Part shown: positions 1-64,000 of the stretch, piece by piece
Layout of the letters: every line of letters begins with the position of its first letter
Numbering within the stretch: position 1 is the stretch's first letter
Source of the DNA: Fidelibacterota bacterium
Lineage (GTDB): Bacteria; Pseudomonadota; Alphaproteobacteria; Rhodospirillales; Rhodospirillaceae
Assembly: GCA_947472795.1 (NCBI GenBank)
Contig: CANJBL010000007.1
Span: 62,001 to 126,000 of the forward strand
DNA length: 64,000 nucleotides
Direction of reading: 5' to 3'
Notes under the pieces: generated by a model
Seen by the model: the letters and a program-made list of their open reading frames with translations, nothing else
Told to the model about the DNA's origin: nothing
The model's database searches: none
Position numbers and translations under genes: made by a program

Positions 1-221
1 CCGGCAACACCGATAACAATCACCGGCAGCGCGGCCTTTAAGATCGATTGCACCGTCACGAGCATGCCCTCGCCCGCCGGCAGATCGAACTGCGTCTGGA
101 ACAGGCCAACGGCGACAACGCCGGCAACCACGCCCAAACGCCGGCGCAACTGAATATGGACTTTGGCAAGGTCCATCTCCAGCTTCTCTTCCGCCAGACG
201 CCCTGGGCTGAGGGGATCCAT
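1..221 (-). CDS. Partial membrane protein of unknown function (N-terminal part)
   Basis: An open frame runs off the left edge. It starts at an ATG 27 bases downstream of the serA stop, on the same strand. The visible 73 residues have a charged start (MDPLSPGRLAEEKLEMDLAK) and two hydrophobic stretches, at about residues 27-40 and 60-73, which suggest a small integral membrane protein. No family is recognised. Its position suggests co-transcription with serA. The frame stays open a little upstream of the chosen ATG, so the start is uncertain, and no strong ribosome binding site is seen. Confidence 0.45.
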   Translation of the reverse strand, partial: MDPLSPGRLAEEKLEMDLAKVHIQLRRRLGVVAGVVAVGLFQTQFDLPAGEGMLVTVQSILKAALPVIVIGVA

Positions 222-247
222 GCGGAAGAGTTTAGCCGATTTCGGAA

Positions 248-1831
248 TTAGAAGGCGAGGCTTTGCGCCTGCTTCACGTGCGGCAGGGCCTTCACCTTGG
301 AGAGCAGGTCGTCGCTCACCGCCTGGTCAAGCTGCAACAGCGCGATAGCGTCGCCGCCGCTTTTGGAGCGGCCCAGATGGAAGGAGGCGATGTTCACGCC
401 CGCTTGGCCCAAGGTCGTGCCGAGCGCGCCGATGAAACCCGGCTTGTCGGTATTGGTGACATAGAGCATGTGCGCACCCATTTCGGCTTCGATATGGATG
501 GAATCGATATCCACCAAGCGTGGCAGGTTTCCGCCAAACAGCGTGCCCGACACCACGGCCTTGCCGCGGTCCGTTTCCACCGTCAGAGTCACCAACGTCT
601 GATAGAAATCGTTTTTATCCCGCTTCACTTCGGTGACCTTGATGTCGCGTTCGCGCGCGATAGCCGGCGCGTTCACCATGTTCACGCTTTCCATTAAGGG
701 ACTGAGCAGACCCTTCAACACAATAGAGGTCAGCGGGCGGGTATTGAGTTGCGCCACCGTGCCACTGTATTCCACCGTCACGCCCTTGATACCGGCCTGC
801 ACGAGCTGGCCGGCGAAGCTGCCGAGTTCCTCGGAGAGGCGCATATAGGGCTTCAGCTTCGGTGCATCTTCCGCCGACACCGAGGCCATGTTGAGCGCAT
901 TGGTCACGGCACCGGTCAGCAGATAGTCGGAAAGTTGTTCCGCAACTTGCAGCGCCACGTTTTCCTGAGCTTCGTTGGTCGAAGCGCCCAGGTGCGGCGT
1001 GCAGATCACCTTCTCGTTGCCAAACAGCGGATTGCTCTTCGCGGGCTCTTCTTCGAACACATCCAGCGCCGCGCCGGCCACCTGCCCGCTTTCGATGGCG
1101 GCCTTGAGGTCGGCTTCGTTGACCAAACCACCGCGCGCGCAGTTGATGATGCGCACACCCTTCTTCATCTTGGCGAAGGACTTGGCGCTGATGATGCCGC
1201 GCGTATTGTCGGTCAGCGGCGTGTGCAGGGTGATAAAATCGGCGCGGGCGAAGATGGCATCGAGGTCGGCCTTCTCCACGCCCAAGTCGCGCGCACGTTC
1301 TTCCGAGAGATAGGGATCGTACGCCAGCACCTTCATCTTCAGGCCCAGGGCGCGGTCGGCAACGATGGAGCCGATGTTGCCGCAACCGATGACACCGAGC
1401 GTCTTGCCGTAAAGCTCGACGCCCATGAACTTGTTCTTCTCCCACTTGCCGGCGTGGGTCGAAGCCGAGGCTTGGGGAATGTCGCGCGCCAGCGCCATCA
1501 TCATCGAGATGGCATGCTCGGCGGTGGTGATGGCATTGCCGAAGGGCGTGTTCATGACAACGACACCACGCCCCGTGGCTGCTTCCACATCGACGTTGTC
1601 CACGCCGATGCCGGCGCGGCCCACAACCTTCAAGTTCGGTGCTGCGGCCAGAACGTCTTTGGTGACCTTGGTGTTGGAGCGAATGGCGAGACCATCATAG
1701 TCCTTGATGATGGCGATCAGCTCTTCCGGCTTCAGGCCGGTCTTCACATCCACGTCGACGCCACGGTTCTTGAAGATCTCCACCGCCGCGGCGCTCAACT
1801 TGTCGCTGATCAGAACTCTCGGCTTAGCCAT
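248..1831 (-). CDS. serA: D-3-phosphoglycerate dehydrogenase
   Basis: Oxidises 3-phosphoglycerate to 3-phosphohydroxypyruvate with NAD, the first step of serine synthesis in the cytoplasm. The 527-residue length fits the long form of the enzyme. The nucleotide-binding motif GCGNIG is at residues 149-154. The catalytic Arg is in NCARGGLV, the Glu in DVFEEEP and the His in CTPHLGAS. An intervening domain follows, and a C-terminal ACT domain (from about residue 455, HMLYVTNTDKPGF) is the usual site of serine feedback. It lies 56 bases downstream of serC on the same strand, so the two steps are probably one operon. Confidence 0.97.
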   Translation of the reverse strand: MAKPRVLISDKLSAAAVEIFKNRGVDVDVKTGLKPEELIAIIKDYDGLAIRSNTKVTKDVLAAAPNLKVVGRAGIGVDNVDVEAATGRGVVVMNTPFGNAITTAEHAISMMMALARDIPQASASTHAGKWEKNKFMGVELYGKTLGVIGCGNIGSIVADRALGLKMKVLAYDPYLSEERARDLGVEKADLDAIFARADFITLHTPLTDNTRGIISAKSFAKMKKGVRIINCARGGLVNEADLKAAIESGQVAGAALDVFEEEPAKSNPLFGNEKVICTPHLGASTNEAQENVALQVAEQLSDYLLTGAVTNALNMASVSAEDAPKLKPYMRLSEELGSFAGQLVQAGIKGVTVEYSGTVAQLNTRPLTSIVLKGLLSPLMESVNMVNAPAIARERDIKVTEVKRDKNDFYQTLVTLTVETDRGKAVVSGTLFGGNLPRLVDIDSIHIEAEMGAHMLYVTNTDKPGFIGALGTTLGQAGVNIASFHLGRSKSGGDAIALLQLDQAVSDDLLSKVKALPHVKQAQSLAF

Positions 1832-1861
1832 AACAAACGTCCTTCCCCAAACTTGTCTTAT

Positions 1862-1908
1862 GCGCCCTTGGCTTCCCAGCGTCGCCGTCAGGCAGCGCCT
1901 TTAGCTTC
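1862..1908 (-). repeat. Imperfect duplication of the serC 3' end
   Basis: On the minus strand GAAGCTAAAGGCGC (1895-1908), encoding the serC tail, recurs as GAAGCCAAGGGCGC (1862-1875), 12 of 14 bases the same. The offset is 33 bases, so the copy is in the serC frame and ends in its own TAA at 1858-1860. Read through the TGA, serC would gain a second EAKGA tail and stop. This is one of a series of stop-codon duplications in the window. Confidence 0.7.
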
Positions 1909-3039
1909 AGTGTAAGCCCACGTGAGCCACGGCATGAGTTTCTCAAGGTCGGCGGTGTCCACCGTCGCCCCACCCCAGATGCGCAGGCCCGCCGGCGCAT
2001 CGCGGTAGGCACCGATATCGACGGCCACACCTTCGGCTTCCAGCAGGCTCGCCATCTTCTTCGCCACTTCGCCCTGTTTCTCCGCGCCTTCGATCTTGGG
2101 CAACGTGAGGCAGATGGAGGTGCACGAGCGGATGTCGGCTGTCTCGGCCAGGAAAGCGAGCCAATCGTTCTTGGCAACGAAGTCCGAAAGCACTTTGAGG
2201 TTGCCTTCCGAGCGCGCGATGAGACCTTTGAGGCCGCCGACGCTTTCGGCCCAGTTCAAGCCATCCACGGCGTCTTCCACGCAAAGCATGGAGACAGTGT
2301 TGATAGTGTCGCCTTCGAAGATGCCTTCGCTCAGCTTGCCCTTGGAGGTCAGGCGGAAAATCTTCGGCATGGGCCACGGCGGCGTGTAGCTTTCCAGGCG
2401 CTCAACAGCGCGCGGAGAAATAATCAGCATGCCGTGCTGCGCTTCACCGCCCAGCACCTTCTGCCAGGAGTAGGTCACCACGTCGAGCTTGTCCCAGGGC
2501 ATCTCCATGGCGAACACGGCCGAGGTCGCGTCGCAAATGGTGAGGCCCTTGCGGTCCGACGGGATCCAGTTCCCGTTGGGCACGCGGACGCCCGAGGTCG
2601 TGCCGTTCCAGGTGAAGACCACATCGTGATCGAAATTCACCTGCTTCAAATCGGGCAGCTTGCCGTAGGGTGCGGTGATAGTGCGCGCGTCCTTCAGCTT
2701 CAGTTGCTTGATCACGTCCGTGACCCAGCCCTCGCCGAAGCTTTCCCAGGCCAGCATGTCCACCGGGCGGCCGCCCAGCGTATGCCACAACATCATCTCC
2801 ACGGCGCCCGTGTCGGAGGCCGGCACGATGGCGATCTTGTAGTCCGCGGGCACGCCGAGGATGGCGCGGGTTTTATCGATGACTTGCTTGATGCGCGCCT
2901 TGGCGGGCTTCGCGCGATGCGAACGGCCGACGAGCGCGTTCTTCAGGGCATCCAGCGTCCATCCCGGACGCTTGGCGCAAGGACCCGACGAAAACTGATT
3001 GCGCGCCGGCTTCACCGACGGCTTCGGACTGGCGGACAT
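1888..3039 (-). CDS. serC: Phosphoserine aminotransferase
   Basis: Transfers an amino group from glutamate to 3-phosphohydroxypyruvate, giving phosphoserine; PLP-dependent, cytoplasmic. The protein is 383 residues and of the alphaproteobacterial SerC type, with the PLP lysine in the motif [12 protein letters not shown] 45 bases further upstream is possible, but the ATG at 3039 begins the conserved sequence ([20 protein letters not shown]) and is preceded by AAAGGA. The operon partner serA follows. An in-frame copy of the last codons (EAKGA then a stop) recurs 33 bases downstream, listed separately as a repeat. Confidence 0.95.
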
Positions 3040-3180
3040 GAGGAGGCAGTTCCTTTGGAAAGAAGGCTTTTGAGACCAAGCCAAAGTCCAAAACGCTCCC
3101 GGGGACTCGGCTTGAAGGGGGCGGAGTTTATGAACCGGACCCTATGGCGTCAATCAAAGCCTCTCTGCCTGCTAACCCCC

Positions 3181-3201
3181 GCGAAAACCGGCGGTTTTCG
3201 C
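3181..3201. other. Perfect 9-bp hairpin between thiD and serC
   Basis: GCGAAAACC and GGTTTTCGC form a perfect 9-bp stem with a 3-base loop, 26 bases downstream of the thiD stop and upstream of serC. There is no T-tract on either side, so it is a weak candidate terminator. It could act as an mRNA 3'-end stabiliser for thiD or lie in the serC leader. Confidence 0.5.
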
Positions 3202-3202
3202 A

Positions 3203-3229
3203 TTATTTGCCAGCTTATTTGCCAGCTTA
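3203..3229 (-). repeat. Exact 12-bp tandem repeat at the thiD stop codon
   Basis: Directly after the thiD stop TAA (3227-3229), the minus strand carries GCTGGCAAATAA twice without a mismatch. The period of 12 keeps the frame, so three TAA stops follow one another in the thiD frame. This is one of the stop-codon duplications in the window. Confidence 0.9.
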
Positions 3230-4027
3230 TATGGAGGTGAAGGGCGCAACTGTGTGAGCGTGATTCAAGGGGCCGTGGCCTTTGCCCAATCCAGGCGCCG
3301 TCAGCATGGCCTGGCGCACATAAGCCCGGGCGCGGGCGACGGCCTGGGGCAGCGGCATCTTGTCCGCGAGCCCAGCTGCGATGGCGGAGGCCAATGTGCA
3401 GCCGGTGCCGTGCGTGGCTTTAGTTTGGATGCGTGTATCGGCAAAGCGGATGACATCATCGGTGGTGATGAGCAGATCAACCACTTCATCCCCCTCCAGA
3501 TGCCCGCCCTTCAGCAGAACCGCATAAGCGCCAAGGCTACGTAAAGCTGTGACCGCATCTTCCATATCCGCCACCGTGCGGATGGGTCGCTTTGTCAGCA
3601 CTTCCGCCTCGGGCAAGTTGGGTGTGATGAGCAAAGCACCGCGCACTAAATGTGTGGTCAGCGCGGCGGCGGACTCTTCGGCCAGCAGCGCGTGACCGCC
3701 CTTGGCGCGCATGACCGGGTCCACCACGCGCGGGATGCCCCTGCCCTTCAGTGCGCCAGCGACCGCTTCGATGATCGGCACGGAGGCCAGCATGCCGGTC
3801 TTGATGACGTCAGCGCCGATGTCGTCCAGCACAGCTTTGATCTGAGCGGCCACCACATCTGTCGGGATTTCGTGCACGCCTGTGACACCGAGCGTGTTCT
3901 GCACGGTGATGGCTGTCACTGCCGTCATGGCATAGCCGCCCAGGGCCGTGACGGTCTTGATGTCGGCTTGAATCCCGGCCCCGCCGCCGGAATCAGACCC
4001 TGCAATGATAAGAACGCGGCCGGTCAT
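3227..4027 (-). CDS. thiD: Hydroxymethylpyrimidine/phosphomethylpyrimidine kinase
   Basis: Phosphorylates HMP and then HMP-P to give HMP-PP for thiamine synthesis. The 266 residues match the family length. The N-terminal ribokinase-fold motif is IAGSDSGGGAGIQAD. The C-terminal anion-hole and catalytic-base motif is THGTGCTLASA. It is downstream of glmM on the same strand, separated by a 113-base spacer with two palindromes, so co-transcription is uncertain. The downstream thiamine step, thiE, is elsewhere in the window (25.8 kb). Confidence 0.95.
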   Translation of the reverse strand: MTGRVLIIAGSDSGGGAGIQADIKTVTALGGYAMTAVTAITVQNTLGVTGVHEIPTDVVAAQIKAVLDDIGADVIKTGMLASVPIIEAVAGALKGRGIPRVVDPVMRAKGGHALLAEESAAALTTHLVRGALLITPNLPEAEVLTKRPIRTVADMEDAVTALRSLGAYAVLLKGGHLEGDEVVDLLITTDDVIRFADTRIQTKATHGTGCTLASAIAAGLADKMPLPQAVARARAYVRQAMLTAPGLGKGHGPLNHAHTVAPFTSI

Positions 4028-4040
4028 TGTGCTCCACTCG

Positions 4041-4129
4041 TCATCCCGGACGAGCGTAGCGAGATCCGGGATCCAGGGTTACAGAGTAAAGCGTTTGCGG
4101 CTCTGGGTCCTGGCAATAAATGCCAGGAC
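4041..4129. repeat. Palindromic intergenic element between glmM and thiD
   Basis: Two perfect hairpins fill the spacer. One is ATCCCGGA (4043-4050) paired with TCCGGGAT (4065-4072). The other is GTCCTGGCA (4107-4115), loop ATAAA, and TGCCAGGAC (4121-4129). The first resembles the dispersed extragenic palindromes common in alphaproteobacterial genomes (the TCATCCCGGAC...GATCCGGGATCC type). It probably forms a structured RNA between the two genes, affecting transcript ends or stability. No second copy is present in this window. Confidence 0.65.
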
Positions 4130-4140
4130 GACGACGGTGC

Positions 4141-5505
<1,365 letters not shown>

Positions 5506-5592
5506 GGGGCTCCAGAGAGAAAGGTCGGGTGTAGGAACATATTCAACCGAGAACCCTGCCCTTTGGTTCCCGTCCTCAGGGCAAAGAATACC

Positions 5593-6666
5593 TCAAGTAC
5601 CCGTAATAAGACGAGTTGTCACCGCAAGGGCCTGGTGAGTCTCCGCAACATCGTGCACCCGCACGATTTGAGCCCCTTGGCGGACGGCGTGAATGGCGGC
5701 GGCCAGGGAGCCCGGCAGGCGGGCGGTCACGGGCTCGCCCCGGCTCATGCGGCCCAAAGATGCCTTCCGCGAGGCGCCTACGGCCAGTACGCAGCCCAGA
5801 CTGTGGAACAACGCCAGGTGATCCATAACCTCGGCATTGTGGACATCTGTTTTGCCGAAACCGAAGCCTGGGTCCAGCGCAATGCGCGATTTCGGGATGC
5901 CCGCCGCCGCACAGGCCGCGAGGCGCTCAACGAAGAAATCATAGATATCCCCAGGCGCCCAAACATAGGTGGGATTGTTCTGCATGGTGCTGGGCGTGCC
6001 CTGCATGTGCATGAGGATCACCACGGCGTTGGATTTGGCGATAAGCTCCAACGCGCCCTTATCGGCCAGCGCCGTGATGTCGTTGACCACAGCGGCCCCC
6101 GCCGCAATGGCGTCCGCCATGACTTTGGTGTGGCGCGTGTCGATGGAGACAGAAATACCGCGCGCGGCCAGCGCCTCCACCACCGGCAGGACGCGCACGC
6201 TTTCCTCGGCTTCGGTCACGTTTGTGGCCCCAGGCCGGGTGGACTCGCCACCCACATCGATGATGGCCGCCCCTGAGTCACACAGCATGCCTGCGTGTGC
6301 CGTGGCGGCTTGCAAGCCCTCGAAGCGCCCGCCGTCGGAGAAGCTGTCGGGTGTTACGTTGAGCACGCCCATGACAACGGGCTTGGTCACGCCCTGCCCC
6401 GCGAAGTCCGCGCGCGGTGACGCCATGGCTTCGCATTGCGCCGTGACAGCCGCGTTCACATCCGGTGTCAGACGTAGATTGCCGCCGTCGAAGGCCTTAC
6501 GTGCGAAGGTGCCCAGGCGTTTCACCGCGCCGTCGTTGCGCAGATGCAGTTCAATGGCTGTGAAAGCGTGCTCGTCACCCAGGAATGGCCACGCCCATTT
6601 GCCCGCGACTGCCTCGGCAGCACCAGCACTGGTCAGAAAGCCGCGCGGCGTCACATAAACTTGCAC
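5593..6666 (-). CDS. folP: Dihydropteroate synthase
   Basis: Condenses p-aminobenzoate with dihydropterin pyrophosphate in folate synthesis; target of sulfonamides. The core motifs are VLNVTPDSFSDGG, GGESTRPGA, VNDITAL, LMHMQGTP and LDPGFGFGKT. The protein is 357 residues, about 80 longer than the compact E. coli enzyme because of an N-terminal extension (residues 1-95) that is common in alphaproteobacterial FolP. It is upstream of glmM on the same strand. Confidence 0.95.
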   Translation of the reverse strand: MQVYVTPRGFLTSAGAAEAVAGKWAWPFLGDEHAFTAIELHLRNDGAVKRLGTFARKAFDGGNLRLTPDVNAAVTAQCEAMASPRADFAGQGVTKPVVMGVLNVTPDSFSDGGRFEGLQAATAHAGMLCDSGAAIIDVGGESTRPGATNVTEAEESVRVLPVVEALAARGISVSIDTRHTKVMADAIAAGAAVVNDITALADKGALELIAKSNAVVILMHMQGTPSTMQNNPTYVWAPGDIYDFFVERLAACAAAGIPKSRIALDPGFGFGKTDVHNAEVMDHLALFHSLGCVLAVGASRKASLGRMSRGEPVTARLPGSLAAAIHAVRQGAQIVRVHDVAETHQALAVTTRLITGT

Positions 6667-6688
6667 AGGCCCACTCCATCAAAACAAA

Positions 6689-6711
6689 GACCCCGCCGTA
6701 TGGGCGGGGTC
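6689..6711 (-). terminator. Rho-independent terminator after the 6.8-7.9 kb gene
   Basis: GACCCCGCC and GGCGGGGTC form a perfect 9-bp GC-rich stem with a 5-base loop. On the minus strand the stem is followed by TTTGTTTTG. It lies 64 bases past the stop of the hypothetical gene and just before folP, so it separates their transcripts. Confidence 0.85.
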
Positions 6712-6774
6712 TGGAGTTTAGGGCTTATTGAAATTTGGCGTAAGCACTTAGAGATCATCGACTAACGGCAAAAT

Positions 6775-7953
6775 TTAACTGCTGCATGCACTTGTGGTGC
6801 CACTCACCGTAATGTTGCCATACGGAGAAGAAAATGCGCCGCTGATAACGCCATTCTGAACTGTGCCGGAACCAGAGAGGCCGTCGGATGACACAGCCGT
6901 CCAATTTGTACCCGTCAGTGTACCGGTCATGGTGGCACCGTCAGTTACCCCCGCATAATTGGCATAAGCAGTGCCATGAATGCGCCCGTTTGTTGCTATC
7001 GTTGCGGTAAAGCTAAACGTCGCGACATTGTAAGGAAATGGGGCGGCGGCTGGAAATCTCAGTGTCCCGCAATAACTAGTGGGCGTGGTCTGCGGCGCTT
7101 GCACCACAGTCGCCGCCACGGCATTGACCGCACAGGCTTCCGCCATGTTGATGTCGCCCTTGAGGGTGCTGTTGTAGATCGTGTGTGTCGCCGTCACGGG
7201 CACCGTGCCGCCGCCGCTCTTGGTGATTTCCAAGTTGAAATGCAGCGGCGGCGTGCCCACCGCGAACTGACTTTCAATCATCGTCTCGGGCAGCGTCAAC
7301 GTGCCGTTGGCTGAGATGGTCTGATTATACGAACCGATACTCGCCCCCGTCGCGGCGTTGCGCAGTGTCAGTGTCACGACCGTCGACGTGCTCGCATAAT
7401 TATGGATCGTGATCGAACTCGGATAATTTGAAGCGAATGTCGAGGAATGCACGTTGGTCAGCACCAGCTTGTTGCTGGAGGCCAGTTGCTGCGAGATCGG
7501 CGTCGTGCAGACGCTATTGTTCTCGAACAACAAACTGGTGGAGTTGAACGTCACGTGCTGGAAGCCCGCCAGCGCGTTGGAGTTCTGGATGTAGAGCGCG
7601 TAGGTCGCGCCGCTGCTCGCGGTTACCCCGGCCTGTCCAAACACCGACGGATCGCCGGTGGAGGGCTGGAGAACGGGGTACTGCGGCGAAGCGTAAGCCG
7701 GAACGACAACAGTGCCCGTGCCGGCGGTGATGCCATTCGATGTGTTCACCACGGTGATGTTGAAGGTCGTGGACGAACTGCTGCCGTTATAGAAGCGGAT
7801 GAAGGAGGCTGGACCCGTCGCGCCGGTGTAGAGGGGTGCTACGACAGCGTACGTGGTGCCGTCGATAGCCGCCCGGGTCTCGATGGCGGCAAAGGTCGGG
7901 CACGAAGGAAGTTGCGAGAGGGCAAGGACGAGAAGGACAAAGAGAAAGCGCAT
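6775..7953 (-). CDS. Secreted protein of unknown function
   Basis: A 392-residue protein with a clear Sec signal peptide (MRFLFVLLVLALS..., predicted cleavage near TFA/AIET). The mature part is rich in Ser, Thr, Asn and Gly and looks like beta-structured extracellular or surface modules; no family is recognised. An upstream in-frame start would add 10 residues before the signal peptide. The ATG at 7953 is preferred because it starts the signal peptide and follows AAGGGG. It stands alone, bounded by terminators, between folP and the Sel1-repeat gene. Confidence 0.75.
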   Translation of the reverse strand: MRFLFVLLVLALSQLPSCPTFAAIETRAAIDGTTYAVVAPLYTGATGPASFIRFYNGSSSSTTFNITVVNTSNGITAGTGTVVVPAYASPQYPVLQPSTGDPSVFGQAGVTASSGATYALYIQNSNALAGFQHVTFNSTSLLFENNSVCTTPISQQLASSNKLVLTNVHSSTFASNYPSSITIHNYASTSTVVTLTLRNAATGASIGSYNQTISANGTLTLPETMIESQFAVGTPPLHFNLEITKSGGGTVPVTATHTIYNSTLKGDINMAEACAVNAVAATVVQAPQTTPTSYCGTLRFPAAAPFPYNVATFSFTATIATNGRIHGTAYANYAGVTDGATMTGTLTGTNWTAVSSDGLSGSGTVQNGVISGAFSSPYGNITVSGTTSACSS

Positions 7954-8084
7954 GGGGGGACCCCTTGGTCTTTGGAACTTCACAAGGCGGTCCCTCTATA
8001 AACTTGCCCGCTAAGATTGTAAAAGGAAAATGTTGCCTTTTTGTTCTTTTATGCGTTTCAGACATATTCAAGCCCACATAAACA

Positions 8085-8113
8085 AAAAGCCCCGCCTTTT
8101 GGGCGGGGCTTTT
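8085..8113 (-). terminator. Terminator of the Sel1-repeat gene
   Basis: AAAAGCCCCGCC and GGCGGGGCTTTT form a perfect 12-bp stem with a 5-base loop. With A-runs before and T-runs after on both strands, it could work in both directions. It lies 39 bases downstream of the Sel1-repeat gene stop. Confidence 0.9.
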
Positions 8114-8151
8114 AGCGAACTCATGGCGCCCTACTGCCCGCGCGAGCTAAC

Positions 8152-9498
8152 TCAGGAACCGCATGTCTTGAAATGGGTGGACTCGCACTGTTCGGCCAAA
8201 GCCAGCGCTTTGTTGCGCTCGTCTGCGGTGACGTTCATGACCACACCATTGCGCGTGTCGATATACTTCTTCACCGGATCGCGCGCGGCCAGTTCCAGCC
8301 ACATCACCGACAGCACTTTATCTTCCGGCACGCCGTCACCCTGCCAGTAGGCAATCGACAGAATATATTGCGCCCCAGAGTGCCCATGTTCGGCTGCTTG
8401 CCGATACAACTTCCCTGCGGCGGCTTTGTCCGGCGAAACGCCATATCCTTTTTCATAAGACACAGCCAAACCATATAGGCCATCCGCATTGCCTTGATCG
8501 GCGGACTTGCGCAGCCATTTCAGAGACTCATTGAGGTCTTTAGGGACGAGCTGTCCGTCGCCGTAGATGCGCCCAAGTGTGTTCTGCGCAAAACCGTCAC
8601 CGTGCTCCGCGGCACTTCGATACCACTTCAGTGCGTCGGTATCGTTTTGAGGAAAACCAACACCGTGGGCATAACCGTTGGCGAGTGCGACTTCGGCGTG
8701 CACGTCTCCGGCCAATGCATCTCTGCGAAGCGCTGCGATCTTCTGCTCATCTATGGCGTAATGATTGGTTTGAAAAGTATTTAAGTACTGTTGCGCTGCC
8801 GTCTCCCCCTGATCGGCCGCCAACTGCAACCACCCTTCGGCAAGCTCGTCGTCTTTCACAGTGCCCCTGCCCTCGGCATAGGCCATGCCTATGGTGTACT
8901 CAGCTGTGCTCACACCTTGGCTTGCCGCACGATGATACCAATGCACGCCCGCGGCCTCGTCCTTGGTGACGCCATTGCCGGCGAAATACATCTGCCCAAG
9001 GACCATGAAAGCGAGTCCAAAACCTTGATCGGCCGACAACCGGTATAGGCGCAACGCTTCATCCAGATTCTTCGGGACGGCGGTTCCATTCTGATACATC
9101 TGGCCTAAGCCGAACTCACCCACCGGGTCATTCTGCGCGGCGGATTTGCGGAACCACGTCAGGGCTTCATCTGAATTGCGTGCGACATATTTGCCCTCGC
9201 TGAACCAGAATCCGAGCGTATTTTGCGACAGGAGCATCCCCTGCGCACCGGCCTTACGAAACCACTGAACGGCTGCGGGATAATTGCGGGGCACGTTTTC
9301 GCCAAAACCATAGGCATTGCCGACAATCTGTTGCGCCTCTGCGTTTCCGGCTTCCGCCAGCGGCATGGCCAGTTCCAGCGCGCGCCTATGGTCACGCTTG
9401 TTCTGGGCGTCTCGCGCATCCTCGAGTGGCCCGGCCCACGCTGGCGGGTTGACCACCCACAAAATGCCAAAGAATACGCCGAGGCAAAAGACACGCAT
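8152..9498 (-). CDS. Periplasmic Sel1-like repeat (SLR) protein
   Basis: A 448-residue protein with a signal peptide (MRVFCLGVFFGILW..., cleavage near AWA/GPL). About ten tandem Sel1-type repeats of roughly 36 residues follow (for example LGQMYQNGTAVPKNLDEALR). SLR proteins form alpha solenoids that bind partner proteins, often at the envelope; no partner can be named here. The start at 9498 was chosen over one 48 bases upstream because it begins the signal peptide and follows GGAG. It is a single gene with its own terminator. Confidence 0.88.
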   Translation of the reverse strand: MRVFCLGVFFGILWVVNPPAWAGPLEDARDAQNKRDHRRALELAMPLAEAGNAEAQQIVGNAYGFGENVPRNYPAAVQWFRKAGAQGMLLSQNTLGFWFSEGKYVARNSDEALTWFRKSAAQNDPVGEFGLGQMYQNGTAVPKNLDEALRLYRLSADQGFGLAFMVLGQMYFAGNGVTKDEAAGVHWYHRAASQGVSTAEYTIGMAYAEGRGTVKDDELAEGWLQLAADQGETAAQQYLNTFQTNHYAIDEQKIAALRRDALAGDVHAEVALANGYAHGVGFPQNDTDALKWYRSAAEHGDGFAQNTLGRIYGDGQLVPKDLNESLKWLRKSADQGNADGLYGLAVSYEKGYGVSPDKAAAGKLYRQAAEHGHSGAQYILSIAYWQGDGVPEDKVLSVMWLELAARDPVKKYIDTRNGVVMNVTADERNKALALAEQCESTHFKTCGS

Positions 9499-9536
9499 GG
9501 AAGCTCCATTTTCGCGAATAGAGGACCATAAAGAAA

Positions 9537-9564
9537 AAGACCCCATCCTTGCGGACGGGGTCTT
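9537..9564 (-). terminator. Terminator of ftsH
   Basis: AAGACCCC-A-TCC pairs with GGA-C-GGGGTCTT around a TTGC loop, with one mismatch. On the minus strand it is followed by TTTTTCTTT. It begins 25 bases after the ftsH stop and lies upstream of the Sel1-repeat gene start. Confidence 0.88.
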
Positions 9565-9588
9565 ATTCTACGCGATATTGTGGCGGTA

Positions 9589-11520
<1,932 letters not shown>

Positions 11521-11645
11521 AACGGTCCCCTAAACTTAAAAAGGAACGAAACTTCTGTGGATTTCGGCTTGTCTCTAAATAGTGCGTCAAAGTCACAGCG
11601 CAAGCAAAGCGTTTGTAATTGATCGAATAATGACAATCTACGGTG

Positions 11646-12998
11646 TCACTTTTCGGCATCACCCACCGATACCGTGCTGAAAGTAGCGGAAACGCAAGCA
11701 ACCTCAAGGCTAAAGCCACCCGCTGCGGCAAGGTCCTCGCGTACATAACCGGCATGGGGCACCGCTGCCAGGCCGCTCACATCAGTGAGAGCGGGCAATG
11801 TGGCGCGGACGCGGGCCGGTAGGGTCTGCAAAAGCCCCTTCTCCTGATCTGTCATGTCACAGCGCGCAATACCCGAAGGAAAAGCGGAAATTTTGAAGGG
11901 ACCGGGCATACGCGTCTTAAGTGTGATCTTAAAACGCCCGTCCCACAGAATGGTCGCATCACCCGCTAAAGTTTTCTCGTCGATGATCTGTGCAACCTCG
12001 CGTCCGATCACGACATCATCCCCATCCCGGCTGACGAGGCAGCCGTGCAGCGTGGCATCGGCCCACGGGCCGGCACCTAGACGCACGTAGAGTTTCTGCA
12101 AGTTTTCGAAACGCGGGCCATAAACCTGGCCGCTGGCCGCCGCGAGCACACGGGCCAGAGCGCGCAACCCAATTTCCTCCGGCGCCTGGAGCAGATCAAT
12201 GATCGCCAAGCGGAAAACACCAAATTCATCCCAGATCCCGCGAGCCAACAGCGCCGTGACGGCATGATCCAAAGCCGCCCGGGCCCGCTGCAGGTGGCCA
12301 ATGGTGGCAAGCAATCTTTGTTGTGTGAGCCCTTCGCGTTCCAAGAGCGCGCGGGCTTTGCGGAAACGCACCCGGCCGCTGGCATCATTCTGGTTGGAAG
12401 GGTCTTCGATCCAACTCTGATCCAGTTCGCGGCAGGTCGCTTCCAATTCCGCCTTGGCAAAGCCCAGCAAAGGCCGCGCGATGATGATGTCGCCGCGCAC
12501 GCTGGAAGGCGCCATGGCGGCAAGGCCCGACAAGCCACTGCCCCGGCTCAAGCGCAACAGGAAGGTCTCCACCTGATCGTCGGCATGATGGGCGACAAAA
12601 AGATGCGTACGGCCATTGGCCGCGCACCACGCCGTCATCAGGTCGTAGCGCGCGTCACGGGCCGCACTCTGCGCGCTTTTCGCAAGACCGCGCAGCCCTG
12701 CCCCCTCTTCCCACGCCAAAGTGACGTGCGCGATTCCGTGTGCTGCCAGCCAATCCCTCACCTGCTCGGCTTCAGCCGCCGCACCTTCGCGCAGGCGATG
12801 ATCGACCGTGAGAGCGGTCAGCGTGACACCCCATGTCCCCGCCCAAGCGGCCAGCAGCCGCGCGAGCGCCATACTGTCGGCGCCGCCCGATACGGCGACG
12901 GCAACCTTTGCCCCCTCTGCTAAAGCAAAAGGCCGAAGAGCGCTCTCGAAAGCGGTTGAAGAAACAGCGGCAGCCTCTGCATTCAGGGACTGCGGCAT
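11646..12998 (-). CDS. tilS: tRNA(Ile)-lysidine synthetase
   Basis: Converts C34 of tRNA-Ile(CAU) to lysidine so that AUA is read as isoleucine. The PP-loop motif AVSGGADSMALARL is near residue 35. The 450 residues include the C-terminal substrate-binding domains. It begins 7 bases after the cpoB stop, on the same strand, in the conserved cpoB-tilS-ftsH order. Confidence 0.93.
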   Translation of the reverse strand: MPQSLNAEAAAVSSTAFESALRPFALAEGAKVAVAVSGGADSMALARLLAAWAGTWGVTLTALTVDHRLREGAAAEAEQVRDWLAAHGIAHVTLAWEEGAGLRGLAKSAQSAARDARYDLMTAWCAANGRTHLFVAHHADDQVETFLLRLSRGSGLSGLAAMAPSSVRGDIIIARPLLGFAKAELEATCRELDQSWIEDPSNQNDASGRVRFRKARALLEREGLTQQRLLATIGHLQRARAALDHAVTALLARGIWDEFGVFRLAIIDLLQAPEEIGLRALARVLAAASGQVYGPRFENLQKLYVRLGAGPWADATLHGCLVSRDGDDVVIGREVAQIIDEKTLAGDATILWDGRFKITLKTRMPGPFKISAFPSGIARCDMTDQEKGLLQTLPARVRATLPALTDVSGLAAVPHAGYVREDLAAAGGFSLEVACVSATFSTVSVGDAEK

Positions 12999-13005
12999 GG
13001 CGGCT

Positions 13006-14241
13006 TTACTTGCACTTCAGGCGCGTACGTTCGCTCTGGGCGGATTTGACCACCGTATCCGGCGCATCCGTATAGTTCTTCTTCACAAGACCCAGCGCGA
13101 TACACGCACCTTGTGCCTGATCGGCCCGGGCAAGCGACATGCCCAGCTTCAGGAGGCTATCCGGCGCCTTGGTACCCTTGGGATAGTTGGTGTAGGCCGC
13201 ATTGAACTCCGCCACGGCCTGCTTGAAATCACCACGCACGTAATACGTCTCGCCCAACCAATACTGCGCGGCGCTCGCCAGCGTATCCTTGGGATGAGCC
13301 TTCAAGAAAGCGCGCATGGCCGATTCCGCGCGCGGATAATCCTGGCGTTTCAGAAAATCGAAAGCGAAGTCGTACTGCTGTTTGGGCGGAGCATCGGGCA
13401 ATGTGACCGCCACAGCGGGCGCCGAAGCGACTTGCGAGGATGTCACGGGCCCCGGACCAGGAGCCGCACGCGGTGCTGCTTGCTGCGGTGTCGGCAGCGG
13501 TGCTGCCGGACGTGGCGGCGCCTGCATGGCATTGGGGTCGGCGGCAAGCGGACGTCCTTGCGCGTCGGTGCGGATGACAAAGCCACCGTTGGCGGTGGTG
13601 TCGTTGCTGGTTGCGCCGTTGCCTGGGACTGCAACGCCCGCGTTGCCGGCAGCCGCTTGCGGCCCAGGCTGTGTGATCGTTGGCGGTGTGATGGGGCGCG
13701 CTGACGGCGGCGTTGAAACAGGTGCGGACATGGGAGCGCCTGGCGCCAAGGCGCCCGCGGGCACAGGCGGTGTCGTGGCCGGCGCGGTGTCGAAAGAAGT
13801 GGAACGGCGTGGCGGCGAAGAAGGTGTCGCGCTTGCCACGTCAGGGTTCGCGTTCGGCAATGCGGATTCCGGAGCCGGTCCTGGCGAAGCCGCGCCAGGC
13901 GCGGCTGCGGGCGGCATGCCCGTCATACCCAGCGACTGCTCCATGCGTGCAAGGCGCAAACTCAAATCATCCTGCAGCACCTGCACTTGCTTGGCGGTGC
14001 GATCAGCGGTGAATTTGCTTTCCTCTAATTGCCCTGTGAGCTGTTCGACCATGTGCTCCAGCGCGAAGATGCGCTGCGTCAACTCAGCCATGGTCTGCTG
14101 TTGCGCATCCGGAACGGGTGCTGGTGGCGGAGCATTGCGATCGGCGGCGTAAACGGCACCGGTGCTTAAGGTCACGGTGCTCAGGGCCACACAGAGGGCG
14201 ACCGCAGCGGGCGTGAGGATCTTATGTGTGAGCGTTCTCAT
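13006..14241 (-). CDS. cpoB: Tol-Pal system coordinator CpoB (YbgF)
   Basis: Periplasmic protein that links peptidoglycan synthesis with outer-membrane constriction at division. It has 411 residues: a signal peptide (MRTLTHKILTPAAVALCVAL..., cleavage near YAA/DRN), an N-terminal coiled coil (about 30-85), a long Pro/Ala-rich linker and C-terminal TPRs (for example YDFAFDFLKRQDYPRAESAM). The start at 14241 has AAGGAG eight bases upstream, so the longer upstream frame is rejected. It is downstream of pal. The linker is much longer than in E. coli CpoB. Confidence 0.92.
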   Translation of the reverse strand: MRTLTHKILTPAAVALCVALSTVTLSTGAVYAADRNAPPPAPVPDAQQQTMAELTQRIFALEHMVEQLTGQLEESKFTADRTAKQVQVLQDDLSLRLARMEQSLGMTGMPPAAAPGAASPGPAPESALPNANPDVASATPSSPPRRSTSFDTAPATTPPVPAGALAPGAPMSAPVSTPPSARPITPPTITQPGPQAAAGNAGVAVPGNGATSNDTTANGGFVIRTDAQGRPLAADPNAMQAPPRPAAPLPTPQQAAPRAAPGPGPVTSSQVASAPAVAVTLPDAPPKQQYDFAFDFLKRQDYPRAESAMRAFLKAHPKDTLASAAQYWLGETYYVRGDFKQAVAEFNAAYTNYPKGTKAPDSLLKLGMSLARADQAQGACIALGLVKKNYTDAPDTVVKSAQSERTRLKCK

Positions 14242-14392
14242 GTTTCGCTCCTTCTTGTCGGCATTAACCATGTGCCGGGCAGTATCCCCTAACAATAAGG
14301 CGCATGCATGGCCGAAGCCGTGTCATGCGCCCCAAAGGAATCTGCAGAAACACTACGGGCCCCGGCAAAAACCGGAGCCCGCAGAAATCAAC

Positions 14393-14902
14393 TTACTGAA
14401 CGACCGACGTACCGCGGCGGTTCTTGGCCCAGCAGGCTTCGTCCGAGGAGACGCACAGCGGACGCTCTTTGCCGTAGGAGATCGTCTTGACGCGGTTGGC
14501 AGCGACGCCCTGAGCGATCAGGTACTGCTTCACCGAGTTGGCGCGGCGATCGCCGAGGCCCAGGTTGTATTCGCGGGTACCGCGCTCATCGCAGTGACCT
14601 TCGATGGTCAGCGTGCGGTTCGGGTACTGCTTCAACCACGTGGCCTGACCGGCCAGCTTCGCCTGAGAAGCAGCGTCGAGGTCGTACTTGTCGTACGCGA
14701 ACTGGACGAGGTTACCCACGACGGTGTTGAAATATTCGATGGAATCCGGAGCCGGACCCTTCGGCGGAGCCGGCGGCGGCGTCGGAGCCGGCGGCGGAGC
14801 CTGAGTTGCCACAGCCTTCTGTTCCACGGGCTTTTTGGCGCAGCCTGTGAGAAGGACCGCGAAAGTCACGGCGATCACGCCTAAGAATCGGAGTTTCATC
14901 AT
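14393..14902 (-). CDS. pal: Peptidoglycan-associated lipoprotein
   Basis: Outer-membrane lipoprotein that binds peptidoglycan and TolB. The signal peptide ends in the lipobox LTGC (Cys at about residue 21), followed by a Pro/Ala linker. The OmpA-like domain contains the motif IEGHCDERGTREYNLGLGDR. The 169 residues match the family. Two adjacent ATG codons are possible starts, both after AGGGGA. The gene is separated from tolB by 265 bases holding a hairpin. Confidence 0.97.
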   Translation of the reverse strand: MMKLRFLGVIAVTFAVLLTGCAKKPVEQKAVATQAPPPAPTPPPAPPKGPAPDSIEYFNTVVGNLVQFAYDKYDLDAASQAKLAGQATWLKQYPNRTLTIEGHCDERGTREYNLGLGDRRANSVKQYLIAQGVAANRVKTISYGKERPLCVSSDEACWAKNRRGTSVVQ

Positions 14903-15110
14903 TATTCCCCTAAGGTTTAGTTTTACTTTGAGTCCATCGAGTCGGCGCCCCCCTAACGGGAGCCCCGAAGCATTCTCACTTCTTGTACCATTAAAACGAC
15001 AAGAATCAATAGCCTACCGCATCGCACGCACGCGCATCTGCCTTGAAAATAGTGGGTTTCTCAGACGAACGCCAGCGGTTGATAAAAAACCTCAGCATTT
15101 ACAATAATTA

Positions 15111-15142
15111 AGCCAAGATGATGAAAAGCCACCATCTTGGCT
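15111..15142 (-). terminator. Hairpin after tolB, probable terminator or attenuator
   Basis: AGCCAAGATG and CATCTTGGCT form a perfect 10-bp stem with a 12-base loop. Flanking CAGCATTT and AAATGCTG can extend it. On the minus strand it follows the tolB stop by 25 bases and is trailed by TAATTATT. It could partly end tolQRAB transcription before pal, as expected if pal is expressed separately at a higher level. Confidence 0.6.
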
Positions 15143-15167
15143 CAAAAATGCTGATTTCAGTCGGATA

Positions 15168-16535
15168 TCAGGGCGATAGCGGCGACCACGCCGGATCGGA
15201 GGCGTCCTGCGGTGTTACAATTTCCCTTTGATTGTAGCCCGTTAAGTCGATGGAAAAGAGCCTGGTGCGCCCGCCGTTGGGCGACTGGGCGAAGTACATC
15301 AACACGCGGCCGTTTGGCGACCATGTGGGGGCTTCCACCAGAAAGCCCTGGGCCAGCAGGCGCTCGCCCGAGCCATCGGGCTTCATCACACCGATATAGA
15401 AGTTGCCGTCGGACGTGGCGTAGCGCGTGAAAGCAACGAGGTCCCCGCGCGGCGACCAGACGGGTGTGCCGTACCGGCCGCGCCCATTGCCGAAGCTGAT
15501 ACGTTGCTGGTTGGTGCCGTCGGCGTTCATCACATAGATCTGCTGACTGCCCCCGCGATCCGACGCGAAGGTGAGCTGATCACCTTTCGGCGAATAACAC
15601 GGCGACGTATCGATGGCGGGATGCTCGGTCAGACGCGACATGCGGCGCGTGCGCAAATCCATCGTGTAGATATCGGAGTTGCCATTGAGTGCCGCGGCAA
15701 AGGTGACGCTGTTGCCGTCGGGCGAGAAACGCGGCGCATAGGTCATGCCGGGGAAATCGCCCAGCACTTCCTGGCGGCCCGTGTCGATATTGAAGAGATA
15801 CACGCGCGGCACATTGCGGAAGTACGAGAGATAAGTGATCTCGGGACCCGTCGGCGAGAAGCGCGGCGTCAGCACAAGAGCCGATCCATCGGTGAGATAG
15901 CGGTGATTGGCACCGTCCTGGTCCATGATGGCCAGACGTTTGACGCGGTTAATGGCAGGGCCGCTCTCGGCGATATAGACGATGCGTGTGTCGAAGTAAC
16001 CGCTCTCGCCAGTGATGGTGGTGTAGATCAGATCGGCGATCATGTGCGCCACACGGCGCCAGTTGGCGGGATCGGTGCCGTAGCCCTTCCCTTCCATCTG
16101 CTGGCCGCCAAACACATCCCACAGGCGGAAAGCGACGCGAACCTGACCGTTAGGCTGCTGATCGACGGAACCCTGCACAAGGGCTTGCGCGGCCAGCGTG
16201 CGCCAATCGGTAAAGCGCGGCTGCACATCTAGCGACGAGAGATCCTGCAAGAAGGCTTTCGGGTCCAAGGGGCGGAACAAGCCCGAGCGTTCCAGGTCCT
16301 TGGCGATCACGTCGCCCACATCCTTGCCCATCTGCTTCAGATCGTCGCTGCCGCCGGCGAACGCCGGCACGGCGATGGGCATGGGCTCGACGCGTCCGCG
16401 CGTGATGTCGAGGCGCACCTGGGCGAAGGCTTCGCTGGCGCTAAGCACAAGTGGCAGCGCGGCTGCCGCGGGAAGCGCCTGGAGAAACTGGCGGCGCGCC
16501 AGATGCGTCATAGTGTTCTTCATTACAAAATCCAT
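15168..16535 (-). CDS. tolB: Tol-Pal system beta-propeller protein TolB
   Basis: Periplasmic protein linking the TolQRA motor to Pal. The 455 residues hold an N-terminal domain (about 40-160) and a six-bladed propeller with repeated PRFSPDG, SPKGDQLTFAS and WSPRGD motifs. The signal sequence contains ARRQFLQAL followed by a long hydrophobic stretch ending ASEAFAQ. That fits a twin-arginine (Tat) signal rather than the Sec signal of E. coli TolB. A second in-frame ATG four codons in is possible. It is the last gene of tolQRAB. Confidence 0.96.
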   Translation of the reverse strand: MDFVMKNTMTHLARRQFLQALPAAAALPLVLSASEAFAQVRLDITRGRVEPMPIAVPAFAGGSDDLKQMGKDVGDVIAKDLERSGLFRPLDPKAFLQDLSSLDVQPRFTDWRTLAAQALVQGSVDQQPNGQVRVAFRLWDVFGGQQMEGKGYGTDPANWRRVAHMIADLIYTTITGESGYFDTRIVYIAESGPAINRVKRLAIMDQDGANHRYLTDGSALVLTPRFSPTGPEITYLSYFRNVPRVYLFNIDTGRQEVLGDFPGMTYAPRFSPDGNSVTFAAALNGNSDIYTMDLRTRRMSRLTEHPAIDTSPCYSPKGDQLTFASDRGGSQQIYVMNADGTNQQRISFGNGRGRYGTPVWSPRGDLVAFTRYATSDGNFYIGVMKPDGSGERLLAQGFLVEAPTWSPNGRVLMYFAQSPNGGRTRLFSIDLTGYNQREIVTPQDASDPAWSPLSP

Positions 16536-16627
16536 TCGCGAGGCGTTCGCTCAGAGTACAAAGCAATTGTGGCGGCGGCGTGTCGGGCTTTCAAGCAATC
16601 CGAGTATTAAACGTAAAGGCTCATCAG

Positions 16628-16652
16628 TTGATCCGCCCTAATTGATCCGTCC
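16628..16652 (-). repeat. Imperfect duplication at the tolA stop
   Basis: GGACGGATCAA at the tolA 3' end (16642-16652) recurs as GGGCGGATCAA (16628-16638), 10 of 11 bases the same, with a period of 14. The TAG stop lies between the two copies. This is one of the stop-codon duplications in the window. Confidence 0.65.
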
Positions 16653-17477
16653 TTGGGGGCTGAAGTTCATCTCGATCTCTTTGAACATGGCGTAGTGATC
16701 GGGCGTGATCGGGATGTTGCCGCAACCTAGCACGGCGTTGCGGGCCGAGTTGGCGAAGGTGCGGAAAGAGGAATCCACGAAGTAGCGGGTCATATCGACG
16801 ATCTGCGCCTCGCGCACGGAGCCGTCGGGATTGATGAAGACGTTGATCTTCACCGACAGGTTCTCAAGCCCTTCCTTGCCGGGATCGATGCGCCAGCAGC
16901 CTTCGATATGGCGGCGGATGGCATCCAGTTCCGTCATGGACGCATGGTCCGAGATATTGGGCGCGATGTTGTTGCTGGGTGGTGCGTCTGTCTTGGCGGC
17001 CTGCTGCGCGGGCTTCGGCGCACTCTTCGTCATATCCTTCAGAAGTTTCTGAAGCGCGGCATTGTCGTCCTGCTTCGGCTTGGGCGGTGTCGGCTTCGGG
17101 GGCGGCGGCTTCACCTTCGGCTCAGGCGCCTTCTCCGGTTCCTTCTTGGGCTCCGGCTTCGGTGGTGTCGGGGGCGGCAAGGCTTCGGCTGGCGGCGTAT
17201 CGGCGGCGGGCGCCGGCTTGGGTGGCTCGGGCGTCACGGGCGTCGGCTCGGGCGCAGGCTCCGGCGTCGGCTTCGGCGCGGCCGAGGTGATATCCTCGAT
17301 CGGCACCAGATCGACGATGAGCGGTTGATCCTTAGGGATCTCGCGGTGGAAAAACGGCATGCCGACCCAGGCCAGCGCCACGATGCCGACGTGCAGCATC
17401 AGCGACAGGGTATAGCCCTGCGCAGTGGAAGCATTTCCACCGTCGACTTGACTGGTTATCTCACGTTGCACACGCAC
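16638..17477 (-). CDS. tolA: Tol system energy transducer TolA
   Basis: Couples the TolQR proton motor to the periplasm. It has 279 residues: a cytoplasmic N-terminus, one membrane helix (about 22-42), a long Pro/Lys/Glu-rich periplasmic rod (about 65-165) and a C-terminal TonB/TolA-like domain with two cysteines (EGCWRID and VLGCGNI). It is 27 bases downstream of tolR. A short duplication flanks its stop. Confidence 0.93.
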   Translation of the reverse strand: MRVQREITSQVDGGNASTAQGYTLSLMLHVGIVALAWVGMPFFHREIPKDQPLIVDLVPIEDITSAAPKPTPEPAPEPTPVTPEPPKPAPAADTPPAEALPPPTPPKPEPKKEPEKAPEPKVKPPPPKPTPPKPKQDDNAALQKLLKDMTKSAPKPAQQAAKTDAPPSNNIAPNISDHASMTELDAIRRHIEGCWRIDPGKEGLENLSVKINVFINPDGSVREAQIVDMTRYFVDSSFRTFANSARNAVLGCGNIPITPDHYAMFKEIEMNFSPQGRIN

Positions 17478-17504
17478 GGGCCGATGTCCGGTTCGCTGAC
17501 TGCT

Positions 17505-17969
17505 CTAAGGATTAGGCTTCTTTTGCGGCTCCGTGACGAAGGCCACCTGGGTGATCCCCGCCGCCGTCACTTCCGCCATCACTTGCATCATCACGCCGTA
17601 GGGCACTTCCCTGTCGCCCTTCACATAGATGCGTATCTGTGGGTTCGCTTCACGCACGGCCGTCAGACGCCCGCGCAAACTCTCCATGTCCAGCTTAACC
17701 GCGTCCTGTTTGACGGCGTTCAGGGTCACGGTGCCGTCCTTCTCGACGGTCAGCGTCAAGGCCGTGTTGTCCTGAGGCAGCGAGCGCGCACGGCTGGTCT
17801 GCGGCAGGTTGACGTTGACGCCGGTGGTGAGCAGCGGCGCGGTGACAATGAAGATCACCAGGAGCACCAGCATCACATCGACCATGGGGGTGACGTTGAT
17901 CTCGGCCACCGGCGCGAAAGCGCGGCGGCTGGTTTTAACTCCGGACGATGGTTTGATGAAAACAGCCAT
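17505..17969 (-). CDS. tolR: Tol system proton-channel protein TolR
   Basis: ExbD/TolR family protein of 154 residues with one membrane helix (about 27-47). The conserved proton-binding Asp is in NVTPMVDVMLVLLVIF. A periplasmic domain follows. The gene lies 9 bases after tolQ and 27 before tolA in one operon. Confidence 0.96.
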   Translation of the reverse strand: MAVFIKPSSGVKTSRRAFAPVAEINVTPMVDVMLVLLVIFIVTAPLLTTGVNVNLPQTSRARSLPQDNTALTLTVEKDGTVTLNAVKQDAVKLDMESLRGRLTAVREANPQIRIYVKGDREVPYGVMMQVMAEVTAAGITQVAFVTEPQKKPNP

Positions 17970-17978
17970 GTGTGCGGC

Positions 17979-18701
17979 CTATTTCGTATCTAACTGGCGC
18001 GACAGGATAGCGCCGAACTCACCGGCAAAGTTCTCCAGCCGCAGGGCATAACGCGCGAGATCGCTGGAAATCTTGTTGTAGAAAACCACCGCGGGAATGG
18101 CAGCTACAAGTCCCAACGCGGTTGCAAACAAGGCTTCGGCGATACCGGGGGCCACTGTCGCAAGGCTGGTATCGGACGCGGCACCGATGGAGGTGAAGGT
18201 GTTCATGATGCCCCACACCGTGCCGAGCAGACCGAGGAACGGCGACACCGACCCGGTGGACGCCAGGAAGATCATGCGCCGGTTCAGGTGATCCATCTCG
18301 CGTTCGAGGCTGATCTTCATGACCCGGTCCATGCGCTCGGCGAGTGCTGCGCCGGCGGCGGTGGGGGCCGTGCCGCCCTTGCCGGAGGAGCGGCGCCACT
18401 CCTTCATGGCAGCCACGAAGATCGAGGACATGGGGTCCTTGGGGCGCTGACCGATGCGCTCATAGAGTTCTTCCAGCGAACTACCCGACCAGAAGCGCTC
18501 CTCGAACTGCTCGGCCTGTCGCGCCAGCGATCGCAAGCGCAGGATCTTGTCGAAGATGATGCCCCAGCTCCAGAGCGAGGCAAAGATCAGCAAGCCCATG
18601 ACACCTTTGACGACGATGTCGGCCTGCAGGAACAGGCTCCACGCCGAGAGATGAATTACGCCAGGCGCCTGCATGGCTGTCGTCGCTACTGTACTGTCCA
18701 T
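17979..18701 (-). CDS. tolQ: Tol system proton-channel protein TolQ
   Basis: MotA/TolQ/ExbB-type channel protein of 240 residues with three membrane helices (about 30-50, 148-170 and 190-212). The segment SVSPFLGLLGTVWGIMNTF is the conserved second-helix motif. It is the first tol gene, 63 bases downstream of ybgC on the same strand, which follows the usual ybgC-tolQRAB-pal-cpoB order. Confidence 0.97.
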   Translation of the reverse strand: MDSTVATTAMQAPGVIHLSAWSLFLQADIVVKGVMGLLIFASLWSWGIIFDKILRLRSLARQAEQFEERFWSGSSLEELYERIGQRPKDPMSSIFVAAMKEWRRSSGKGGTAPTAAGAALAERMDRVMKISLEREMDHLNRRMIFLASTGSVSPFLGLLGTVWGIMNTFTSIGAASDTSLATVAPGIAEALFATALGLVAAIPAVVFYNKISSDLARYALRLENFAGEFGAILSRQLDTK

Positions 18702-18764
18702 TTCGCCCTACCTATCCGTATCCACAAAACCATTGTCACTTCGCGTGTCACTGCGCAGCCACTC

Positions 18765-19217
18765 TTACTCTTCCGCCAGATATGGCTGCAACTTGTCTCT
18801 GAATTTTGGTGGCAAGCGCTTGGGCTTGCCACCCAGATCGACGCAAACCACGTGCGCCATGACGCGCGCTACTTCCTTATCCTCGCGGGTGATGATCTGG
18901 CGCATGCGCACCGATGTGCCGCCAAGATGCACCACCGAGGTTTGCACCAGCAGCGCATCATCGAGCCGCGCCGGCTGGCGGTATTCCACCTCGCCCTTGA
19001 CCACGACAAACTGCACGCCGTCTTCGGCGCGCAGCTTTTCCTGCTCGACCCCCAATGTCCGCAATAATTCGGTGCGGCCGCGTTCGGCGAACTTCAGGTA
19101 ATTGGCGTAATAGACGATGCCGCCCGCGTCGGTGTCTTCGTAATAGATCCTCACCGGCAGAAGGTGCACGCCGTCGCGCAAGGTGCCCGTTGTCGGCATG
19201 AGGGGGGCCGCGTCCAT
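18765..19217 (-). CDS. ybgC: Acyl-CoA thioesterase YbgC
   Basis: Hot-dog-fold 4HBT thioesterase of 150 residues, with the catalytic motif YYEDTDAGGIVYYANYLKF. The family hydrolyses short-chain or phospholipid-related acyl-CoA and accompanies the Tol system in many proteobacteria. The start ATG shares its A with the ruvB stop (TGATG), indicating translational coupling. The tandem AAGAGT AAGAGT spans its stop codon. Confidence 0.95.
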   Translation of the reverse strand: MDAAPLMPTTGTLRDGVHLLPVRIYYEDTDAGGIVYYANYLKFAERGRTELLRTLGVEQEKLRAEDGVQFVVVKGEVEYRQPARLDDALLVQTSVVHLGGTSVRMRQIITREDKEVARVMAHVVCVDLGGKPKRLPPKFRDKLQPYLAEE

Positions 19218-20266
19218 CAGCCCTCACCCTCATTGTCGAGCAGATTGAACTGTGCGGCGTCGCGCCGGGGAATGGGAAGATTCATCTGGCGATAGCCGGT
19301 ATCAGAAATCATGCGCCCGCGCGGCGTGCGCTGGATCAGGCCCTGTTGGATCAGGAAGGGCTCGATCACATCTTCCAAAGTGTCGCGTTCTTCAGCCAAG
19401 GCCGCGGCGAGCGTTTCCACGCCCACGGGCCCACCACCGTAGTGCTGCGCGATGCAAGCAAGATAGCGGCGGTCCATGGCATCGAGACCCAAAGCATCCA
19501 CATCCAGGCGCTTGAGGGCTTTGTCAGCGACAGCAACAGTCACTTCAGGGCAGTTATCGACGGCGGCGAAATCACGCACGCGGCGCAACAAACGCCCAGC
19601 AACACGCGGCGTGCCACGGCTGCGTTTGGCGATCTCGCGGGCTCCATCGCTGCTGATGTTCATGTCCATCACCCGGGCACCACGCTGCACGATCTCTACC
19701 AACTCATCGGCGTTGTAGAACTCAAGGCGCAAAGGAATGCCGAACCGATCCCTCAAGGGCGTGGTCAGCAAACCGGCCCGTGTCGTTGCGCCGACAAGGG
19801 TGAAGGGCTGGAGTTCGATGCGCACGGAACGCGCCGCCGGCCCCTCGCCGATGATGAGGTCCAGCTGGTAGTCCTCCATGGCCGGATAGAGAACTTCCTC
19901 TATGGCAGGATTAAGGCGGTGGATCTCGTCGATGAACAGAACGTCGTTGGCTTCGAGATTGGTGAGGATGGCGGCCAGATCACCGGCGCGCGCGATCATG
20001 GGACCCGATGTGGCGCGAAAGCCCACGCCCAATTCACGCGCAACGATCTGCGCCAGCGTGGTCTTGCCGAGGCCCGGAGGCCCATGCAGCAGAACGTGAT
20101 CGAGAGACTCTTTGCGTTCGCGCGCGGCAGCGATGAAGACCGAAAGGTTCTCGCGCACGGCGCGTTGGCCGATAAAATCCTGCAAGCGCTTTGGACGCAG
20201 TGTGGCGTCGGCATCTTCATCCTGCCGCGCGGCGGAGATCATGCGCGCACTGGCGTCATCCGCCAT
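19217..20266 (-). CDS. ruvB: Holliday junction branch-migration helicase RuvB
   Basis: AAA+ motor of the RuvAB complex. The 349 residues carry Walker [11 protein letters not shown], Walker [11 protein letters not shown], sensor GATTRAG and a C-terminal winged helix (IQRTPRGRM). It overlaps ruvA upstream by 11 bases and ybgC downstream by one base. Confidence 0.98.
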
Positions 20267-20888
20267 GGCTGCCTCCGAGGTCCTTCAGCGATGTTCTGAT
20301 GAGTGAACCCACGGGCGCCACCCCGCCGGCGGCTTGCGCGGCGCGGCTCACGGCACTGAACGCTTCCATGCGGCCATAGCCAAGGTTCACCAGCGCCGAG
20401 ACCGCATCTTCGACAACGTTGCCGCCCGAAGTGGCTTTCGTGCCTTTGGCAGCCGTGGGCACAACCGCCGCGCTGCCGAACGCAAAGGCGCCGATCTTGT
20501 CTTTCAGTTCCGCCACGAGACGTCCAGCGAGCTTTGCGCCCACACCGCTCGCGCGCTTAAACGCGGTCTGGTCGCCGGCAATGATGGCTTGGCCGACTTG
20601 CTCCGCCGATAACGCGGAGAGAATAGCGAGCGCCACCTTCGCCCCAACACCCTGCACGGTCATCAGCGTGCGGAACATCTCGCGGTCGGCAGCGGTGGTG
20701 AAACCATAAAGATGGATGTGGTCTTCACGGACGTGAGTCTCGATAGAGAGTTCCACGCCCTCCCCGAGACCCGGCAAAGCGGCCAGCGTGCGGCTGGCGC
20801 AGAACACCAGATAACCAACGCCGCCCACATCAACGACGGCCCAATCTTCCCCGGTGGAGTCCAGACGCCCGCGCAATTTAGCGATCAT
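20256..20888 (-). CDS. ruvA: Holliday junction DNA-binding protein RuvA
   Basis: A 210-residue tetrameric junction-binding subunit with an N-terminal OB fold ([20 protein letters not shown]), helix-hairpin-helix motifs ([13 protein letters not shown] and [13 protein letters not shown]) and a C-terminal domain that binds RuvB. The frame is open far upstream, but the ATG at 20888 begins the universally conserved N-terminus and overlaps the ruvC stop by four bases (ATGA), which fixes the start. Confidence 0.97.
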
Positions 20889-21442
20889 GTCGCGATCCTC
20901 TTGCGCAGCGCGAGGGCCGAAGCACGATGATGAGCGTGACACACAGCAACAGCCAACGCATCCGCGGCGTCCTTGCTGGCATTGGAGCCCGGCAGCAGCA
21001 CGCGCATCATGGCGGCGACCTGCGCCTTGTCGGCGTGGCCGGCGCCGACCACGGACTTCTTCACGAGGTTGGGTTTGTATTCGGCAACGGAAATTCCAGC
21101 GACAGCCGGCGCCAGCATGGCAGCCGCGCGTGCGTGCCCAAGCTTCAGTGTCGAGACCGGGTTCTTGTTCACGAAGGTGTCTTCGATGGCGCACTCGTGC
21201 GGTGCATAAGCCGCCACGATGCCCTGCACTTGCAGGAACAACTCCTGCAAACGTTCCGCCAGAGACAGGTCCGGATTGGGTTCGACGACGCCGTCGGCGA
21301 TGAACGATAGACGATTGCCTTCGGCCTCGATGATGCCCCAGCCCGTATGGCGCAAGCCCGGGTCGATCCCGAGGATACGGACCTTTAAACCGCCCCCTGA
21401 ACCTCCATGGGCGAGCCCAGCTCTTGCGACGGCTCTAAGCAT
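20885..21442 (-). CDS. ruvC: Holliday junction resolvase RuvC
   Basis: Endonuclease that cuts Holliday junctions. The catalytic acidic residues are in [19 protein letters not shown] and [10 protein letters not shown]. The protein is 185 residues. The only usable in-frame start near the conserved core is the ATG at 21442, inside the end of yebC (8-base overlap). It gives an 18-residue extension before the usual N-terminus (VRILGIDPG). Translation is probably coupled to yebC. Confidence 0.95.
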
Positions 21443-22181
21443 TAAGCTTGGCCATGACCTCGTCAGACATTTCGTAATTCGCAAAGACACGCTGCACGTC
21501 GTCGTTGTCGTCGAGCGCTTCGAGCAGATCCATGAGCGTTTCGGCATCTTCGCCGGAGACATTCATGCTCATGGTCGTCTTCCAGTCCAGGCGCCCGGTT
21601 GCGGCTTCACCGAGCACCGCTTCCAAAGCCTTCTGCACCGCATGCAGGCTGTCGGGTGCGCAATAGATGTCGTGACCGCCCTCGCCCGACTGGACATCGT
21701 CGGCGCCGGCATTGATGGCGGCTTCCATGACTTTGTCTTCGTTGCCGGCTTCGAGTTTGTAGTGAATCTGTCCGACACGCTGGAAGGCGTAGGCGACACT
21801 ATTGGTTTCGCCGAGACTACCGCCGTTCTTGCCAAGGATGGTGCGCAGCTCGCCCGCCGTGCGGTTGCGGTTGTTGGTCAGCGCTTCGATGATGAGCGCG
21901 ACGTTGCCGGGGCCACGGCCTTCGTAACGCGCCTCTTCGTAGTTGTCCTGATCGGCGCCGGAGGCCTTCTTGATGGCGCGCTCGATCACATCGCGCGGCA
22001 CGCTGTCGGCTTTGGCATCGTTGATGGCCGCGCGCAGACGCGCGTTGTAGGCCGGATCGGGCACGCCGGTCTTGGCCGCGACGGTGATTTCACGCGCGAG
22101 TTTGGTGAAAAGCTTGGCGCGCTTGGCGTCCTTGGCACCCTTGCGGTGCATGATGTTCTTGAATTGGGAATGGCCGGCCAT
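21435..22181 (-). CDS. YebC/PmpR family protein
   Basis: The 248-residue TACO1/YebC family protein begins with the conserved [15 protein letters not shown]. Members have been described as DNA-binding regulators of ruv and other genes, and more recently as factors that relieve ribosome stalling. Its 3' end overlaps ruvC, so it is the first gene of a yebC-ruvC-ruvA-ruvB-ybgC chain. Confidence 0.95.
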
Positions 22182-22314
22182 GGCGCGGGCGTCTCTCGTC
22201 CTGTCGTTTTATTTGGGTCGTTCGTGGTCGTGCAATATCAACCGCTTATACCATAAGCGGCTGAAGATTCAGCCATTTATACCAAATATTGTAGCAAACG
22301 CCTAGGCGTAGCGG

Positions 22315-23130
22315 TCATCCGTGGGGCAGCGCCTGTTTCAGGATGCCGCCGATACGGATCGGTTCGGCCCGCAGCGCGAGGCCGGTGCGGTCGTCGGTCT
22401 CGACGTAAACGCCGCAGAGCGTGCCCTCGCCGTCCGCCGGTTCCAAACGCTCCGTCGGCATCTTGGTGACAAAGCGCTGGGTGGCGATGTGCTTCTTCAT
22501 GCCAATGACGGAGTCAAAAGGTCCGCACATGCCGGCATCGGTCTGGAAGGCCGTGCCGCCCGGCATGATGCGCGTATCAGCCGTTGGGATGTGTGAGTGA
22601 CTGCCGACCACCATGGAGGCGCGGCCGTCGGACAGGAACCCCAGCGCGCCCTTCTCGCTGGTGGCTTCGCCGTGCACATCCACGATGATGGCATCGGCGG
22701 CATCGCGCAGCGGGTGGTTGGTGAGACAGTCTTCGAGCGCCCGGAAGGGATCGTCGAGCGCATCCATGAACAGCCGGCACATGACCTGCACCACCAGCAC
22801 ACGGCGGCCCTTTGCCGTGGTGAACAGACCAAAACCCCGGCCCGGGGATTCCGGCGGATAGTTCAGAGGCCGCAGAAGACGCGGTTCCGCCGAGATAAAT
22901 GTGATGATCTCGCGTTGGTCCCAGGCGTGATTGCCCAGCGTCAGAACATCGACGCCGGCCTCATAGAACTCGTGACAAATCGCGGCGGTGATACCGAAAC
23001 CATGAGCCGCGTTTTCACCGCAGGCGACAACGAAATCGAGGCCCAGGTCGCGGCGCAGCTGCGGAATGAATGTGGTGATGGCATCACGGCCGGCCCGGCC
23101 CATGATGTCGCCGCAGTAGAGTAATCGCAT
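22315..23130 (-). CDS. YmdB-type metallophosphoesterase
   Basis: A 271-residue calcineurin-like phosphoesterase of the YmdB/TIGR00282 type, which in Bacillus hydrolyses cyclic nucleotides including cAMP. Metal-binding motifs are GDIMGRAGRD, ACGENAAHG, LGNHAWD, VDVHGEATSEK and VGSHSHIPT. The ATG is two bases after the stop of the 5-FCL gene, so the two are co-transcribed. This window also encodes nucleotidyl cyclases (45.5-49.7 kb), but no link between them is shown. Confidence 0.93.
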   Translation of the reverse strand: MRLLYCGDIMGRAGRDAITTFIPQLRRDLGLDFVVACGENAAHGFGITAAICHEFYEAGVDVLTLGNHAWDQREIITFISAEPRLLRPLNYPPESPGRGFGLFTTAKGRRVLVVQVMCRLFMDALDDPFRALEDCLTNHPLRDAADAIIVDVHGEATSEKGALGFLSDGRASMVVGSHSHIPTADTRIMPGGTAFQTDAGMCGPFDSVIGMKKHIATQRFVTKMPTERLEPADGEGTLCGVYVETDDRTGLALRAEPIRIGGILKQALPHG

Positions 23131-23132
23131 GT

Positions 23133-23750
23133 CTAAACCACCTCAGAGTCCTTGGGCCGCGCGGCATCGTTGAACCAGAGCGTGCGGCGGTCGGTAATGA
23201 CCGCATCCAGTTTCTGGTCGTGGCCGTGCGACGGCACATCAGCGATCTCCTGCTCGTCGTAGGCGATGCCGATGGCGATGATGGGTCGTTGCTGACGGAG
23301 TGCTGCCACCGTGCGGTCATAGTAACCGGCGCCATAACCCAGGCGATTGCCGGCGCGGTCAAAAGCCACCAGCGGCATGAGCAACACGCGCGGCGCCACA
23401 ACGGGGGAACGGGGTGCGGGGTGCTGTGTGCCAAATGGACCGGGCTCAAGTGCATCGCCCGGACACCAGGATCGGAAGATCAGGACCTGCCCTTGTCCCG
23501 CGGCCACCGGCAGAGCGACATCAGCCCCGGCTGCTTTGAGGGTTTCTAAACATAGCTTGCAATCTATTTCGTCCCCAATAGGCCAATAGCCAGCTATGAT
23601 ATTTCCTTTGGCGGGGATTTCGGCAGCGACACGAGCGGCCAGAGCCTGGGCGGCCTCGGTGTGGCGGGCGGCGTGGATGCTGCGCCTCTGGACCAGGACG
23701 GTGCGCCGGAGCGCCGCTTTGGTATCGGCAGCCGGACCCGTCATCGCCAC
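23133..23750 (-). CDS. 5-formyltetrahydrofolate cyclo-ligase
   Basis: Converts 5-formyl-THF to 5,10-methenyl-THF using ATP. The 205 residues carry the family motifs (GYWPIGDEID near the N-terminus and NRLGYGAGYYDRT near residue 160). The start may be GTG at 23750 or ATG at 23744; GGGAGA lies upstream of both. It directly follows the 6S RNA gene, the arrangement seen in most proteobacteria (zapA-ssrS-ygfA). Confidence 0.94.
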   Translation of the reverse strand: MAMTGPAADTKAALRRTVLVQRRSIHAARHTEAAQALAARVAAEIPAKGNIIAGYWPIGDEIDCKLCLETLKAAGADVALPVAAGQGQVLIFRSWCPGDALEPGPFGTQHPAPRSPVVAPRVLLMPLVAFDRAGNRLGYGAGYYDRTVAALRQQRPIIAIGIAYDEQEIADVPSHGHDQKLDAVITDRRTLWFNDAARPKDSEVV

Positions 23751-23780
23751 GCCGTCTCCCAGAGACCTTCAAGAATAAAG

Positions 23781-23937
23781 TGGAGCCGCCGAAACCGTCG
23801 GCCTTATGTGACCCGCCAATGGGACCACAGGTATAAGTGGGTGCCATTTCATCAAACCGGAATCTGATGAGGGACAGCTCCCAATAGTCGATTATCGCCC
23901 CTGGGGGTTCGAAGGCCTAACCTGTCCAGCAGCTCCA
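23781..23937 (-). ncRNA. ssrS: 6S RNA
   Basis: This 157-base segment lies between zapA and the 5-FCL gene, the canonical 6S locus. The ends pair: TGGAGCTGCT (minus strand, from 23937) with GGCGGCTCCA (ending at 23781), ten pairs including two G-T wobbles. Inside are a hairpin TCATCA/TGATGA and a nested AATGG...CCATT arm around ACCCAC/GTGGT, fitting a long rod with an open central bubble. 6S RNA sequesters sigma70 RNA polymerase in stationary phase. The call rests on synteny plus hand folding; exact ends are approximate. Confidence 0.78.
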
Positions 23938-23946
23938 GGATCGAAC

Positions 23947-24288
23947 TTAGGTGTCCTCAAGCGCCGCGGCAATACGTTCAATGCGCTCTGTCACCTTATT
24001 CACAGCTTCAACCGCGTCTTTTTCGGCAGATTCCCGCGCCGCGCGCGCTTCTTTGCCGGAATTAGCCTGAAGGCTTTCGACTTCGGCTGATGTGTCGGCC
24101 AACTCGTCGGCGACCATGAGGGCAACCAGGACCAGAAGCAGGGTCTCATTGGTGGTGCCGGCGGCGGGCGCGACCTGCTCGGCTTTCTGATCGAGAAAGC
24201 GGCCGAGGCGGGCCAGGTGCGCCTCCTGCCCGTCGTCGCAGGCCACCTGATATTGGCGCCCGCGGATATTGATGGAAACCTGACCCAA
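23947..24288 (-). CDS. zapA: Cell division protein ZapA
   Basis: Small FtsZ-ring-associated protein with an N-terminal beta domain (GQVSINIRGRQYQVACDDGQ) and a C-terminal coiled coil. The frame extends upstream to an ATG at 24348, inside the preceding gene, but the extra 20 residues look non-coding. A TTG at 24288 gives the usual family N-terminus (113 residues). It is followed at once by 6S RNA. Confidence 0.85.
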   Translation of the reverse strand: MGQVSINIRGRQYQVACDDGQEAHLARLGRFLDQKAEQVAPAAGTTNETLLLVLVALMVADELADTSAEVESLQANSGKEARAARESAEKDAVEAVNKVTERIERIAAALEDT

Positions 24289-24310
24289 ACCTGTCCCGCC
24301 CCGATCGTCT

Positions 24311-24553
24311 TTATTCTTCGAGCATTCCCGAGAGCCGCCCGATGGCATCGTCCAATCGCCCGGCCACGCGCCCTGCCGTCTCCTTCAAGCTGCCGTGCTG
24401 CACGCGCAAATCGGCAAGTTTCTGCTCGAGCGCCGCCGTGTCGCCAGCGCGCGGCGGCTTGCCGGCGGCGGACTCCAGGCGACCGACCGCGCGATCAAGC
24501 CGTTGAAGTGCTTCGTGAACACCGCTCAGCTTATAGTTCTCAATATCTTTCAA
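24311..24553 (-). CDS. Small coiled-coil protein upstream of zapA (DUF4164-like)
   Basis: An 80-residue, highly charged, all-helical protein (for example ALEQKLADLRVQHGSLKETA). A small coiled-coil gene in this place precedes zapA in many alphaproteobacteria and is annotated DUF4164. It probably works with ZapA in division, but this is inferred from position only. The zapA TTG lies 22 bases after its stop. Confidence 0.8.
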   Translation of the reverse strand: MKDIENYKLSGVHEALQRLDRAVGRLESAAGKPPRAGDTAALEQKLADLRVQHGSLKETAGRVAGRLDDAIGRLSGMLEE

Positions 24554-24824
24554 GGAAATAGCGCCCCAACCTCGAATTCTGCATGAAGCATAGGAAGGAG
24601 TCCGGAAGAGGTCAACACGTTCTGGGCTCTGGCCGGGCTGTGGGTCTCGGGAAAGGAGATCGAAACGGGTCTATTCAACTGCCGACGGTGGCTTTATATG
24701 TCGCGACTTCCGGCGGGTGGCAGCGTTGTAAAACGCCATCGCCCAGCCCCAACTTTCACGTTTCTCCTCCGTTTCCTCACACGTTCCCTTTTCCGCCAAG
24801 ACCAAGCCAAAGGATGCCGCATTC

Positions 24825-25757
24825 ATGAAAATCACACCCCGGGTGAAGAAGATTCTTGCCTGCTACGAGAGCGACAACCCAGGTACCAAATCCAACCTCG
24901 CGCGCATCCTGATGCAGGGCAGACTGGGCGGCACCGGCAAGCTGGTGATCCTGCCCGTGGACCAGGGTTTTGAGCACGGACCAGCGCGCAGCTTCGCTCC
25001 CAATCCTCCGGGTTACGAGCCGCACTACCACTGGCAGCTGGCGGTCGATGCGGGTCTGTCGGCTTTCGCAGCACCCCTCGGCATGATCGAGGACGGCGCC
25101 GACAGCTTCGCCGGCGCCATTCCCACCATCCTGAAGGTCAACAGCGGCAACTCACTCAACGGCGAGAAGGACGGCCCGGTGCAGGCCATCACTAGTGGTG
25201 TGCAGGACGCGCTGCGCCTCGGTTGCTCGGCAATTGGCTATACGATCTATCCGGGCTCGGCGAACGCCTACGACATGATGAACGACCTGCGCGAGCTGAC
25301 CGCCGAAGCTAAGGATGCGGGCCTTGCCGTCGTCGTGTGGTCCTATCCGCGCGGCAAGTACGTCTCCAAGGACGGCGAGACCGGCTTTGACGTCATCGCT
25401 TACGCTGCCCACATGGCGGCACTGATGGGCGCGCATATCATCAAAGTGAAACTGCCGACGGACTACCTGGAGCCGGGCGAAGCCAAGAAGGTTTACGAAG
25501 CGCAGAACATCCCGCGCGGCACCCTCACCCAGCGCGTCAGCCACATTGTGCAGAGCTGCTTCGGCGGCCGGCGCATCGTGGTGTTCTCGGGCGGCGCCAA
25601 GAAGGGCGAAGAGGCTCTGTACGAAGAAGCCAAGGCCATCCGCGATGGCGGCGGCAACGGCTCCATCGTTGGGCGCAACGCTTTCCAGCGTCCGCTGCCG
25701 GAAGCCAACAACCTGCTCGGCAAGCTGATCGACATCTATAAGGGCAAGGAAGAGTAG
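24825..25757 (+). CDS. Class I fructose-bisphosphate aldolase (DhnA/FbaB type)
   Basis: Cleaves fructose-1,6-bisphosphate through a Schiff base without a metal. The 310-residue TIM barrel has the motifs [15 protein letters not shown] and AHIIKVKLP, where the second Lys region holds the Schiff-base lysine. It begins the plus-strand run, divergent from the zapA group across a 271-base spacer that must hold both promoters. thiE follows after 17 bases. Confidence 0.94.
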
Positions 25758-25774
25758 CCGGACGGACGCCCGCC

Positions 25775-26416
25775 GTGGCTGACACGGAAGGTTGCCGGCT
25801 TTACCTCGTCACGCCGGACAAGATCGCCGATCTCGACGCTTTCGCGAAAGCGCTCGACGATGCGCTGGGCGCAGGCGACGTGGCGTGCGTTCAACTGCGG
25901 CTCAAGGGTGCGGACGATGCCGCCATCACCGCCGCGGTGCGGCGCCTGATGCCGGTGTGCCATGAGCGCAATGTCGCTTTCATCCTCAATGACCGGCCTG
26001 ATCTTGCGGCATCGCTCGGCTGCGACGGCGTACACATCGGGCCTGAAGATATGCCCTATGATGAAGCGCGGCGCATCATGGGCGACGCCACGGTGGGCGT
26101 GACCTGCAAGGACTCACGTCATCTGGCCATGGACCTGGCGGAAGCCGGTGCAGATTATGTAGCGTTCGGTGCGTTTTTTGCGTCTACGACAAAGGCAGAC
26201 ACAACACCCGCCGATCCGGAGATCATCGAGGTCTGGAGCGAGACCACAAACGTGCCCTGCGTCGCCATCGGCGGGATCACGGTGGAGAATTGCGAACCAC
26301 TCGTAAAAGCCGGCGCCGATTTTCTGGCGGTCTGCGGCGGTGTCTGGTCGCACCCGCAAGGACCCACAATCGCAGTAAGGGATTTCAATACCATTTTCAA
26401 AAAGCTGAGGTCATAA
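25775..26416 (+). CDS. thiE: Thiamine-phosphate synthase
   Basis: Joins HMP-PP and the thiazole phosphate to make thiamine phosphate. The 213-residue TIM barrel has the motifs [28 protein letters not shown] and VAIGGI. It starts with GTG, 17 bases after the aldolase stop, so the two are probably co-transcribed. No TPP riboswitch is seen upstream. Confidence 0.9.
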
Positions 26417-26461
26417 TCCCCGCCGCTCAACCGGGCGTTTCGCCCGCAGCGGGGGGTTGTT

Positions 26462-28324
26462 GTGGGTTTGCTTGCGACGTGGTTCCGGCGTCTCGTACAG
26501 CCAGGTGCGATCGCGCTGCTGGTCCTGATTGTTGTCGGGATCGCGCTGACGTGGCTGGTGAGAGCGCAGCGCGAGGATGATGTCTCCATCAGCCACAGCA
26601 CGGCGGTGCGCGAAGCGATGGGCCAAGTGCGCCTCGCTCTCTTCGAAGCCGAGACCGGCATGCGCGGCTATCTCATCACAGGCCGCGACGACTACCTGCA
26701 ACCTTTCATCGACGCCAAGAACCAGTTGCCCACGCGCGTCGAGCGTATTGGACAACTGACCCGGGACAATCAACGCCAGCAGGAGAACGTCGCCAAGCTC
26801 GCACCGATGATCGACCGCATGTTGGTCATTCTGCAGGGCAGCATCGACATCTACCGCCAGAGCGGACGTGACGCGGCCTTCGCCGCCATCACGGGCGAAA
26901 GCAAAACCCTCGCCGATCAAGCCAACAGCATCGTCGATATGATGTTCGCCGAGGAGAACCGCCTGCTCGCGGTGCGGCAAGCAACCATGGACCGCACGAC
27001 GCTCTCGATCCAATTGCTCACAGTGCTCGCCCTGCTGGCCGCCATCGCCGCAAGCTCCTTTGCCGCCATTGAAGGAGCCAAGCGGCGCAAGGAGATTGAA
27101 GCGGGCCATGCCGCCTTGCAGGATTCCCACGACCGGCTACGCACCGAGGTGCGCGAGCGCGAGAGCGTGGAATTGCAACTGCGCCAAGCCCAGAAGATGG
27201 AGGCCGTGGGCCAGCTGACCGGCGGCGTAGCGCACGACTTCAACAACATGCTGGCCGTCATCATCGGTGCGCTGGACATCGCCCGCAAACGGCTGAATAA
27301 AGGCAACGGCGATATCGCGACCTTCATCGACAGCGCCATCGAAGGTGCGAAGCGCGGTGCCACGCTGACGCAGCGCCTGCTCGCCTTCTCGCGTCAGCAG
27401 GCGCTTGACCCCAAGGTCCTCGGCGTCAACACACTGATCTCTGGGCTTTCGGATTTCCTACGCCGCTCGTTGGGCGAAAACATCCAGATCGAGATCGTCC
27501 ACGGCGCCGGGCTTTGGCGCGTACACGTGGACGGCCATCAACTGGAGAACGCCATCATCAACCTCGCCGTCAACGCACGCGATGCCATGCCCAAGGGTGG
27601 TCGCCTGACCATCGAGACGGAAAACACCAAGCTCGACGCGCGCTACGCCGCCGAGAGCAGCATCGCGCCCGGCGACTACATCATGGTCTGTGTCACCGAC
27701 ACAGGCGCCGGCATGACGCCGGAGACCATGGCGCGTGCTTTTGATCCCTTCTTTACGACCAAAGCTGTTGGACAGGGCACGGGCTTGGGCTTGAGCCAAG
27801 TCTTCGGTTTCGTGAAACAGTCGGGCGGCCACATTAAGATCTATTCAGAAGTCGATCGCGGCACGACGGTGAAAGTCTATTTGCCGCGCCACGATGGCGC
27901 TGACGGGCTTGCGAGCGAATACGTCGCCGCCGCGCCGCAGGATGTCACCGACGGTCATGAGCCGGCCGTCGTACTGGTGGTGGAGGACGACGACACGGTG
28001 CGCCTGCTGACGACAGCGAGCGTGGAAGAGCTTGGCTATACTGTTCTGTCGGCCAACAGCGCCAAAGAAGCATTGAAAATCCTGGCCAACCGCGCGGACG
28101 TGAAACTGCTGCTGACCGACGTGGTCATGCCGGAGATTACCGGACGTCAATTGGCGGAAGAGGCCTTGAAAAACCAGCCGCAGCTGAAGGTGCTGTTCAC
28201 CACGGGCTATACCCGCAATGCCATTGTACATAACGGAACCTTGGACGCCGGCGTGCACCTTTTGAGCAAGCCCTTCACGCTGGACCAGCTGTCGGTGGCT
28301 ATCCGACGCGTCGTGGCAGGCTGA
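26462..28324 (+). CDS. Hybrid sensor histidine kinase with CHASE3-like sensor domain
   Basis: A 620-residue membrane kinase. TM1 is at about 15-34. A CHASE3-type helical sensor domain spans about 38-180 (FEAETGMRGYLITGRDDYL), and TM2 is at about 182-203. The HisKA domain has the phospho-His at 258 (GVAHDFNN). The ATPase domain has N-box NLAVNARDAMP, G1 DTGAGM and G2 GQGTGLGLSQ. A C-terminal receiver carries phospho-Asp553 (LLTDVVMPE). No separate response regulator or phosphotransfer gene lies nearby, so its output is unknown. The start is GTG. Confidence 0.93.
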   Translation: MGLLATWFRRLVQPGAIALLVLIVVGIALTWLVRAQREDDVSISHSTAVREAMGQVRLALFEAETGMRGYLITGRDDYLQPFIDAKNQLPTRVERIGQLTRDNQRQQENVAKLAPMIDRMLVILQGSIDIYRQSGRDAAFAAITGESKTLADQANSIVDMMFAEENRLLAVRQATMDRTTLSIQLLTVLALLAAIAASSFAAIEGAKRRKEIEAGHAALQDSHDRLRTEVRERESVELQLRQAQKMEAVGQLTGGVAHDFNNMLAVIIGALDIARKRLNKGNGDIATFIDSAIEGAKRGATLTQRLLAFSRQQALDPKVLGVNTLISGLSDFLRRSLGENIQIEIVHGAGLWRVHVDGHQLENAIINLAVNARDAMPKGGRLTIETENTKLDARYAAESSIAPGDYIMVCVTDTGAGMTPETMARAFDPFFTTKAVGQGTGLGLSQVFGFVKQSGGHIKIYSEVDRGTTVKVYLPRHDGADGLASEYVAAAPQDVTDGHEPAVVLVVEDDDTVRLLTTASVEELGYTVLSANSAKEALKILANRADVKLLLTDVVMPEITGRQLAEEALKNQPQLKVLFTTGYTRNAIVHNGTLDAGVHLLSKPFTLDQLSVAIRRVVAG

Positions 28325-28396
28325 GCGAACTCGTTTACATACGCGAATGGTTTGATACGCTCGAAACCGAAGCTCGCCACCTTGTAGGTTTCCTCC

Positions 28397-29032
28397 ATGC
28401 ATCCCGCGGCCCTCGCATACCTCAAGTGGTTTCACGAAACCAACATCTGGAAGCATGTCGCATACCGGGGTGTGCGCACACTAAAGTTGCCATCCGACAT
28501 GTGGAATTATCAGGAAATTCTATTTGCCCATGACATCGAATGGGTCATCGAGACCGGATCCCGCCACGGCGGATCGGCGATTTTTTTTGCCGACCAGTTA
28601 AAAAATATGGATCGGAGCGGCAAGGTGTTCAGCATTGATTGCGCGCCGATGCTGGATCCGCGTGCGGCTGCCGACAAGGGTGTTGAGTTCATCATCGGCG
28701 ACAGCGCAGCGCCCGAGATCGTCGCACACGTCCTTGGACAATTGCCGGCGAACCGCAAAAACCTTTTCCTGATCCTTGATTCCGATCACACCGCGGCCCA
28801 CGTCAAACGCGAACTCGATGCATGGGTCCCTCACTTGCGTAAGGGAGACTATCTGATCGTCGAGGATACGATCGTCAACGGCAATCCTGTCCGCCCCGAC
28901 CATGGCCCCGGACCGATGGAAGCCATACGCCAATTCCGAACGGATAACCCCACTGCACTGATGGCCGATCTGGCGCGTGAAGGTAAGTTCGGCGCCACAT
29001 GTGCCCGGGAAGGGTACTATTTAAAGGCCTAG
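28397..29032 (+). CDS. CmcI-family methyltransferase (cephalosporin hydroxylase family)
   Basis: A 211-residue SAM-dependent methyltransferase fold of the CmcI family, with the motif IEWVIETGSRHGGSAIFFAD and a probable metal/acidic motif LILDSDHTAAHV. In other bacteria such proteins often sit in polysaccharide or O-antigen loci and modify sugars. It precedes the GSCFA gene on the same strand. Its stop codon is inside a 19-bp tandem duplication. Confidence 0.85.
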   Translation: MHPAALAYLKWFHETNIWKHVAYRGVRTLKLPSDMWNYQEILFAHDIEWVIETGSRHGGSAIFFADQLKNMDRSGKVFSIDCAPMLDPRAAADKGVEFIIGDSAAPEIVAHVLGQLPANRKNLFLILDSDHTAAHVKRELDAWVPHLRKGDYLIVEDTIVNGNPVRPDHGPGPMEAIRQFRTDNPTALMADLAREGKFGATCAREGYYLKA

Positions 29033-29058
29033 TTCCAAATTAATGGCCCAGTTCCAAA
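29021..29058 (+). repeat. 19-bp tandem duplication spanning the CmcI-gene stop
   Basis: TTAAAGGCCTAGTTCCAAA (29021-29039) is followed immediately by TTAATGGCCCAGTTCCAAA (29040-29058), 17 of 19 bases the same. The TAG stop is in the first copy and is CAG in the second, so the copy does not provide a backup stop. The period is 19, out of frame. Confidence 0.92.
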
Positions 29059-29175
29059 AGCGATCAGTCGCGTTACGGTAGGTTGAATAAAGTCTGACGT
29101 TGCACGTTCTTCACGAACTTTGGAAATTCCTATACATATATGTGTAAGGGGTAACTTCTAAAGTGTCGCTGCGCC

Positions 29176-30171
29176 GTGACTCAAACTGCTCCACCGACCA
29201 AGCCGCGTGACCTGCAGTCCTGGGAGGATTTCCACCCGGACCCCGACTTCTATGTCGCCGTCAAAAAGCTGCTGAAGCCCAATACCAAGATCTTCACCAT
29301 GGGCAGCTGCTTCGCCTTCGAGATCAGGCGCGCGCTACGCGAAGCCGGTTTCCCGATTTTTCCGCACTATCTGGATACGCGCTATGACCCCACCGTGCAG
29401 ATCTTCGATAAGGTAAATGAGCGCAATTCGGTTTTTCACTACGACACTTTCGTAATGCGCCAGGAGTTCGAAGAAGTGTTCGGCCTGCGCACGGATCGTG
29501 AAGCCAATTTTCACCCCGTTCGCGATGCGCATATCAACAGAATTTTGAATACAGACGAAGCCTACCAAGATCCCACGCGGCGGCTGGTGTACGCCAAGAC
29601 ACTCCCGCTGCTCAAGGAACTGAGCACCGCGATCAGCAGGGTGACGCGTGAGGGCCTGGAGAAGTCAGATGTGATCGTGCTGACACTGGGTCTCACGGAA
29701 GTCTGGCCGCATGTCTCCACGACTTGGAACTTCTGTCTGCCGCCGGGTCTTGGCCTAGGCGGCGGCGACAATATGGCCAAGTTCAAGATCAGCAATTTCG
29801 GCGAGAATTATAAGAACACCAAAGCCATCATCGAGCTGATCCTGTCGCACTATCCGAACAAGCACATCATCATGTCGGTCTCGCCAGTTCATCTGGAACG
29901 GACCTATGCGCAGACGGACGTGGGCACAGCGAGCACCGAGAGCAAATCAATCCTGCGCGCCGTCGCGGGCCAGGTGACGCGCGAGTATGCCCGCAACGTG
30001 ACCTACTATCCGGCTTATGAAATGGCGCAGTTCAGCCGCGAACGCGTCTTCGGCAGGGACGGCCGCCATGTGGTTCCGGAGTTTGTAAACCGCGTCGTCG
30101 GAGGTTTTGTGGGGGCCTTCAGCGTCGAGCCTCGTAGGCGCGCGAAAAATCCCGAAAGTGTTGCGAGCTAA
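29176..30171 (+). CDS. GSCFA-domain protein
   Basis: A 331-residue protein with the family signature TMGSCFAFEIRRAL near residue 45 and a downstream SVSPVHLERT motif (about 236-245), consistent with the GDSL/SGNH-like fold proposed for GSCFA proteins. These are usually found in polysaccharide-modification contexts; the substrate is unknown. The start is GTG with no clear ribosome binding site. A possible -10 (TATACA, 29131-29136) lies in the 143-base spacer after the CmcI-like gene. Confidence 0.85.
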   Translation: MTQTAPPTKPRDLQSWEDFHPDPDFYVAVKKLLKPNTKIFTMGSCFAFEIRRALREAGFPIFPHYLDTRYDPTVQIFDKVNERNSVFHYDTFVMRQEFEEVFGLRTDREANFHPVRDAHINRILNTDEAYQDPTRRLVYAKTLPLLKELSTAISRVTREGLEKSDVIVLTLGLTEVWPHVSTTWNFCLPPGLGLGGGDNMAKFKISNFGENYKNTKAIIELILSHYPNKHIIMSVSPVHLERTYAQTDVGTASTESKSILRAVAGQVTREYARNVTYYPAYEMAQFSRERVFGRDGRHVVPEFVNRVVGGFVGAFSVEPRRRAKNPESVAS

Positions 30172-30189
30172 ACCACGGGGCTAAATCAC
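30167..30189 (+). repeat. Short duplication at the GSCFA-gene stop
   Basis: GCTAAACCAC (30167-30176), containing the TAA stop, recurs as GCTAAATCAC (30180-30189), 9 of 10 bases the same, with a period of 13. It belongs to the series of stop-codon duplications. Confidence 0.65.
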
Positions 30190-30232
30190 CCCAACCATCA
30201 CCGTGGAATAAATTGTACCTGGCACGGTTTAT

Positions 30233-30345
30233 CACGATCTGCTCTTCCGAAAACCTTGAACGCTTCATCTCCGACCCCTTTCCCTTGGGCCGGATTCTAC
30301 TAAACTTTGGAGGAGTTTTAGGGGCTCGCGTCATTGTTTGATGCG
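30233..30345 (-). mobile_element. Relic of an IS3-family insertion sequence (5' end of orfA)
   Basis: On the minus strand an ATG at 30268 begins MKRSRFSEEQIV, the typical N-terminus of IS3-family (IS407-like) OrfA transposases. It is preceded by GGTCGGAG, so the original ribosome binding region is kept. Similarity stops after 12 codons, where an unrelated AT-rich sequence begins. Only the upstream end of the element and the first codons remain. It sits beside the AT-rich dioxygenase gene, consistent with past rearrangement here. Confidence 0.6.
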
Positions 30346-30398
30346 CCCGTTTGTCATGATAGTACATCTACTAATGGCCTTCGGAACTCAACAAAATC

Positions 30399-31022
30399 AT
30401 GAACAATAAGTGTATGGAAAATTTTGTCCCTGACCCTACCGGCGTCTTCCTACATGAACAGGAGGATATTGCTTACGCGGATGCTCTTGTAGACACAAAA
30501 ACTGGCGACAAATTGTACCGAAGTTTTCTTGCCGCCAATGCATGGCGATTTGGTGCCGTGTCAAATCCCAACCTGGGCAAACGATTCTGGGTTCTTGCGC
30601 TACAATGGCAGAACGAGAATGGTGATTTAGTAGAATTCTTAAAGCCTGTTCTTTCACAAGCGTCGGAAGCATTCGGACTAAAAATCGAACATGTCCATAA
30701 TATATATGTCAACGGGCAAACAGCGATGCAAGACGGCACGGTGCATACGGACAACGAAGGAACATTGGATTATACAATACTATATTATGTAAACATGGAT
30801 TGGCATTCTGATATGGGGGGCGCGACCTATTTCCACACCAAGGGCAGTTCATCACCTATAGCTTTACCTTTTTGTCCAAGACGCATTGCACTTTTCTCAT
30901 CCCGCATCCCGCACCATGGGGCGGCACCTGTGGAAACAACCGACTCTCTAAGAATGACATTAGCTTATAAAATTAGGTGCAGCGCGATGCCTGCGATTTT
31001 CAACGGCAGAATAAGAAGCTAA
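30399..31022 (+). CDS. Putative 2OG-Fe(II) oxygenase, AT-rich
   Basis: A 207-residue protein with the pattern of a prolyl-4-hydroxylase-like 2-oxoglutarate/Fe(II) oxygenase: an HxD-type motif in GTVHTDNEG (about 112-120), a distal His in RIPHHGAAP and a 2OG-binding Arg in DSLRMTLAYK. The base composition is clearly more AT-rich than that of its neighbours, and it lies between an IS relic and a broken tRNA-like sequence, so horizontal acquisition is likely. The substrate is unknown. A second ATG five codons in is an alternative start. Confidence 0.7.
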   Translation: MNNKCMENFVPDPTGVFLHEQEDIAYADALVDTKTGDKLYRSFLAANAWRFGAVSNPNLGKRFWVLALQWQNENGDLVEFLKPVLSQASEAFGLKIEHVHNIYVNGQTAMQDGTVHTDNEGTLDYTILYYVNMDWHSDMGGATYFHTKGSSSPIALPFCPRRIALFSSRIPHHGAAPVETTDSLRMTLAYKIRCSAMPAIFNGRIRS

Positions 31023-31027
31023 GAAGA
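31012..31027 (+). repeat. 8-bp tandem repeat at the oxygenase stop
   Basis: TAAGAAGC is followed by TAAGAAGA. The second copy supplies the in-frame TAA stop of the oxygenase gene. It is a minor member of the stop-codon duplication series. Confidence 0.55.
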
Positions 31028-31065
31028 ACTCGAACCTGGGACCCACTGATTGAGAGCTAGGCGCT
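31027..31065 (-). pseudogene. Truncated tRNA-like sequence
   Basis: Read on the minus strand, this segment resembles the 3' half of a tRNA: an AGCGCC D-arm remnant, an anticodon-arm-like CTAG-CTCTCAA-TCAG, a variable region GTGGGTC and a T-arm start CCAGGTTCGAGT. The 3' T-stem and the acceptor stem are missing. The break falls exactly where the oxygenase gene ends. It overlaps the epmA stop. It is best read as a decayed tRNA fragment, possibly an old integration site. Confidence 0.45.
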
Positions 31066-32146
31066 AAACAACCGGTGCCCAGAGCACGTCGGTGATGTCG
31101 CTCGCACCCGATGCCAGCATCACCAAGCGGTCGAAGCCAAGCGCCGCGCCCGCGCACGGCGGAAGTTTTTCGACCGCCTCCAGAAAATCCTCGTCGACAG
31201 GCGGCGCGGCGCCATAGAGGCGCGTGAACAACGCCCGATCAGCGGCGAAGCGTGCGCGCTGCTCGGCGGCGTCGGTGAGTTCCGAATAGGCGTTGGCGAG
31301 TTCCACGCCGCAGGCATAAAGCTCGAAACGTTCCGCGACGCGCGCGTCACCGGGTTTGCGGCGCGCAAGGGCCGCGAGATTGGCCGGGTACTCGCACAGG
31401 ATTGTGGGCGCGCCGATGCCGAGCTTGGGCTCGATACGTTCCAACATGACGCGGAAGAAGAGGTCTTCCCAGGTATCGTTGGCACTGACGTGGATCCCTT
31501 GCCCTTCCGCCGCGCGGTAAAGCTGGCTTGGTGACAGCGCTGCTTCGCGCGGATCGTCGATAGTGGCGAGCAGATCGATACCAGCGTGACGCAGGAAAGC
31601 ATCTTGCACGGTGAGGCGTTCAGAGGTGCGTGCGGGATCGCATGTGCGGCCCTGCCAACGCAGCATCACGCCATCCTGCAACGTGCGCTCGGCGGCCTTG
31701 GCAACACCGAGCATGAGTGCCGCGCAGTCATCCATAAGCGTGCTGTAGTCCGTTTCGGCGCGGTACCATTCGAGCATGGTGAATTCGGGGTGGTGCAAAG
31801 GCCCACGCTCGCCGTCACGCCAGACATGGCAAAGCTGCATGATCTTTCCGATGCCGACCGCGTGGCCGCCGGCCATAAGCTTCTTCATGGCGAACTCGGG
31901 CGATGTATGCAGATAACGCGGGCTGGGCCCGGTGCCCAAAGGTTCGCGCAGCGCGGTGACGAAGGGTTGGATATGGCGCTCGACGCCCGGCGAGACCTGG
32001 ACGGCGGGCGTTTCCACTTCCCAAAACCCTTCGGCCTGGAAATAGGCACGGATGGCTTTGGTGGCCGCGCGCCTGGCTTCGAGGAAAGGCTTGCGCCGCC
32101 CCAAGCTCTCAGGGTTCCACCAGGAAAGCTGTTCACCAGAGGTCAT
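31064..32146 (-). CDS. epmA: EF-P (R)-beta-lysine ligase
   Basis: Class II lysyl-tRNA-synthetase-like enzyme without an anticodon-binding domain (360 residues). It attaches beta-lysine to elongation factor P. Motifs include VETPAVQVSPGVERHI, LHTSPEFAMKKLMAGG, CHVWRDGERG, HHPEFTMLEWYR and, at the C-terminus, GAALGFDRLVML. It is divergent from efp, its substrate, across 155 bases. The partner enzyme EpmB is not in the window. Confidence 0.93.
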   Translation of the reverse strand: MTSGEQLSWWNPESLGRRKPFLEARRAATKAIRAYFQAEGFWEVETPAVQVSPGVERHIQPFVTALREPLGTGPSPRYLHTSPEFAMKKLMAGGHAVGIGKIMQLCHVWRDGERGPLHHPEFTMLEWYRAETDYSTLMDDCAALMLGVAKAAERTLQDGVMLRWQGRTCDPARTSERLTVQDAFLRHAGIDLLATIDDPREAALSPSQLYRAAEGQGIHVSANDTWEDLFFRVMLERIEPKLGIGAPTILCEYPANLAALARRKPGDARVAERFELYACGVELANAYSELTDAAEQRARFAADRALFTRLYGAAPPVDEDFLEAVEKLPPCAGAALGFDRLVMLASGASDITDVLWAPVV

Positions 32147-32301
32147 GGCGCCCTGTTAGACCATCGGCTGGGGCAGACCAAGTCTAAAAAGCGCGCTAAA
32201 AGTGCCGCTTCGCGGACGGGGGACGTGTTGCCACATCTGGGGCAACCTGATAGAAGCAGCCGCGATTTCCCACACAAATTCAGCGAAAACATAGGCGTTC
32301 T

Positions 32302-32865
32302 ATGAAGATTTCAGCCAACTCCATCCGCGGCGGCATGGTTATCGAGCACGAAGGCAAGCAGTGGATGGTGCTCAAGAATCAGGTCGTGCAGCCCGGTAAG
32401 GGCGGCGCGTTCATGCAAGTCGAAATGCGCGACATTAAGTACGGCAACAAGAGCCAGGCCCGCTGGCGCACCGCCGACACGGTGGAACGCCTGGACGTGC
32501 GCGAAGTGGATTGCCAGTACCTGTTCAAGGAAGGCGACATGTTCACCTTCATGGATAGCGCCACTTTCGATCAGTTCAGCATTCCCGCTGAGATGCTGGG
32601 CGATCAGGCGGCCTTCCTGCAGGACAACATGGAAGTCTCGGTGAACTTCATCGAGGGCGTGCCGGTCAACGTACGACTGCCGCAGACCGTGATCTTGAGA
32701 GTGGTGGAAGCCGACCCGGTCGTGAAAGGCCAAACGGCCGCTTCGTCCTACAAGCCCGGCATTCTAGAGAACGGTTTGAAAGTTCTGATCCCGCCGTTTA
32801 TCGAAGCGGGCACCAAGATCGTCGTCAACACCGAAGACGTCTCTTACGTCGAACGCGCGAAATAG
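32302..32865 (+). CDS. efp: Elongation factor P
   Basis: Relieves ribosome stalling at polyproline. The 187 residues form the KOW-like N-domain and two OB domains. The modified loop is VVQPGKGGAF with Lys33, the equivalent of E. coli Lys34 and so the expected EpmA target. Polyproline-rich proteins that may depend on it are encoded nearby (TolA, CpoB and the OmpA-like protein at 33.8 kb). suhB follows after 9 bases. Confidence 0.97.
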   Translation: MKISANSIRGGMVIEHEGKQWMVLKNQVVQPGKGGAFMQVEMRDIKYGNKSQARWRTADTVERLDVREVDCQYLFKEGDMFTFMDSATFDQFSIPAEMLGDQAAFLQDNMEVSVNFIEGVPVNVRLPQTVILRVVEADPVVKGQTAASSYKPGILENGLKVLIPPFIEAGTKIVVNTEDVSYVERAK

Positions 32866-32874
32866 GTAGCTCCC

Positions 32875-33666
32875 ATGGCCTTGCGCACGGCCCTGTGGAC
32901 AGTAATGACCGGTGCGGCGCAAAAGGCCGCCCGTGCGCTGAAGCGCGACTTCGGTGAAGTCGAACAGCTGCAGGTTTCGCAGAAAGGCCCCAGCGATTTC
33001 GTCAGCGCCGCCGACATCAAAGCGGAAAAAGTTCTGCGCGAGGAACTGACAAAGGCACGCCCGCGCTTCGGCTTCCTGCTGGAGGAAGGCGGTGAGGTAG
33101 CGAGTGCCGACGGCCACCACCGCTGGATCATCGACCCCATCGACGGCACGACCAATTTCCTGCACGGCATTCCGCACTTCGCCATTTCCATCGGCTTGGA
33201 GATGGACGGCGAGATCATCGCGGGGCTTGTGTTCAATCCCATCGTCGACGAGATGTATTACGCCGAGAAGGGCAAAGGCGCGTTCCTGAACGATAAACGT
33301 CTGCGCGTTTCGGCGCGGACACGCCTGACCGACAGCGTCATTGCGACCGGCATTCCATTCCATGGCCGTCCGGGCCACAAACCGTTCCTGAAGCAATTGG
33401 AGCGCGTGATGGATTCCGTGGCCGGCGTGCGGCGCATGGGCACGGCATCGCTGGACCTCGCCTATGTGGCCGCTGGCCGTTACGATGGTTTTTGGGAAAT
33501 GGGCCTTCAACCCTGGGATATGGCGGCGGGGATCCTGCTGGTGAAGGAAGCCGGCGGCTTTATCACCGAATTGGACGGCGGCAAGAACCTGCTGGGCAGT
33601 GGTAACGTCCTGGCGGCTAACCCTAAGCTGCATAAGCAACTTTTGGACCTGATCAGCGCCGTTTGA
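32875..33666 (+). CDS. suhB: Inositol monophosphatase family protein
   Basis: A Mg-dependent phosphatase of 263 residues. Its metal-site motifs are GPSDFVSAADIKAE, LEEGG, WIIDPIDGTTNFLHG and QPWDMAAGILLVKEAGG. SuhB homologues also act in rRNA transcription antitermination, which may explain the pairing with efp. The ATG follows AGGTAG. Confidence 0.93.
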   Translation: MALRTALWTVMTGAAQKAARALKRDFGEVEQLQVSQKGPSDFVSAADIKAEKVLREELTKARPRFGFLLEEGGEVASADGHHRWIIDPIDGTTNFLHGIPHFAISIGLEMDGEIIAGLVFNPIVDEMYYAEKGKGAFLNDKRLRVSARTRLTDSVIATGIPFHGRPGHKPFLKQLERVMDSVAGVRRMGTASLDLAYVAAGRYDGFWEMGLQPWDMAAGILLVKEAGGFITELDGGKNLLGSGNVLAANPKLHKQLLDLISAV

Positions 33667-33840
33667 GCTGCCCGCCCGCGCCGCACGTCTTTTGCGAAAA
33701 AATCTTAATCCCGTTGTACGAAGCGAAGGCCCTGTTGTACGTTTGGGCTCTGGAAGACGCGCAAAGCAACGCGATATCAAAGACTTTGCCGTTTTCCCAG
33801 CGACGCAGGGACAGAGCGACGCAAAACGGGGGCTGAGACG

Positions 33841-35481
33841 GTGGCATTTAGTCGTATTGCGAAAAACACGACGCGGCGCTTGCGGCCGGGAACAACGTTC
33901 CTGACAGCCACAGGGCTTGCGACCATTCTGGCTGTGAGCTTTTGCACGCCGGCTTGGGCCGACGGCGATCCCAATGCCAAGGCACGCGGACCCGGTGTGC
34001 GCTCGATCACCGCCGGTGGTCCACCACCCAATGATGTAATTGTCGATTACGCCGTGTTGGATTCATTGTCGCGTGGGAGCAGCGCGAGCCTGTTGATTCC
34101 GCAGTCCGGCCGACTGGATGACAGTGCGCCGGTTGTTCTGCATCCGCCCGCTGGTGTTGCGCCGACGCTGATCCCGCCGCGCGGCGTGCAAGCCACCGCG
34201 CCATCAGCCGGAAGCCGCGTCGCGGTGGTGAAGCTGCGTCCGCCTGCCGGCGTTCGCGTCGCGGAGGCGAAACCCGCACCTGTGCGCACGGCGCGCGCGG
34301 AAGAACCGAAAATGACTCCGGCGGCCAAGCCGCCTGAGCCAAAAATTGCAGCACCGAAAGCTGAAGCGCCGAAGGCAGCTTCTCCGGCGCCGAGAGCCGC
34401 GCCTGCGAAAGTGGAAGTGGCGAAGGCCGCGCCTCCGGCGCCTGCGAAAATTGAAACAGCGAAGGCGCCAACACCCGCAGCACCTGCTCCGGCAGCGAAA
34501 CCTGCCACACCTCCTGCGGCGATGGCGGCAGCGCCTGTGAAACCGGCTGCGCCACCCATTGCTGCGCCAGCCGCTGCGACGCCACCCGCTGCCGCGCCGA
34601 AACCGGCAGCCCCCGTTCAAACCGCGAGCGCACCGCCGCCCGCGATGACACCTGCGCCCGCACCTAAGCCTGCTGCGCCTGTCGCGACACCCACTGCCAC
34701 ACCAGCCCCGGCTCCCGCTAAACCAGTAACAGCCGCTGCTACACCTCCGGCTCAGCCGGCGCCGGCAGCACCGCCAGCGGCCCGTCCTGCTGCAACACCG
34801 CCTCCTGCTGCAACAGCATCCACCGCACCGCCCGCCGCGAAACCCTCAGCGCCCGCGACACCACCGCCAGCAGCAACCGCCGCGGCCACGCCTGCTCCGG
34901 CGACACCAGCTCCTGTCGCATCGGCACCCGCGGCAACATCGGTGCCAGCTGCTGACGCCGCCGCGCCGCGCTCGTTGCTAACGCCGCCGCCGGAAACACG
35001 CATGGCGGGTTTGCCCCCGGCGCGCGCGGTAAACGCGCGCGACTCAAATGATGGCGGCCTTCCGCCGCCGGTTACTTCAACAACACCGGCACCTGCCGCA
35101 ACGCCTGCGCCTGCGGTCTCCGCGCCACCCACACAGACTGCTGCCCTGCCCGTACAAAGACCCGGCGAACCGGACACGCTGACGATCTCGTTCGCGGTCG
35201 GTATTCCGGAAGTGCCGACGGGCGCCGAAGCCGGATTGAAGACCTTGGCCGCGCGCATGAAAGCAGACGCCAACATTCGCGTGCAACTTCTGGCCTTCGC
35301 GTCCGACCCGGAGAAAAGCGTGAGCCGTTCGCGCCGCCTGTCGCTGGAGCGTGCCGTGAACGTGCGCAAGCAGCTGTTGTCGGCGGGCATCGATTCCACA
35401 CGCATCGAAGTGCGTGCGCTGGGCGAGCAAGCCGGTGACGGCGCGCCGGACCGCGTGGATGCCATCACCTCGCGGCGCTAA
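33841..35481 (+). CDS. Ala/Pro-rich periplasmic protein with OmpA-like C-terminus
   Basis: A 546-residue protein that starts at GTG. It has a signal peptide (hydrophobic core TGLATILAVSF, cleavage near AWA/DGD), about 300 residues of Ala/Pro/Thr/Lys low-complexity sequence (about 140-440) and a C-terminal OmpA/MotB-like domain (about 440-546) with the motif SRRLSLERAVNVRKQLLSAG. The rod would span the periplasm, with the end domain on peptidoglycan. It precedes the MotA/MotB-like pair by about 150 bases and may work with it. Translation of the many PP pairs should need EF-P, encoded 1 kb upstream. Confidence 0.85.
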   Translation: MAFSRIAKNTTRRLRPGTTFLTATGLATILAVSFCTPAWADGDPNAKARGPGVRSITAGGPPPNDVIVDYAVLDSLSRGSSASLLIPQSGRLDDSAPVVLHPPAGVAPTLIPPRGVQATAPSAGSRVAVVKLRPPAGVRVAEAKPAPVRTARAEEPKMTPAAKPPEPKIAAPKAEAPKAASPAPRAAPAKVEVAKAAPPAPAKIETAKAPTPAAPAPAAKPATPPAAMAAAPVKPAAPPIAAPAAATPPAAAPKPAAPVQTASAPPPAMTPAPAPKPAAPVATPTATPAPAPAKPVTAAATPPAQPAPAAPPAARPAATPPPAATASTAPPAAKPSAPATPPPAATAAATPAPATPAPVASAPAATSVPAADAAAPRSLLTPPPETRMAGLPPARAVNARDSNDGGLPPPVTSTTPAPAATPAPAVSAPPTQTAALPVQRPGEPDTLTISFAVGIPEVPTGAEAGLKTLAARMKADANIRVQLLAFASDPEKSVSRSRRLSLERAVNVRKQLLSAGIDSTRIEVRALGEQAGDGAPDRVDAITSRR

Positions 35482-35526
35482 GCCACGACTTTGTAAGAAG
35501 CGTCTTCGTAAGACCGACTATATAAG
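35479..35526 (+). repeat. Repeated TAAG-containing units after the OmpA-like gene stop
   Basis: TAAG occurs at 35479, 35494, 35509 and 35523, a spacing of 15, 15 and 14. The first two full units, TAAGCCACGACTTTG and TAAGAAGCGTCTTCG, match at 11 of 15 bases. The first TAA is the stop of the gene and the next two are in the same frame. It is a decayed tandem array at a stop codon. Confidence 0.6.
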
Positions 35527-35632
35527 ATTGGCGTCACACCTTAGGGATGCGCCATAGGGTTGCCACACTTCGACAGTATGGCGGATAAGGTTCGCGCGGG
35601 GTTTTTAGAGCGGAGACTTTAGAGCGAAGGGC

Positions 35633-36841
35633 ATGACGGATACCAAAACATATCTGACGCGCATGGTGATCTTCCTGGTGGTGGTGGGCGTGGGCCTTGC
35701 CTTCATCGCGGAGACGCTCGTTGGCATCTTCGCGGTCAATCCGCTGCTGAACGGATTGATCTTTGGCATCATCATCACCGGTATCGTGCTGAACTTCCGT
35801 CAGGTGATGATGCTGGCGCCGGAAGCCAAGTGGATCGAAGACTTCCAGCACGGCCACCCGGATGAAGCTCCTTCTCTCGGCGAGATGCAGACCATGTCCG
35901 GCGAAGGCGGCCTCAAGCTGCTGTCATCCATGGCGCGCATGCTGGAGCAGAAGCGCGCGCGCGGAAGCTCGGGGCGCATCGTGCTATCCGCACCGGTGAT
36001 GCGCACCCTGTTGGATGGCATCGCCGCACGCCTGGAGGAAAGCCGCGACCTTTCGCGCTACTTCACAGGGCTTTGCATTTTTCTCGGACTGCTCGGCACG
36101 TTCTGGGGCTTGCTGGGCACCGTGGGCTCCATCGCCAACGTCATTCGCAACCTGACCGTCACCAGCGACGACATGCAGGTGATGTTCACCGCCCTGAAGC
36201 AGGGTTTGGAAGCGCCGTTGTCGAGCATGAGCACGGCCTTCGCCTCGTCGCTGTTCGGTCTGGGCGGTTCATTGATGCTGGGCTTCTTCGACTTGCAAGC
36301 AGGCCAAGCGCAGAATGCTTTCTATAACGAGCTGGAGGAATGGCTCTCGGGTCTGACACGCCTGTCCTCGGGCGCGGGCCCCGGCGACAGCGAACAGGGC
36401 GTGTCGGCTTACACGGAAGCGCTGTTGGAGCAGACCGCCGAAGGCTTGCAGGAATTGCAGAACATCATGGCGCGCGGCGAGCAGACGCGCGTGAACGGCA
36501 ACGATCAACTGGCGACGCTCAACGACAGGCTCGGTCTCTTCGCCGACCATATGAAGGCGCAACAGCAGGTGTTGCTGAAGGTGGCCGAGAGCCAACGCGA
36601 TCTGGCGCCCCTGCTCCGCAGCATGGGAGACATCGCGCAATCTCTGTCGGCACCAGCGGCCGGCGGCGGCATGGACGAAAGCACACGCGCGCACATCCGC
36701 AACATCGACGGCGCGCTGACGCGCCTTGCCTCTTCCATGGAATCAGGGCGCAGCGAAAGCGTGCGCGAACTGCGCAACGAAATCAAACTGCTGGCCAAGA
36801 CCGTGGCCGCCACCCGTGAGGGTGTCGCGGCGGAAGAGTAG
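35633..36841 (+). CDS. MotA/TolQ/ExbB-type proton-channel protein with long C-terminal tail
   Basis: A 402-residue membrane protein: two N-terminal helices (about 10-30 and 35-54), a cytoplasmic loop, two more helices (about 146-170 with LGLLGTFWGLLGTVGSIANV, and 205-225) and a long helical, charged cytoplasmic tail (about 240-402). It resembles the ion-channel half of MotAB, TolQR and ZorAB machines. The MotB-like partner begins 7 bases downstream. It is distinct from tolQ at 18 kb. AGCGAAGG precedes the ATG. Confidence 0.88.
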   Translation: MTDTKTYLTRMVIFLVVVGVGLAFIAETLVGIFAVNPLLNGLIFGIIITGIVLNFRQVMMLAPEAKWIEDFQHGHPDEAPSLGEMQTMSGEGGLKLLSSMARMLEQKRARGSSGRIVLSAPVMRTLLDGIAARLEESRDLSRYFTGLCIFLGLLGTFWGLLGTVGSIANVIRNLTVTSDDMQVMFTALKQGLEAPLSSMSTAFASSLFGLGGSLMLGFFDLQAGQAQNAFYNELEEWLSGLTRLSSGAGPGDSEQGVSAYTEALLEQTAEGLQELQNIMARGEQTRVNGNDQLATLNDRLGLFADHMKAQQQVLLKVAESQRDLAPLLRSMGDIAQSLSAPAAGGGMDESTRAHIRNIDGALTRLASSMESGRSESVRELRNEIKLLAKTVAATREGVAAEE

Positions 36842-36847
36842 GCAGGA

Positions 36848-38050
36848 ATGGTGGGCTTCACCCGCCGCACCCGCCGCACGGTCGATATCTGGCCGGGCTG
36901 GGTCGATGCGCTCTCGACACTTCTCATCATCATCATCTTCGTGCTGCTGGTGTTCGTCATTGGGCAGTTCTATCTGGGTCAGGCCCTGTCGGGCCGAGAC
37001 GCCGAGCTCTCATCGCTTAACAAGCAGATGGCGCAGATCGGCGATATGCTGAACCTGGAGCGCAAGGCCCGCGCCGACCTGGAGTTGACCGTGGGCCGCC
37101 TCTCCAGCGACCTGAAGGGCGCCAACGAGCAATTGGAAGTGCTGGGGCAACTGAAAGCCGACAACGCAGATCTTTCCGCACGCACGCAGACGGCGACGGC
37201 GGAAAACGCAAAACTCAAGGACCAGTTGGGCACCTCGACGCAAGCGAACGAGCGCGACCGCGCCATCATTACCAAGCAGGTCCAGGACCTTGCGCTGTTG
37301 CAGCAGCAGGTTCGCGCCATGGAAGCGCTGAAGGCCAATCTTGAGAAGCAGGTGAACGCGCTGGGCGCGAAGGTAGCCAGCAGCGACAGCGACATCGCTA
37401 AGGAGCATGCCAAGTCGGTGGAGGCACAAGCGCAGGCCGCGCTGATGAGCCAGCAACTGCAAGACTTGCAGAACGAACTGACGCGGCTCGCGCAAACGCT
37501 TGATGCTTCGGATAGGTTGACCGCCGAGCAGAAAGCGCAAATCTCGGACTTGGGGAGGCGCATGAACCGCGCGCTGGCGGGCAAGGTGCAGGAACTGCAG
37601 CGCTACCGTTCGGAATTCTTTGGGCGCCTGCGCGACATCCTTGGCAACCGCCCCGGCATCACCGTGGTAGGCGACCGCTTTGTGTTCCAGTCGGAAGTAC
37701 TGTTCGGATCGGGCTCGGCGGATGTGAGCCTCGACGGTCAGCGGCAACTGGCGCAACTGGCGCGTACATTGTTGACGATCTCAAAGGACATTCCCCAGGA
37801 AGTGAACTGGATCCTGCGCATCGACGGGCATACGGACACAGTGCCCATCGCCACTACCCAGTTCCGTTCCAACTGGGAGCTGTCGTCGGCGCGCGCCATC
37901 TCGGTGGTGAAGTACCTGGCGAGCCAGGGTGTGCCGGCGGAACGTCTTGCCGCCGCCGGTTTCGGTGAGTATCAGCCTATCGAGCCGGGCAACAGTGACG
38001 CCGCACGTTCGCGCAACCGGCGCATCGAACTGAAGCTGGATCAGCGTTAG
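36848..38050 (+). CDS. MotB/OmpA-type peptidoglycan-binding motor protein
   Basis: A 400-residue protein with one N-terminal membrane helix that follows the proton-binding Asp20 (WPGWVDALSTLLIIIIF). A long coiled coil (about 50-240) follows, and a C-terminal OmpA domain (about 275-400) has LRIDGHTDTVPI and RSRNRRIELKL. With the channel protein it should form a proton-driven, wall-anchored complex. Such pairs are common in alphaproteobacteria, but no role is established. It is not flagellar: no flagellar genes are near. Confidence 0.88.
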   Translation: MVGFTRRTRRTVDIWPGWVDALSTLLIIIIFVLLVFVIGQFYLGQALSGRDAELSSLNKQMAQIGDMLNLERKARADLELTVGRLSSDLKGANEQLEVLGQLKADNADLSARTQTATAENAKLKDQLGTSTQANERDRAIITKQVQDLALLQQQVRAMEALKANLEKQVNALGAKVASSDSDIAKEHAKSVEAQAQAALMSQQLQDLQNELTRLAQTLDASDRLTAEQKAQISDLGRRMNRALAGKVQELQRYRSEFFGRLRDILGNRPGITVVGDRFVFQSEVLFGSGSADVSLDGQRQLAQLARTLLTISKDIPQEVNWILRIDGHTDTVPIATTQFRSNWELSSARAISVVKYLASQGVPAERLAAAGFGEYQPIEPGNSDAARSRNRRIELKLDQR

Positions 38051-38061
38051 AGCCCCTTCCC

Positions 38062-40524
38062 TTACTCGTAGTGCAGCACCTCCGACGGGTTGAGGCGTGC
38101 GGCCCTGATGGCTTGGCGCGCCACGGCTGCGCACGTCACCAACACCACAATTGCGAGGGCGATGACAAAAGGCAGTGGCGTCAGCGCCGCGCGCGTCGCG
38201 AAGAGGCTCAGATAGACTCGTGCGGCGAGGAAAGCTAGCGGCCACGAGATCACGCTCGCCATCACGACGGGTTGAGAAAAGCTCCACAAGATCAGTCGGA
38301 AGACTTGCGATACGCTTGAGCCGATGGCCTTGCGAATGCCGATTTCCCGCTGACGACACGCCAGCGTGTAAGTTGCCATGCCGACAAGGCCCATGACGGC
38401 AATCAACGCGGCAAAGCTGGCCAGCACAATAATTATGCTGCCCAAGGCGTTGAAGTAGCTGAACGAGGTGCGGAAGATGTCGTCGGCAAACTGGCGCTTG
38501 ATGGGAACACCCGGCGCGAGAGCGTTCCAGGCGCTTTCGACGTCCGAAACACCGGCGGCAACATTGTGCGCATCGAGACGGATGACCGGCGTGACGGCGG
38601 CGAACGGGCCAAAGCCATAAAATCCGGACTGCGTGATTGGTGACAGCATCTTGACGCTTTTATTTTCGGCAACACCGATGATCCGCAACGCCGTAGGCGC
38701 TTTGGTCCGGTCGGTGACCGACGTGCGATAGACGGTCTTTCCAATGGCCTGCTCCGGGGTCCAGCCCAACTGCCGCGCCATGTTGAGGTTAACCACAATG
38801 TCGCTATCGAGATCGCCTTTGCCAAAAACGCGGTCGCCACGGTTGGCGGTAAAGGCTCTGCCGGACAGGAGTTTGATATCAAAGACGGTGAAAAAGTCCT
38901 CGTCGACGATCTGCAGCGACATAGAAACTGGCTTTTCGGCAAGATCTGGCGTGCGTTGCACCGGTGCAGCCCCGACGGACAGGGTCCATGGCTGGCCCGC
39001 CATAGTGCTGACGGCTTTGATGTGCGCCGAGCGCGACAGCTCGCTGCGCAGAGCATCCACGCCCACGCCTGAGTCCTTCATGCTGTTGGTAATGACCAGC
39101 ACTGGATCGCTGACGGCCGTGCCTGCCGCGCGCTCCAGCGTCCGGTTTTCCATGCCCACCACCAAAGCAAGAATGAGCAGCAGATTGACGAAGGCGAACT
39201 GAATGACCACTAACACCTTGCGCCCCCGTTGACGTTCCATGGCCGGAGCGTCCGCCCGCATTCCTCCCACGGGCAAAATTCGCGACAGAACCAGGGCCGG
39301 ATAGAAGCCCGCCGCGAGAACAATGAACATTGTTGCCGCTACCACGACGACCCAGAACAGCGGCAATGTCGCGTAGAATGTGAAAACGTTGAAACCGACG
39401 GCATTGCTGATGGCCGGCAGCGGCAAGATTGCGAGCCCAAAGGCCAGAATGCAGGCCGCACCAACCTTCAGGGCCGTCTCCACCAGATATTGAACAATCA
39501 ATTGGCCACGCCGCGCACCGAGCGTTCGCCGCAAGGCGACTTCCCGCGTGCGGCCCGCCGCCTGCGCGGCAGACAGGTTGGCATGGTTGAGGCATGCGAG
39601 TGCCACGACAATGCTGCCCAGGACGGTGATCAGCACGTCATTGCGTATGCCGGTCTGGTCACCATGGGTCAGTAACCCGTCCATGAGAATCATGACCATC
39701 TCGCTGATACGCCGCGCCTTGAAGGCCCGCGATACAGCTAGTTGCGGCGAGAACTGCCGGTCCACGTCGGCCAGGGCCTGATCGACCATTTGCGCCGAGA
39801 CCTTGCCGTCCTGCGGCAGCACGACGTAGGTGAACCACGGCACCGTGATCCAATCCGCCGGAGGTTCAACACCGCCGGCCTCCTGGCGCGAGCGCTCTTC
39901 AATGACATCCGAAGAGATCAGAACGTCAAATTTGAAGGGGCCGCGAGCAAGATGGGAAGGACCCGGCACGGCGGCGATAACACCCCGGACCGTCAAGTCC
40001 ATGCCTTGGACCGTCACGGTCCGCCCAAGGACGTCATCGGAATTGAACAGCCTCTGGGCCGCGACTTGCGTAAGTACAACGCTGCGCGGCTGATCGAGGG
40101 CGTGCTGGGCTTCGCCGTGCACAAAAGGCAGACCAAACACACGCAGGAAGGCCGCGTCAGCGTAGGCACTATCGAAGAACACATGCTGTCCCTCCACCGA
40201 CACCACGGCTTCAGTAGCGCGCATTCGCGCAACGGTCTCCAAGCCCGGCAACTTACTCGAGAGATAAGCCGCCAGCGGAGCCGGCGCCGTCAGAGCCGTT
40301 GTCTTTACGGTTTTGCCGCTATTAGGAAGATTGGTTTCGGTGCTGACGAAAAGGACACGCCCTCCTTTCCCAAAATGTTTTTCACTTTGTGTCAAAAGAA
40401 GAGCATCTCCCAAGGCGTACAGGAAACAGACCAAACCAATCGCCAGGGCAAAAATACTGAGGCCGGCGGAGATGCGGTGGCGCCAGATGTTACGCAGGCT
40501 AGTGTCGAGATAGTGAATCAACAT
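38062..40524 (-). CDS. MacB/FtsX-type ABC transporter permease (duplicated)
   Basis: An 820-residue permease with two MacB periplasmic-core/FtsX halves. A first helix (about 18-42) is followed by a periplasmic domain and helices at about 290-310, 340-365 and 385-405. A second set begins at about 430 and ends with three helices (about 690-800) and the FtsX motif REIGIRKAIGSSVSQVFRL. The last gene of a three-gene export operon, it starts 9 bases after the ATPase stop. It converges with the MotB-like gene, the stops 11 bases apart. Confidence 0.9.
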   Translation of the reverse strand: MLIHYLDTSLRNIWRHRISAGLSIFALAIGLVCFLYALGDALLLTQSEKHFGKGGRVLFVSTETNLPNSGKTVKTTALTAPAPLAAYLSSKLPGLETVARMRATEAVVSVEGQHVFFDSAYADAAFLRVFGLPFVHGEAQHALDQPRSVVLTQVAAQRLFNSDDVLGRTVTVQGMDLTVRGVIAAVPGPSHLARGPFKFDVLISSDVIEERSRQEAGGVEPPADWITVPWFTYVVLPQDGKVSAQMVDQALADVDRQFSPQLAVSRAFKARRISEMVMILMDGLLTHGDQTGIRNDVLITVLGSIVVALACLNHANLSAAQAAGRTREVALRRTLGARRGQLIVQYLVETALKVGAACILAFGLAILPLPAISNAVGFNVFTFYATLPLFWVVVVAATMFIVLAAGFYPALVLSRILPVGGMRADAPAMERQRGRKVLVVIQFAFVNLLLILALVVGMENRTLERAAGTAVSDPVLVITNSMKDSGVGVDALRSELSRSAHIKAVSTMAGQPWTLSVGAAPVQRTPDLAEKPVSMSLQIVDEDFFTVFDIKLLSGRAFTANRGDRVFGKGDLDSDIVVNLNMARQLGWTPEQAIGKTVYRTSVTDRTKAPTALRIIGVAENKSVKMLSPITQSGFYGFGPFAAVTPVIRLDAHNVAAGVSDVESAWNALAPGVPIKRQFADDIFRTSFSYFNALGSIIIVLASFAALIAVMGLVGMATYTLACRQREIGIRKAIGSSVSQVFRLILWSFSQPVVMASVISWPLAFLAARVYLSLFATRAALTPLPFVIALAIVVLVTCAAVARQAIRAARLNPSEVLHYE

Positions 40525-40533
40525 GGACCGCTC

Positions 40534-41214
40534 CTAGGCTGCTTGACGCACGGCGTTCGCAATCCGTCCGTCAATCATCTCGACGACGCGGCCCGCCCTG
40601 GCGGCATGGACAGGAGAATGCGTGACCATGAGGATGGAAACACCCTGTTCGTTGAGCGTGCTGAGCATCTCCATGACATCGTCGCCGTTCTTGGTGTCGA
40701 GATTGCCGGTGGGCTCGTCCGCCAGGATCAACTTGGGATCTCCGACCACCGCGCGGGCGACGGCCGCACGCTGCTGCTGGCCACCGGAAAGCTGGGCCGG
40801 ACGATGCCGCGCGCGGGAGTCGAGGCCGACAAGCTCCAGCACTTCGCGCACACGGTCGCGGCGGCGCGCCTTCGGCACATTCTGATAAAGAAGCGGCAGT
40901 TCGACGTTCTCGAACACCGTAAGATCTTCCAGAAGATTGAAACTCTGGAAGATGAAACCGACGTGCTGCCGGCGGATTTCCACCATGCGGCTTTCCCGGA
41001 AGGCCGAGATGTCTTCACCGTCGAAGATGTACTGCCCGGCGTCGGGCCTATCAATCAGACCCGCAACATGCAGCAGAGAGGACTTACCGCAGCCGGAAGG
41101 ACCGACAAGCGCGACAAATTCGCCTTTGCCTACGTCCAGGCCGACATCGTCGAGCGCAACTGTCTCCATTTCTTTTGTGCGGTAAGTCTTACGAATCCCC
41201 GACAGCGTGATCAT
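40534..41214 (-). CDS. MacB/LolD-type ABC transporter ATP-binding protein
   Basis: A 226-residue ATPase with Walker [10 protein letters not shown], signature LSGGQQQR, Walker [13 protein letters not shown] and the His switch VTHSP. The frame is open upstream, but the ATG at 41214 gives the normal start ([13 protein letters not shown]), has AAGGGGA upstream and lies inside the 3' end of the adaptor gene (26-base overlap), so translation is coupled. It energises the neighbouring permease. Confidence 0.94.
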
Positions 41215-42550
41215 GCTTTTCCCCTTCTGCTGGCTTTCGTTTAATGTCGATACGGTCGATGTCGTCATAAGGCGCGTAGGTTGACACGATGATGCGATCA
41301 CCGGTCTGCAAGCCCTGTAAGACCTCGATGCTGTCCGGATTGCGACGGCCGAACGAGACGGCACGGCGCACGGCACTATCGCCAGACGGCGACAGAAGAA
41401 AGACCCATTGTCCAGCAGCGTCGTCATAAAATGCGCCATTGTCGACCATGAGCGTCTCCGCGGGATCGCCAATTTCGATTTTCACTTGCAGCGTTTGACC
41501 GCGGCGTATTCCTGCCGGCGCTTCGATGAATTGCAGATCGACGGCGAATTGCCGGTCCTTGATGCCGGGATAGACCTTGGAAACCTTGAGCGCATAGTCC
41601 TTCCCATTGATGCGTGTGCTGGCGCCCTGATTAGGCAGCACGCGCGCCATATAGAATTCATCGACATTGGCACGGACCTTGAAACCATCGTCGCTGTCGA
41701 TCTGTCCAATACGCTGGCCCTGCTGTTTGACGGCGCCGAGGTCGGCATCAAGGAAGCTGAGTTGCCCGGAAATAGGGGCGGTAATATTCAGGGCCTTTAG
41801 ATTGCCGCGCGTCATGGTGAGGTTGTGAGAAATGAGATCGATGGACTGCTGCAACTGCCGCACCTGTTCCGGCCGAGATGCATCGTCGGCGGTTTGCGCG
41901 GCCTGCACGCTCGCATAGACGCCATTGTAGTGCGCAAGGTTGCGCTCCAGGTCGTCGAACTCCTGGCGTGAGACATAGCCGCCTGCCAGCAAGGGCCGTT
42001 TGCGGTCGCGCTGAGATGTCAGAAGCCCGATCTGGTAACCGATTTCGGTCAAATCGCGGACTCGCTGCAAGCGGCGCTCATTGAGGGCTTGGTTGATGGT
42101 CGTCAGCTGATAAAGCTGTTGTGCGAGGGCAGCCTCGCGGCCCGCCACATCGAGCTCGAGATTGGCATTGCGGAGCGCGACCAGCGGCTGACCTGCCACC
42201 ACGCTCGCCCCCTCTTCCACATGAATTTCCGCAATCGCGCCGCCGGCGACGGCATCGAGATAGACCGTGGTGCGGGGAACAGCGCTGCCCGTGACGGGAA
42301 TGTAGTCGTGGAAGACGGAGCGCCGGACGGTGGCGATATTGAGGCGTTCAGCGTCCACCGTCATAAAATGCGCGACCCCAAAACGTACAAAGGCATAGGT
42401 GGCGGCGGCCAGGAGGAGCGCGAGCAAAGCCGCCACCACCATGCGCCGGCGGGTCACCAGCGGATGAAACACAGGCCGGTCCATGGCGCTGAAGATCAGC
42501 TCATCGCCGCCCCGTTCCGGATCTGCCGTCTTCAAGCGCTCGATGATCAT
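41189..42550 (-). CDS. Periplasmic adaptor (HlyD/MacA family)
   Basis: A 453-residue membrane-fusion protein: an N-terminal anchor helix (about 37-56), a biotinyl-lipoyl half (VEEGASVVAGQPLVAL), a helical hairpin (about 130-250), the second half and beta barrel, and a C-terminal domain. It would link the ABC pump to an outer-membrane channel, which is not encoded here. First gene of the operon, it is divergent from the GntR regulator, and the operator candidate at 42.58-42.60 kb lies directly upstream. Confidence 0.9.
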   Translation of the reverse strand: MIIERLKTADPERGGDELIFSAMDRPVFHPLVTRRRMVVAALLALLLAAATYAFVRFGVAHFMTVDAERLNIATVRRSVFHDYIPVTGSAVPRTTVYLDAVAGGAIAEIHVEEGASVVAGQPLVALRNANLELDVAGREAALAQQLYQLTTINQALNERRLQRVRDLTEIGYQIGLLTSQRDRKRPLLAGGYVSRQEFDDLERNLAHYNGVYASVQAAQTADDASRPEQVRQLQQSIDLISHNLTMTRGNLKALNITAPISGQLSFLDADLGAVKQQGQRIGQIDSDDGFKVRANVDEFYMARVLPNQGASTRINGKDYALKVSKVYPGIKDRQFAVDLQFIEAPAGIRRGQTLQVKIEIGDPAETLMVDNGAFYDDAAGQWVFLLSPSGDSAVRRAVSFGRRNPDSIEVLQGLQTGDRIIVSTYAPYDDIDRIDIKRKPAEGEKHDHAVGDS

Positions 42551-42573
42551 CTTGGCCTGATTGCTGGGCCTGA

Positions 42574-42603
42574 TTGATATGGTGTGTTATTATACTAATA
42601 CAC
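42574..42603. promoter_or_regulatory. Divergent promoter/operator region between the adaptor and gntR
   Basis: An AT-rich imperfect palindrome, GTGTTATTATACTAATACAC (42584-42603), sits in the intergenic space. It has GTGT/ACAC ends and ATTA/TAAT inner arms, and resembles operators of YtrA-type GntR regulators. A plus-strand promoter overlaps it: TTGATA (42574-42579), a 16-base spacer and TAATAC (42596-42601). On the minus strand a perfect TATAAT (42594-42589) faces the export operon but lacks a good -35. Binding here would control both directions. Confidence 0.6.
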
Positions 42604-42669
42604 TACGCATATAGGCGTGACAAGCGCTGCCTTTGTCCTTTAGGGTCCTCGCATTCTAAAAAGGCGATC

Positions 42670-43035
42670 ATGGCCAAAGCGCACACCTGGAACGACGACC
42701 AGCCCATTTACCGGCAGCTGATGGGCGAGATTCTAGGTCGCATCCTTGACGGCACCTATGCCGAGGGTGAGCTGCTGCCGTCCGTGCGCCAATTCGCCAG
42801 TGATTTTCAGGTCAACCCTTTGACGGTCGCCAAGGCCTTGCAGGAATTGGCGCGCGACGAACTGACGGAAAAGCGGCGCGGCATCGGCATGATGGTGAGA
42901 ACCGGCGTGCGCAACGCCTTGCAAAGCCGCGAGCGCCATAGGTTCCTCAAGGAGGAGTGGCCGTTGTTAGTGGCGCGCATGGAGCGCATGGGCATTGATG
43001 TGAAGACGCTTTTAAAGACGCAAGGGCCGAAGTAG
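42670..43035 (+). CDS. YtrA-type GntR transcriptional regulator
   Basis: A 121-residue protein with a GntR winged helix (IYRQLMGEILGRILDGTYAE, then LLPSVRQFASDFQVNPLTVA) and a very short C-terminal tail, which marks the YtrA subgroup. Such regulators usually repress a neighbouring ABC exporter and respond to envelope-active compounds. The ATG at 42670 follows AAAAAGGCG; the longer upstream frame is rejected. The stop lies in an in-frame 15-bp duplication. Confidence 0.9.
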   Translation: MAKAHTWNDDQPIYRQLMGEILGRILDGTYAEGELLPSVRQFASDFQVNPLTVAKALQELARDELTEKRRGIGMMVRTGVRNALQSRERHRFLKEEWPLLVARMERMGIDVKTLLKTQGPK

Positions 43036-43053
43036 CTAGGGCCGAAGTAGAGA
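43024..43053 (+). repeat. 15-bp tandem duplication spanning the gntR stop
   Basis: GGGCCGAAGTAGCTA (43024-43038) is followed by GGGCCGAAGTAGAGA (43039-43053). The first 12 bases are identical and 13 of 15 match overall. The period keeps the frame, so the duplicate would give a second GPK-stop. It is a clear case in the stop-codon duplication series. Confidence 0.92.
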
Positions 43054-43065
43054 GAGTGCGCCGAG

Positions 43066-43081
43066 CGATCACATGTGATCG
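43066..43081. other. Perfect 16-bp palindrome at the TPR-gene stop
   Basis: CGATCACATGTGATCG is a perfect palindrome. It includes the TGA stop of the minus-strand TPR gene and lies 31 bases beyond the gntR stop. It could be a protein-binding site or a chance palindrome between convergent genes; it has no T-tract and a loop-less centre, so it is not a normal terminator. Confidence 0.5.
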
Positions 43082-44850
43082 AGGTCGGGCGGCGTTGTTC
43101 CAGCCCAGGCTTTTTCAAAGAGTTTTCCATACTCCCTGAGCGCCGTTTCGTCCTTCTGGACCTTTGACACTTCCTGCAAGGCGTAGAGCGCATAGCCACT
43201 GCTGGGCGCATCGAAAAGCGCCCGGCGTAACGCCTCTTCCGCCGCCAATGTCTTGCCCTGACGCAACAGCGCAACGCCAAGCGCCTGGCGTACAGGGAAG
43301 ACCCAGGAGGGTGGATCTTTGATGAAGCTGTCATCCTCGGTCTCGGCGGCTTTCTGGAAATGAGTGGCAGCCTCCGCCCATTTGCCTTGGAAAGCATCAA
43401 CACGCCCGCGCAGCATGTGTTCGGCCGTCGTCATGGCGATGGACATTTCCTTGAAGTTGCCAAAGGCCTTTTCGTTGCGCGGATCATTCAAGGCAACCAG
43501 TGCGTCGGCCTCCGCAAGCGCGTTCGTCATGTCGCCCATGCGTGCGTAAGCGGTACCGCGGGCGTAATGCCAAATGCCGGTGACGTAGGGTTTGTCCTTC
43601 GGCGGTTCCTGCAAGGCAAGAATCTCTTCGGGTGTGCCAAAGGCAACGACGGCGTGCATATAGTCCGACAGGTATCCTTCGCTCAGGGTCTTGCGTTGAT
43701 CCAGATGAGTCTTCAATTTGACCGTGAGTTCTTTACCAACAGCGGCGTCGCCCACCATTTCGGCTGACGCGAGCGCATAGCTGACATTGTGCGGGTACAA
43801 TCCAAACCGGTAGATGTCGTTGGCTGCGACGGGACGGCTTAAGTAATCCTCGTCGGCCTTGATAGCGATCAGATTTGTCGCCAGCGAGTCTTTGTAGCGA
43901 CCAAGGCTGAACAGGGTGTGGGCCGGCATATGTACCATGTGCCCGCCCTTCGGAACCAATGCCGCGAGTTTATCGGCGTAAGGCTCGGCTTTCTTTATGG
44001 TAGCCGAGCCATCCATGGCGTGGATGTAGAGGTGGATCAGCCCCGCATGTCTGGGATAGCGCGGCAACGCGTCTTCCAGAACGACGATGGCTTTCGCCCA
44101 ATAGCCTTGGGGATAGCGGCCAGTTTTGTCCCAAGGCTGACGCCATGGCACGCTGCGCACTTCCATGGCCGCGTCCGCATACAGCGTCGCGATCTCCGAA
44201 TCCTTTTTATGAGACGCATAAACTTCGGCCATGGCATTGGCGTAGGCGATATCCAAGTCCTCGCGCTTCACGTCCTTCTCGGCGGAATAGCGCGTGGCCA
44301 CCGCGCCGATCAGCGCCTGCTCGGCGGCAGTGGTGTTTGAGGACAGCGCCTTTGCTATTTTCGCGGCCTCGATGGCGACGGGAATGTCCTCCGCGCGCAT
44401 CGGCCCATTCAAGTTTGGACCCAATGCAAGCGCCTCGCCCCAAAAGCACATGGCACACTTGGGGTCCAAATCGCTGGCTGCGCGGAACGACGCGACGGCT
44501 TCTCCGGGATTGAAGTCATAGACGAGCCGCAAGCCCTGATCGAAGAACGCTTGTGCCTCGGGAATTGACGTTGTGATGCGGTAGTGCGCATCACCCAGGC
44601 CGTCCATATGTGGGCTGCGGGACGTCTTGGCCACGGGTTCTTCGGCAGCGGCGGCGATTTCAACCGGGCCCCATGTGAAGGTGTCGGCCATGCCCGATGC
44701 GCCACCACACAGATTCTGTGAAAGCGTGAGCGGATCGAACAACTGGGAGAGATCGGGCTCGGTCGCCGGGTTTTCCGGCTGGTGAAAGGAGCTGAAGGCC
44801 AAGAGCAGCACGAGAGCAGCCAGACCAAATTGGCGAAGATATTTCTTCAT
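43069..44850 (-). CDS. TPR-repeat exported protein of unknown function
   Basis: A 593-residue protein with an N-terminal hydrophobic signal/anchor ([20 protein letters not shown]) and tetratricopeptide repeats throughout. Conserved features include [18 protein letters not shown] (about 150) and [16 protein letters not shown] (about 310), with a CxxC pair and histidines that might bind metal or heme. It belongs to a widespread uncharacterised TPR family. The start at 44850 is preferred because it begins the signal; the upstream extension is not coding-like. Confidence 0.8.
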
Positions 44851-45030
44851 GGCAGATCCTCCCCCAAGCAACGAGACCTCACGTTTCTCCTGCCAGAGCC
44901 TAAAGCAACGCTCATGGCTCTGCCATTGCCGGGCGGACACGATGGCGTGTATAACTGCCTGGAAATGAAGGGGTATTTGATTCAGGCTCCCCCCTGTCCC
45001 ATCTGGAAAAACTCAGCTTCGCGGTTGATC

Positions 45031-45059
45031 TTGCGATCCTGGGGCGGAATCGCTATACA
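45031..45059 (+). promoter_or_regulatory. Probable sigma70-type promoter of rpmE
   Basis: TTGCGA (45031-45036), a 17-base spacer and TATACA (45054-45059) lie 55 bases before the rpmE start. Spacing is ideal and both boxes match the consensus at four or five of six positions. It lies in the 264-base divergent spacer between the TPR gene and rpmE. Confidence 0.6.
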
Positions 45060-45114
45060 GCCGCCTTCCGCGGCCGGTACATCCCCGGCCAGCGTCAATT
45101 TATTGAGGCATGTC

Positions 45115-45342
45115 ATGAAGAAAGAAGGCCATCCCGAATATCACGAAATCACGGTCGTGATGACCGACGGGACCGAATTCAAGACCCGCAGCACCTATGG
45201 CAAGGCGGGCGATACCATGCGCCTTGAAATTGACCCGAAGACACACCCGGCCTGGACGGGCGTTCATCGCTTGAACGACGCCGGCGGCCAGCTCGCTAAG
45301 TTCAACAAGCGCTTCAAGGGCTTCGGCACCAATAAGGCCTAA
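45115..45342 (+). CDS. rpmE: 50S ribosomal protein L31
   Basis: A 75-residue L31 ([20 protein letters not shown]..., [12 protein letters not shown]). It lacks the CxxC zinc ligands, so it is the zinc-independent form. The frame is open upstream to 44782, but only the ATG at 45115 gives the family N-terminus. It has its own promoter and terminator. Confidence 0.96.
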
Positions 45343-45379
45343 CGGGCGAGTTTTTCGCTCCGAAACACAACATTTAGTA

Positions 45380-45408
45380 GCCGCGTCCCTCGGGGGCGCG
45401 GCTTTTTT
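45380..45408 (+). terminator. Terminator of rpmE
   Basis: GCCGCG (45380-45385) pairs with CGCGGC (45397-45402), extended by CCC/GGG inside the loop, and is followed by six T. It lies 38 bases past the rpmE stop. Confidence 0.92.
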
Positions 45409-45545
45409 GTCATTAGTGGGGTCTTGGTTTAAGCTTCGGCAACAAATCCGCCGTATAAGCGTTAATACCGGCTGAGCGAAACCGCTGCCGGCACACGCCC
45501 CTGGTGAACTGTTAGGGGTCCTCAAAGCGGGCAAAATGGACAGTC

Positions 45546-47522
45546 ATGTTAGCCATTACCCAGTTTGAAGTTTATGTGCTCCAGAAGGGGCGCTGGACTT
45601 TGCATGCCCGCTACCCGGGCGAAGAGCGCAGAGAAGCCGTGGCCGATGCGCACACGGTGGAGACGCGCACAGGTTTTCCGTCCAAGGTCATTCGCGAGAC
45701 CTACTTCCCGGACGTGAACGACAGCGAGCGTTTCACGATCTACACCAGCCCGAAGATCAAAGAAGCCGAGGCCAACCGCCTGCGGGCTAAGCCACGCCGC
45801 CGCTCACCCATGACGGCTGTGCGCGCGGCCGCCAACACCATCGCCCGCCGCCGCCCCATGCCGGTGAACGTGCGCCCCCGCCTGACACCGGCGCAAGTTT
45901 TCTTCCGCATCATCGTCACGGGCGCCGTGAGCTTGCTGGCCGCGACCATCCTCACCGTGGTCGTGAACTGGTCCCTCTCCCGCTTCAGTGCGGCCGGCGT
46001 GGAGATATCGCCAAATATGCGCAGCGCTACGCTGACGTATGCTTATGTCGCCATCTTCCTGTTCTTCTTCTACAGCCTCTTCCGCTCGCGCCTGCCCTTG
46101 CACCGGCTACTGGCGGATTTGTGGAACAAGGCGACGCCCAAGCTGGAGTTGCCCGAGCAAGCAGCCGGCGCCGCACCACCGCGCGTGAAGCCGAAGCACG
46201 ACCGTCCGCCGTCACCGGAAACCTTGCGCGAAATCGACGAGATGAAGGTCAAGCGCGGCGATCTGGATCTGGCGAAGCCGCAGGAACTGGAGGCGACAGC
46301 CCCAGCGGTTGTGGTGAAGATGCCCGAAAGCGTGCCGTCGCCGGCAAACGATGACGCCGAGAAACAAGCCGCGGAAAAACAGGCGAAGGCGGAAGCCAAA
46401 CGCAAGAAGAAGGCTGAGGCCGAAGCTGCGGCACAAGTTGCCGCGGAACGCGCTGCCGCCGCCAAGACCGCAGCCGCGGAAGCTGCAATCGCCGCGGAAG
46501 ATGCTGAAGAAGTGCCCGCAGAATCGCTCAATCTTGAGCGTATGGTGTTGCGCCGCTTCGCCAGCGATGTCGTGGCGCCGGCACTCAAAACAAACCTGCC
46601 CGACGATCCCGTGACCCGACGTGCGGCAGCAATCGTTCTGGCGGGAGGTGCTGCCGGTGTGGCCGCCACGGCGCGCCTAAATGCCCGGGCCGAAGCGAGC
46701 CTGCTGCGTGATGCGCTCCAGCATATGGGCATGAACAGCGCGGTGATTGAATCCTTCATGAGCCAGCGTACCGAGCATCTTACGACACCGGCCAACGCTC
46801 CGTTGCTCGCGGCGGGACGCAATGCGCTCGCGGCTTATCTGCAAGGCTCCGGCCATGTCGTCACGACCTTGAGCCATGCCATGGCGGCGGCGCGCTCGCC
46901 GTTCCATCAGACTCACACGCCTTTGTTCGAGCGTGCGGCGTCGGGTGACATGGTACCGCTACTGGACGTGTACGTGCTGACCGAGTTGCGCGAAGATCAC
47001 CTGCCCGCGCAGGAGACAGCCGCACAAGAGTCCGCGCAAGAGCAGGCCCACGATCTTGCCATGGGCACACACAACGGAATTGTACGCGCGGCGATCGCCG
47101 CCCACGGCGGGCACGAAGTCAAACACACCGGCAAAGGAATCTTCGCGCGCTTTGCCACCGCACAAACAGCGGTGAACGCCGCCATCGAGATGCAGACTAA
47201 TTTCACGGGCAATGCGGCTGGACTGGCCGTCGGCGTTATCGGCAACACGGTGGCCGGTGAAGACCCCATCCTCTCGGCTGATCTGGTTCGTCAGGCCCAG
47301 GCTATAGTTGCTCAGGCCGTCACCGGGCAGATCGTCTGTGAACCGCAGGTGCAGGCGGCCATAGAGCAGCAGAACGACGCCGAAGAAGCGCAAGCCGGGG
47401 CTGGCCCGGTTGACACCACGACCTCGGCGCCTGCCGATGACATCTTCTCGGCCATGCCCGCGACTGAACCCTCTTTCGAGACGGTCAAAATAGCGCCCGC
47501 AAACACGGTTCGGGCTTCTTGA
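45546..47522 (+). CDS. Membrane protein with degenerate class III nucleotidyl cyclase domain
   Basis: A 658-residue paralogue of the next gene. The N-terminal module (about 1-70, FEVYVLQKGRWTLHARYPGE) matches that of its neighbour. Two membrane helices (about 119-141 and 161-179), an Ala/Glu/Lys-rich linker and a helical region (about 320-430) follow. The C-terminal domain keeps the cyclase-like EVKHTGKGIFARF, but the first metal Asp position (FTD) reads LTE and the second Asp (GDG) is Lys, so catalysis is not expected. The domain also ends early. It may be a regulatory partner of the active paralogue. Confidence 0.75.
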   Translation: MLAITQFEVYVLQKGRWTLHARYPGEERREAVADAHTVETRTGFPSKVIRETYFPDVNDSERFTIYTSPKIKEAEANRLRAKPRRRSPMTAVRAAANTIARRRPMPVNVRPRLTPAQVFFRIIVTGAVSLLAATILTVVVNWSLSRFSAAGVEISPNMRSATLTYAYVAIFLFFFYSLFRSRLPLHRLLADLWNKATPKLELPEQAAGAAPPRVKPKHDRPPSPETLREIDEMKVKRGDLDLAKPQELEATAPAVVVKMPESVPSPANDDAEKQAAEKQAKAEAKRKKKAEAEAAAQVAAERAAAAKTAAAEAAIAAEDAEEVPAESLNLERMVLRRFASDVVAPALKTNLPDDPVTRRAAAIVLAGGAAGVAATARLNARAEASLLRDALQHMGMNSAVIESFMSQRTEHLTTPANAPLLAAGRNALAAYLQGSGHVVTTLSHAMAAARSPFHQTHTPLFERAASGDMVPLLDVYVLTELREDHLPAQETAAQESAQEQAHDLAMGTHNGIVRAAIAAHGGHEVKHTGKGIFARFATAQTAVNAAIEMQTNFTGNAAGLAVGVIGNTVAGEDPILSADLVRQAQAIVAQAVTGQIVCEPQVQAAIEQQNDAEEAQAGAGPVDTTTSAPADDIFSAMPATEPSFETVKIAPANTVRAS

Positions 47523-47768
47523 ACTCTCTGTTAAATACCCGTTTTACGGGAGTCGTTTATCGGGCAATTTGCCACCTGCGGCGCGTTGGTTTGAAAAGCC
47601 CGATTTTTGATGTCTGTTTTTAAGGCATCTTTAGGCAATCCCTAGCATTTTCAAGGTTGAGGGATTGCGGATGCAACTTCGCAAGACCGGCCGAAGCTCG
47701 CAATAAAAGTATAACCGCGAGTGGGCACAGGGGAGACACCGGCGGCCGCGTCCGGTGCTACGGGAAAC

Positions 47769-49694
47769 ATGGCTCGCGAAACTTACGAACTCTATTACAG
47801 CCAAAACGGACGCTGGCAGCTGCATGCCAGCTACGAGCCCAGCGAGCGCGAAAAAGCGATCGAGGATGCGAAGGGTATCGAGGCCAAGGAGGGCTTCCCC
47901 ACACGCGTCGTCCGCGAGACGTTCAACTCCGACAGCAATACGTCCGAAGAAGTGGTGACTTGGCAGAGCACTAAGGCCAAGGCCATGAACGACGGCGATA
48001 GCATGTTCGGCGAAAAGAAAGAGAAGAAGCAGGGGCTGAACCGCAAGAACAAGCCTGCGCCCTTGCAACAGCAGCGTCCGCAACAAACGGAAGCGCCAAA
48101 AGCAAAAGCCGCACCGGCAAAGAAAGCGCCCGCCCGTAAACAGAAACCCAAGTCCAAGAAGCGCGGGCCCCTCGTCCGCTTCCTGATCGTCGTCATCGGC
48201 AGCCTTGCGCTGGGTATTATCAGCCTTATCGCTGGTTCGCTCATCGTGGCGCAGATGGTGAGCATGCGGCTCGCACCGCCCAGAGATTACACTCAGATCA
48301 TCGTCGGCGGTTCGGTGCTGATCTTCTTCATCGCGCTGTTCTTCAATCTGCAACGCCAATTCAACATCCTCGGCGCTTTGCGCGGAAACCGATCGGGCAA
48401 ACAATCGGCTGCAGGCCCTGCGCAAATGCTGGCGGCGACAGCCGAGAAGAAGAAAAAGGCCCACGTGCAGGATATCGAATTCGACGAGGTGGAGATCGAG
48501 GACCTGCGCGCCAAGATCGAAGCTGAAGATGCTGCTGCCGAAGAGATCGCCGCGGAAGAGGAAGCGCCCAAGGAGCTGGAAGAATCAGAGCCGCAGGACC
48601 TGGGTGCCGATATGACTGCCGAGGTTCATGGCGTCGAACCTCCGCCAGAGCCGCCCGCCTTGCAGGAAGCTCCTGCCCCGCTTCCCGAACCCGTGAGAAC
48701 ATCGGCACCGGCGCCCAAAACCGAAGAGAAGAAGCCCGCGCCAAAACCCGCCGCGCCGGAGAAATCGCCAGCGGAAGTGGACGCGCGCGCGAGCCTCAAC
48801 AAATTCGTCGCCGATGCCATGCGCACCGCCAAACCCGAACCCACCAATGCTTTCTCGCGCTTCGGTATGAACCTGTACTTTGCCGGCGGCGCCTCGGTGA
48901 TCGGCCAGACCAAACGCCTGGACAAGAACACGCAGCTGGCCATGCTGAAGGACGGTTTGATCGCCGCCGGAAACACAGCCGAGCGCGCTGAGAATTTCTG
49001 CGTCGAGCTGCCCAGTTACGGCAAGAACCCCAAGTACACCGTCATGGTGCAAGCGGGCGCCAAAGCCATGACGCTACAAATGAAGGGCGATGGGTCAGCC
49101 GTTGCCGATATCGGCTCTGTGCTCAACGACTGGAACCTGCCCGAGAAGCGCTCGGCGGTACCGTCGGTTTTCACGTTCGTGTTCACCGATATCGTGGGCT
49201 CCACGGCCATGACGCAGCAGCTGGGCAATGCCGGCGCGCAGAAAGCCGTGCGCGCCCACAACACCGCCGTACGCGGCGCCTTGCAGAAGAACCGTGGCCG
49301 CGAAGTGAAGCACACCGGCGACGGCATCATGGCGGTGTTTCCCGACCCCGTCTCCGCCGTGCAGGCAACAATCCAGATGCAGCGGGAAATCTTCGCCCAT
49401 AACGGCGCTAACCCGAGCATTCCGGTAAGTATCCGCGTCGGCGTGAACGTGGGTGAAGCCGTGGAAGAAGACAACGACTTCTTCGGCGCCGCCGTGCAGA
49501 TGACGGCACGCATTTGCGACAAGGCCAGCAAGGGCAATATCTGGGTGTCGCAAGCCGTGAAGGATGCCTGCAAAGGCCAGAAGATTGGTTTCATCCCGCG
49601 CGGCAAGTTCGAGATGAAAGGCATCCAAGGCTCCAAACCGCTGTTTGAAGTGGGCTGGAGCGACGCCCACAAGAACGAACTCGCTGATCAATAA
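47769..49694 (+). CDS. Membrane-anchored class III adenylate/guanylate cyclase
   Basis: A 641-residue protein. An N-terminal module (about 1-70, YELYYSQNGRWQLHASYEP) is shared with the previous gene. TM1 (about 137-163), TM2 (about 176-193), an acidic linker, a helical domain (about 360-460) and a class III cyclase domain (about 467-620) follow. Metal ligands Asp474 (FVFTDIVGST) and Asp518 (HTGDGIMAVF) and transition-state Arg581 are present; the usual Asn is Gln577. It probably makes cAMP or cGMP. The ATG at 47769 is preferred to an upstream GTG. It lies 246 bases after its paralogue. Confidence 0.88.
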   Translation: MARETYELYYSQNGRWQLHASYEPSEREKAIEDAKGIEAKEGFPTRVVRETFNSDSNTSEEVVTWQSTKAKAMNDGDSMFGEKKEKKQGLNRKNKPAPLQQQRPQQTEAPKAKAAPAKKAPARKQKPKSKKRGPLVRFLIVVIGSLALGIISLIAGSLIVAQMVSMRLAPPRDYTQIIVGGSVLIFFIALFFNLQRQFNILGALRGNRSGKQSAAGPAQMLAATAEKKKKAHVQDIEFDEVEIEDLRAKIEAEDAAAEEIAAEEEAPKELEESEPQDLGADMTAEVHGVEPPPEPPALQEAPAPLPEPVRTSAPAPKTEEKKPAPKPAAPEKSPAEVDARASLNKFVADAMRTAKPEPTNAFSRFGMNLYFAGGASVIGQTKRLDKNTQLAMLKDGLIAAGNTAERAENFCVELPSYGKNPKYTVMVQAGAKAMTLQMKGDGSAVADIGSVLNDWNLPEKRSAVPSVFTFVFTDIVGSTAMTQQLGNAGAQKAVRAHNTAVRGALQKNRGREVKHTGDGIMAVFPDPVSAVQATIQMQREIFAHNGANPSIPVSIRVGVNVGEAVEEDNDFFGAAVQMTARICDKASKGNIWVSQAVKDACKGQKIGFIPRGKFEMKGIQGSKPLFEVGWSDAHKNELADQ

Positions 49695-49717
49695 ACGGGC
49701 CGATCTGTAACAGGCGC
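49686..49717 (+). repeat. Weak duplication at the cyclase stop
   Basis: GATCAATAAACGGGCC (49686-49701) is followed by GATCTGTAACAGGCGC (49702-49717). GATC, TAA and GG recur with a period of 16, about 10 of 16 bases. It is a weak member of the stop-codon duplication series and could be chance. Confidence 0.35.
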
Positions 49718-49772
49718 GCCTTTCAGCACGCGGCTTGAAAGCAGAGCACGCGGGCCCTATCATCCCGCGCTT

Positions 49773-50207
49773 ATGAGCAAACACTTCCTGCGCATTGGAC
49801 TGGCGGTATGGCTGGGCGTGATCGCCCTGGCCGCCAATGTGCTCGAGCAGCAGCAACTATCGCGCAGTCTGCTGGTAGCCGTGGCCGCGACACCGGCGGA
49901 TGCGCCGCCGGGCTTCCATATGATGGCCGACGGCACACTCATGGCCGGCGTCATGCATCATCGTGGTGCCCAGGCTGATCCGCACACCGACAGCCCCGCA
50001 TCTGGTCATACCCATCAAGGCCATGCCGATTGCCAGCTATGCGGTACTGTCGCCGATATGGCGGCCTTCGCGCTGCCTCTGTTGCCGGTGCAGTACATCC
50101 CGCGCGACCTGGGCCAACCGACGGCCCTGCACTTCCACGCCTTCGCCTTCATCAGCGCGCCACGCGCGCCTTACGCCTCTCGCGCACCCCCTCTCCTAAC
50201 GGTCTGA
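49773..50207 (+). CDS. DUF2946-type exported protein, possible copper handling
   Basis: A 144-residue protein with an N-terminal membrane or signal helix (LRIGLAVWLGVIALAANVL). A His-rich loop (GHTHQGHADCQLCG, about 78-91) contains CxxC, then hydrophobic sequence follows. This matches the DUF2946 pattern. Position at the head of a TonB receptor-SCO-PCuAC run, and the His/Cys/Met-rich segment, suggest periplasmic copper binding. Confidence 0.75.
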   Translation: MSKHFLRIGLAVWLGVIALAANVLEQQQLSRSLLVAVAATPADAPPGFHMMADGTLMAGVMHHRGAQADPHTDSPASGHTHQGHADCQLCGTVADMAAFALPLLPVQYIPRDLGQPTALHFHAFAFISAPRAPYASRAPPLLTV

Positions 50208-50286
50208 CGATCATTCACGGGTGTGTCGCCCCGCTTGTTCAAGCGGACGGCGTGCCCTGACGTACCGTTGTTTTGGGGATTTTTTC

Positions 50287-52599
50287 ATGCGTGCTCACTC
50301 TGCACGGGGTTCGGTGTATCCGGCCCTGCGCGCGTTCGTTTCACTCACATCATTCGCCGTCGTGACCGTGGACGCTCTCGCCGCCAGGGCGGACGAGCAA
50401 CGCCCTGACGAAATTGTTGTCACGGGCCAATCCATCACCGCGATCAAGAACCTGCCGACGACAGTGGAAAGTATCTCGGCGGAGGAGATCGCCAGGACCA
50501 TCAACGTCTTCACACCCGAGGACACGGTGAAGTACCTGCCCAACGTGCTGATCCGTCAGCGGCACATTGGCGATACGCAATCGCCGGTGACCACGCGCAC
50601 GTCGGGCGTTGGCGCATCGGCGCGCAGCCTGATCTATGTGGATGACGTGCTGATCTCCTCGCTGATCGGCAACAACAACACGAGCGCTTCGCCCAAGTGG
50701 GGCCTGGTGTCGCCGGACGCGGTGGAACGCGTGGATGTGCTCTATGGGCCTTTCGCGGCTGGCTATGCGGGCAATTCCATCGGCACGGTCATCGCCTTCA
50801 CCACACGCATGCCCGATGCCTTCGAGGCGACGGCGCAGGTGCAAGGCGCCTTGCAGGCTTTTGCGAAATACGGCGACGACAAGACATACGGCACGGCGCG
50901 CTTCGCCGGCAGCGTCGGCGACCGTTTCGAGAATTTCGCGTTCCGACTCAGCTACAACCACTTGGACAATCACGGCCAGCCTTTGGCCTATGCGACGGCG
51001 ACCGTTCCGGCTGGAACGAGTGCAGCGGGAACGGCGGTGACGGGCGCGTTCAGCGACCGCAACCGTACCGGCGCTGCCGTCGCGGTGCTGGGCTCTACCG
51101 GGATCGAACACCAGATCCAGGACAATCTTTCTGGACGGGCCACCTATGACATCACGCCCGAGATCACGGCGGGCTATACCTTCGGGCTGTTCATCAACAA
51201 TGACGATTCCACCGTGAACAGCTATCTGCGCGATGGGAGTGGGCAAGCGGTGTACGCGGGCCCGCTCAATATAGGTGGCCGGGCTTATAACGTGGCCGCG
51301 AGCACGTTCTCGAACAATGTTTACAACGTCGATGAAGTGCAATTGGCGCAAGGGCTATCGGTCGCTTCGCACACCGGCGGTGCGTTCGACTTCGAAGTGG
51401 TCGGCACTCTGTTCAATTACATCAAAAGCCATCAGCGACTGCCGACGGGCGCCTTGCCGGCTGGTTTCACGGGCGGCGCGGGCACAACAACAAATCTGGA
51501 TGGAACCGGCTGGTACACCTTGGATGCCAAAGGAACGTGGAGGCCAGGCGATGGCCACGTCGTCACCTTCGGTGCGCATCAAGACCGTTTCGAATTGAAG
51601 AATCCGAAGTATGCCTTGAGCGACTGGACCAACGGCACTGAGGGCGCTTTGCAGACATCCAACGCCGGGAGGACACGCACGCAGGCGGCGTGGCTGCAAG
51701 ATGCCTGGACGCTCACGCCGGATGTGACGGCCACCATCGGTGGACGATATGAACGCTGGAAAGCGTACAACGGCGCCAACTTCTCGCTGACGCCAGCCCT
51801 CAACGTGACGCAACCTGAACTCTCGCGGGATGCCTTCTCGCCGAAATTCGTTCTTGCTTATCGGCCATCGGCGGACTGGGAACTGAAAGGCTCGGTGGGG
51901 TTGGCGTATCGCTTCCCGACCGTGACCGAGCTGTATCAAGCTATCACGACCGGAATCACGCTGTCGGTACCGAACCCCAATCTCGCGCCCGAACGCGCGC
52001 TCTCCAGCGAGGTCTCGCTGGAACGCACATGGACGACGGGCAACGTTCGTCTGTCGCTGTTCGATGAACGTATTCACAACACCCTCTTATCGCAGACAGC
52101 CCCCCTGCCCGTCGGTTCGACCACGCTGGCGAGCTATGTGCAGAACGTGGACCGTACGCACGCGACCGGAGTAGAACTCGTCGCGCGGCAGAAGAACGTG
52201 TTGATCCCTGGGCTGGAGTTGTCGGGTTGGATCACATACGTCAAAGCAAGGATTGATAAGGACACAGCCTTAGCTACCGCCGTGGGAAAGGACATCCCGC
52301 AGCTGCCGCGCCTGCGCGGCGCCTTTGTTGCCACCTACGCGCCCCGTGACGATCTGTCGTTCACGCTGGCGGGGCGATATAGCGACCGGGCTTTTGGCAC
52401 CATCGACAACACGGATTATGTCGCCAACACCTACCAGGGCTTCGGCAGCTATTTTGTGATGGATACCCGCATCAGCTATCAAGTGACACCGCATGTGGCG
52501 GCGAACTTGGGCGTGAACAACCTTGCCGACCGCGCTTATTTTCTGTTTCACCCCTTTCCGCAGCGTACTTTTGTCGCGGACATCAAATATACGTACTAA
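50287..52599 (+). CDS. TonB-dependent outer-membrane receptor, probably for copper
   Basis: A 770-residue receptor: a signal peptide, a TonB box region (DEIVVTGQS), a plug domain (SAEEIARTINVFTPEDTVKY and RVDVLYGPFAAGYAGNSIG) and a beta barrel ending in an aromatic-rich C-terminus (VADIKYTY). Copper as substrate is inferred from the flanking DUF2946, SCO and PCuAC genes, as in OprC-type clusters. The start at 50287 begins the signal; an upstream in-frame start is rejected. Confidence 0.88.
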   Translation: MRAHSARGSVYPALRAFVSLTSFAVVTVDALAARADEQRPDEIVVTGQSITAIKNLPTTVESISAEEIARTINVFTPEDTVKYLPNVLIRQRHIGDTQSPVTTRTSGVGASARSLIYVDDVLISSLIGNNNTSASPKWGLVSPDAVERVDVLYGPFAAGYAGNSIGTVIAFTTRMPDAFEATAQVQGALQAFAKYGDDKTYGTARFAGSVGDRFENFAFRLSYNHLDNHGQPLAYATATVPAGTSAAGTAVTGAFSDRNRTGAAVAVLGSTGIEHQIQDNLSGRATYDITPEITAGYTFGLFINNDDSTVNSYLRDGSGQAVYAGPLNIGGRAYNVAASTFSNNVYNVDEVQLAQGLSVASHTGGAFDFEVVGTLFNYIKSHQRLPTGALPAGFTGGAGTTTNLDGTGWYTLDAKGTWRPGDGHVVTFGAHQDRFELKNPKYALSDWTNGTEGALQTSNAGRTRTQAAWLQDAWTLTPDVTATIGGRYERWKAYNGANFSLTPALNVTQPELSRDAFSPKFVLAYRPSADWELKGSVGLAYRFPTVTELYQAITTGITLSVPNPNLAPERALSSEVSLERTWTTGNVRLSLFDERIHNTLLSQTAPLPVGSTTLASYVQNVDRTHATGVELVARQKNVLIPGLELSGWITYVKARIDKDTALATAVGKDIPQLPRLRGAFVATYAPRDDLSFTLAGRYSDRAFGTIDNTDYVANTYQGFGSYFVMDTRISYQVTPHVAANLGVNNLADRAYFLFHPFPQRTFVADIKYTY

Positions 52600-52626
52600 A
52601 ATGGCACATCATTTCATGAGCCCAAT

Positions 52627-53262
52627 ATGACACCTGAAAAATCTCCACTTCCGCTTTGGCTGATCGCCATCGGCGGATTGATTGCCGTCGGTTCGGCGGC
52701 CTTTGGATTGTACGTGGGAAATTCCATCCCCGAGCAGCCCGCAACAAAGGCGACCGTCACACGCAGCGGACCGGACCGGCGCGACTTCGCGCTGGTGGAT
52801 ACGGACGGCAAGCCCGCAACGCTGGCGAACTTCCAAGGCAAGTGGGTGCTGATGTTCTTCGGTTTCACCAACTGCCCGGATGTGTGCCCGACAGCGATGA
52901 TCAATCTGGGCAATACGCTGAAGGCCATGGGCGACGGCGCCAAAGACGTGCAACCGGTGTTCATCACTATCGATCCCGAACGGGATACGCCGGAGGTGTT
53001 GAAAAGCTATCTCGGCAATTTCGATGCGCAGGTGATTGGACTGACCGGCAGTGCCCAACAGATTGCCGACGTGGCGCGGGCTTATCCCACCTTCTATCAG
53101 AAGCACGCCTTGGGCGACGGCAACTACACCATGGATCACAGCTCTGCTTTCCAATTGATATCGCCCACGGGTGAATATCTGCGCGCCTTCCGGCCCGACG
53201 ACGAGCCGGATGAATTCGCAAAAGAACTGCTGGCCGCCATGGGCAAGGAACCCCGCACATGA
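52627..53262 (+). CDS. SCO1/SenC family copper chaperone
   Basis: A 211-residue thioredoxin-fold protein anchored by an N-terminal helix (about 7-29). The copper ligands are the CxxxC pair in TNCPDVCPT and a distal His in YTMDHSSAF. SCO proteins mature the CuA/CuB sites of cytochrome oxidases. Its stop overlaps the next start by four bases (ATGA). Confidence 0.94.
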   Translation: MTPEKSPLPLWLIAIGGLIAVGSAAFGLYVGNSIPEQPATKATVTRSGPDRRDFALVDTDGKPATLANFQGKWVLMFFGFTNCPDVCPTAMINLGNTLKAMGDGAKDVQPVFITIDPERDTPEVLKSYLGNFDAQVIGLTGSAQQIADVARAYPTFYQKHALGDGNYTMDHSSAFQLISPTGEYLRAFRPDDEPDEFAKELLAAMGKEPRT

Positions 53263-53693
53263 AACTAAAAACACTCCTCGCATCCATGATGGTGTTTCTT
53301 CCGGCGGCGGCTCATGCCGAGGTCAGCGTGAAGGATGCGTGGCTGCGCGAAACACCCGGGCAATCCAAAGTCTCGGCGGCCTACGCGAGCATCGAGAATA
53401 CGGGAGCCGCCGACACCCTGACCGGCATCACGATGTCGGTGCCGGGCATGGCGGAGGTGCATCGCTCCATGCAGCAGGACGGCATCATGAAGATGGATGC
53501 GGTACCGCGCTTGGAGGTGCCCGCCAAAGGCAAGGTCGAGCTGAAGCCCGGCAGCTTTCATGTGATGGTGATGAACCTTCAGCAGCCATTGAAGGTGGGC
53601 GAGACGGTGAATATCACCTTCACGTTCGAGCATGCCGGCAAGGTGACCGTGCCGGCGAAGGTGGCACCGTTGGGTGCGACGACGGCGCCTTAG
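53259..53693 (+). CDS. Periplasmic copper chaperone PCu(A)C
   Basis: A 144-residue protein with a signal peptide (MKLKTLLASMMVFLPAAAHA). The Met/His copper motif pattern runs from EVHRSM and MKMDAVP to GSFHVMVMNL. It hands copper to SCO and oxidase sites. Translation is coupled to the SCO gene. Its 3' end overlaps the convergent DUF1192 gene by four bases. Confidence 0.93.
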   Translation: MKLKTLLASMMVFLPAAAHAEVSVKDAWLRETPGQSKVSAAYASIENTGAADTLTGITMSVPGMAEVHRSMQQDGIMKMDAVPRLEVPAKGKVELKPGSFHVMVMNLQQPLKVGETVNITFTFEHAGKVTVPAKVAPLGATTAP

Positions 53694-53872
53694 GACTTAA
53701 AGAAAGACTCCGCCCCCGAGCGGGCCTTGTCCTTGGTGGCGATGGCCCCCTCGGCGCGGGTGATCTCGGCCTTCAGGTCGGCGATGTATTCTTTAAGGTC
53801 ACCCACGGACATACGGGAGAGATCCTTCTTCACTAGCTTCTTCTTGAGTGGGTCGAGTTCGTCCGTATCCAT
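53690..53872 (-). CDS. DUF1192 family protein
   Basis: A 60-residue, charged protein beginning MDTDELDPLKKKLVKKDLS and containing MSVGDLKEYIADLKAEI, typical of this small alphaproteobacterial family of unknown function. The ATG at 53872 is preceded by GGGAGA; a longer frame upstream is rejected. Confidence 0.85.
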   Translation of the reverse strand: MDTDELDPLKKKLVKKDLSRMSVGDLKEYIADLKAEITRAEGAIATKDKARSGAESFFKS

Positions 53873-54116
53873 GGCGGGTCTCCCGGTGAAGCCTCGCAGG
53901 ATGCCGTTATACAACCCCCAAATTTAGGGTCAAATCGGGCTTAATCGTAAATCTTTCCAATATTTTAGCCCAAAAATGGCGGAACGGTTTGACCCTGCCG
54001 CCGGAAACCCGATATATACCCTTTGAATTCATGCGTGGGGTCCCGTTGCCGGCTTGGGTGGCGGGTGGGGTGCTTTTGCCCCAAAGCCCCTCTCGCGTCA
54101 CCCGAAAGGAACTCTC

Positions 54117-54815
54117 ATGTCGCTGCCTCTTATGCCCAAGGCAACGGCCGTCTGGCTGGTGGAAAACACCGCGCTCTCCTTTGAGCAGATCGCTGCCTTC
54201 ACAGGCATGCACGAACTGGAAATCCAGGCCATTGCCGATGGTGAAGTCGCTATCGGCATCGTCGGCGTGAACCCGATCACCAACGGCCAGCTTACCCAGG
54301 ACGAACTGGATAAGGCGGAGAAGGATCAGAAGTTCAAACTGAAGATGAACAAGACGGACATTCCGCTGCCGACGGCGCGCTCCAAAGGAGCGCGTTATAC
54401 GCCGGTGTCCAAGCGCCAAGACCGCCCCGATGCCATATCGTGGCTGCTGAAGCATCATCCCGATCTGACGGATGCGCAGGTCAGCCGCCTCATCGGCACG
54501 ACCAAGCCGACGATTTTGTCTGTGCGCGACCGCTCGCACTGGAATGCGACCAATATCAAACCGCAAAACCCAGTGACCTTGGGCCTGTGCACGGAAGCTG
54601 AACTTGAGAAGGCCGTCGTCATCGCCCAGCGCCGTGCGACCAACGCCGCCAAGGCGAAGGTCCGCGAAGCAAACCGCCGCGATCGCGAAGCAAAAGCCGC
54701 TGCCGCCGCTGCGGAAGCCGCTGCCAACCCGCCCGCCGAACAAGCTCCGGCAGAAACCGCCACGCCCGCTCCCTCGCCTGATTCCTCCACGGGCGACGAC
54801 GGCCAACCGAGCTAA
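54117..54815 (+). CDS. trcR: Cell-cycle transcriptional regulator TrcR (DUF1013)
   Basis: A 232-residue protein with the family N-terminus (MSLPLMPKATAVWLVENTAL), an HTH-like region (LTDAQVSRLIGTTKPTILSV) and an Ala/Pro-rich tail. DUF1013 proteins are conserved in alphaproteobacteria and named TrcR; they are linked to cell-cycle transcription. AAAGGA lies eight bases before the ATG at 54117. Confidence 0.92.
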   Translation: MSLPLMPKATAVWLVENTALSFEQIAAFTGMHELEIQAIADGEVAIGIVGVNPITNGQLTQDELDKAEKDQKFKLKMNKTDIPLPTARSKGARYTPVSKRQDRPDAISWLLKHHPDLTDAQVSRLIGTTKPTILSVRDRSHWNATNIKPQNPVTLGLCTEAELEKAVVIAQRRATNAAKAKVREANRRDREAKAAAAAAEAAANPPAEQAPAETATPAPSPDSSTGDDGQPS

Positions 54816-54857
54816 CTCATCTTTGGGCTCGCGCAGCCCAGACGCAGAGAACAAAAA

Positions 54858-54881
54858 AAGGCCCATCCGACGATGGGCCTT
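54858..54881. terminator. Bidirectional terminator between trcR and the minus-strand YdcH-like gene
   Basis: AAGGCCCATC and GATGGGCCTT form a perfect 10-bp stem with a CGAC loop. On the minus strand it is trailed by seven T, which fits the YdcH-like gene at 54.98 kb. On the plus strand TTAAGCGTTTTT follows, after trcR. Confidence 0.92.
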
Positions 54882-54976
54882 AAGCGTTTTTGGGATCCTA
54901 CCCTATCCACATCCGGGCGCGGCGAGTCCTCCGCGTGAGCCCCGTGGGAAGGTTATTGGCTGAGCTTATAAGCTAA

Positions 54977-55141
54977 CTAGCAACTGGCGCGTTGCAGCTC
55001 GTCTTTTATCTTCAGCTTCTTTCTTTTGAGTTGGTGGACCAGGTCGAAGTTCGGCCATGGTCGGCGTTCTTCTTCGATGAGGTAATGTTCGATTTCTGCG
55101 TGCTTGGTACGAAGTGCTTCTACCCGCGCTTCCTGAGCCAT
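54977..55141 (-). CDS. YdcH/DUF465 family small protein
   Basis: A 54-residue protein read directly from the sequence: it begins MAQEARVEALRTKHAEIEHY and ends with a Lys-rich helix (LKRKKLKIKDELQ). This is the DUF465 (YdcH) pattern of a short helical hairpin. Function is unknown. A second family member lies divergently 341 bases away. The stop is followed by AGTTAGC, echoing AGTTGCT just before it. Confidence 0.82.
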   Translation of the reverse strand: MAQEARVEALRTKHAEIEHYLIEEERRPWPNFDLVHQLKRKKLKIKDELQRASC

Positions 55142-55482
55142 GGAACGATATCCTCCGGATCAGTTTCAGAAGACCTCAAGCTTACCCCCCTGCGCCGCAG
55201 AAATTCCAGAGGTGGGCTCAAGACATTGATGTGTAATGAATTTAAAGCCGGGGAAATTTCCCGCAAAAACACCTTTGGCCGCCAAAAAACCACGGAGTCG
55301 ATGCCCCGGCGCCATCCCGCCACCGCCTGCGCAATTCATCGACATTCGAGGCCTGCGGTGTAAACTGGTGCATGGGGCCACAAACAATCGAAACGGGGCA
55401 GGCTCCCCGCGCCTCCGTTTCAAAGCAATAATGCCGCCGGAACTTGGACTTAAGAGAAGTTCTGGGAACGCGCGCCAGCGGG
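55142..55482. other. 341-base spacer between two divergent YdcH-like genes
   Basis: No convincing gene or RNA was found. The open frames here have no family features and look like shadows. It must contain the two divergent promoters. It is long for so small a gene pair, so a small RNA cannot be excluded. Confidence 0.5.
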
Positions 55483-55701
55483 ATGCAGACGAACGACATG
55501 CAGTGGGATCAGGAGCAGTTACTAGCCAAACTCGGCGAACTGGAACTGGAGCACCGCGACCTGGACGATGTCATCAATAGCCTGATGAACCAGCCGGATT
55601 TCGATCAGATCAAGGTCGGGCGGTTGAAGAAGCGCAAGCTGGCGCTCAAAGACCAGATCACCTCTCTGCGCGGCAAGATGATCCCCGACATTATCGCTTA
55701 G
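55483..55701 (+). CDS. YdcH/DUF465 family small protein (second copy)
   Basis: A 72-residue protein with EHRDLDDVINSLMNQPDFDQ and GRLKKRKLALKDQI, typical of DUF465. The start may be the ATG at 55483 or at 55498. It is divergent from the shorter paralogue. ATCGC recurs across its stop (ATCGCTTAGTG then ATCGCCGCGTG). Confidence 0.85.
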   Translation: MQTNDMQWDQEQLLAKLGELELEHRDLDDVINSLMNQPDFDQIKVGRLKKRKLALKDQITSLRGKMIPDIIA

Positions 55702-55707
55702 TGATCG

Positions 55708-55757
55708 CCGCGTGATTTACCGGCCCGCGTGATTTACCGGCCCGCGTGATTTACCGG
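55708..55757 (-). repeat. Three tandem copies of a 17-bp unit at a stop codon
   Basis: CCGCGTGATTTACCGG occurs exactly at 55708-55723, 55725-55740 and 55742-55757, with a period of 17. On the minus strand each copy reads CGGTAAATCACGCGG. The copy nearest the gene supplies its last Arg codon and TAA stop. This is the longest array of the stop-codon duplication series. Confidence 0.97.
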
Positions 55758-56500
55758 TTTGCCCGCAGCAGATGATCGACGCGCCCGAGCGCCAAGAATG
55801 CGCTCTCGCCCTGACCCACAGCGGCGGCGGCAACATTGATCGCCAGAGCCATATCGATACCGCCCACCGCGTAACCGCTCGACGTGAGCTGTTCGCGCAC
55901 ATCGCGCACGATGGCATCGGTGTCGAGATCATCCGCCGGTAAAGCCGCGACACCCGCAAGGTTGGAGCCGCCGGTCTGCCCGATGGCCGCAAAAGACAAC
56001 GCGCCGAGGCGCACATCCTTCAGACGGTGCGCGACATCGATCAGCGCACTGTTGGCGGCCAGCAGGCCGGAACTGCGACGGATATCCTCATAGGTCTGTA
56101 CATAGACCAGCACCACAACCCATGTCTGCCCTTCGCCCGCGGGCTGGGCGAGCGTGCCGCCAAGCGCGCGAAAGAACGCGTCGGGTTCGAGAATGGCGGT
56201 GTCGTTCGCCGCGCGCTTCTCGCCGTTGCGCTCGAGGCGGCGCACAACATTGCGCAAGTGATTGTTCTCAGAGACGAGGCCGGCCAGCGCGGCCTTGGTG
56301 ACGGGTGTGATCTGCTCAATAGGGATGCCGAGGATGGTGATGCGGTCATCGGTCGGCCTGGTGCGCGCGACCTCTTCGTAGCTGGCGGCAGCTTTCTTTG
56401 GAGGCGCGCCACGCTGAGATGAACCGCCATTGCCGCCACCCTGGCCGTCCAGGCGGCGCTGCACAGTAGGAATGGTCTCGTGCTGCAGAATATCGGGCAT
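55751..56500 (-). CDS. Degenerate GGDEF-like protein
   Basis: A 249-residue protein. It has a Gly/Ser-rich N-terminus (20-40), a short helical linker (ALAGLVSENNHLRNVVRRLE) and a C-terminal domain whose pattern resembles a diguanylate cyclase fold (TYEDIRRSSGLLAANSALID, then SGYAVGGIDMALAINVA). The GGDEF signature is absent, so enzyme activity is unlikely; it may bind a nucleotide or a protein. Assignment is by pattern only. Confidence 0.5.
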   Translation of the reverse strand: MPDILQHETIPTVQRRLDGQGGGNGGSSQRGAPPKKAAASYEEVARTRPTDDRITILGIPIEQITPVTKAALAGLVSENNHLRNVVRRLERNGEKRAANDTAILEPDAFFRALGGTLAQPAGEGQTWVVVLVYVQTYEDIRRSSGLLAANSALIDVAHRLKDVRLGALSFAAIGQTGGSNLAGVAALPADDLDTDAIVRDVREQLTSSGYAVGGIDMALAINVAAAAVGQGESAFLALGRVDHLLRANR

Positions 56501-56610
56501 GGGATTTCGGGCACAGGGGCCCGTCCGTTGTTGCGCAGATAAAATTCGACGCTTGAGGCTAGCGCGGTCGCCTTTGCAAAACCTTACCGTGGCCTCTTAA
56601 AGGACTTGCA

Positions 56611-56648
56611 TTATTACCCGGATAATATATTTACACCCGGGTAATATA
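56611..56648 (+). promoter_or_regulatory. Repeated ACCCGG-TAATATA operator candidate upstream of the DUF2239 gene
   Basis: ACCCGGATAATATA (56616-56629) and ACCCGGGTAATATA (56635-56648) are direct repeats matching at 13 of 14 bases, 19 apart. The outer parts also form an inverted repeat (TATTACCCGG and CCGGGTAATA). The second copy ends 12 bases before the start codon, so a bound regulator would block transcription or initiation. The regulator is unknown. Confidence 0.6.
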
Positions 56649-56659
56649 AAGGAGTCACG

Positions 56660-57199
56660 ATGGACACGACTTATACCGCCTTCGCCAGTACTCGGCGTTT
56701 GGCTCGGGGCGGCTTGGCTGACGTGGCTGTCGCTGTGCAGACCCATGGCAGTGGCGGCGTGCTGGTGTTCGACGACGCCACGGGGCGCGTGACGGACCTG
56801 GATTTGCGCGGCACAGCGGCAGACGTAAAGGCACGTTATGCGCTGCCCTCACCCCAACGCGGACCCGGACGGCCCAAGCTCGGCGTCGTGGCGCGCGAGG
56901 TGACACTGCTGCCGCGACATTGGGAGTGGCTCGCCACGCAACCGGGCGGCGCGTCGGTGGCCCTACGCAAGCTCGTCGATGCGGCGCGTCAGCAGAGCGC
57001 GCCGGCGGATCAAAAACGCAGTGCGCAGGAAAAAGCCTATCGCTTCATGTCGGCCATGGCCGGCAATGAACAAGGATTTGAAGAAGCGACACGCGCTTTG
57101 TTCGCAGGCGATGCAGCGCGCATCCGTGCGCAGATGAGCACATGGCCGGGCGATGTGCGGGATTACACGTTGTCGCTGGCGGACGGCGCTTTTCTTTAA
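56660..57199 (+). CDS. DUF2239 family protein
   Basis: A 179-residue cytoplasmic protein of the DUF2239 family (for example VVAREVTLLPRHWEWLATQP and AYRFMSAMAGNEQGFEEATR). Function is unknown. AAAGGAG lies before the ATG, and paired ACCCGG repeats sit directly upstream. Its stop overlaps that of the convergent SRPBCC gene by four bases. Confidence 0.88.
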   Translation: MDTTYTAFASTRRLARGGLADVAVAVQTHGSGGVLVFDDATGRVTDLDLRGTAADVKARYALPSPQRGPGRPKLGVVAREVTLLPRHWEWLATQPGGASVALRKLVDAARQQSAPADQKRSAQEKAYRFMSAMAGNEQGFEEATRALFAGDAARIRAQMSTWPGDVRDYTLSLADGAFL

Positions 57200-57642
57200 G
57201 CCAGAGCAGTACCAAGTGAGCCCAACATCTTGGCCCACGAGTCACGGATGCGGTCCTGCATAGGCGCCCACGCCGCATCCATCTCGTGCGTCAGTGTGAG
57301 CGCGCAGCCGCCGGGTGTGGCAGCGATATCGATGATGACGCGGCTGGTGGCGCCATCCTGCACCGTGCCCCACGTGAAGACGAGACGGCGCGGCCGATCG
57401 ATCTCGAGATACGTTCCGATGTGATCTATCTCCTGACCTTGCCGGCGCACGAGGAAGGAGAAACGCCCACCGACGCGTGCGTCGATCTTGGCATGCAGCA
57501 GGTCCTCGTCGCGCACGCCGCGGCCCATCATCCACGTGCCGATCATTGCGGGATCGAGCCAGGCGTCGAAGACGCGTTCAGAGACGACCGGGAAGTTGTG
57601 TTGCACCGTGACAAGGACAGGGGGTTTGGCGGCATCGGTCAT
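57196..57642 (-). CDS. SRPBCC/AHSA1 domain protein
   Basis: A 148-residue START-like protein with the AHSA1 pattern (VSERVFDAWLDPAMIGTWMM, VGGRFSFLVRR and LTLTHEMDAAWAP). Members bind hydrophobic ligands or act as stress or regulator partners; the ligand is unknown. It is convergent with the DUF2239 gene. Confidence 0.88.
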   Translation of the reverse strand: MTDAAKPPVLVTVQHNFPVVSERVFDAWLDPAMIGTWMMGRGVRDEDLLHAKIDARVGGRFSFLVRRQGQEIDHIGTYLEIDRPRRLVFTWGTVQDGATSRVIIDIAATPGGCALTLTHEMDAAWAPMQDRIRDSWAKMLGSLGTALA

Positions 57643-57767
57643 AAGCGCACCTCTTTTGGCTTCTAAGAGCCTGAAATCATAAGAAAGCCGCCCAGGATAT
57701 CAACTTGCTGTGGGTTGTGCCCTCCGTTAAAGTCCGCCTCTTTCGCAGGGTCGCCCCGGGGGTATTC

Positions 57768-58373
57768 ATGGGCAAAGCGGCAAAGGGTAAGGCCAGCAAA
57801 GCCCGCCGCGCGGTTAACGCGCGGCTTAAAATTATTGCGGCCTTCCGCCGCACCAAGGGCAAGGCCGCCGACGCAACGCCGACCAAACTGGGCACCAAGC
57901 CCCTGGTCGGCATCATCATGGGCAGCATCTCGGATTGGGAGACCATGCGGCACGCGGCGCAGCTGCTGGCCGAGTTGAACGTGCCCTTCGAAGCGCAAGT
58001 GGTCTCGGCGCATCGCACGCCTCAACGTCTCTACAAATATGCAGCCGCCGCTGAAGCCGCTGGTTTGCGCGTCATCATCGCGGGCGCCGGCGGCGCTGCC
58101 CACCTGCCCGGCATGACAGCGGCAATTACCAAGCTTCCGGTGCTGGGCGTGCCGGTGGAAAGCAAAACCTTGAAGGGGCTCGACAGCCTGCTCTCCATTG
58201 CACAGATGCCGGCTGGGATTCCTGTCGGCACGCTCGCGATTGGAAAAGCGGGCGCCAAGAATGCCGCGCTATTTGCAGCGGCGATTTTAGCGCTCAACGA
58301 TAAGGCGCTGTCCAAGCGGTTGGGATTTTGGCGCAGCGCGCAGACTGAGTCCGTGAGCAAGAAGCCCGCTTAA
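57768..58373 (+). CDS. purE: N5-carboxyaminoimidazole ribonucleotide mutase
   Basis: Rearranges N5-CAIR to CAIR in purine synthesis. The core begins near residue 46 ([15 protein letters not shown]) and contains SAHRTP and [12 protein letters not shown] Lys/Arg/Ala-rich extension of about 45 residues precedes it ([20 protein letters not shown]), which E. coli PurE lacks. A GGGGG run precedes the ATG at 57768. Its stop overlaps the purK start (TAATG). Confidence 0.94.
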
Positions 58374-59470
58374 TGCACCGCCTTCCCTCTGGCGCGACGA
58401 TTGGAATCCTCGGCAACGGCCAGTTGGGACGCATGCTGTGCCTGGCCGCCGCAAGGCTCGGTTACCGCACCCACGTGTTCGGCCCTGACAAAGATAGTCC
58501 GGCTGAACAAGTGGCTACGGACTCCACCGTGGCGGCTTACACCGATGAAGCCGCGCTGGCGCGGTTCTCGGCCGCAGTGGATGTAGTGACTTTCGAATTC
58601 GAGAACGTGCCGGCAACAGCGGCGGCCTTTCTCACCAGCCACACCACAGTGCGTCCCTCGTGGCGCGCGCTGGAAGTGGCGCAAGACCGGATCAAAGAAA
58701 AGCAGTTCTTCGCGTCGATCAACGCTGCAACGCCGCCGTGGCACCCGGTGCACACGCGAGAGGATCTTGAAGCGGCGGTGAAGAAAATCGGCACACCTGC
58801 CGTGTTGAAGACCGCGCGCCTGGGTTACGACGGCAAAGGCCAAGCCAAGATCAAGAGCGCAAGCGATGCGGATGCCGCGTGGCAAGCCATCACGGGCGGC
58901 AAGCCTGTACCGGGCGGCGATACGTTCGCCGTGCTGGAGGGGTTTGTTGATTTTCGCTGCGAGATATCGGTGATTGCCGCGCGCGGCGTGGACGGCAGCA
59001 TTGTCTGCTTCGAGCCCTCGGAGAACGTACATACTAATCACATGCTGGACACCTCCACCGTGCCGGCACGTATCGATGCAGCGACCGCAAAGACCGCGCA
59101 GGACATTGCCATGCGTGCGATGAAGGCGCTGGACCTCGTGGGTCTGCTGGCTGTGGAAATGTTCGTGACGACCGACGGAAAGATACTGTGCAACGAAATG
59201 GCCCCTCGCCCGCACAACTCCGGTCACTGGACTCAGAACGCCTGCGGCACCGATCAGTTCGAGCAATTGATCCGTGCGGCGGCGGGATTACCACTTGTCG
59301 ACCCCGCGCGGCACTCCGACGCGGTGATGAAGAACCTTGTCGGCGAAGATATCTTCAAGATCTACACTTACCTGACCGATCCTGCCGCGCACATCCATCT
59401 TTACGGCAAGACGGAACCGCGCCCGGGCCGCAAGATGGGTCACGTCAACATCCTAAAGCCAAAAACCTGA
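58373..59470 (+). CDS. purK: N5-carboxyaminoimidazole ribonucleotide synthase
   Basis: ATP-grasp enzyme that carboxylates AIR to N5-CAIR for PurE. The 365 residues carry IGILGNGQLGRML, FEFENVP, LKTARLGYDGKGQ and EMAPRPHNSGHWT. It is translationally coupled to purE. Confidence 0.97.
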   Translation: MHRLPSGATIGILGNGQLGRMLCLAAARLGYRTHVFGPDKDSPAEQVATDSTVAAYTDEAALARFSAAVDVVTFEFENVPATAAAFLTSHTTVRPSWRALEVAQDRIKEKQFFASINAATPPWHPVHTREDLEAAVKKIGTPAVLKTARLGYDGKGQAKIKSASDADAAWQAITGGKPVPGGDTFAVLEGFVDFRCEISVIAARGVDGSIVCFEPSENVHTNHMLDTSTVPARIDAATAKTAQDIAMRAMKALDLVGLLAVEMFVTTDGKILCNEMAPRPHNSGHWTQNACGTDQFEQLIRAAAGLPLVDPARHSDAVMKNLVGEDIFKIYTYLTDPAAHIHLYGKTEPRPGRKMGHVNILKPKT

Positions 59471-59581
59471 TAGCCGTGGGCGTCGGAGCTTTCTAAGCAC
59501 CATCACACGCGCCCTTGGCACCACACTCCACTTTTCTCCGCTCGTATTTTTTAGACGGATAAATATCAAGGAGGGGATGAC

Positions 59582-61264
59582 ATGAATCGGCGCGAATTGA
59601 TTCTGGCAATGATGGCGGCGGGTTTCATCCGGCCGGAGCGCGCATCAGCGCAAATCGTTCCTGCACAGCTTGTACCCCTCGCGACACCCAAGCCGATTCA
59701 TGAGAGCATTGCCGTCATCAACGGCAATGTCTGGACCATGGACGACAAGGTTCCGCGCGCGCAGGCGGTGCTGATCCAGAATGGGCGTATCACTCAGGTC
59801 GGCACCAGCGCCGACATCCGACGCGCCGCCGGCAACGTCCGCGTGATCGATGCCGGCGGACGCAGTGTATTGCCGGGGTTCAACGACTCTCACACGCATA
59901 TGGAGTTCTCGGCTTACTATTTCTCGGGACTTCAGGTTGATGTGCATACCCCGCCCTTGAAGTCGCTGCAGGAAATGTTCGCGCGCGTGCGCGAGCGTGT
60001 TGCCAAGACCAAGCCTGACAATTGGGTGCTCGCGCGCGGGTCCTTCAACATCCATCAGCATGTCACTGAACAGCGCTGGCCGACCCGCCAGGAACTGGAT
60101 GCCATCAGCACCGTGCATCCCATCATCATCCTGGGCGGTATGCATGGCTGGTCCATGAACTCGCTGGCCTTCAGCCGCCTGGGCCTCTTTGACCCTCTGC
60201 AAGCCGATTCCTTGCGTTGGCGCGACGGGCGCAGACGCATGGGCAGTGATGTGGCGCGCGATGCCGACGGCAAGCCCACGGGCATGGTGACCGAAACATT
60301 CGACCTGTTGCCGGAGAACGCTCATAGCTTTGAAGAGAAGTGTGAGGCGATCCGCACCCAGATCGTGCCGCAGTTTGTGGCCAAGGGTATTACCTCGACC
60401 TCGACCATTCCGCTTTTTGACGATGACGTGCGCGTCTGCCAGCGCCTCTATTCCGAAGGCGCTTTGCCCATGCGCGTGAAGACCTACCCGGTCGTGCCGT
60501 TCAAGATGGGCCTGGAGGAAGTGCTGCACGGCGGCATGCTGCCGGGCTTTGGCGACGAAATGCTCACTTACGGCGGCATCAAACTGTTCGTGGCCGGAGC
60601 TGGATACAATGCGACTTTACAGCGCGTGACCGACTATCACTGGAATCAGGACGACCTGAATGATGCGGTGCTGCGTGCTCACGACGCGGGCTTGCATATG
60701 CTGCTGCACCAGGCCGGCGCCAGCCTTCCAAGGTGCCTGGAAGCTGTCGAGCGTGCGCAAATGCATTCACGGCGTCAGTTGCGTCACCGCTTGGAGCACT
60801 ACGGCAGCCTCACTGACGAAGAAATGGTGCGCGTGAAACAGCTGGGCATGCGGGTGTCGATCACTGCGCCGACAGAAGCGAGCGATGGCCCTTCCGCCGC
60901 TAAGTTTCCGCGCTACCGCGCAATGATCGACGCTGGATTGAAACCGGTTTCGATCAGCGATTCCACCGGGACGGTGCCGACCTTCAGTCCCTTAGCGGGC
61001 ATTGCCGGGCTTGTCGCGAAACAAAGCGACGGCGGATCGGCCCCGGAAGGACAGGCCGTGACGGTTGAGGAAGCTGTGCGGATGTGGACGCTATGGGCAG
61101 CCGAGTCCGTGCACGAGGACGATGTGAAGGGCTCACTTACACCAGGCAAATTCGGAGACGTCGTCATTCTTGACCAGAACATCGAGCACGTCTCAGGACG
61201 AGACCTGTTCAAGGTTGGGGTGCGTTCGACAATCCTGGGCGGGCGGACTGTCTATGGCGCGTGA
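59582..61264 (+). CDS. YtcJ-type amidohydrolase
   Basis: A 560-residue member of the Amidohydro_3 family. The N-terminus has a Tat-like signal (MNRRELILAMMAAGFI, cleavage near ASA/QIV), so it is probably periplasmic. The metal motif is NDSHTHMEFS, with later ligands in LLHQAGAS, HRLEHYGSL and SDSTGTVP. A C-terminal beta sandwich holds LTPGKFGDVVILDQNI. The substrate is unknown. It converges with a TonB receptor gene that might import its substrate. GGAGG precedes the ATG. Confidence 0.88.
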   Translation: MNRRELILAMMAAGFIRPERASAQIVPAQLVPLATPKPIHESIAVINGNVWTMDDKVPRAQAVLIQNGRITQVGTSADIRRAAGNVRVIDAGGRSVLPGFNDSHTHMEFSAYYFSGLQVDVHTPPLKSLQEMFARVRERVAKTKPDNWVLARGSFNIHQHVTEQRWPTRQELDAISTVHPIIILGGMHGWSMNSLAFSRLGLFDPLQADSLRWRDGRRRMGSDVARDADGKPTGMVTETFDLLPENAHSFEEKCEAIRTQIVPQFVAKGITSTSTIPLFDDDVRVCQRLYSEGALPMRVKTYPVVPFKMGLEEVLHGGMLPGFGDEMLTYGGIKLFVAGAGYNATLQRVTDYHWNQDDLNDAVLRAHDAGLHMLLHQAGASLPRCLEAVERAQMHSRRQLRHRLEHYGSLTDEEMVRVKQLGMRVSITAPTEASDGPSAAKFPRYRAMIDAGLKPVSISDSTGTVPTFSPLAGIAGLVAKQSDGGSAPEGQAVTVEEAVRMWTLWAAESVHEDDVKGSLTPGKFGDVVILDQNIEHVSGRDLFKVGVRSTILGGRTVYGA

Positions 61265-61272
61265 TATTTTTT

Positions 61273-61320
61273 GAGCATGTTCTTATCGGAAAACCGCCAC
61301 CACTTTTCCGGAACATGCTC
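61273..61320. repeat. 48-base palindromic element between convergent genes
   Basis: GAGCATGTTC (61273-61282) pairs with GAACATGCTC (61311-61320), and CGGAAAA with TTTTCCG inside, forming a long hairpin. It closely resembles a palindrome dispersed in alphaproteobacterial genomes (the GAGCATG...CATGCTC type with GGAAAA/TTTTCC). It sits exactly between the amidohydrolase and receptor stops and probably works as a bidirectional terminator or mRNA end. Confidence 0.8.
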
Positions 61321-63830
61321 TAGTTGGTCCAGCGCAGGTTGACGCCAATGGTGCGCGGGCGTAGCGGCGTCACCTGCGTGATGTGGCCAAGCGAAAAGGG
61401 ATTGCCGAAGGCGTATGTGTTGGACGATTGATCCAGCACGTTGTTCACGTAGAGCGCGACGCGCAGACGGCCGCGCTCTACGCCGATGCGCGTATTCAAC
61501 GACAGATAGCTTTGCGCCCCGCCCTCTGTTGTGATGCCGTTGGTAAGCCGTGCGGGGCCGACAAAATCGCCTTTGAGATTGGCAAAGCCCGAGAGGTCCG
61601 CCGAGATGGGATACTCGTATTGCGCGGCCATCGTGCCTGAGAACTTTGGTACCACCGGCAAACGGTTGGCGCTGATAGCCGCAGCTAGCGCGCTGTTTTC
61701 ATCGAGCTTGGGATTGCTCCATGAAAGATTGGTCATCACCGTAAAGTGGTCGGTGGGTGCAAAGATCGTCTCGACCTCGAAGCCTGGATTGCGCACCCGA
61801 CCGATATTGGCGGTAAAAGACATGCCGTTGAGGCGTGTGAGGTCGGCCTGCATATTGCTCCAGACCGCGTAGAACGCCGACGCATTGACCATGAAGGATT
61901 GGCCCAGCACCAACGACTTCACGCCCGCCTGAAAGTTCCAAAGGCGGTCTGAATCGAAGTTTGACACCGTCAGCGTGGTATTTCGCCGCCGGGTGGGCGT
62001 GGACACGCGGCTGTCGATGTTGATCCCTCCCAGGCGAAAACCCTGCGCCGCCTCGGCGTAAAGCAAGGTGCTGGCATCGAGCTTATAGGAGACAGATGCC
62101 TTGGGCGTGAAACCGTTCTTGGCGTTGAAGCCCACGGCTTCCGACGGGCCGACGTCAATTAATTCGGAATTGTTGGCGCTGGCATTGAGCACACCGCGAT
62201 AAACGCGCAAGCCGGCTGTGAGTGAAATCTTGGGCGTCAGTGCGAAGGTGCCTTCGCCGAAGGCGGCGTACTCGCTGCCGGTGTCACGGCGACTCTTGGA
62301 ATAAAAAATACCATCAAGCAGCAGTGGCTGACCTGGAACCTGCGGCGGCGGCGCGCCGGGCGGCGCGGGATGCTCATTGAGAAAACGCAGACGAATGGTG
62401 GAATTGGCATAGCGGCGCGAAAAGAACACGCCTGCCAGCCACTCAAAGCGCGTACCGGGAGTGGAGACCAGGCGCGTTTCGTGATTGACCGTTTCATAGG
62501 AAGCTTCTTGCGCGAAAGTCGTGGCCTCGATGGGTAGATTGGTGAGAATGGGTAACGCGAGGGACGCATCGAAATTGCCGCGCACATCCTGAGACAGCCA
62601 CGCCGTCGAGGACGTCAGGTCGGCCCAACCGAGATCACCGACGATGGCGAAGTTGGCGTCTAGGAAGCGGTTTTGATTGGGCTCACGCACAAGATTGCCG
62701 CGCGTGAACTTCGGCATGGCTTCGTCGTAGTACTGCGTGTCCTTGGCGCGGATGGATTGATAGACAATGCCGGCACGCACCAGCCAATCCTGCGAGAGGC
62801 GTAAACGTGTCGTGACGCGCCCGCCGGTCGTTTCGGTGATATTGGCGTTGTTGATGCCAATGTTGGTGTCATTGATGTAGCCGCCGTCATGACGGGCGTA
62901 GGCGACGGCCCGCACGGCCATCTTGTCGCTGATCAGCGGCACATTGAGCATGCCTTCGACGAATCCCGATGTTCCTGTCGAGCCCGCCAGTGAACCATCG
63001 ACGATAGCTTCAGACTCGAAATCCCCGAAGACCGGCAGCTTGGTGATAATGCGCATCAAGCCGCCGATGGGTCCCGCTCCATACAGCGTGCCTTGCGGAC
63101 CACGGATGATTTCAACGCGTTCGACATCAAAGAGCTGCAGATTGGGATCGGGTGAATTGAACGTGGCGCGGGTCTCATCGATATAGACACCCACGGCAGC
63201 CTGGGTGTTGCCGGTGAAGGCGCCATCCGAAAGACCGCGCACGAACATCTTCTCTTTGCCCGCACCCTGGTTCGATGTGGAGACGGCCGCCGCCAAGGAG
63301 GCCGCGTCGCTGGGCGAATAGAGGCCGAAGTCCGAGAGCCGCGTGCTGGTGACCACGGCGACGGACAGCGGCACACGCTGTAAGGACACCGGGCGTTTGG
63401 AAGCCGTAACGGTGATCTCCTCCACCAGCGGCAGCGTGAGCGGCACGACCGCGGCCCGCTGACGGAGTTCTTGTGGTGCGGCCGTCTCGCGCGCCAGCGG
63501 CATGGGGTAGATGCGGTAGGTTTGCGGATCGACCATATCGAAGGCGAGCCCGCTACCTTCGAGGATACGCTCGAGGGCAGCAGCAACCGTTGCAGGGCCT
63601 ACAAGTTCACGGCTGGTTTTGTTGGCGAGATCCACACCTGCCAAGCCAATGGAGATATCGGCTTGCGTGGCCAGCGTCACGAGGGCGCGGCTTAATGGCT
63701 CGGCATCGATGTTGAAGGTTCGGGTCTCGGCGGCCAAAGCATCGGGCGCGAGAAAAGCAGACGATAGAAAAGTACTGGCGCACAGAAACGACAAAAGCGC
63801 GGTGAGATACCGCGCCTTCTTCCCGCGCAT
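61320..63830 (-). CDS. TonB-dependent receptor with STN signalling domain
   Basis: An 836-residue receptor: a signal peptide (MRGKKARYLTALLSFLC...), a secretin/TonB N-terminal short domain (STN, about 35-110, with FNIDAEPLSRALVTLATQAD), a plug (about 130-260) and a barrel ending in NLRWTN. STN receptors usually signal through FecR to an ECF sigma factor; the probable FecR tail lies just upstream. The ligand is unknown. An upstream ATG at 63872 would add 14 residues; 63830 was chosen for the signal peptide. Confidence 0.9.
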   Translation of the reverse strand: MRGKKARYLTALLSFLCASTFLSSAFLAPDALAAETRTFNIDAEPLSRALVTLATQADISIGLAGVDLANKTSRELVGPATVAAALERILEGSGLAFDMVDPQTYRIYPMPLARETAAPQELRQRAAVVPLTLPLVEEITVTASKRPVSLQRVPLSVAVVTSTRLSDFGLYSPSDAASLAAAVSTSNQGAGKEKMFVRGLSDGAFTGNTQAAVGVYIDETRATFNSPDPNLQLFDVERVEIIRGPQGTLYGAGPIGGLMRIITKLPVFGDFESEAIVDGSLAGSTGTSGFVEGMLNVPLISDKMAVRAVAYARHDGGYINDTNIGINNANITETTGGRVTTRLRLSQDWLVRAGIVYQSIRAKDTQYYDEAMPKFTRGNLVREPNQNRFLDANFAIVGDLGWADLTSSTAWLSQDVRGNFDASLALPILTNLPIEATTFAQEASYETVNHETRLVSTPGTRFEWLAGVFFSRRYANSTIRLRFLNEHPAPPGAPPPQVPGQPLLLDGIFYSKSRRDTGSEYAAFGEGTFALTPKISLTAGLRVYRGVLNASANNSELIDVGPSEAVGFNAKNGFTPKASVSYKLDASTLLYAEAAQGFRLGGINIDSRVSTPTRRRNTTLTVSNFDSDRLWNFQAGVKSLVLGQSFMVNASAFYAVWSNMQADLTRLNGMSFTANIGRVRNPGFEVETIFAPTDHFTVMTNLSWSNPKLDENSALAAAISANRLPVVPKFSGTMAAQYEYPISADLSGFANLKGDFVGPARLTNGITTEGGAQSYLSLNTRIGVERGRLRVALYVNNVLDQSSNTYAFGNPFSLGHITQVTPLRPRTIGVNLRWTN

Positions 63831-63895
63831 GAGGTGCGAGGCCCCATGACGCAGATGTACTCCCCCCAACATTCGCTATGTCAATGACTTACTGT

Positions 63896-64000
63896 TTATC
63901 TCCTTTCCAATACTAGGGCATTGCCCTGCTCTTGCACAGCGACTGGGAGGAAGGCGCCCAGGCGGCGCAGGACGCTCATTTCATCGTCAATTTTCAGCAC
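63896..64000 (-). CDS. C-terminal fragment of a probable FecR-like anti-sigma/regulator
   Basis: The last 34 codons of a gene that enters from the right edge, ending ...ALVLERR-stop. The pattern (MSVLRRLGAFLPVAVQEQG) resembles the C-terminal module of FecR-family regulators. Its place just before an STN-type TonB receptor fits that. The assignment is tentative because most of the gene lies outside the window. Confidence 0.4.
   Translation of the reverse strand: MLKIDDEMSVLRRLGAFLPVAVQEQGNALVLERR

What the first reader, a model, noticed from the sequence alone, without database searches (positions are those of the whole stretch)
1862..55757. Recurrent tandem duplication of sequence around stop codons
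At many independent genes the bases spanning or following the stop are duplicated at once. Cases: GGDEF-like gene (17-bp period x3, exact 16-mers), thiD (12 bp x2, exact), gntR (15-bp period, 13/15), CmcI-like gene (19 bp, 17/19), serC (12/14 at +33), tolA (10/11), GSCFA (9/10), the oxygenase gene (7/8) and a decayed TAAG array after the OmpA-like gene. Some periods keep the frame and so add backup stops (12, 15, 33); others (8, 13, 14, 17, 19) do not. I saw no similar density elsewhere in the window. It could reflect a local duplication mechanism at gene ends, relaxed selection on slippage there, or selection for backup stops. I know of no named description of it.
Basis: partly seen in the sequence, partly recalled or inferred. 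Interest (0 to 1): 0.72.

Follow-up and report, generated by a model that had tools for sequence, protein, structure and literature searches.

The report
Neutral tandem duplications around stop codons
In this uncultured alphaproteobacterium about two gene ends in a hundred carry a 12-28 base tandem duplication across the stop codon, most likely because such duplications are harmless exactly there, not because they serve as backup stop signals.

Summary
Four of the nine listed window cases (17 bp x3, 12, 15 and 19 bp) are far beyond chance, tolA is borderline, and the others I could locate are near shuffle level singly. Outside the window, 17 of 999 gene ends in the same genome carry a stop-covering duplication, against 3 of 1008 starts. 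Three control replicons have 0 of 706, but mixed GC-rich loci have 4 of 304, so the kind is not unique. Stop-containing units are 3.4 times denser than purely noncoding ones (p=0.0025), about twice the densest noncoding class, and not significantly denser at the strictest threshold. Stops with 50 free downstream bases are no richer than intergenic middles (7 of 344 against 19 of 1010). Periods keep frame in 8 of 25 clean cases, as chance predicts: no sign of selected backup stops. No orthologous end examined has the duplication, and protein ends are the same or nearly so. Joins mostly lack microhomology. Best reading: genome-wide short tandem duplication, filtered by selection, persisting where both neighbours stay intact. 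A stop-targeted process is not excluded.

The parts
55708..55757 (-). 17-bp unit x2.9, exact; first copy holds the TAA stop of gene 55751-56500(-); lies between convergent genes
   Evidence: the one orthologous end in reach (G003) ends LLRTSG* with no repeat
3203..3233 (-). 12-bp unit x2.6 across the thiD TAA stop (gene 3227-4027, -); period keeps frame
   Evidence: not seen by eye at 12 of 13 other thiD ends printed (the 13th, G008, has no homologous C-terminus there), nor by computation at 3 of these
29021..29058 (+). 19-bp unit x2 (17/19) across the TAG stop of the CmcI-like gene (28397-29032); second copy has CAG in place of TAG
   Evidence: Pfam RMNT_CmcI E 1.3e-47
43020..43050 (+). 15-bp unit x2 (15/16) across the TAG stop of the GntR-family gene (42670-43035); lies between convergent genes; keeps frame
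   Evidence: Pfam GntR E 8e-13
16628..16653 (-). 14-bp period, 11/12, at the stop of the tolA-like gene (16638-17477, -); borderline
   Evidence: score 9.5 with 0.40 stops expected at that level over 56
1862..1908 (-). 12/14 match at offset 33 around the serC stop (gene 1888-3039, -); not tandem, near chance level
   Evidence: score 9.0 with 0.91 expected over 56 stops
30167..30189 (+). 9/10 match at offset 13 at the stop of the GSCFA gene (29176-30171); near chance level
   Evidence: score 7.5 with 5.09 expected
35486..35513 (+). decayed 14-15 bp periodicity with TAAG after the OmpA-like gene (33880-35481); near chance level
   Evidence: score 8.0 with 3.25 expected
56616..56648 (.). 19-bp tandem duplication in noncoding DNA away from any called stop, same kind of event
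42551..42576 (.). 13-bp tandem duplication directly upstream of a start codon (gene 41189-42550, -)

Best explanation
Short tandem duplications (detectable here at 12-28 bp, mostly 12-19) arise throughout this genome, usually without help from a pre-existing repeat. Selection then sorts them. Inside genes mainly frame-keeping ones last. A duplication whose unit contains the stop codon leaves the whole gene, stop included, in the first copy and the whole downstream junction in the second copy, so it changes neither protein nor neighbour and persists. The stop is therefore the edge of a tolerant zone and not a signal. Shown: the events, their absence from the orthologous ends in reach, the same or nearly the same protein ends there, the lack of frame preference and the coding frame filter. 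Inferred: that the mutational input is not itself concentrated at stops, and the molecular route (for example fill-in of staggered ends followed by joining, or template switching without homology). The load is high against three control replicons and one genus member, but not against a mixed set of GC-rich loci.
For: Against shuffles, score >=11: stop windows 26 of 720 (0.60 expected), of which stops with 50 free downstream bases 7 of 344 (0.23); intergenic middles 19 of 1010 (1.30); upstream of starts 8 of 489 (0.28); gene interiors 2 of 526 (0.53). So duplication is raised in all noncoding DNA. Coding events are 131 of 148 in multiples of 3; stop hits 11 of 30, clean ones 8 of 25. None of 16 orthologous ends (computed) nor of 19 printed ends with a homologous C-terminus (by eye; some genomes in both) shows the duplication; 8 of 12 events with orthologues end at the same residue by eye, for example RAKYLE*, LTPK*, VEDVA*, ALFLG*. 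L minus d is <=2 in 38 of 45 near-exact two-copy events pooled over the sampled genomes. No link to downstream hairpin energy (p=0.76) or local GC (p=0.19).
Against: Stop-containing units are 3.4 times denser than purely noncoding units even without the window (10 per 9,869 positions against 24 per 81,462; p=0.0025), and convergent stops are densest (5 per 2,912). If all noncoding DNA were equally neutral this would not be expected; my account needs the rest to be partly constrained, and without stop units the directional classes do not fall in a clean order of constraint (codir5 11 per 22,065, codir3 5 per 22,067), though with them included they do (convergent > co-directional > divergent). 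Where a unit could slide, I counted it as stop-containing if any position was, which favours stops. The stop's position within the unit is mildly skewed to the unit's end (KS p=0.033). All counts rest on my own gene caller.
Confidence: 0.66

Rival explanations
1. A mutational process targeted to gene ends: duplications are made preferentially at stop codons or just after them (for instance where transcription and translation uncouple, or where convergent transcription collides), and selection only removes the coding ones.
For: 3.4-fold excess of stop-containing units over noncoding ones outside the window; convergent stops 11 of 21 against 329 of 1014 other stops (p=0.06); mild skew of the stop to the end of the unit.
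Against: The excess is about 2-fold (not tested) against the densest noncoding class (11 per 22,065 in the 5' half of co-directional spacers) and 2.25-fold, p=0.19, at the strictest threshold. Stops with free downstream DNA are no richer than intergenic middles (7 of 344, 19 of 1010). No hairpin or GC link. Slower decay of half-coding copies would give some excess for free (inference).
Confidence: 0.19
2. Selection for backup stop codons keeps the second copy.
For: Some periods (12, 15, 18, 24) keep frame and do supply a second in-frame stop.
Against: 8 of 25 clean cases keep frame, as chance predicts. In-frame stops downstream are not enriched: 198 against 202 and 224 of 524. A published test reports no evidence in eubacteria (PMC6764699, abstract and passages).
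Confidence: 0.04
3. Classical slipped-strand expansion on pre-existing short repeats.
For: Arrays of three or more copies exist (55708-55757; L022 7501-7559; L008 241-462) and probably grew by slippage once two copies existed (growth inferred). 7 of 45 two-copy events have L-d of 3 or more.
Against: 38 of 45 near-exact two-copy events show L-d of 2 or less, so no direct repeat of 3 bp or more is visible at their boundaries.
Confidence: 0.15
4. Ku/LigD end joining of staggered breaks makes the duplications.
For: Blunt-looking joins; Ku matches in 7 of 21 genomes.
Against: The own genome (97% complete) shows only a Ku fragment with an internal stop and no LigD ligase match; G012 shows neither and is as rich (4 events, 309 stops). 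G003, G011, G010 and G001, with both (LigD match in G001 partial and under the cut-off), have 2 of 684. The reverse trend is significant only if the own genome is included (p=0.006, against 0.25 without it).
Confidence: 0.04
5. Chance self-similarity picked out by a pattern-seeking reader.
For: The weaker window cases are at shuffle level.
Against: Strong ones are far above shuffles and recur in a separate sample of 999 stops.
Confidence: 0.01

Closest known systems
Short tandem duplication class of insertion mutations
   Same: Head-to-tail copy of a unique 12-28 bp stretch, mostly two copies, absent from the orthologues in reach
   Different: Noncoding load is about 8 times that of three control replicons (35 per 184.6 kb against 4 per 170.5 kb) but like that of mixed GC-rich loci (8 per 39.4 kb); denser at stops. 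That short insertions are often tandem duplications in other organisms is recalled, from no call
Additional (fail-safe) 3' stop codons, Ho and Hurst 2019, PMC6764699 (abstract and passages seen)
   Same: Extra stop triplets just downstream of the primary stop
   Different: Here they come as part of a duplicated block and fall in any frame, so they are not in-frame backups as a class
Intergenic TAACTGA direct repeats of Beggiatoaceae, PMC4679880 (search listing and start of abstract only)
   Same: Many loci with short direct repeats in intergenic DNA of one lineage
   Different: There one heptamer recurs; here each locus duplicates its own sequence
VNTR/minisatellite arrays (recalled)
   Same: Tandem head-to-tail copies; three or more copies at a few loci
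   Different: Most loci have about two copies and no visible repeat-prone start

Membership tests
Short tandem duplications | second copy adjacent to the first, sequence particular to the locus | tested here: met
   exception: one 47-base stretch recurs at three places (noticed in passing)
Short tandem duplications | derived insertion absent from orthologues | tested here: met
   12 distinct events had orthologous ends in reach and no such end carries the duplication (by eye, computed; 12 of 30 stop cases queried gave a usable orthologue)
Short tandem duplications | new events seen in mutation accumulation | not testable with these tools
   no resequencing data held
Fail-safe additional stop codons | in-frame excess of downstream stops | tested here: not met
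   198, 202, 224 of 524 genes in frames 0, +1, +2
Fail-safe additional stop codons | duplication period keeps the frame | tested here: not met
   8 of 25 clean cases, 11 of 30 stop hits
Slippage at pre-existing repeats | microhomology at the unit boundary (match length exceeds the period) | tested here: not met
   L-d <=2 in 38 of 45; >=3 in 7 of 45
Ku/LigD end joining | Ku and LigD present in genomes rich in duplications | tested here: not met
Flap-nuclease (PolA 5' nuclease) deficiency | loss of the 5'-3' exonuclease domain | tested here: not met
   PF02739 found in 19 of 19 genus genomes including the own
Target-site duplication of a mobile element | element or remnant between the copies | tested here: inconclusive
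   copies abut or nearly abut in the listed cases, but the search only looks for copies at offsets up to 32-40 bases, so separated pairs would be missed

The most novel reading that the evidence does not exclude
In this lineage a mutational process makes short, homology-free tandem duplications preferentially at translation stops, above all between convergent genes, linking duplication to the place where ribosomes leave the transcript or where opposing transcription meets.
Probability: 0.17. Interest if true: 0.7.

Novelty: new member of a known kind. Interest (0 to 1): 0.34.

Why it matters
Stop-spanning duplications are a useful natural read-out of duplication mutation, since they leave the protein alone and are easy to polarise with orthologues; their load differs between the genomes sampled here. 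If a stop-targeted excess survives whole-genome counts, it would point to a link between translation or transcription ends and DNA breakage or polymerase switching. If not, it is a clean example of how a neutral filter can look like a designed backup system.

Tried and rejected
Backup stops: rejected by the frame test and the downstream-stop count. Ku/LigD end joining: does not track, if anything inverse. Loss of the PolA flap nuclease: found in 19 of 19 genomes. Downstream hairpins or AT-richness as cause: no difference. Preferred place of the stop within the unit: weak after allowing for sliding of the unit (mean 0.63, KS p=0.033). Stop codon type: TAA 17, TAG 8, TGA 5 of 30 against 41, 27 and 32 percent in own plus G012; not pursued. 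Paper searches listed no description of stop-centred duplications in bacteria among the rows shown; the lists were capped and the library is partial, so that is no proof of absence. Rows excluded from event counts: units with internal period 1, 2, 3, 4 or 6 at 70 percent identity or more, match length under 0.75 of the period, identity under 80 percent. The opportunity counts leave out spacers over 500 bp and overlapping or abutting neighbours. Orthologues: identity 45 percent or more, match reaching within 12 residues of the C-terminus, one per genome.
Full report
WHAT WAS CHECKED. I called genes with a home-made coding model; on one annotated E. coli stretch it found 44 of 48 stops with no false one. 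Self-similarity was scored as ungapped match +1, mismatch -1.5, at offsets of 6-40, 7-30 or, for events, 10-32 bases.

THE WINDOW. Four duplications stand out: 17 bp x2.9 exact (55708-55757), 12 bp at thiD, 19 bp at the CmcI-like gene, 15 bp at gntR. Over 56 stops, shuffles predict 0.24 with score >=10 and 7 are seen; two of these are the convergent neighbour's view of the same repeat and one lies in the next gene. tolA is borderline. serC, GSCFA and the TAAG array sit where about one to five chance hits are expected. Duplications also occur in noncoding DNA away from stops.

OUTSIDE THE WINDOW. In the first 864 kb (window included), at score >=11: stop windows 26 of 720 (shuffles 0.60), upstream of starts 8 of 489 (0.28), intergenic middles 19 of 1010 (1.30), gene interiors 2 of 526 (0.53). 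Against a stop effect, stops with 50 free bases downstream have 7 of 344 (0.23), the same share as intergenic middles; the surplus lies at stops with a close neighbour. In 1.2 Mb without the window, with the event definition, 17 of 999 stops and 3 of 1008 starts are covered (p=0.0014). Counting only positions where a unit could lie without changing coding sense, stop-containing units are 10 per 9,869 positions and wholly noncoding units 24 per 81,462, a ratio of 3.4 (p=0.0025); at score >=11.5 it is 7 against 20 (2.89, p=0.022), at >=13 it is 3 against 11 (2.25, p=0.19). The densest noncoding class, the 5' half of co-directional spacers, has 11 per 22,065, so the excess over it is about 2-fold (not tested). 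The window was the discovery set and is richer (4 of 57).

OTHER GENOMES. Stop-covering events: G012 4 events over 309 stops, G003 1 of 379, G009 1 of 256, G011 0 of 138, G010 1 of 56, G001 0 of 111, order-level mix 0 of 90. Control stretches: Rhizobium tropici pRtrCIAT899c 0 of 307, Tritonibacter p2 0 of 237, E. coli 0 of 162. Mixed GC-rich loci around thiD from 49 records: 4 of 304 stops, two of them convincing by eye, and 8 noncoding events in 39.4 kb; low-GC loci 1 of 191 and none in 21.4 kb (genes there were called with a model pooled over species). So the kind of event is not unique to this genome. Its load at stops is above the three controls (p=0.0002) and G003 (p=0.034) and no different from G012 (p=0.80); its noncoding rate (35 per 184.6 kb) is about 8 times that of the three controls (4 per 170.5 kb) but the same as in the mixed loci.

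ORIGIN. I compared gene ends with orthologues. For thiD, a penicillin-amidase-family gene (L016) and a tyrosine-phosphatase-family gene (L009), 12, 3 and 4 printed ends of relatives lack the duplication by eye; the last two genes end at the same residue, thiD within a few. Of 30 stop cases queried against the fetched stretches, 12 (thiD again, two convergent pairs counted twice) had 16 orthologous ends, none with a duplication. In the L009 gene the second copy keeps the CTN leucine codon of the relatives while the first has a synonymous change. In total 12 distinct events had orthologues in reach; 8 end at the same residue by eye, thiD, L030, L159 and G012 L205 differ by a few residues, and the two convergent partner genes (G012 L201 and L205, minus strand) do not align clearly at the end.

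FRAME AND JUNCTION. Coding events pooled over the sampled genomes are 131 of 148 in multiples of 3, the mark of selection against frameshifts; stop events are 11 of 28, stop hits 11 of 30 and clean ones 8 of 25. Downstream in-frame stops are not enriched (198, 202, 224 of 524), in line with Ho and Hurst 2019 (PMC6764699; abstract and found passages seen). Match length minus period is 2 or less in 38 of 45 near-exact two-copy events, so most show no direct repeat of 3 bp or more at the boundary; trimmed ends make small negative values common.

MECHANISM TESTS. Ku matches occur in 7 of 21 genomes, in the own one only as a fragment with an internal stop (G000 C36), and the LigD ligase domain in 4 of 21. 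The rich genomes (own, G012) lack a full set as far as their assemblies show, and the four genomes with both have 2 events in 684 stops, so Ku/LigD end joining is an unlikely source. The PolA 5' nuclease domain is present in 19 of 19. Hairpin energy and GC at the stop do not differ. Convergent stops are somewhat over-represented (11 of 21 against 329 of 1014, p=0.06).

CONCLUSION. The simplest account is a mostly homology-free short tandem duplication process over the whole genome, seen where it does no harm. A unit holding the stop leaves gene and neighbour intact, so stop regions collect such events. A residual 2-3.4-fold stop excess leaves room for a targeted process, which these counts cannot settle. 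Limits: home-made gene calls, about 39 percent of the genome sampled, few events, and unclear noncoding constraint.

Noticed in passing
G000:C36:9440-9604 (L218): A fragment of a Ku domain (57 of 190 positions) with an internal stop, and no LigD ligase match in the genome, while four genus relatives have both: patchy, possibly decaying end-joining system.
   Followed up: partly
L008 241-462 and 1303-1400: A 24-bp array of about nine copies and a 31-bp array of about three copies close together near a contig start.
   Followed up: no
L022 7501-7559: An exact 17-bp array of about 3.5 copies in noncoding DNA.
   Followed up: no
L006 about 18659-18707, L010 1-47, L143 about 6515-6562: The same stretch of about 47 bases with a 24-bp internal repeat recurs at three places, one of them at a contig start; it looks like a dispersed repeat.
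   Followed up: no
window 61273-61320: A palindrome with 10-base perfect outer arms (GAGCATGTTC ... GAACATGCTC) between two convergent genes, terminator-like; the arm pattern is not over-represented in the sampled genome (7 hits, about 6 expected from base composition).
   Followed up: partly
L010 16419-17492 (-): The in-frame stop appears to lie at the start of the second copy of a 22-bp duplication, so here the duplication may have made the present stop.
   Followed up: no
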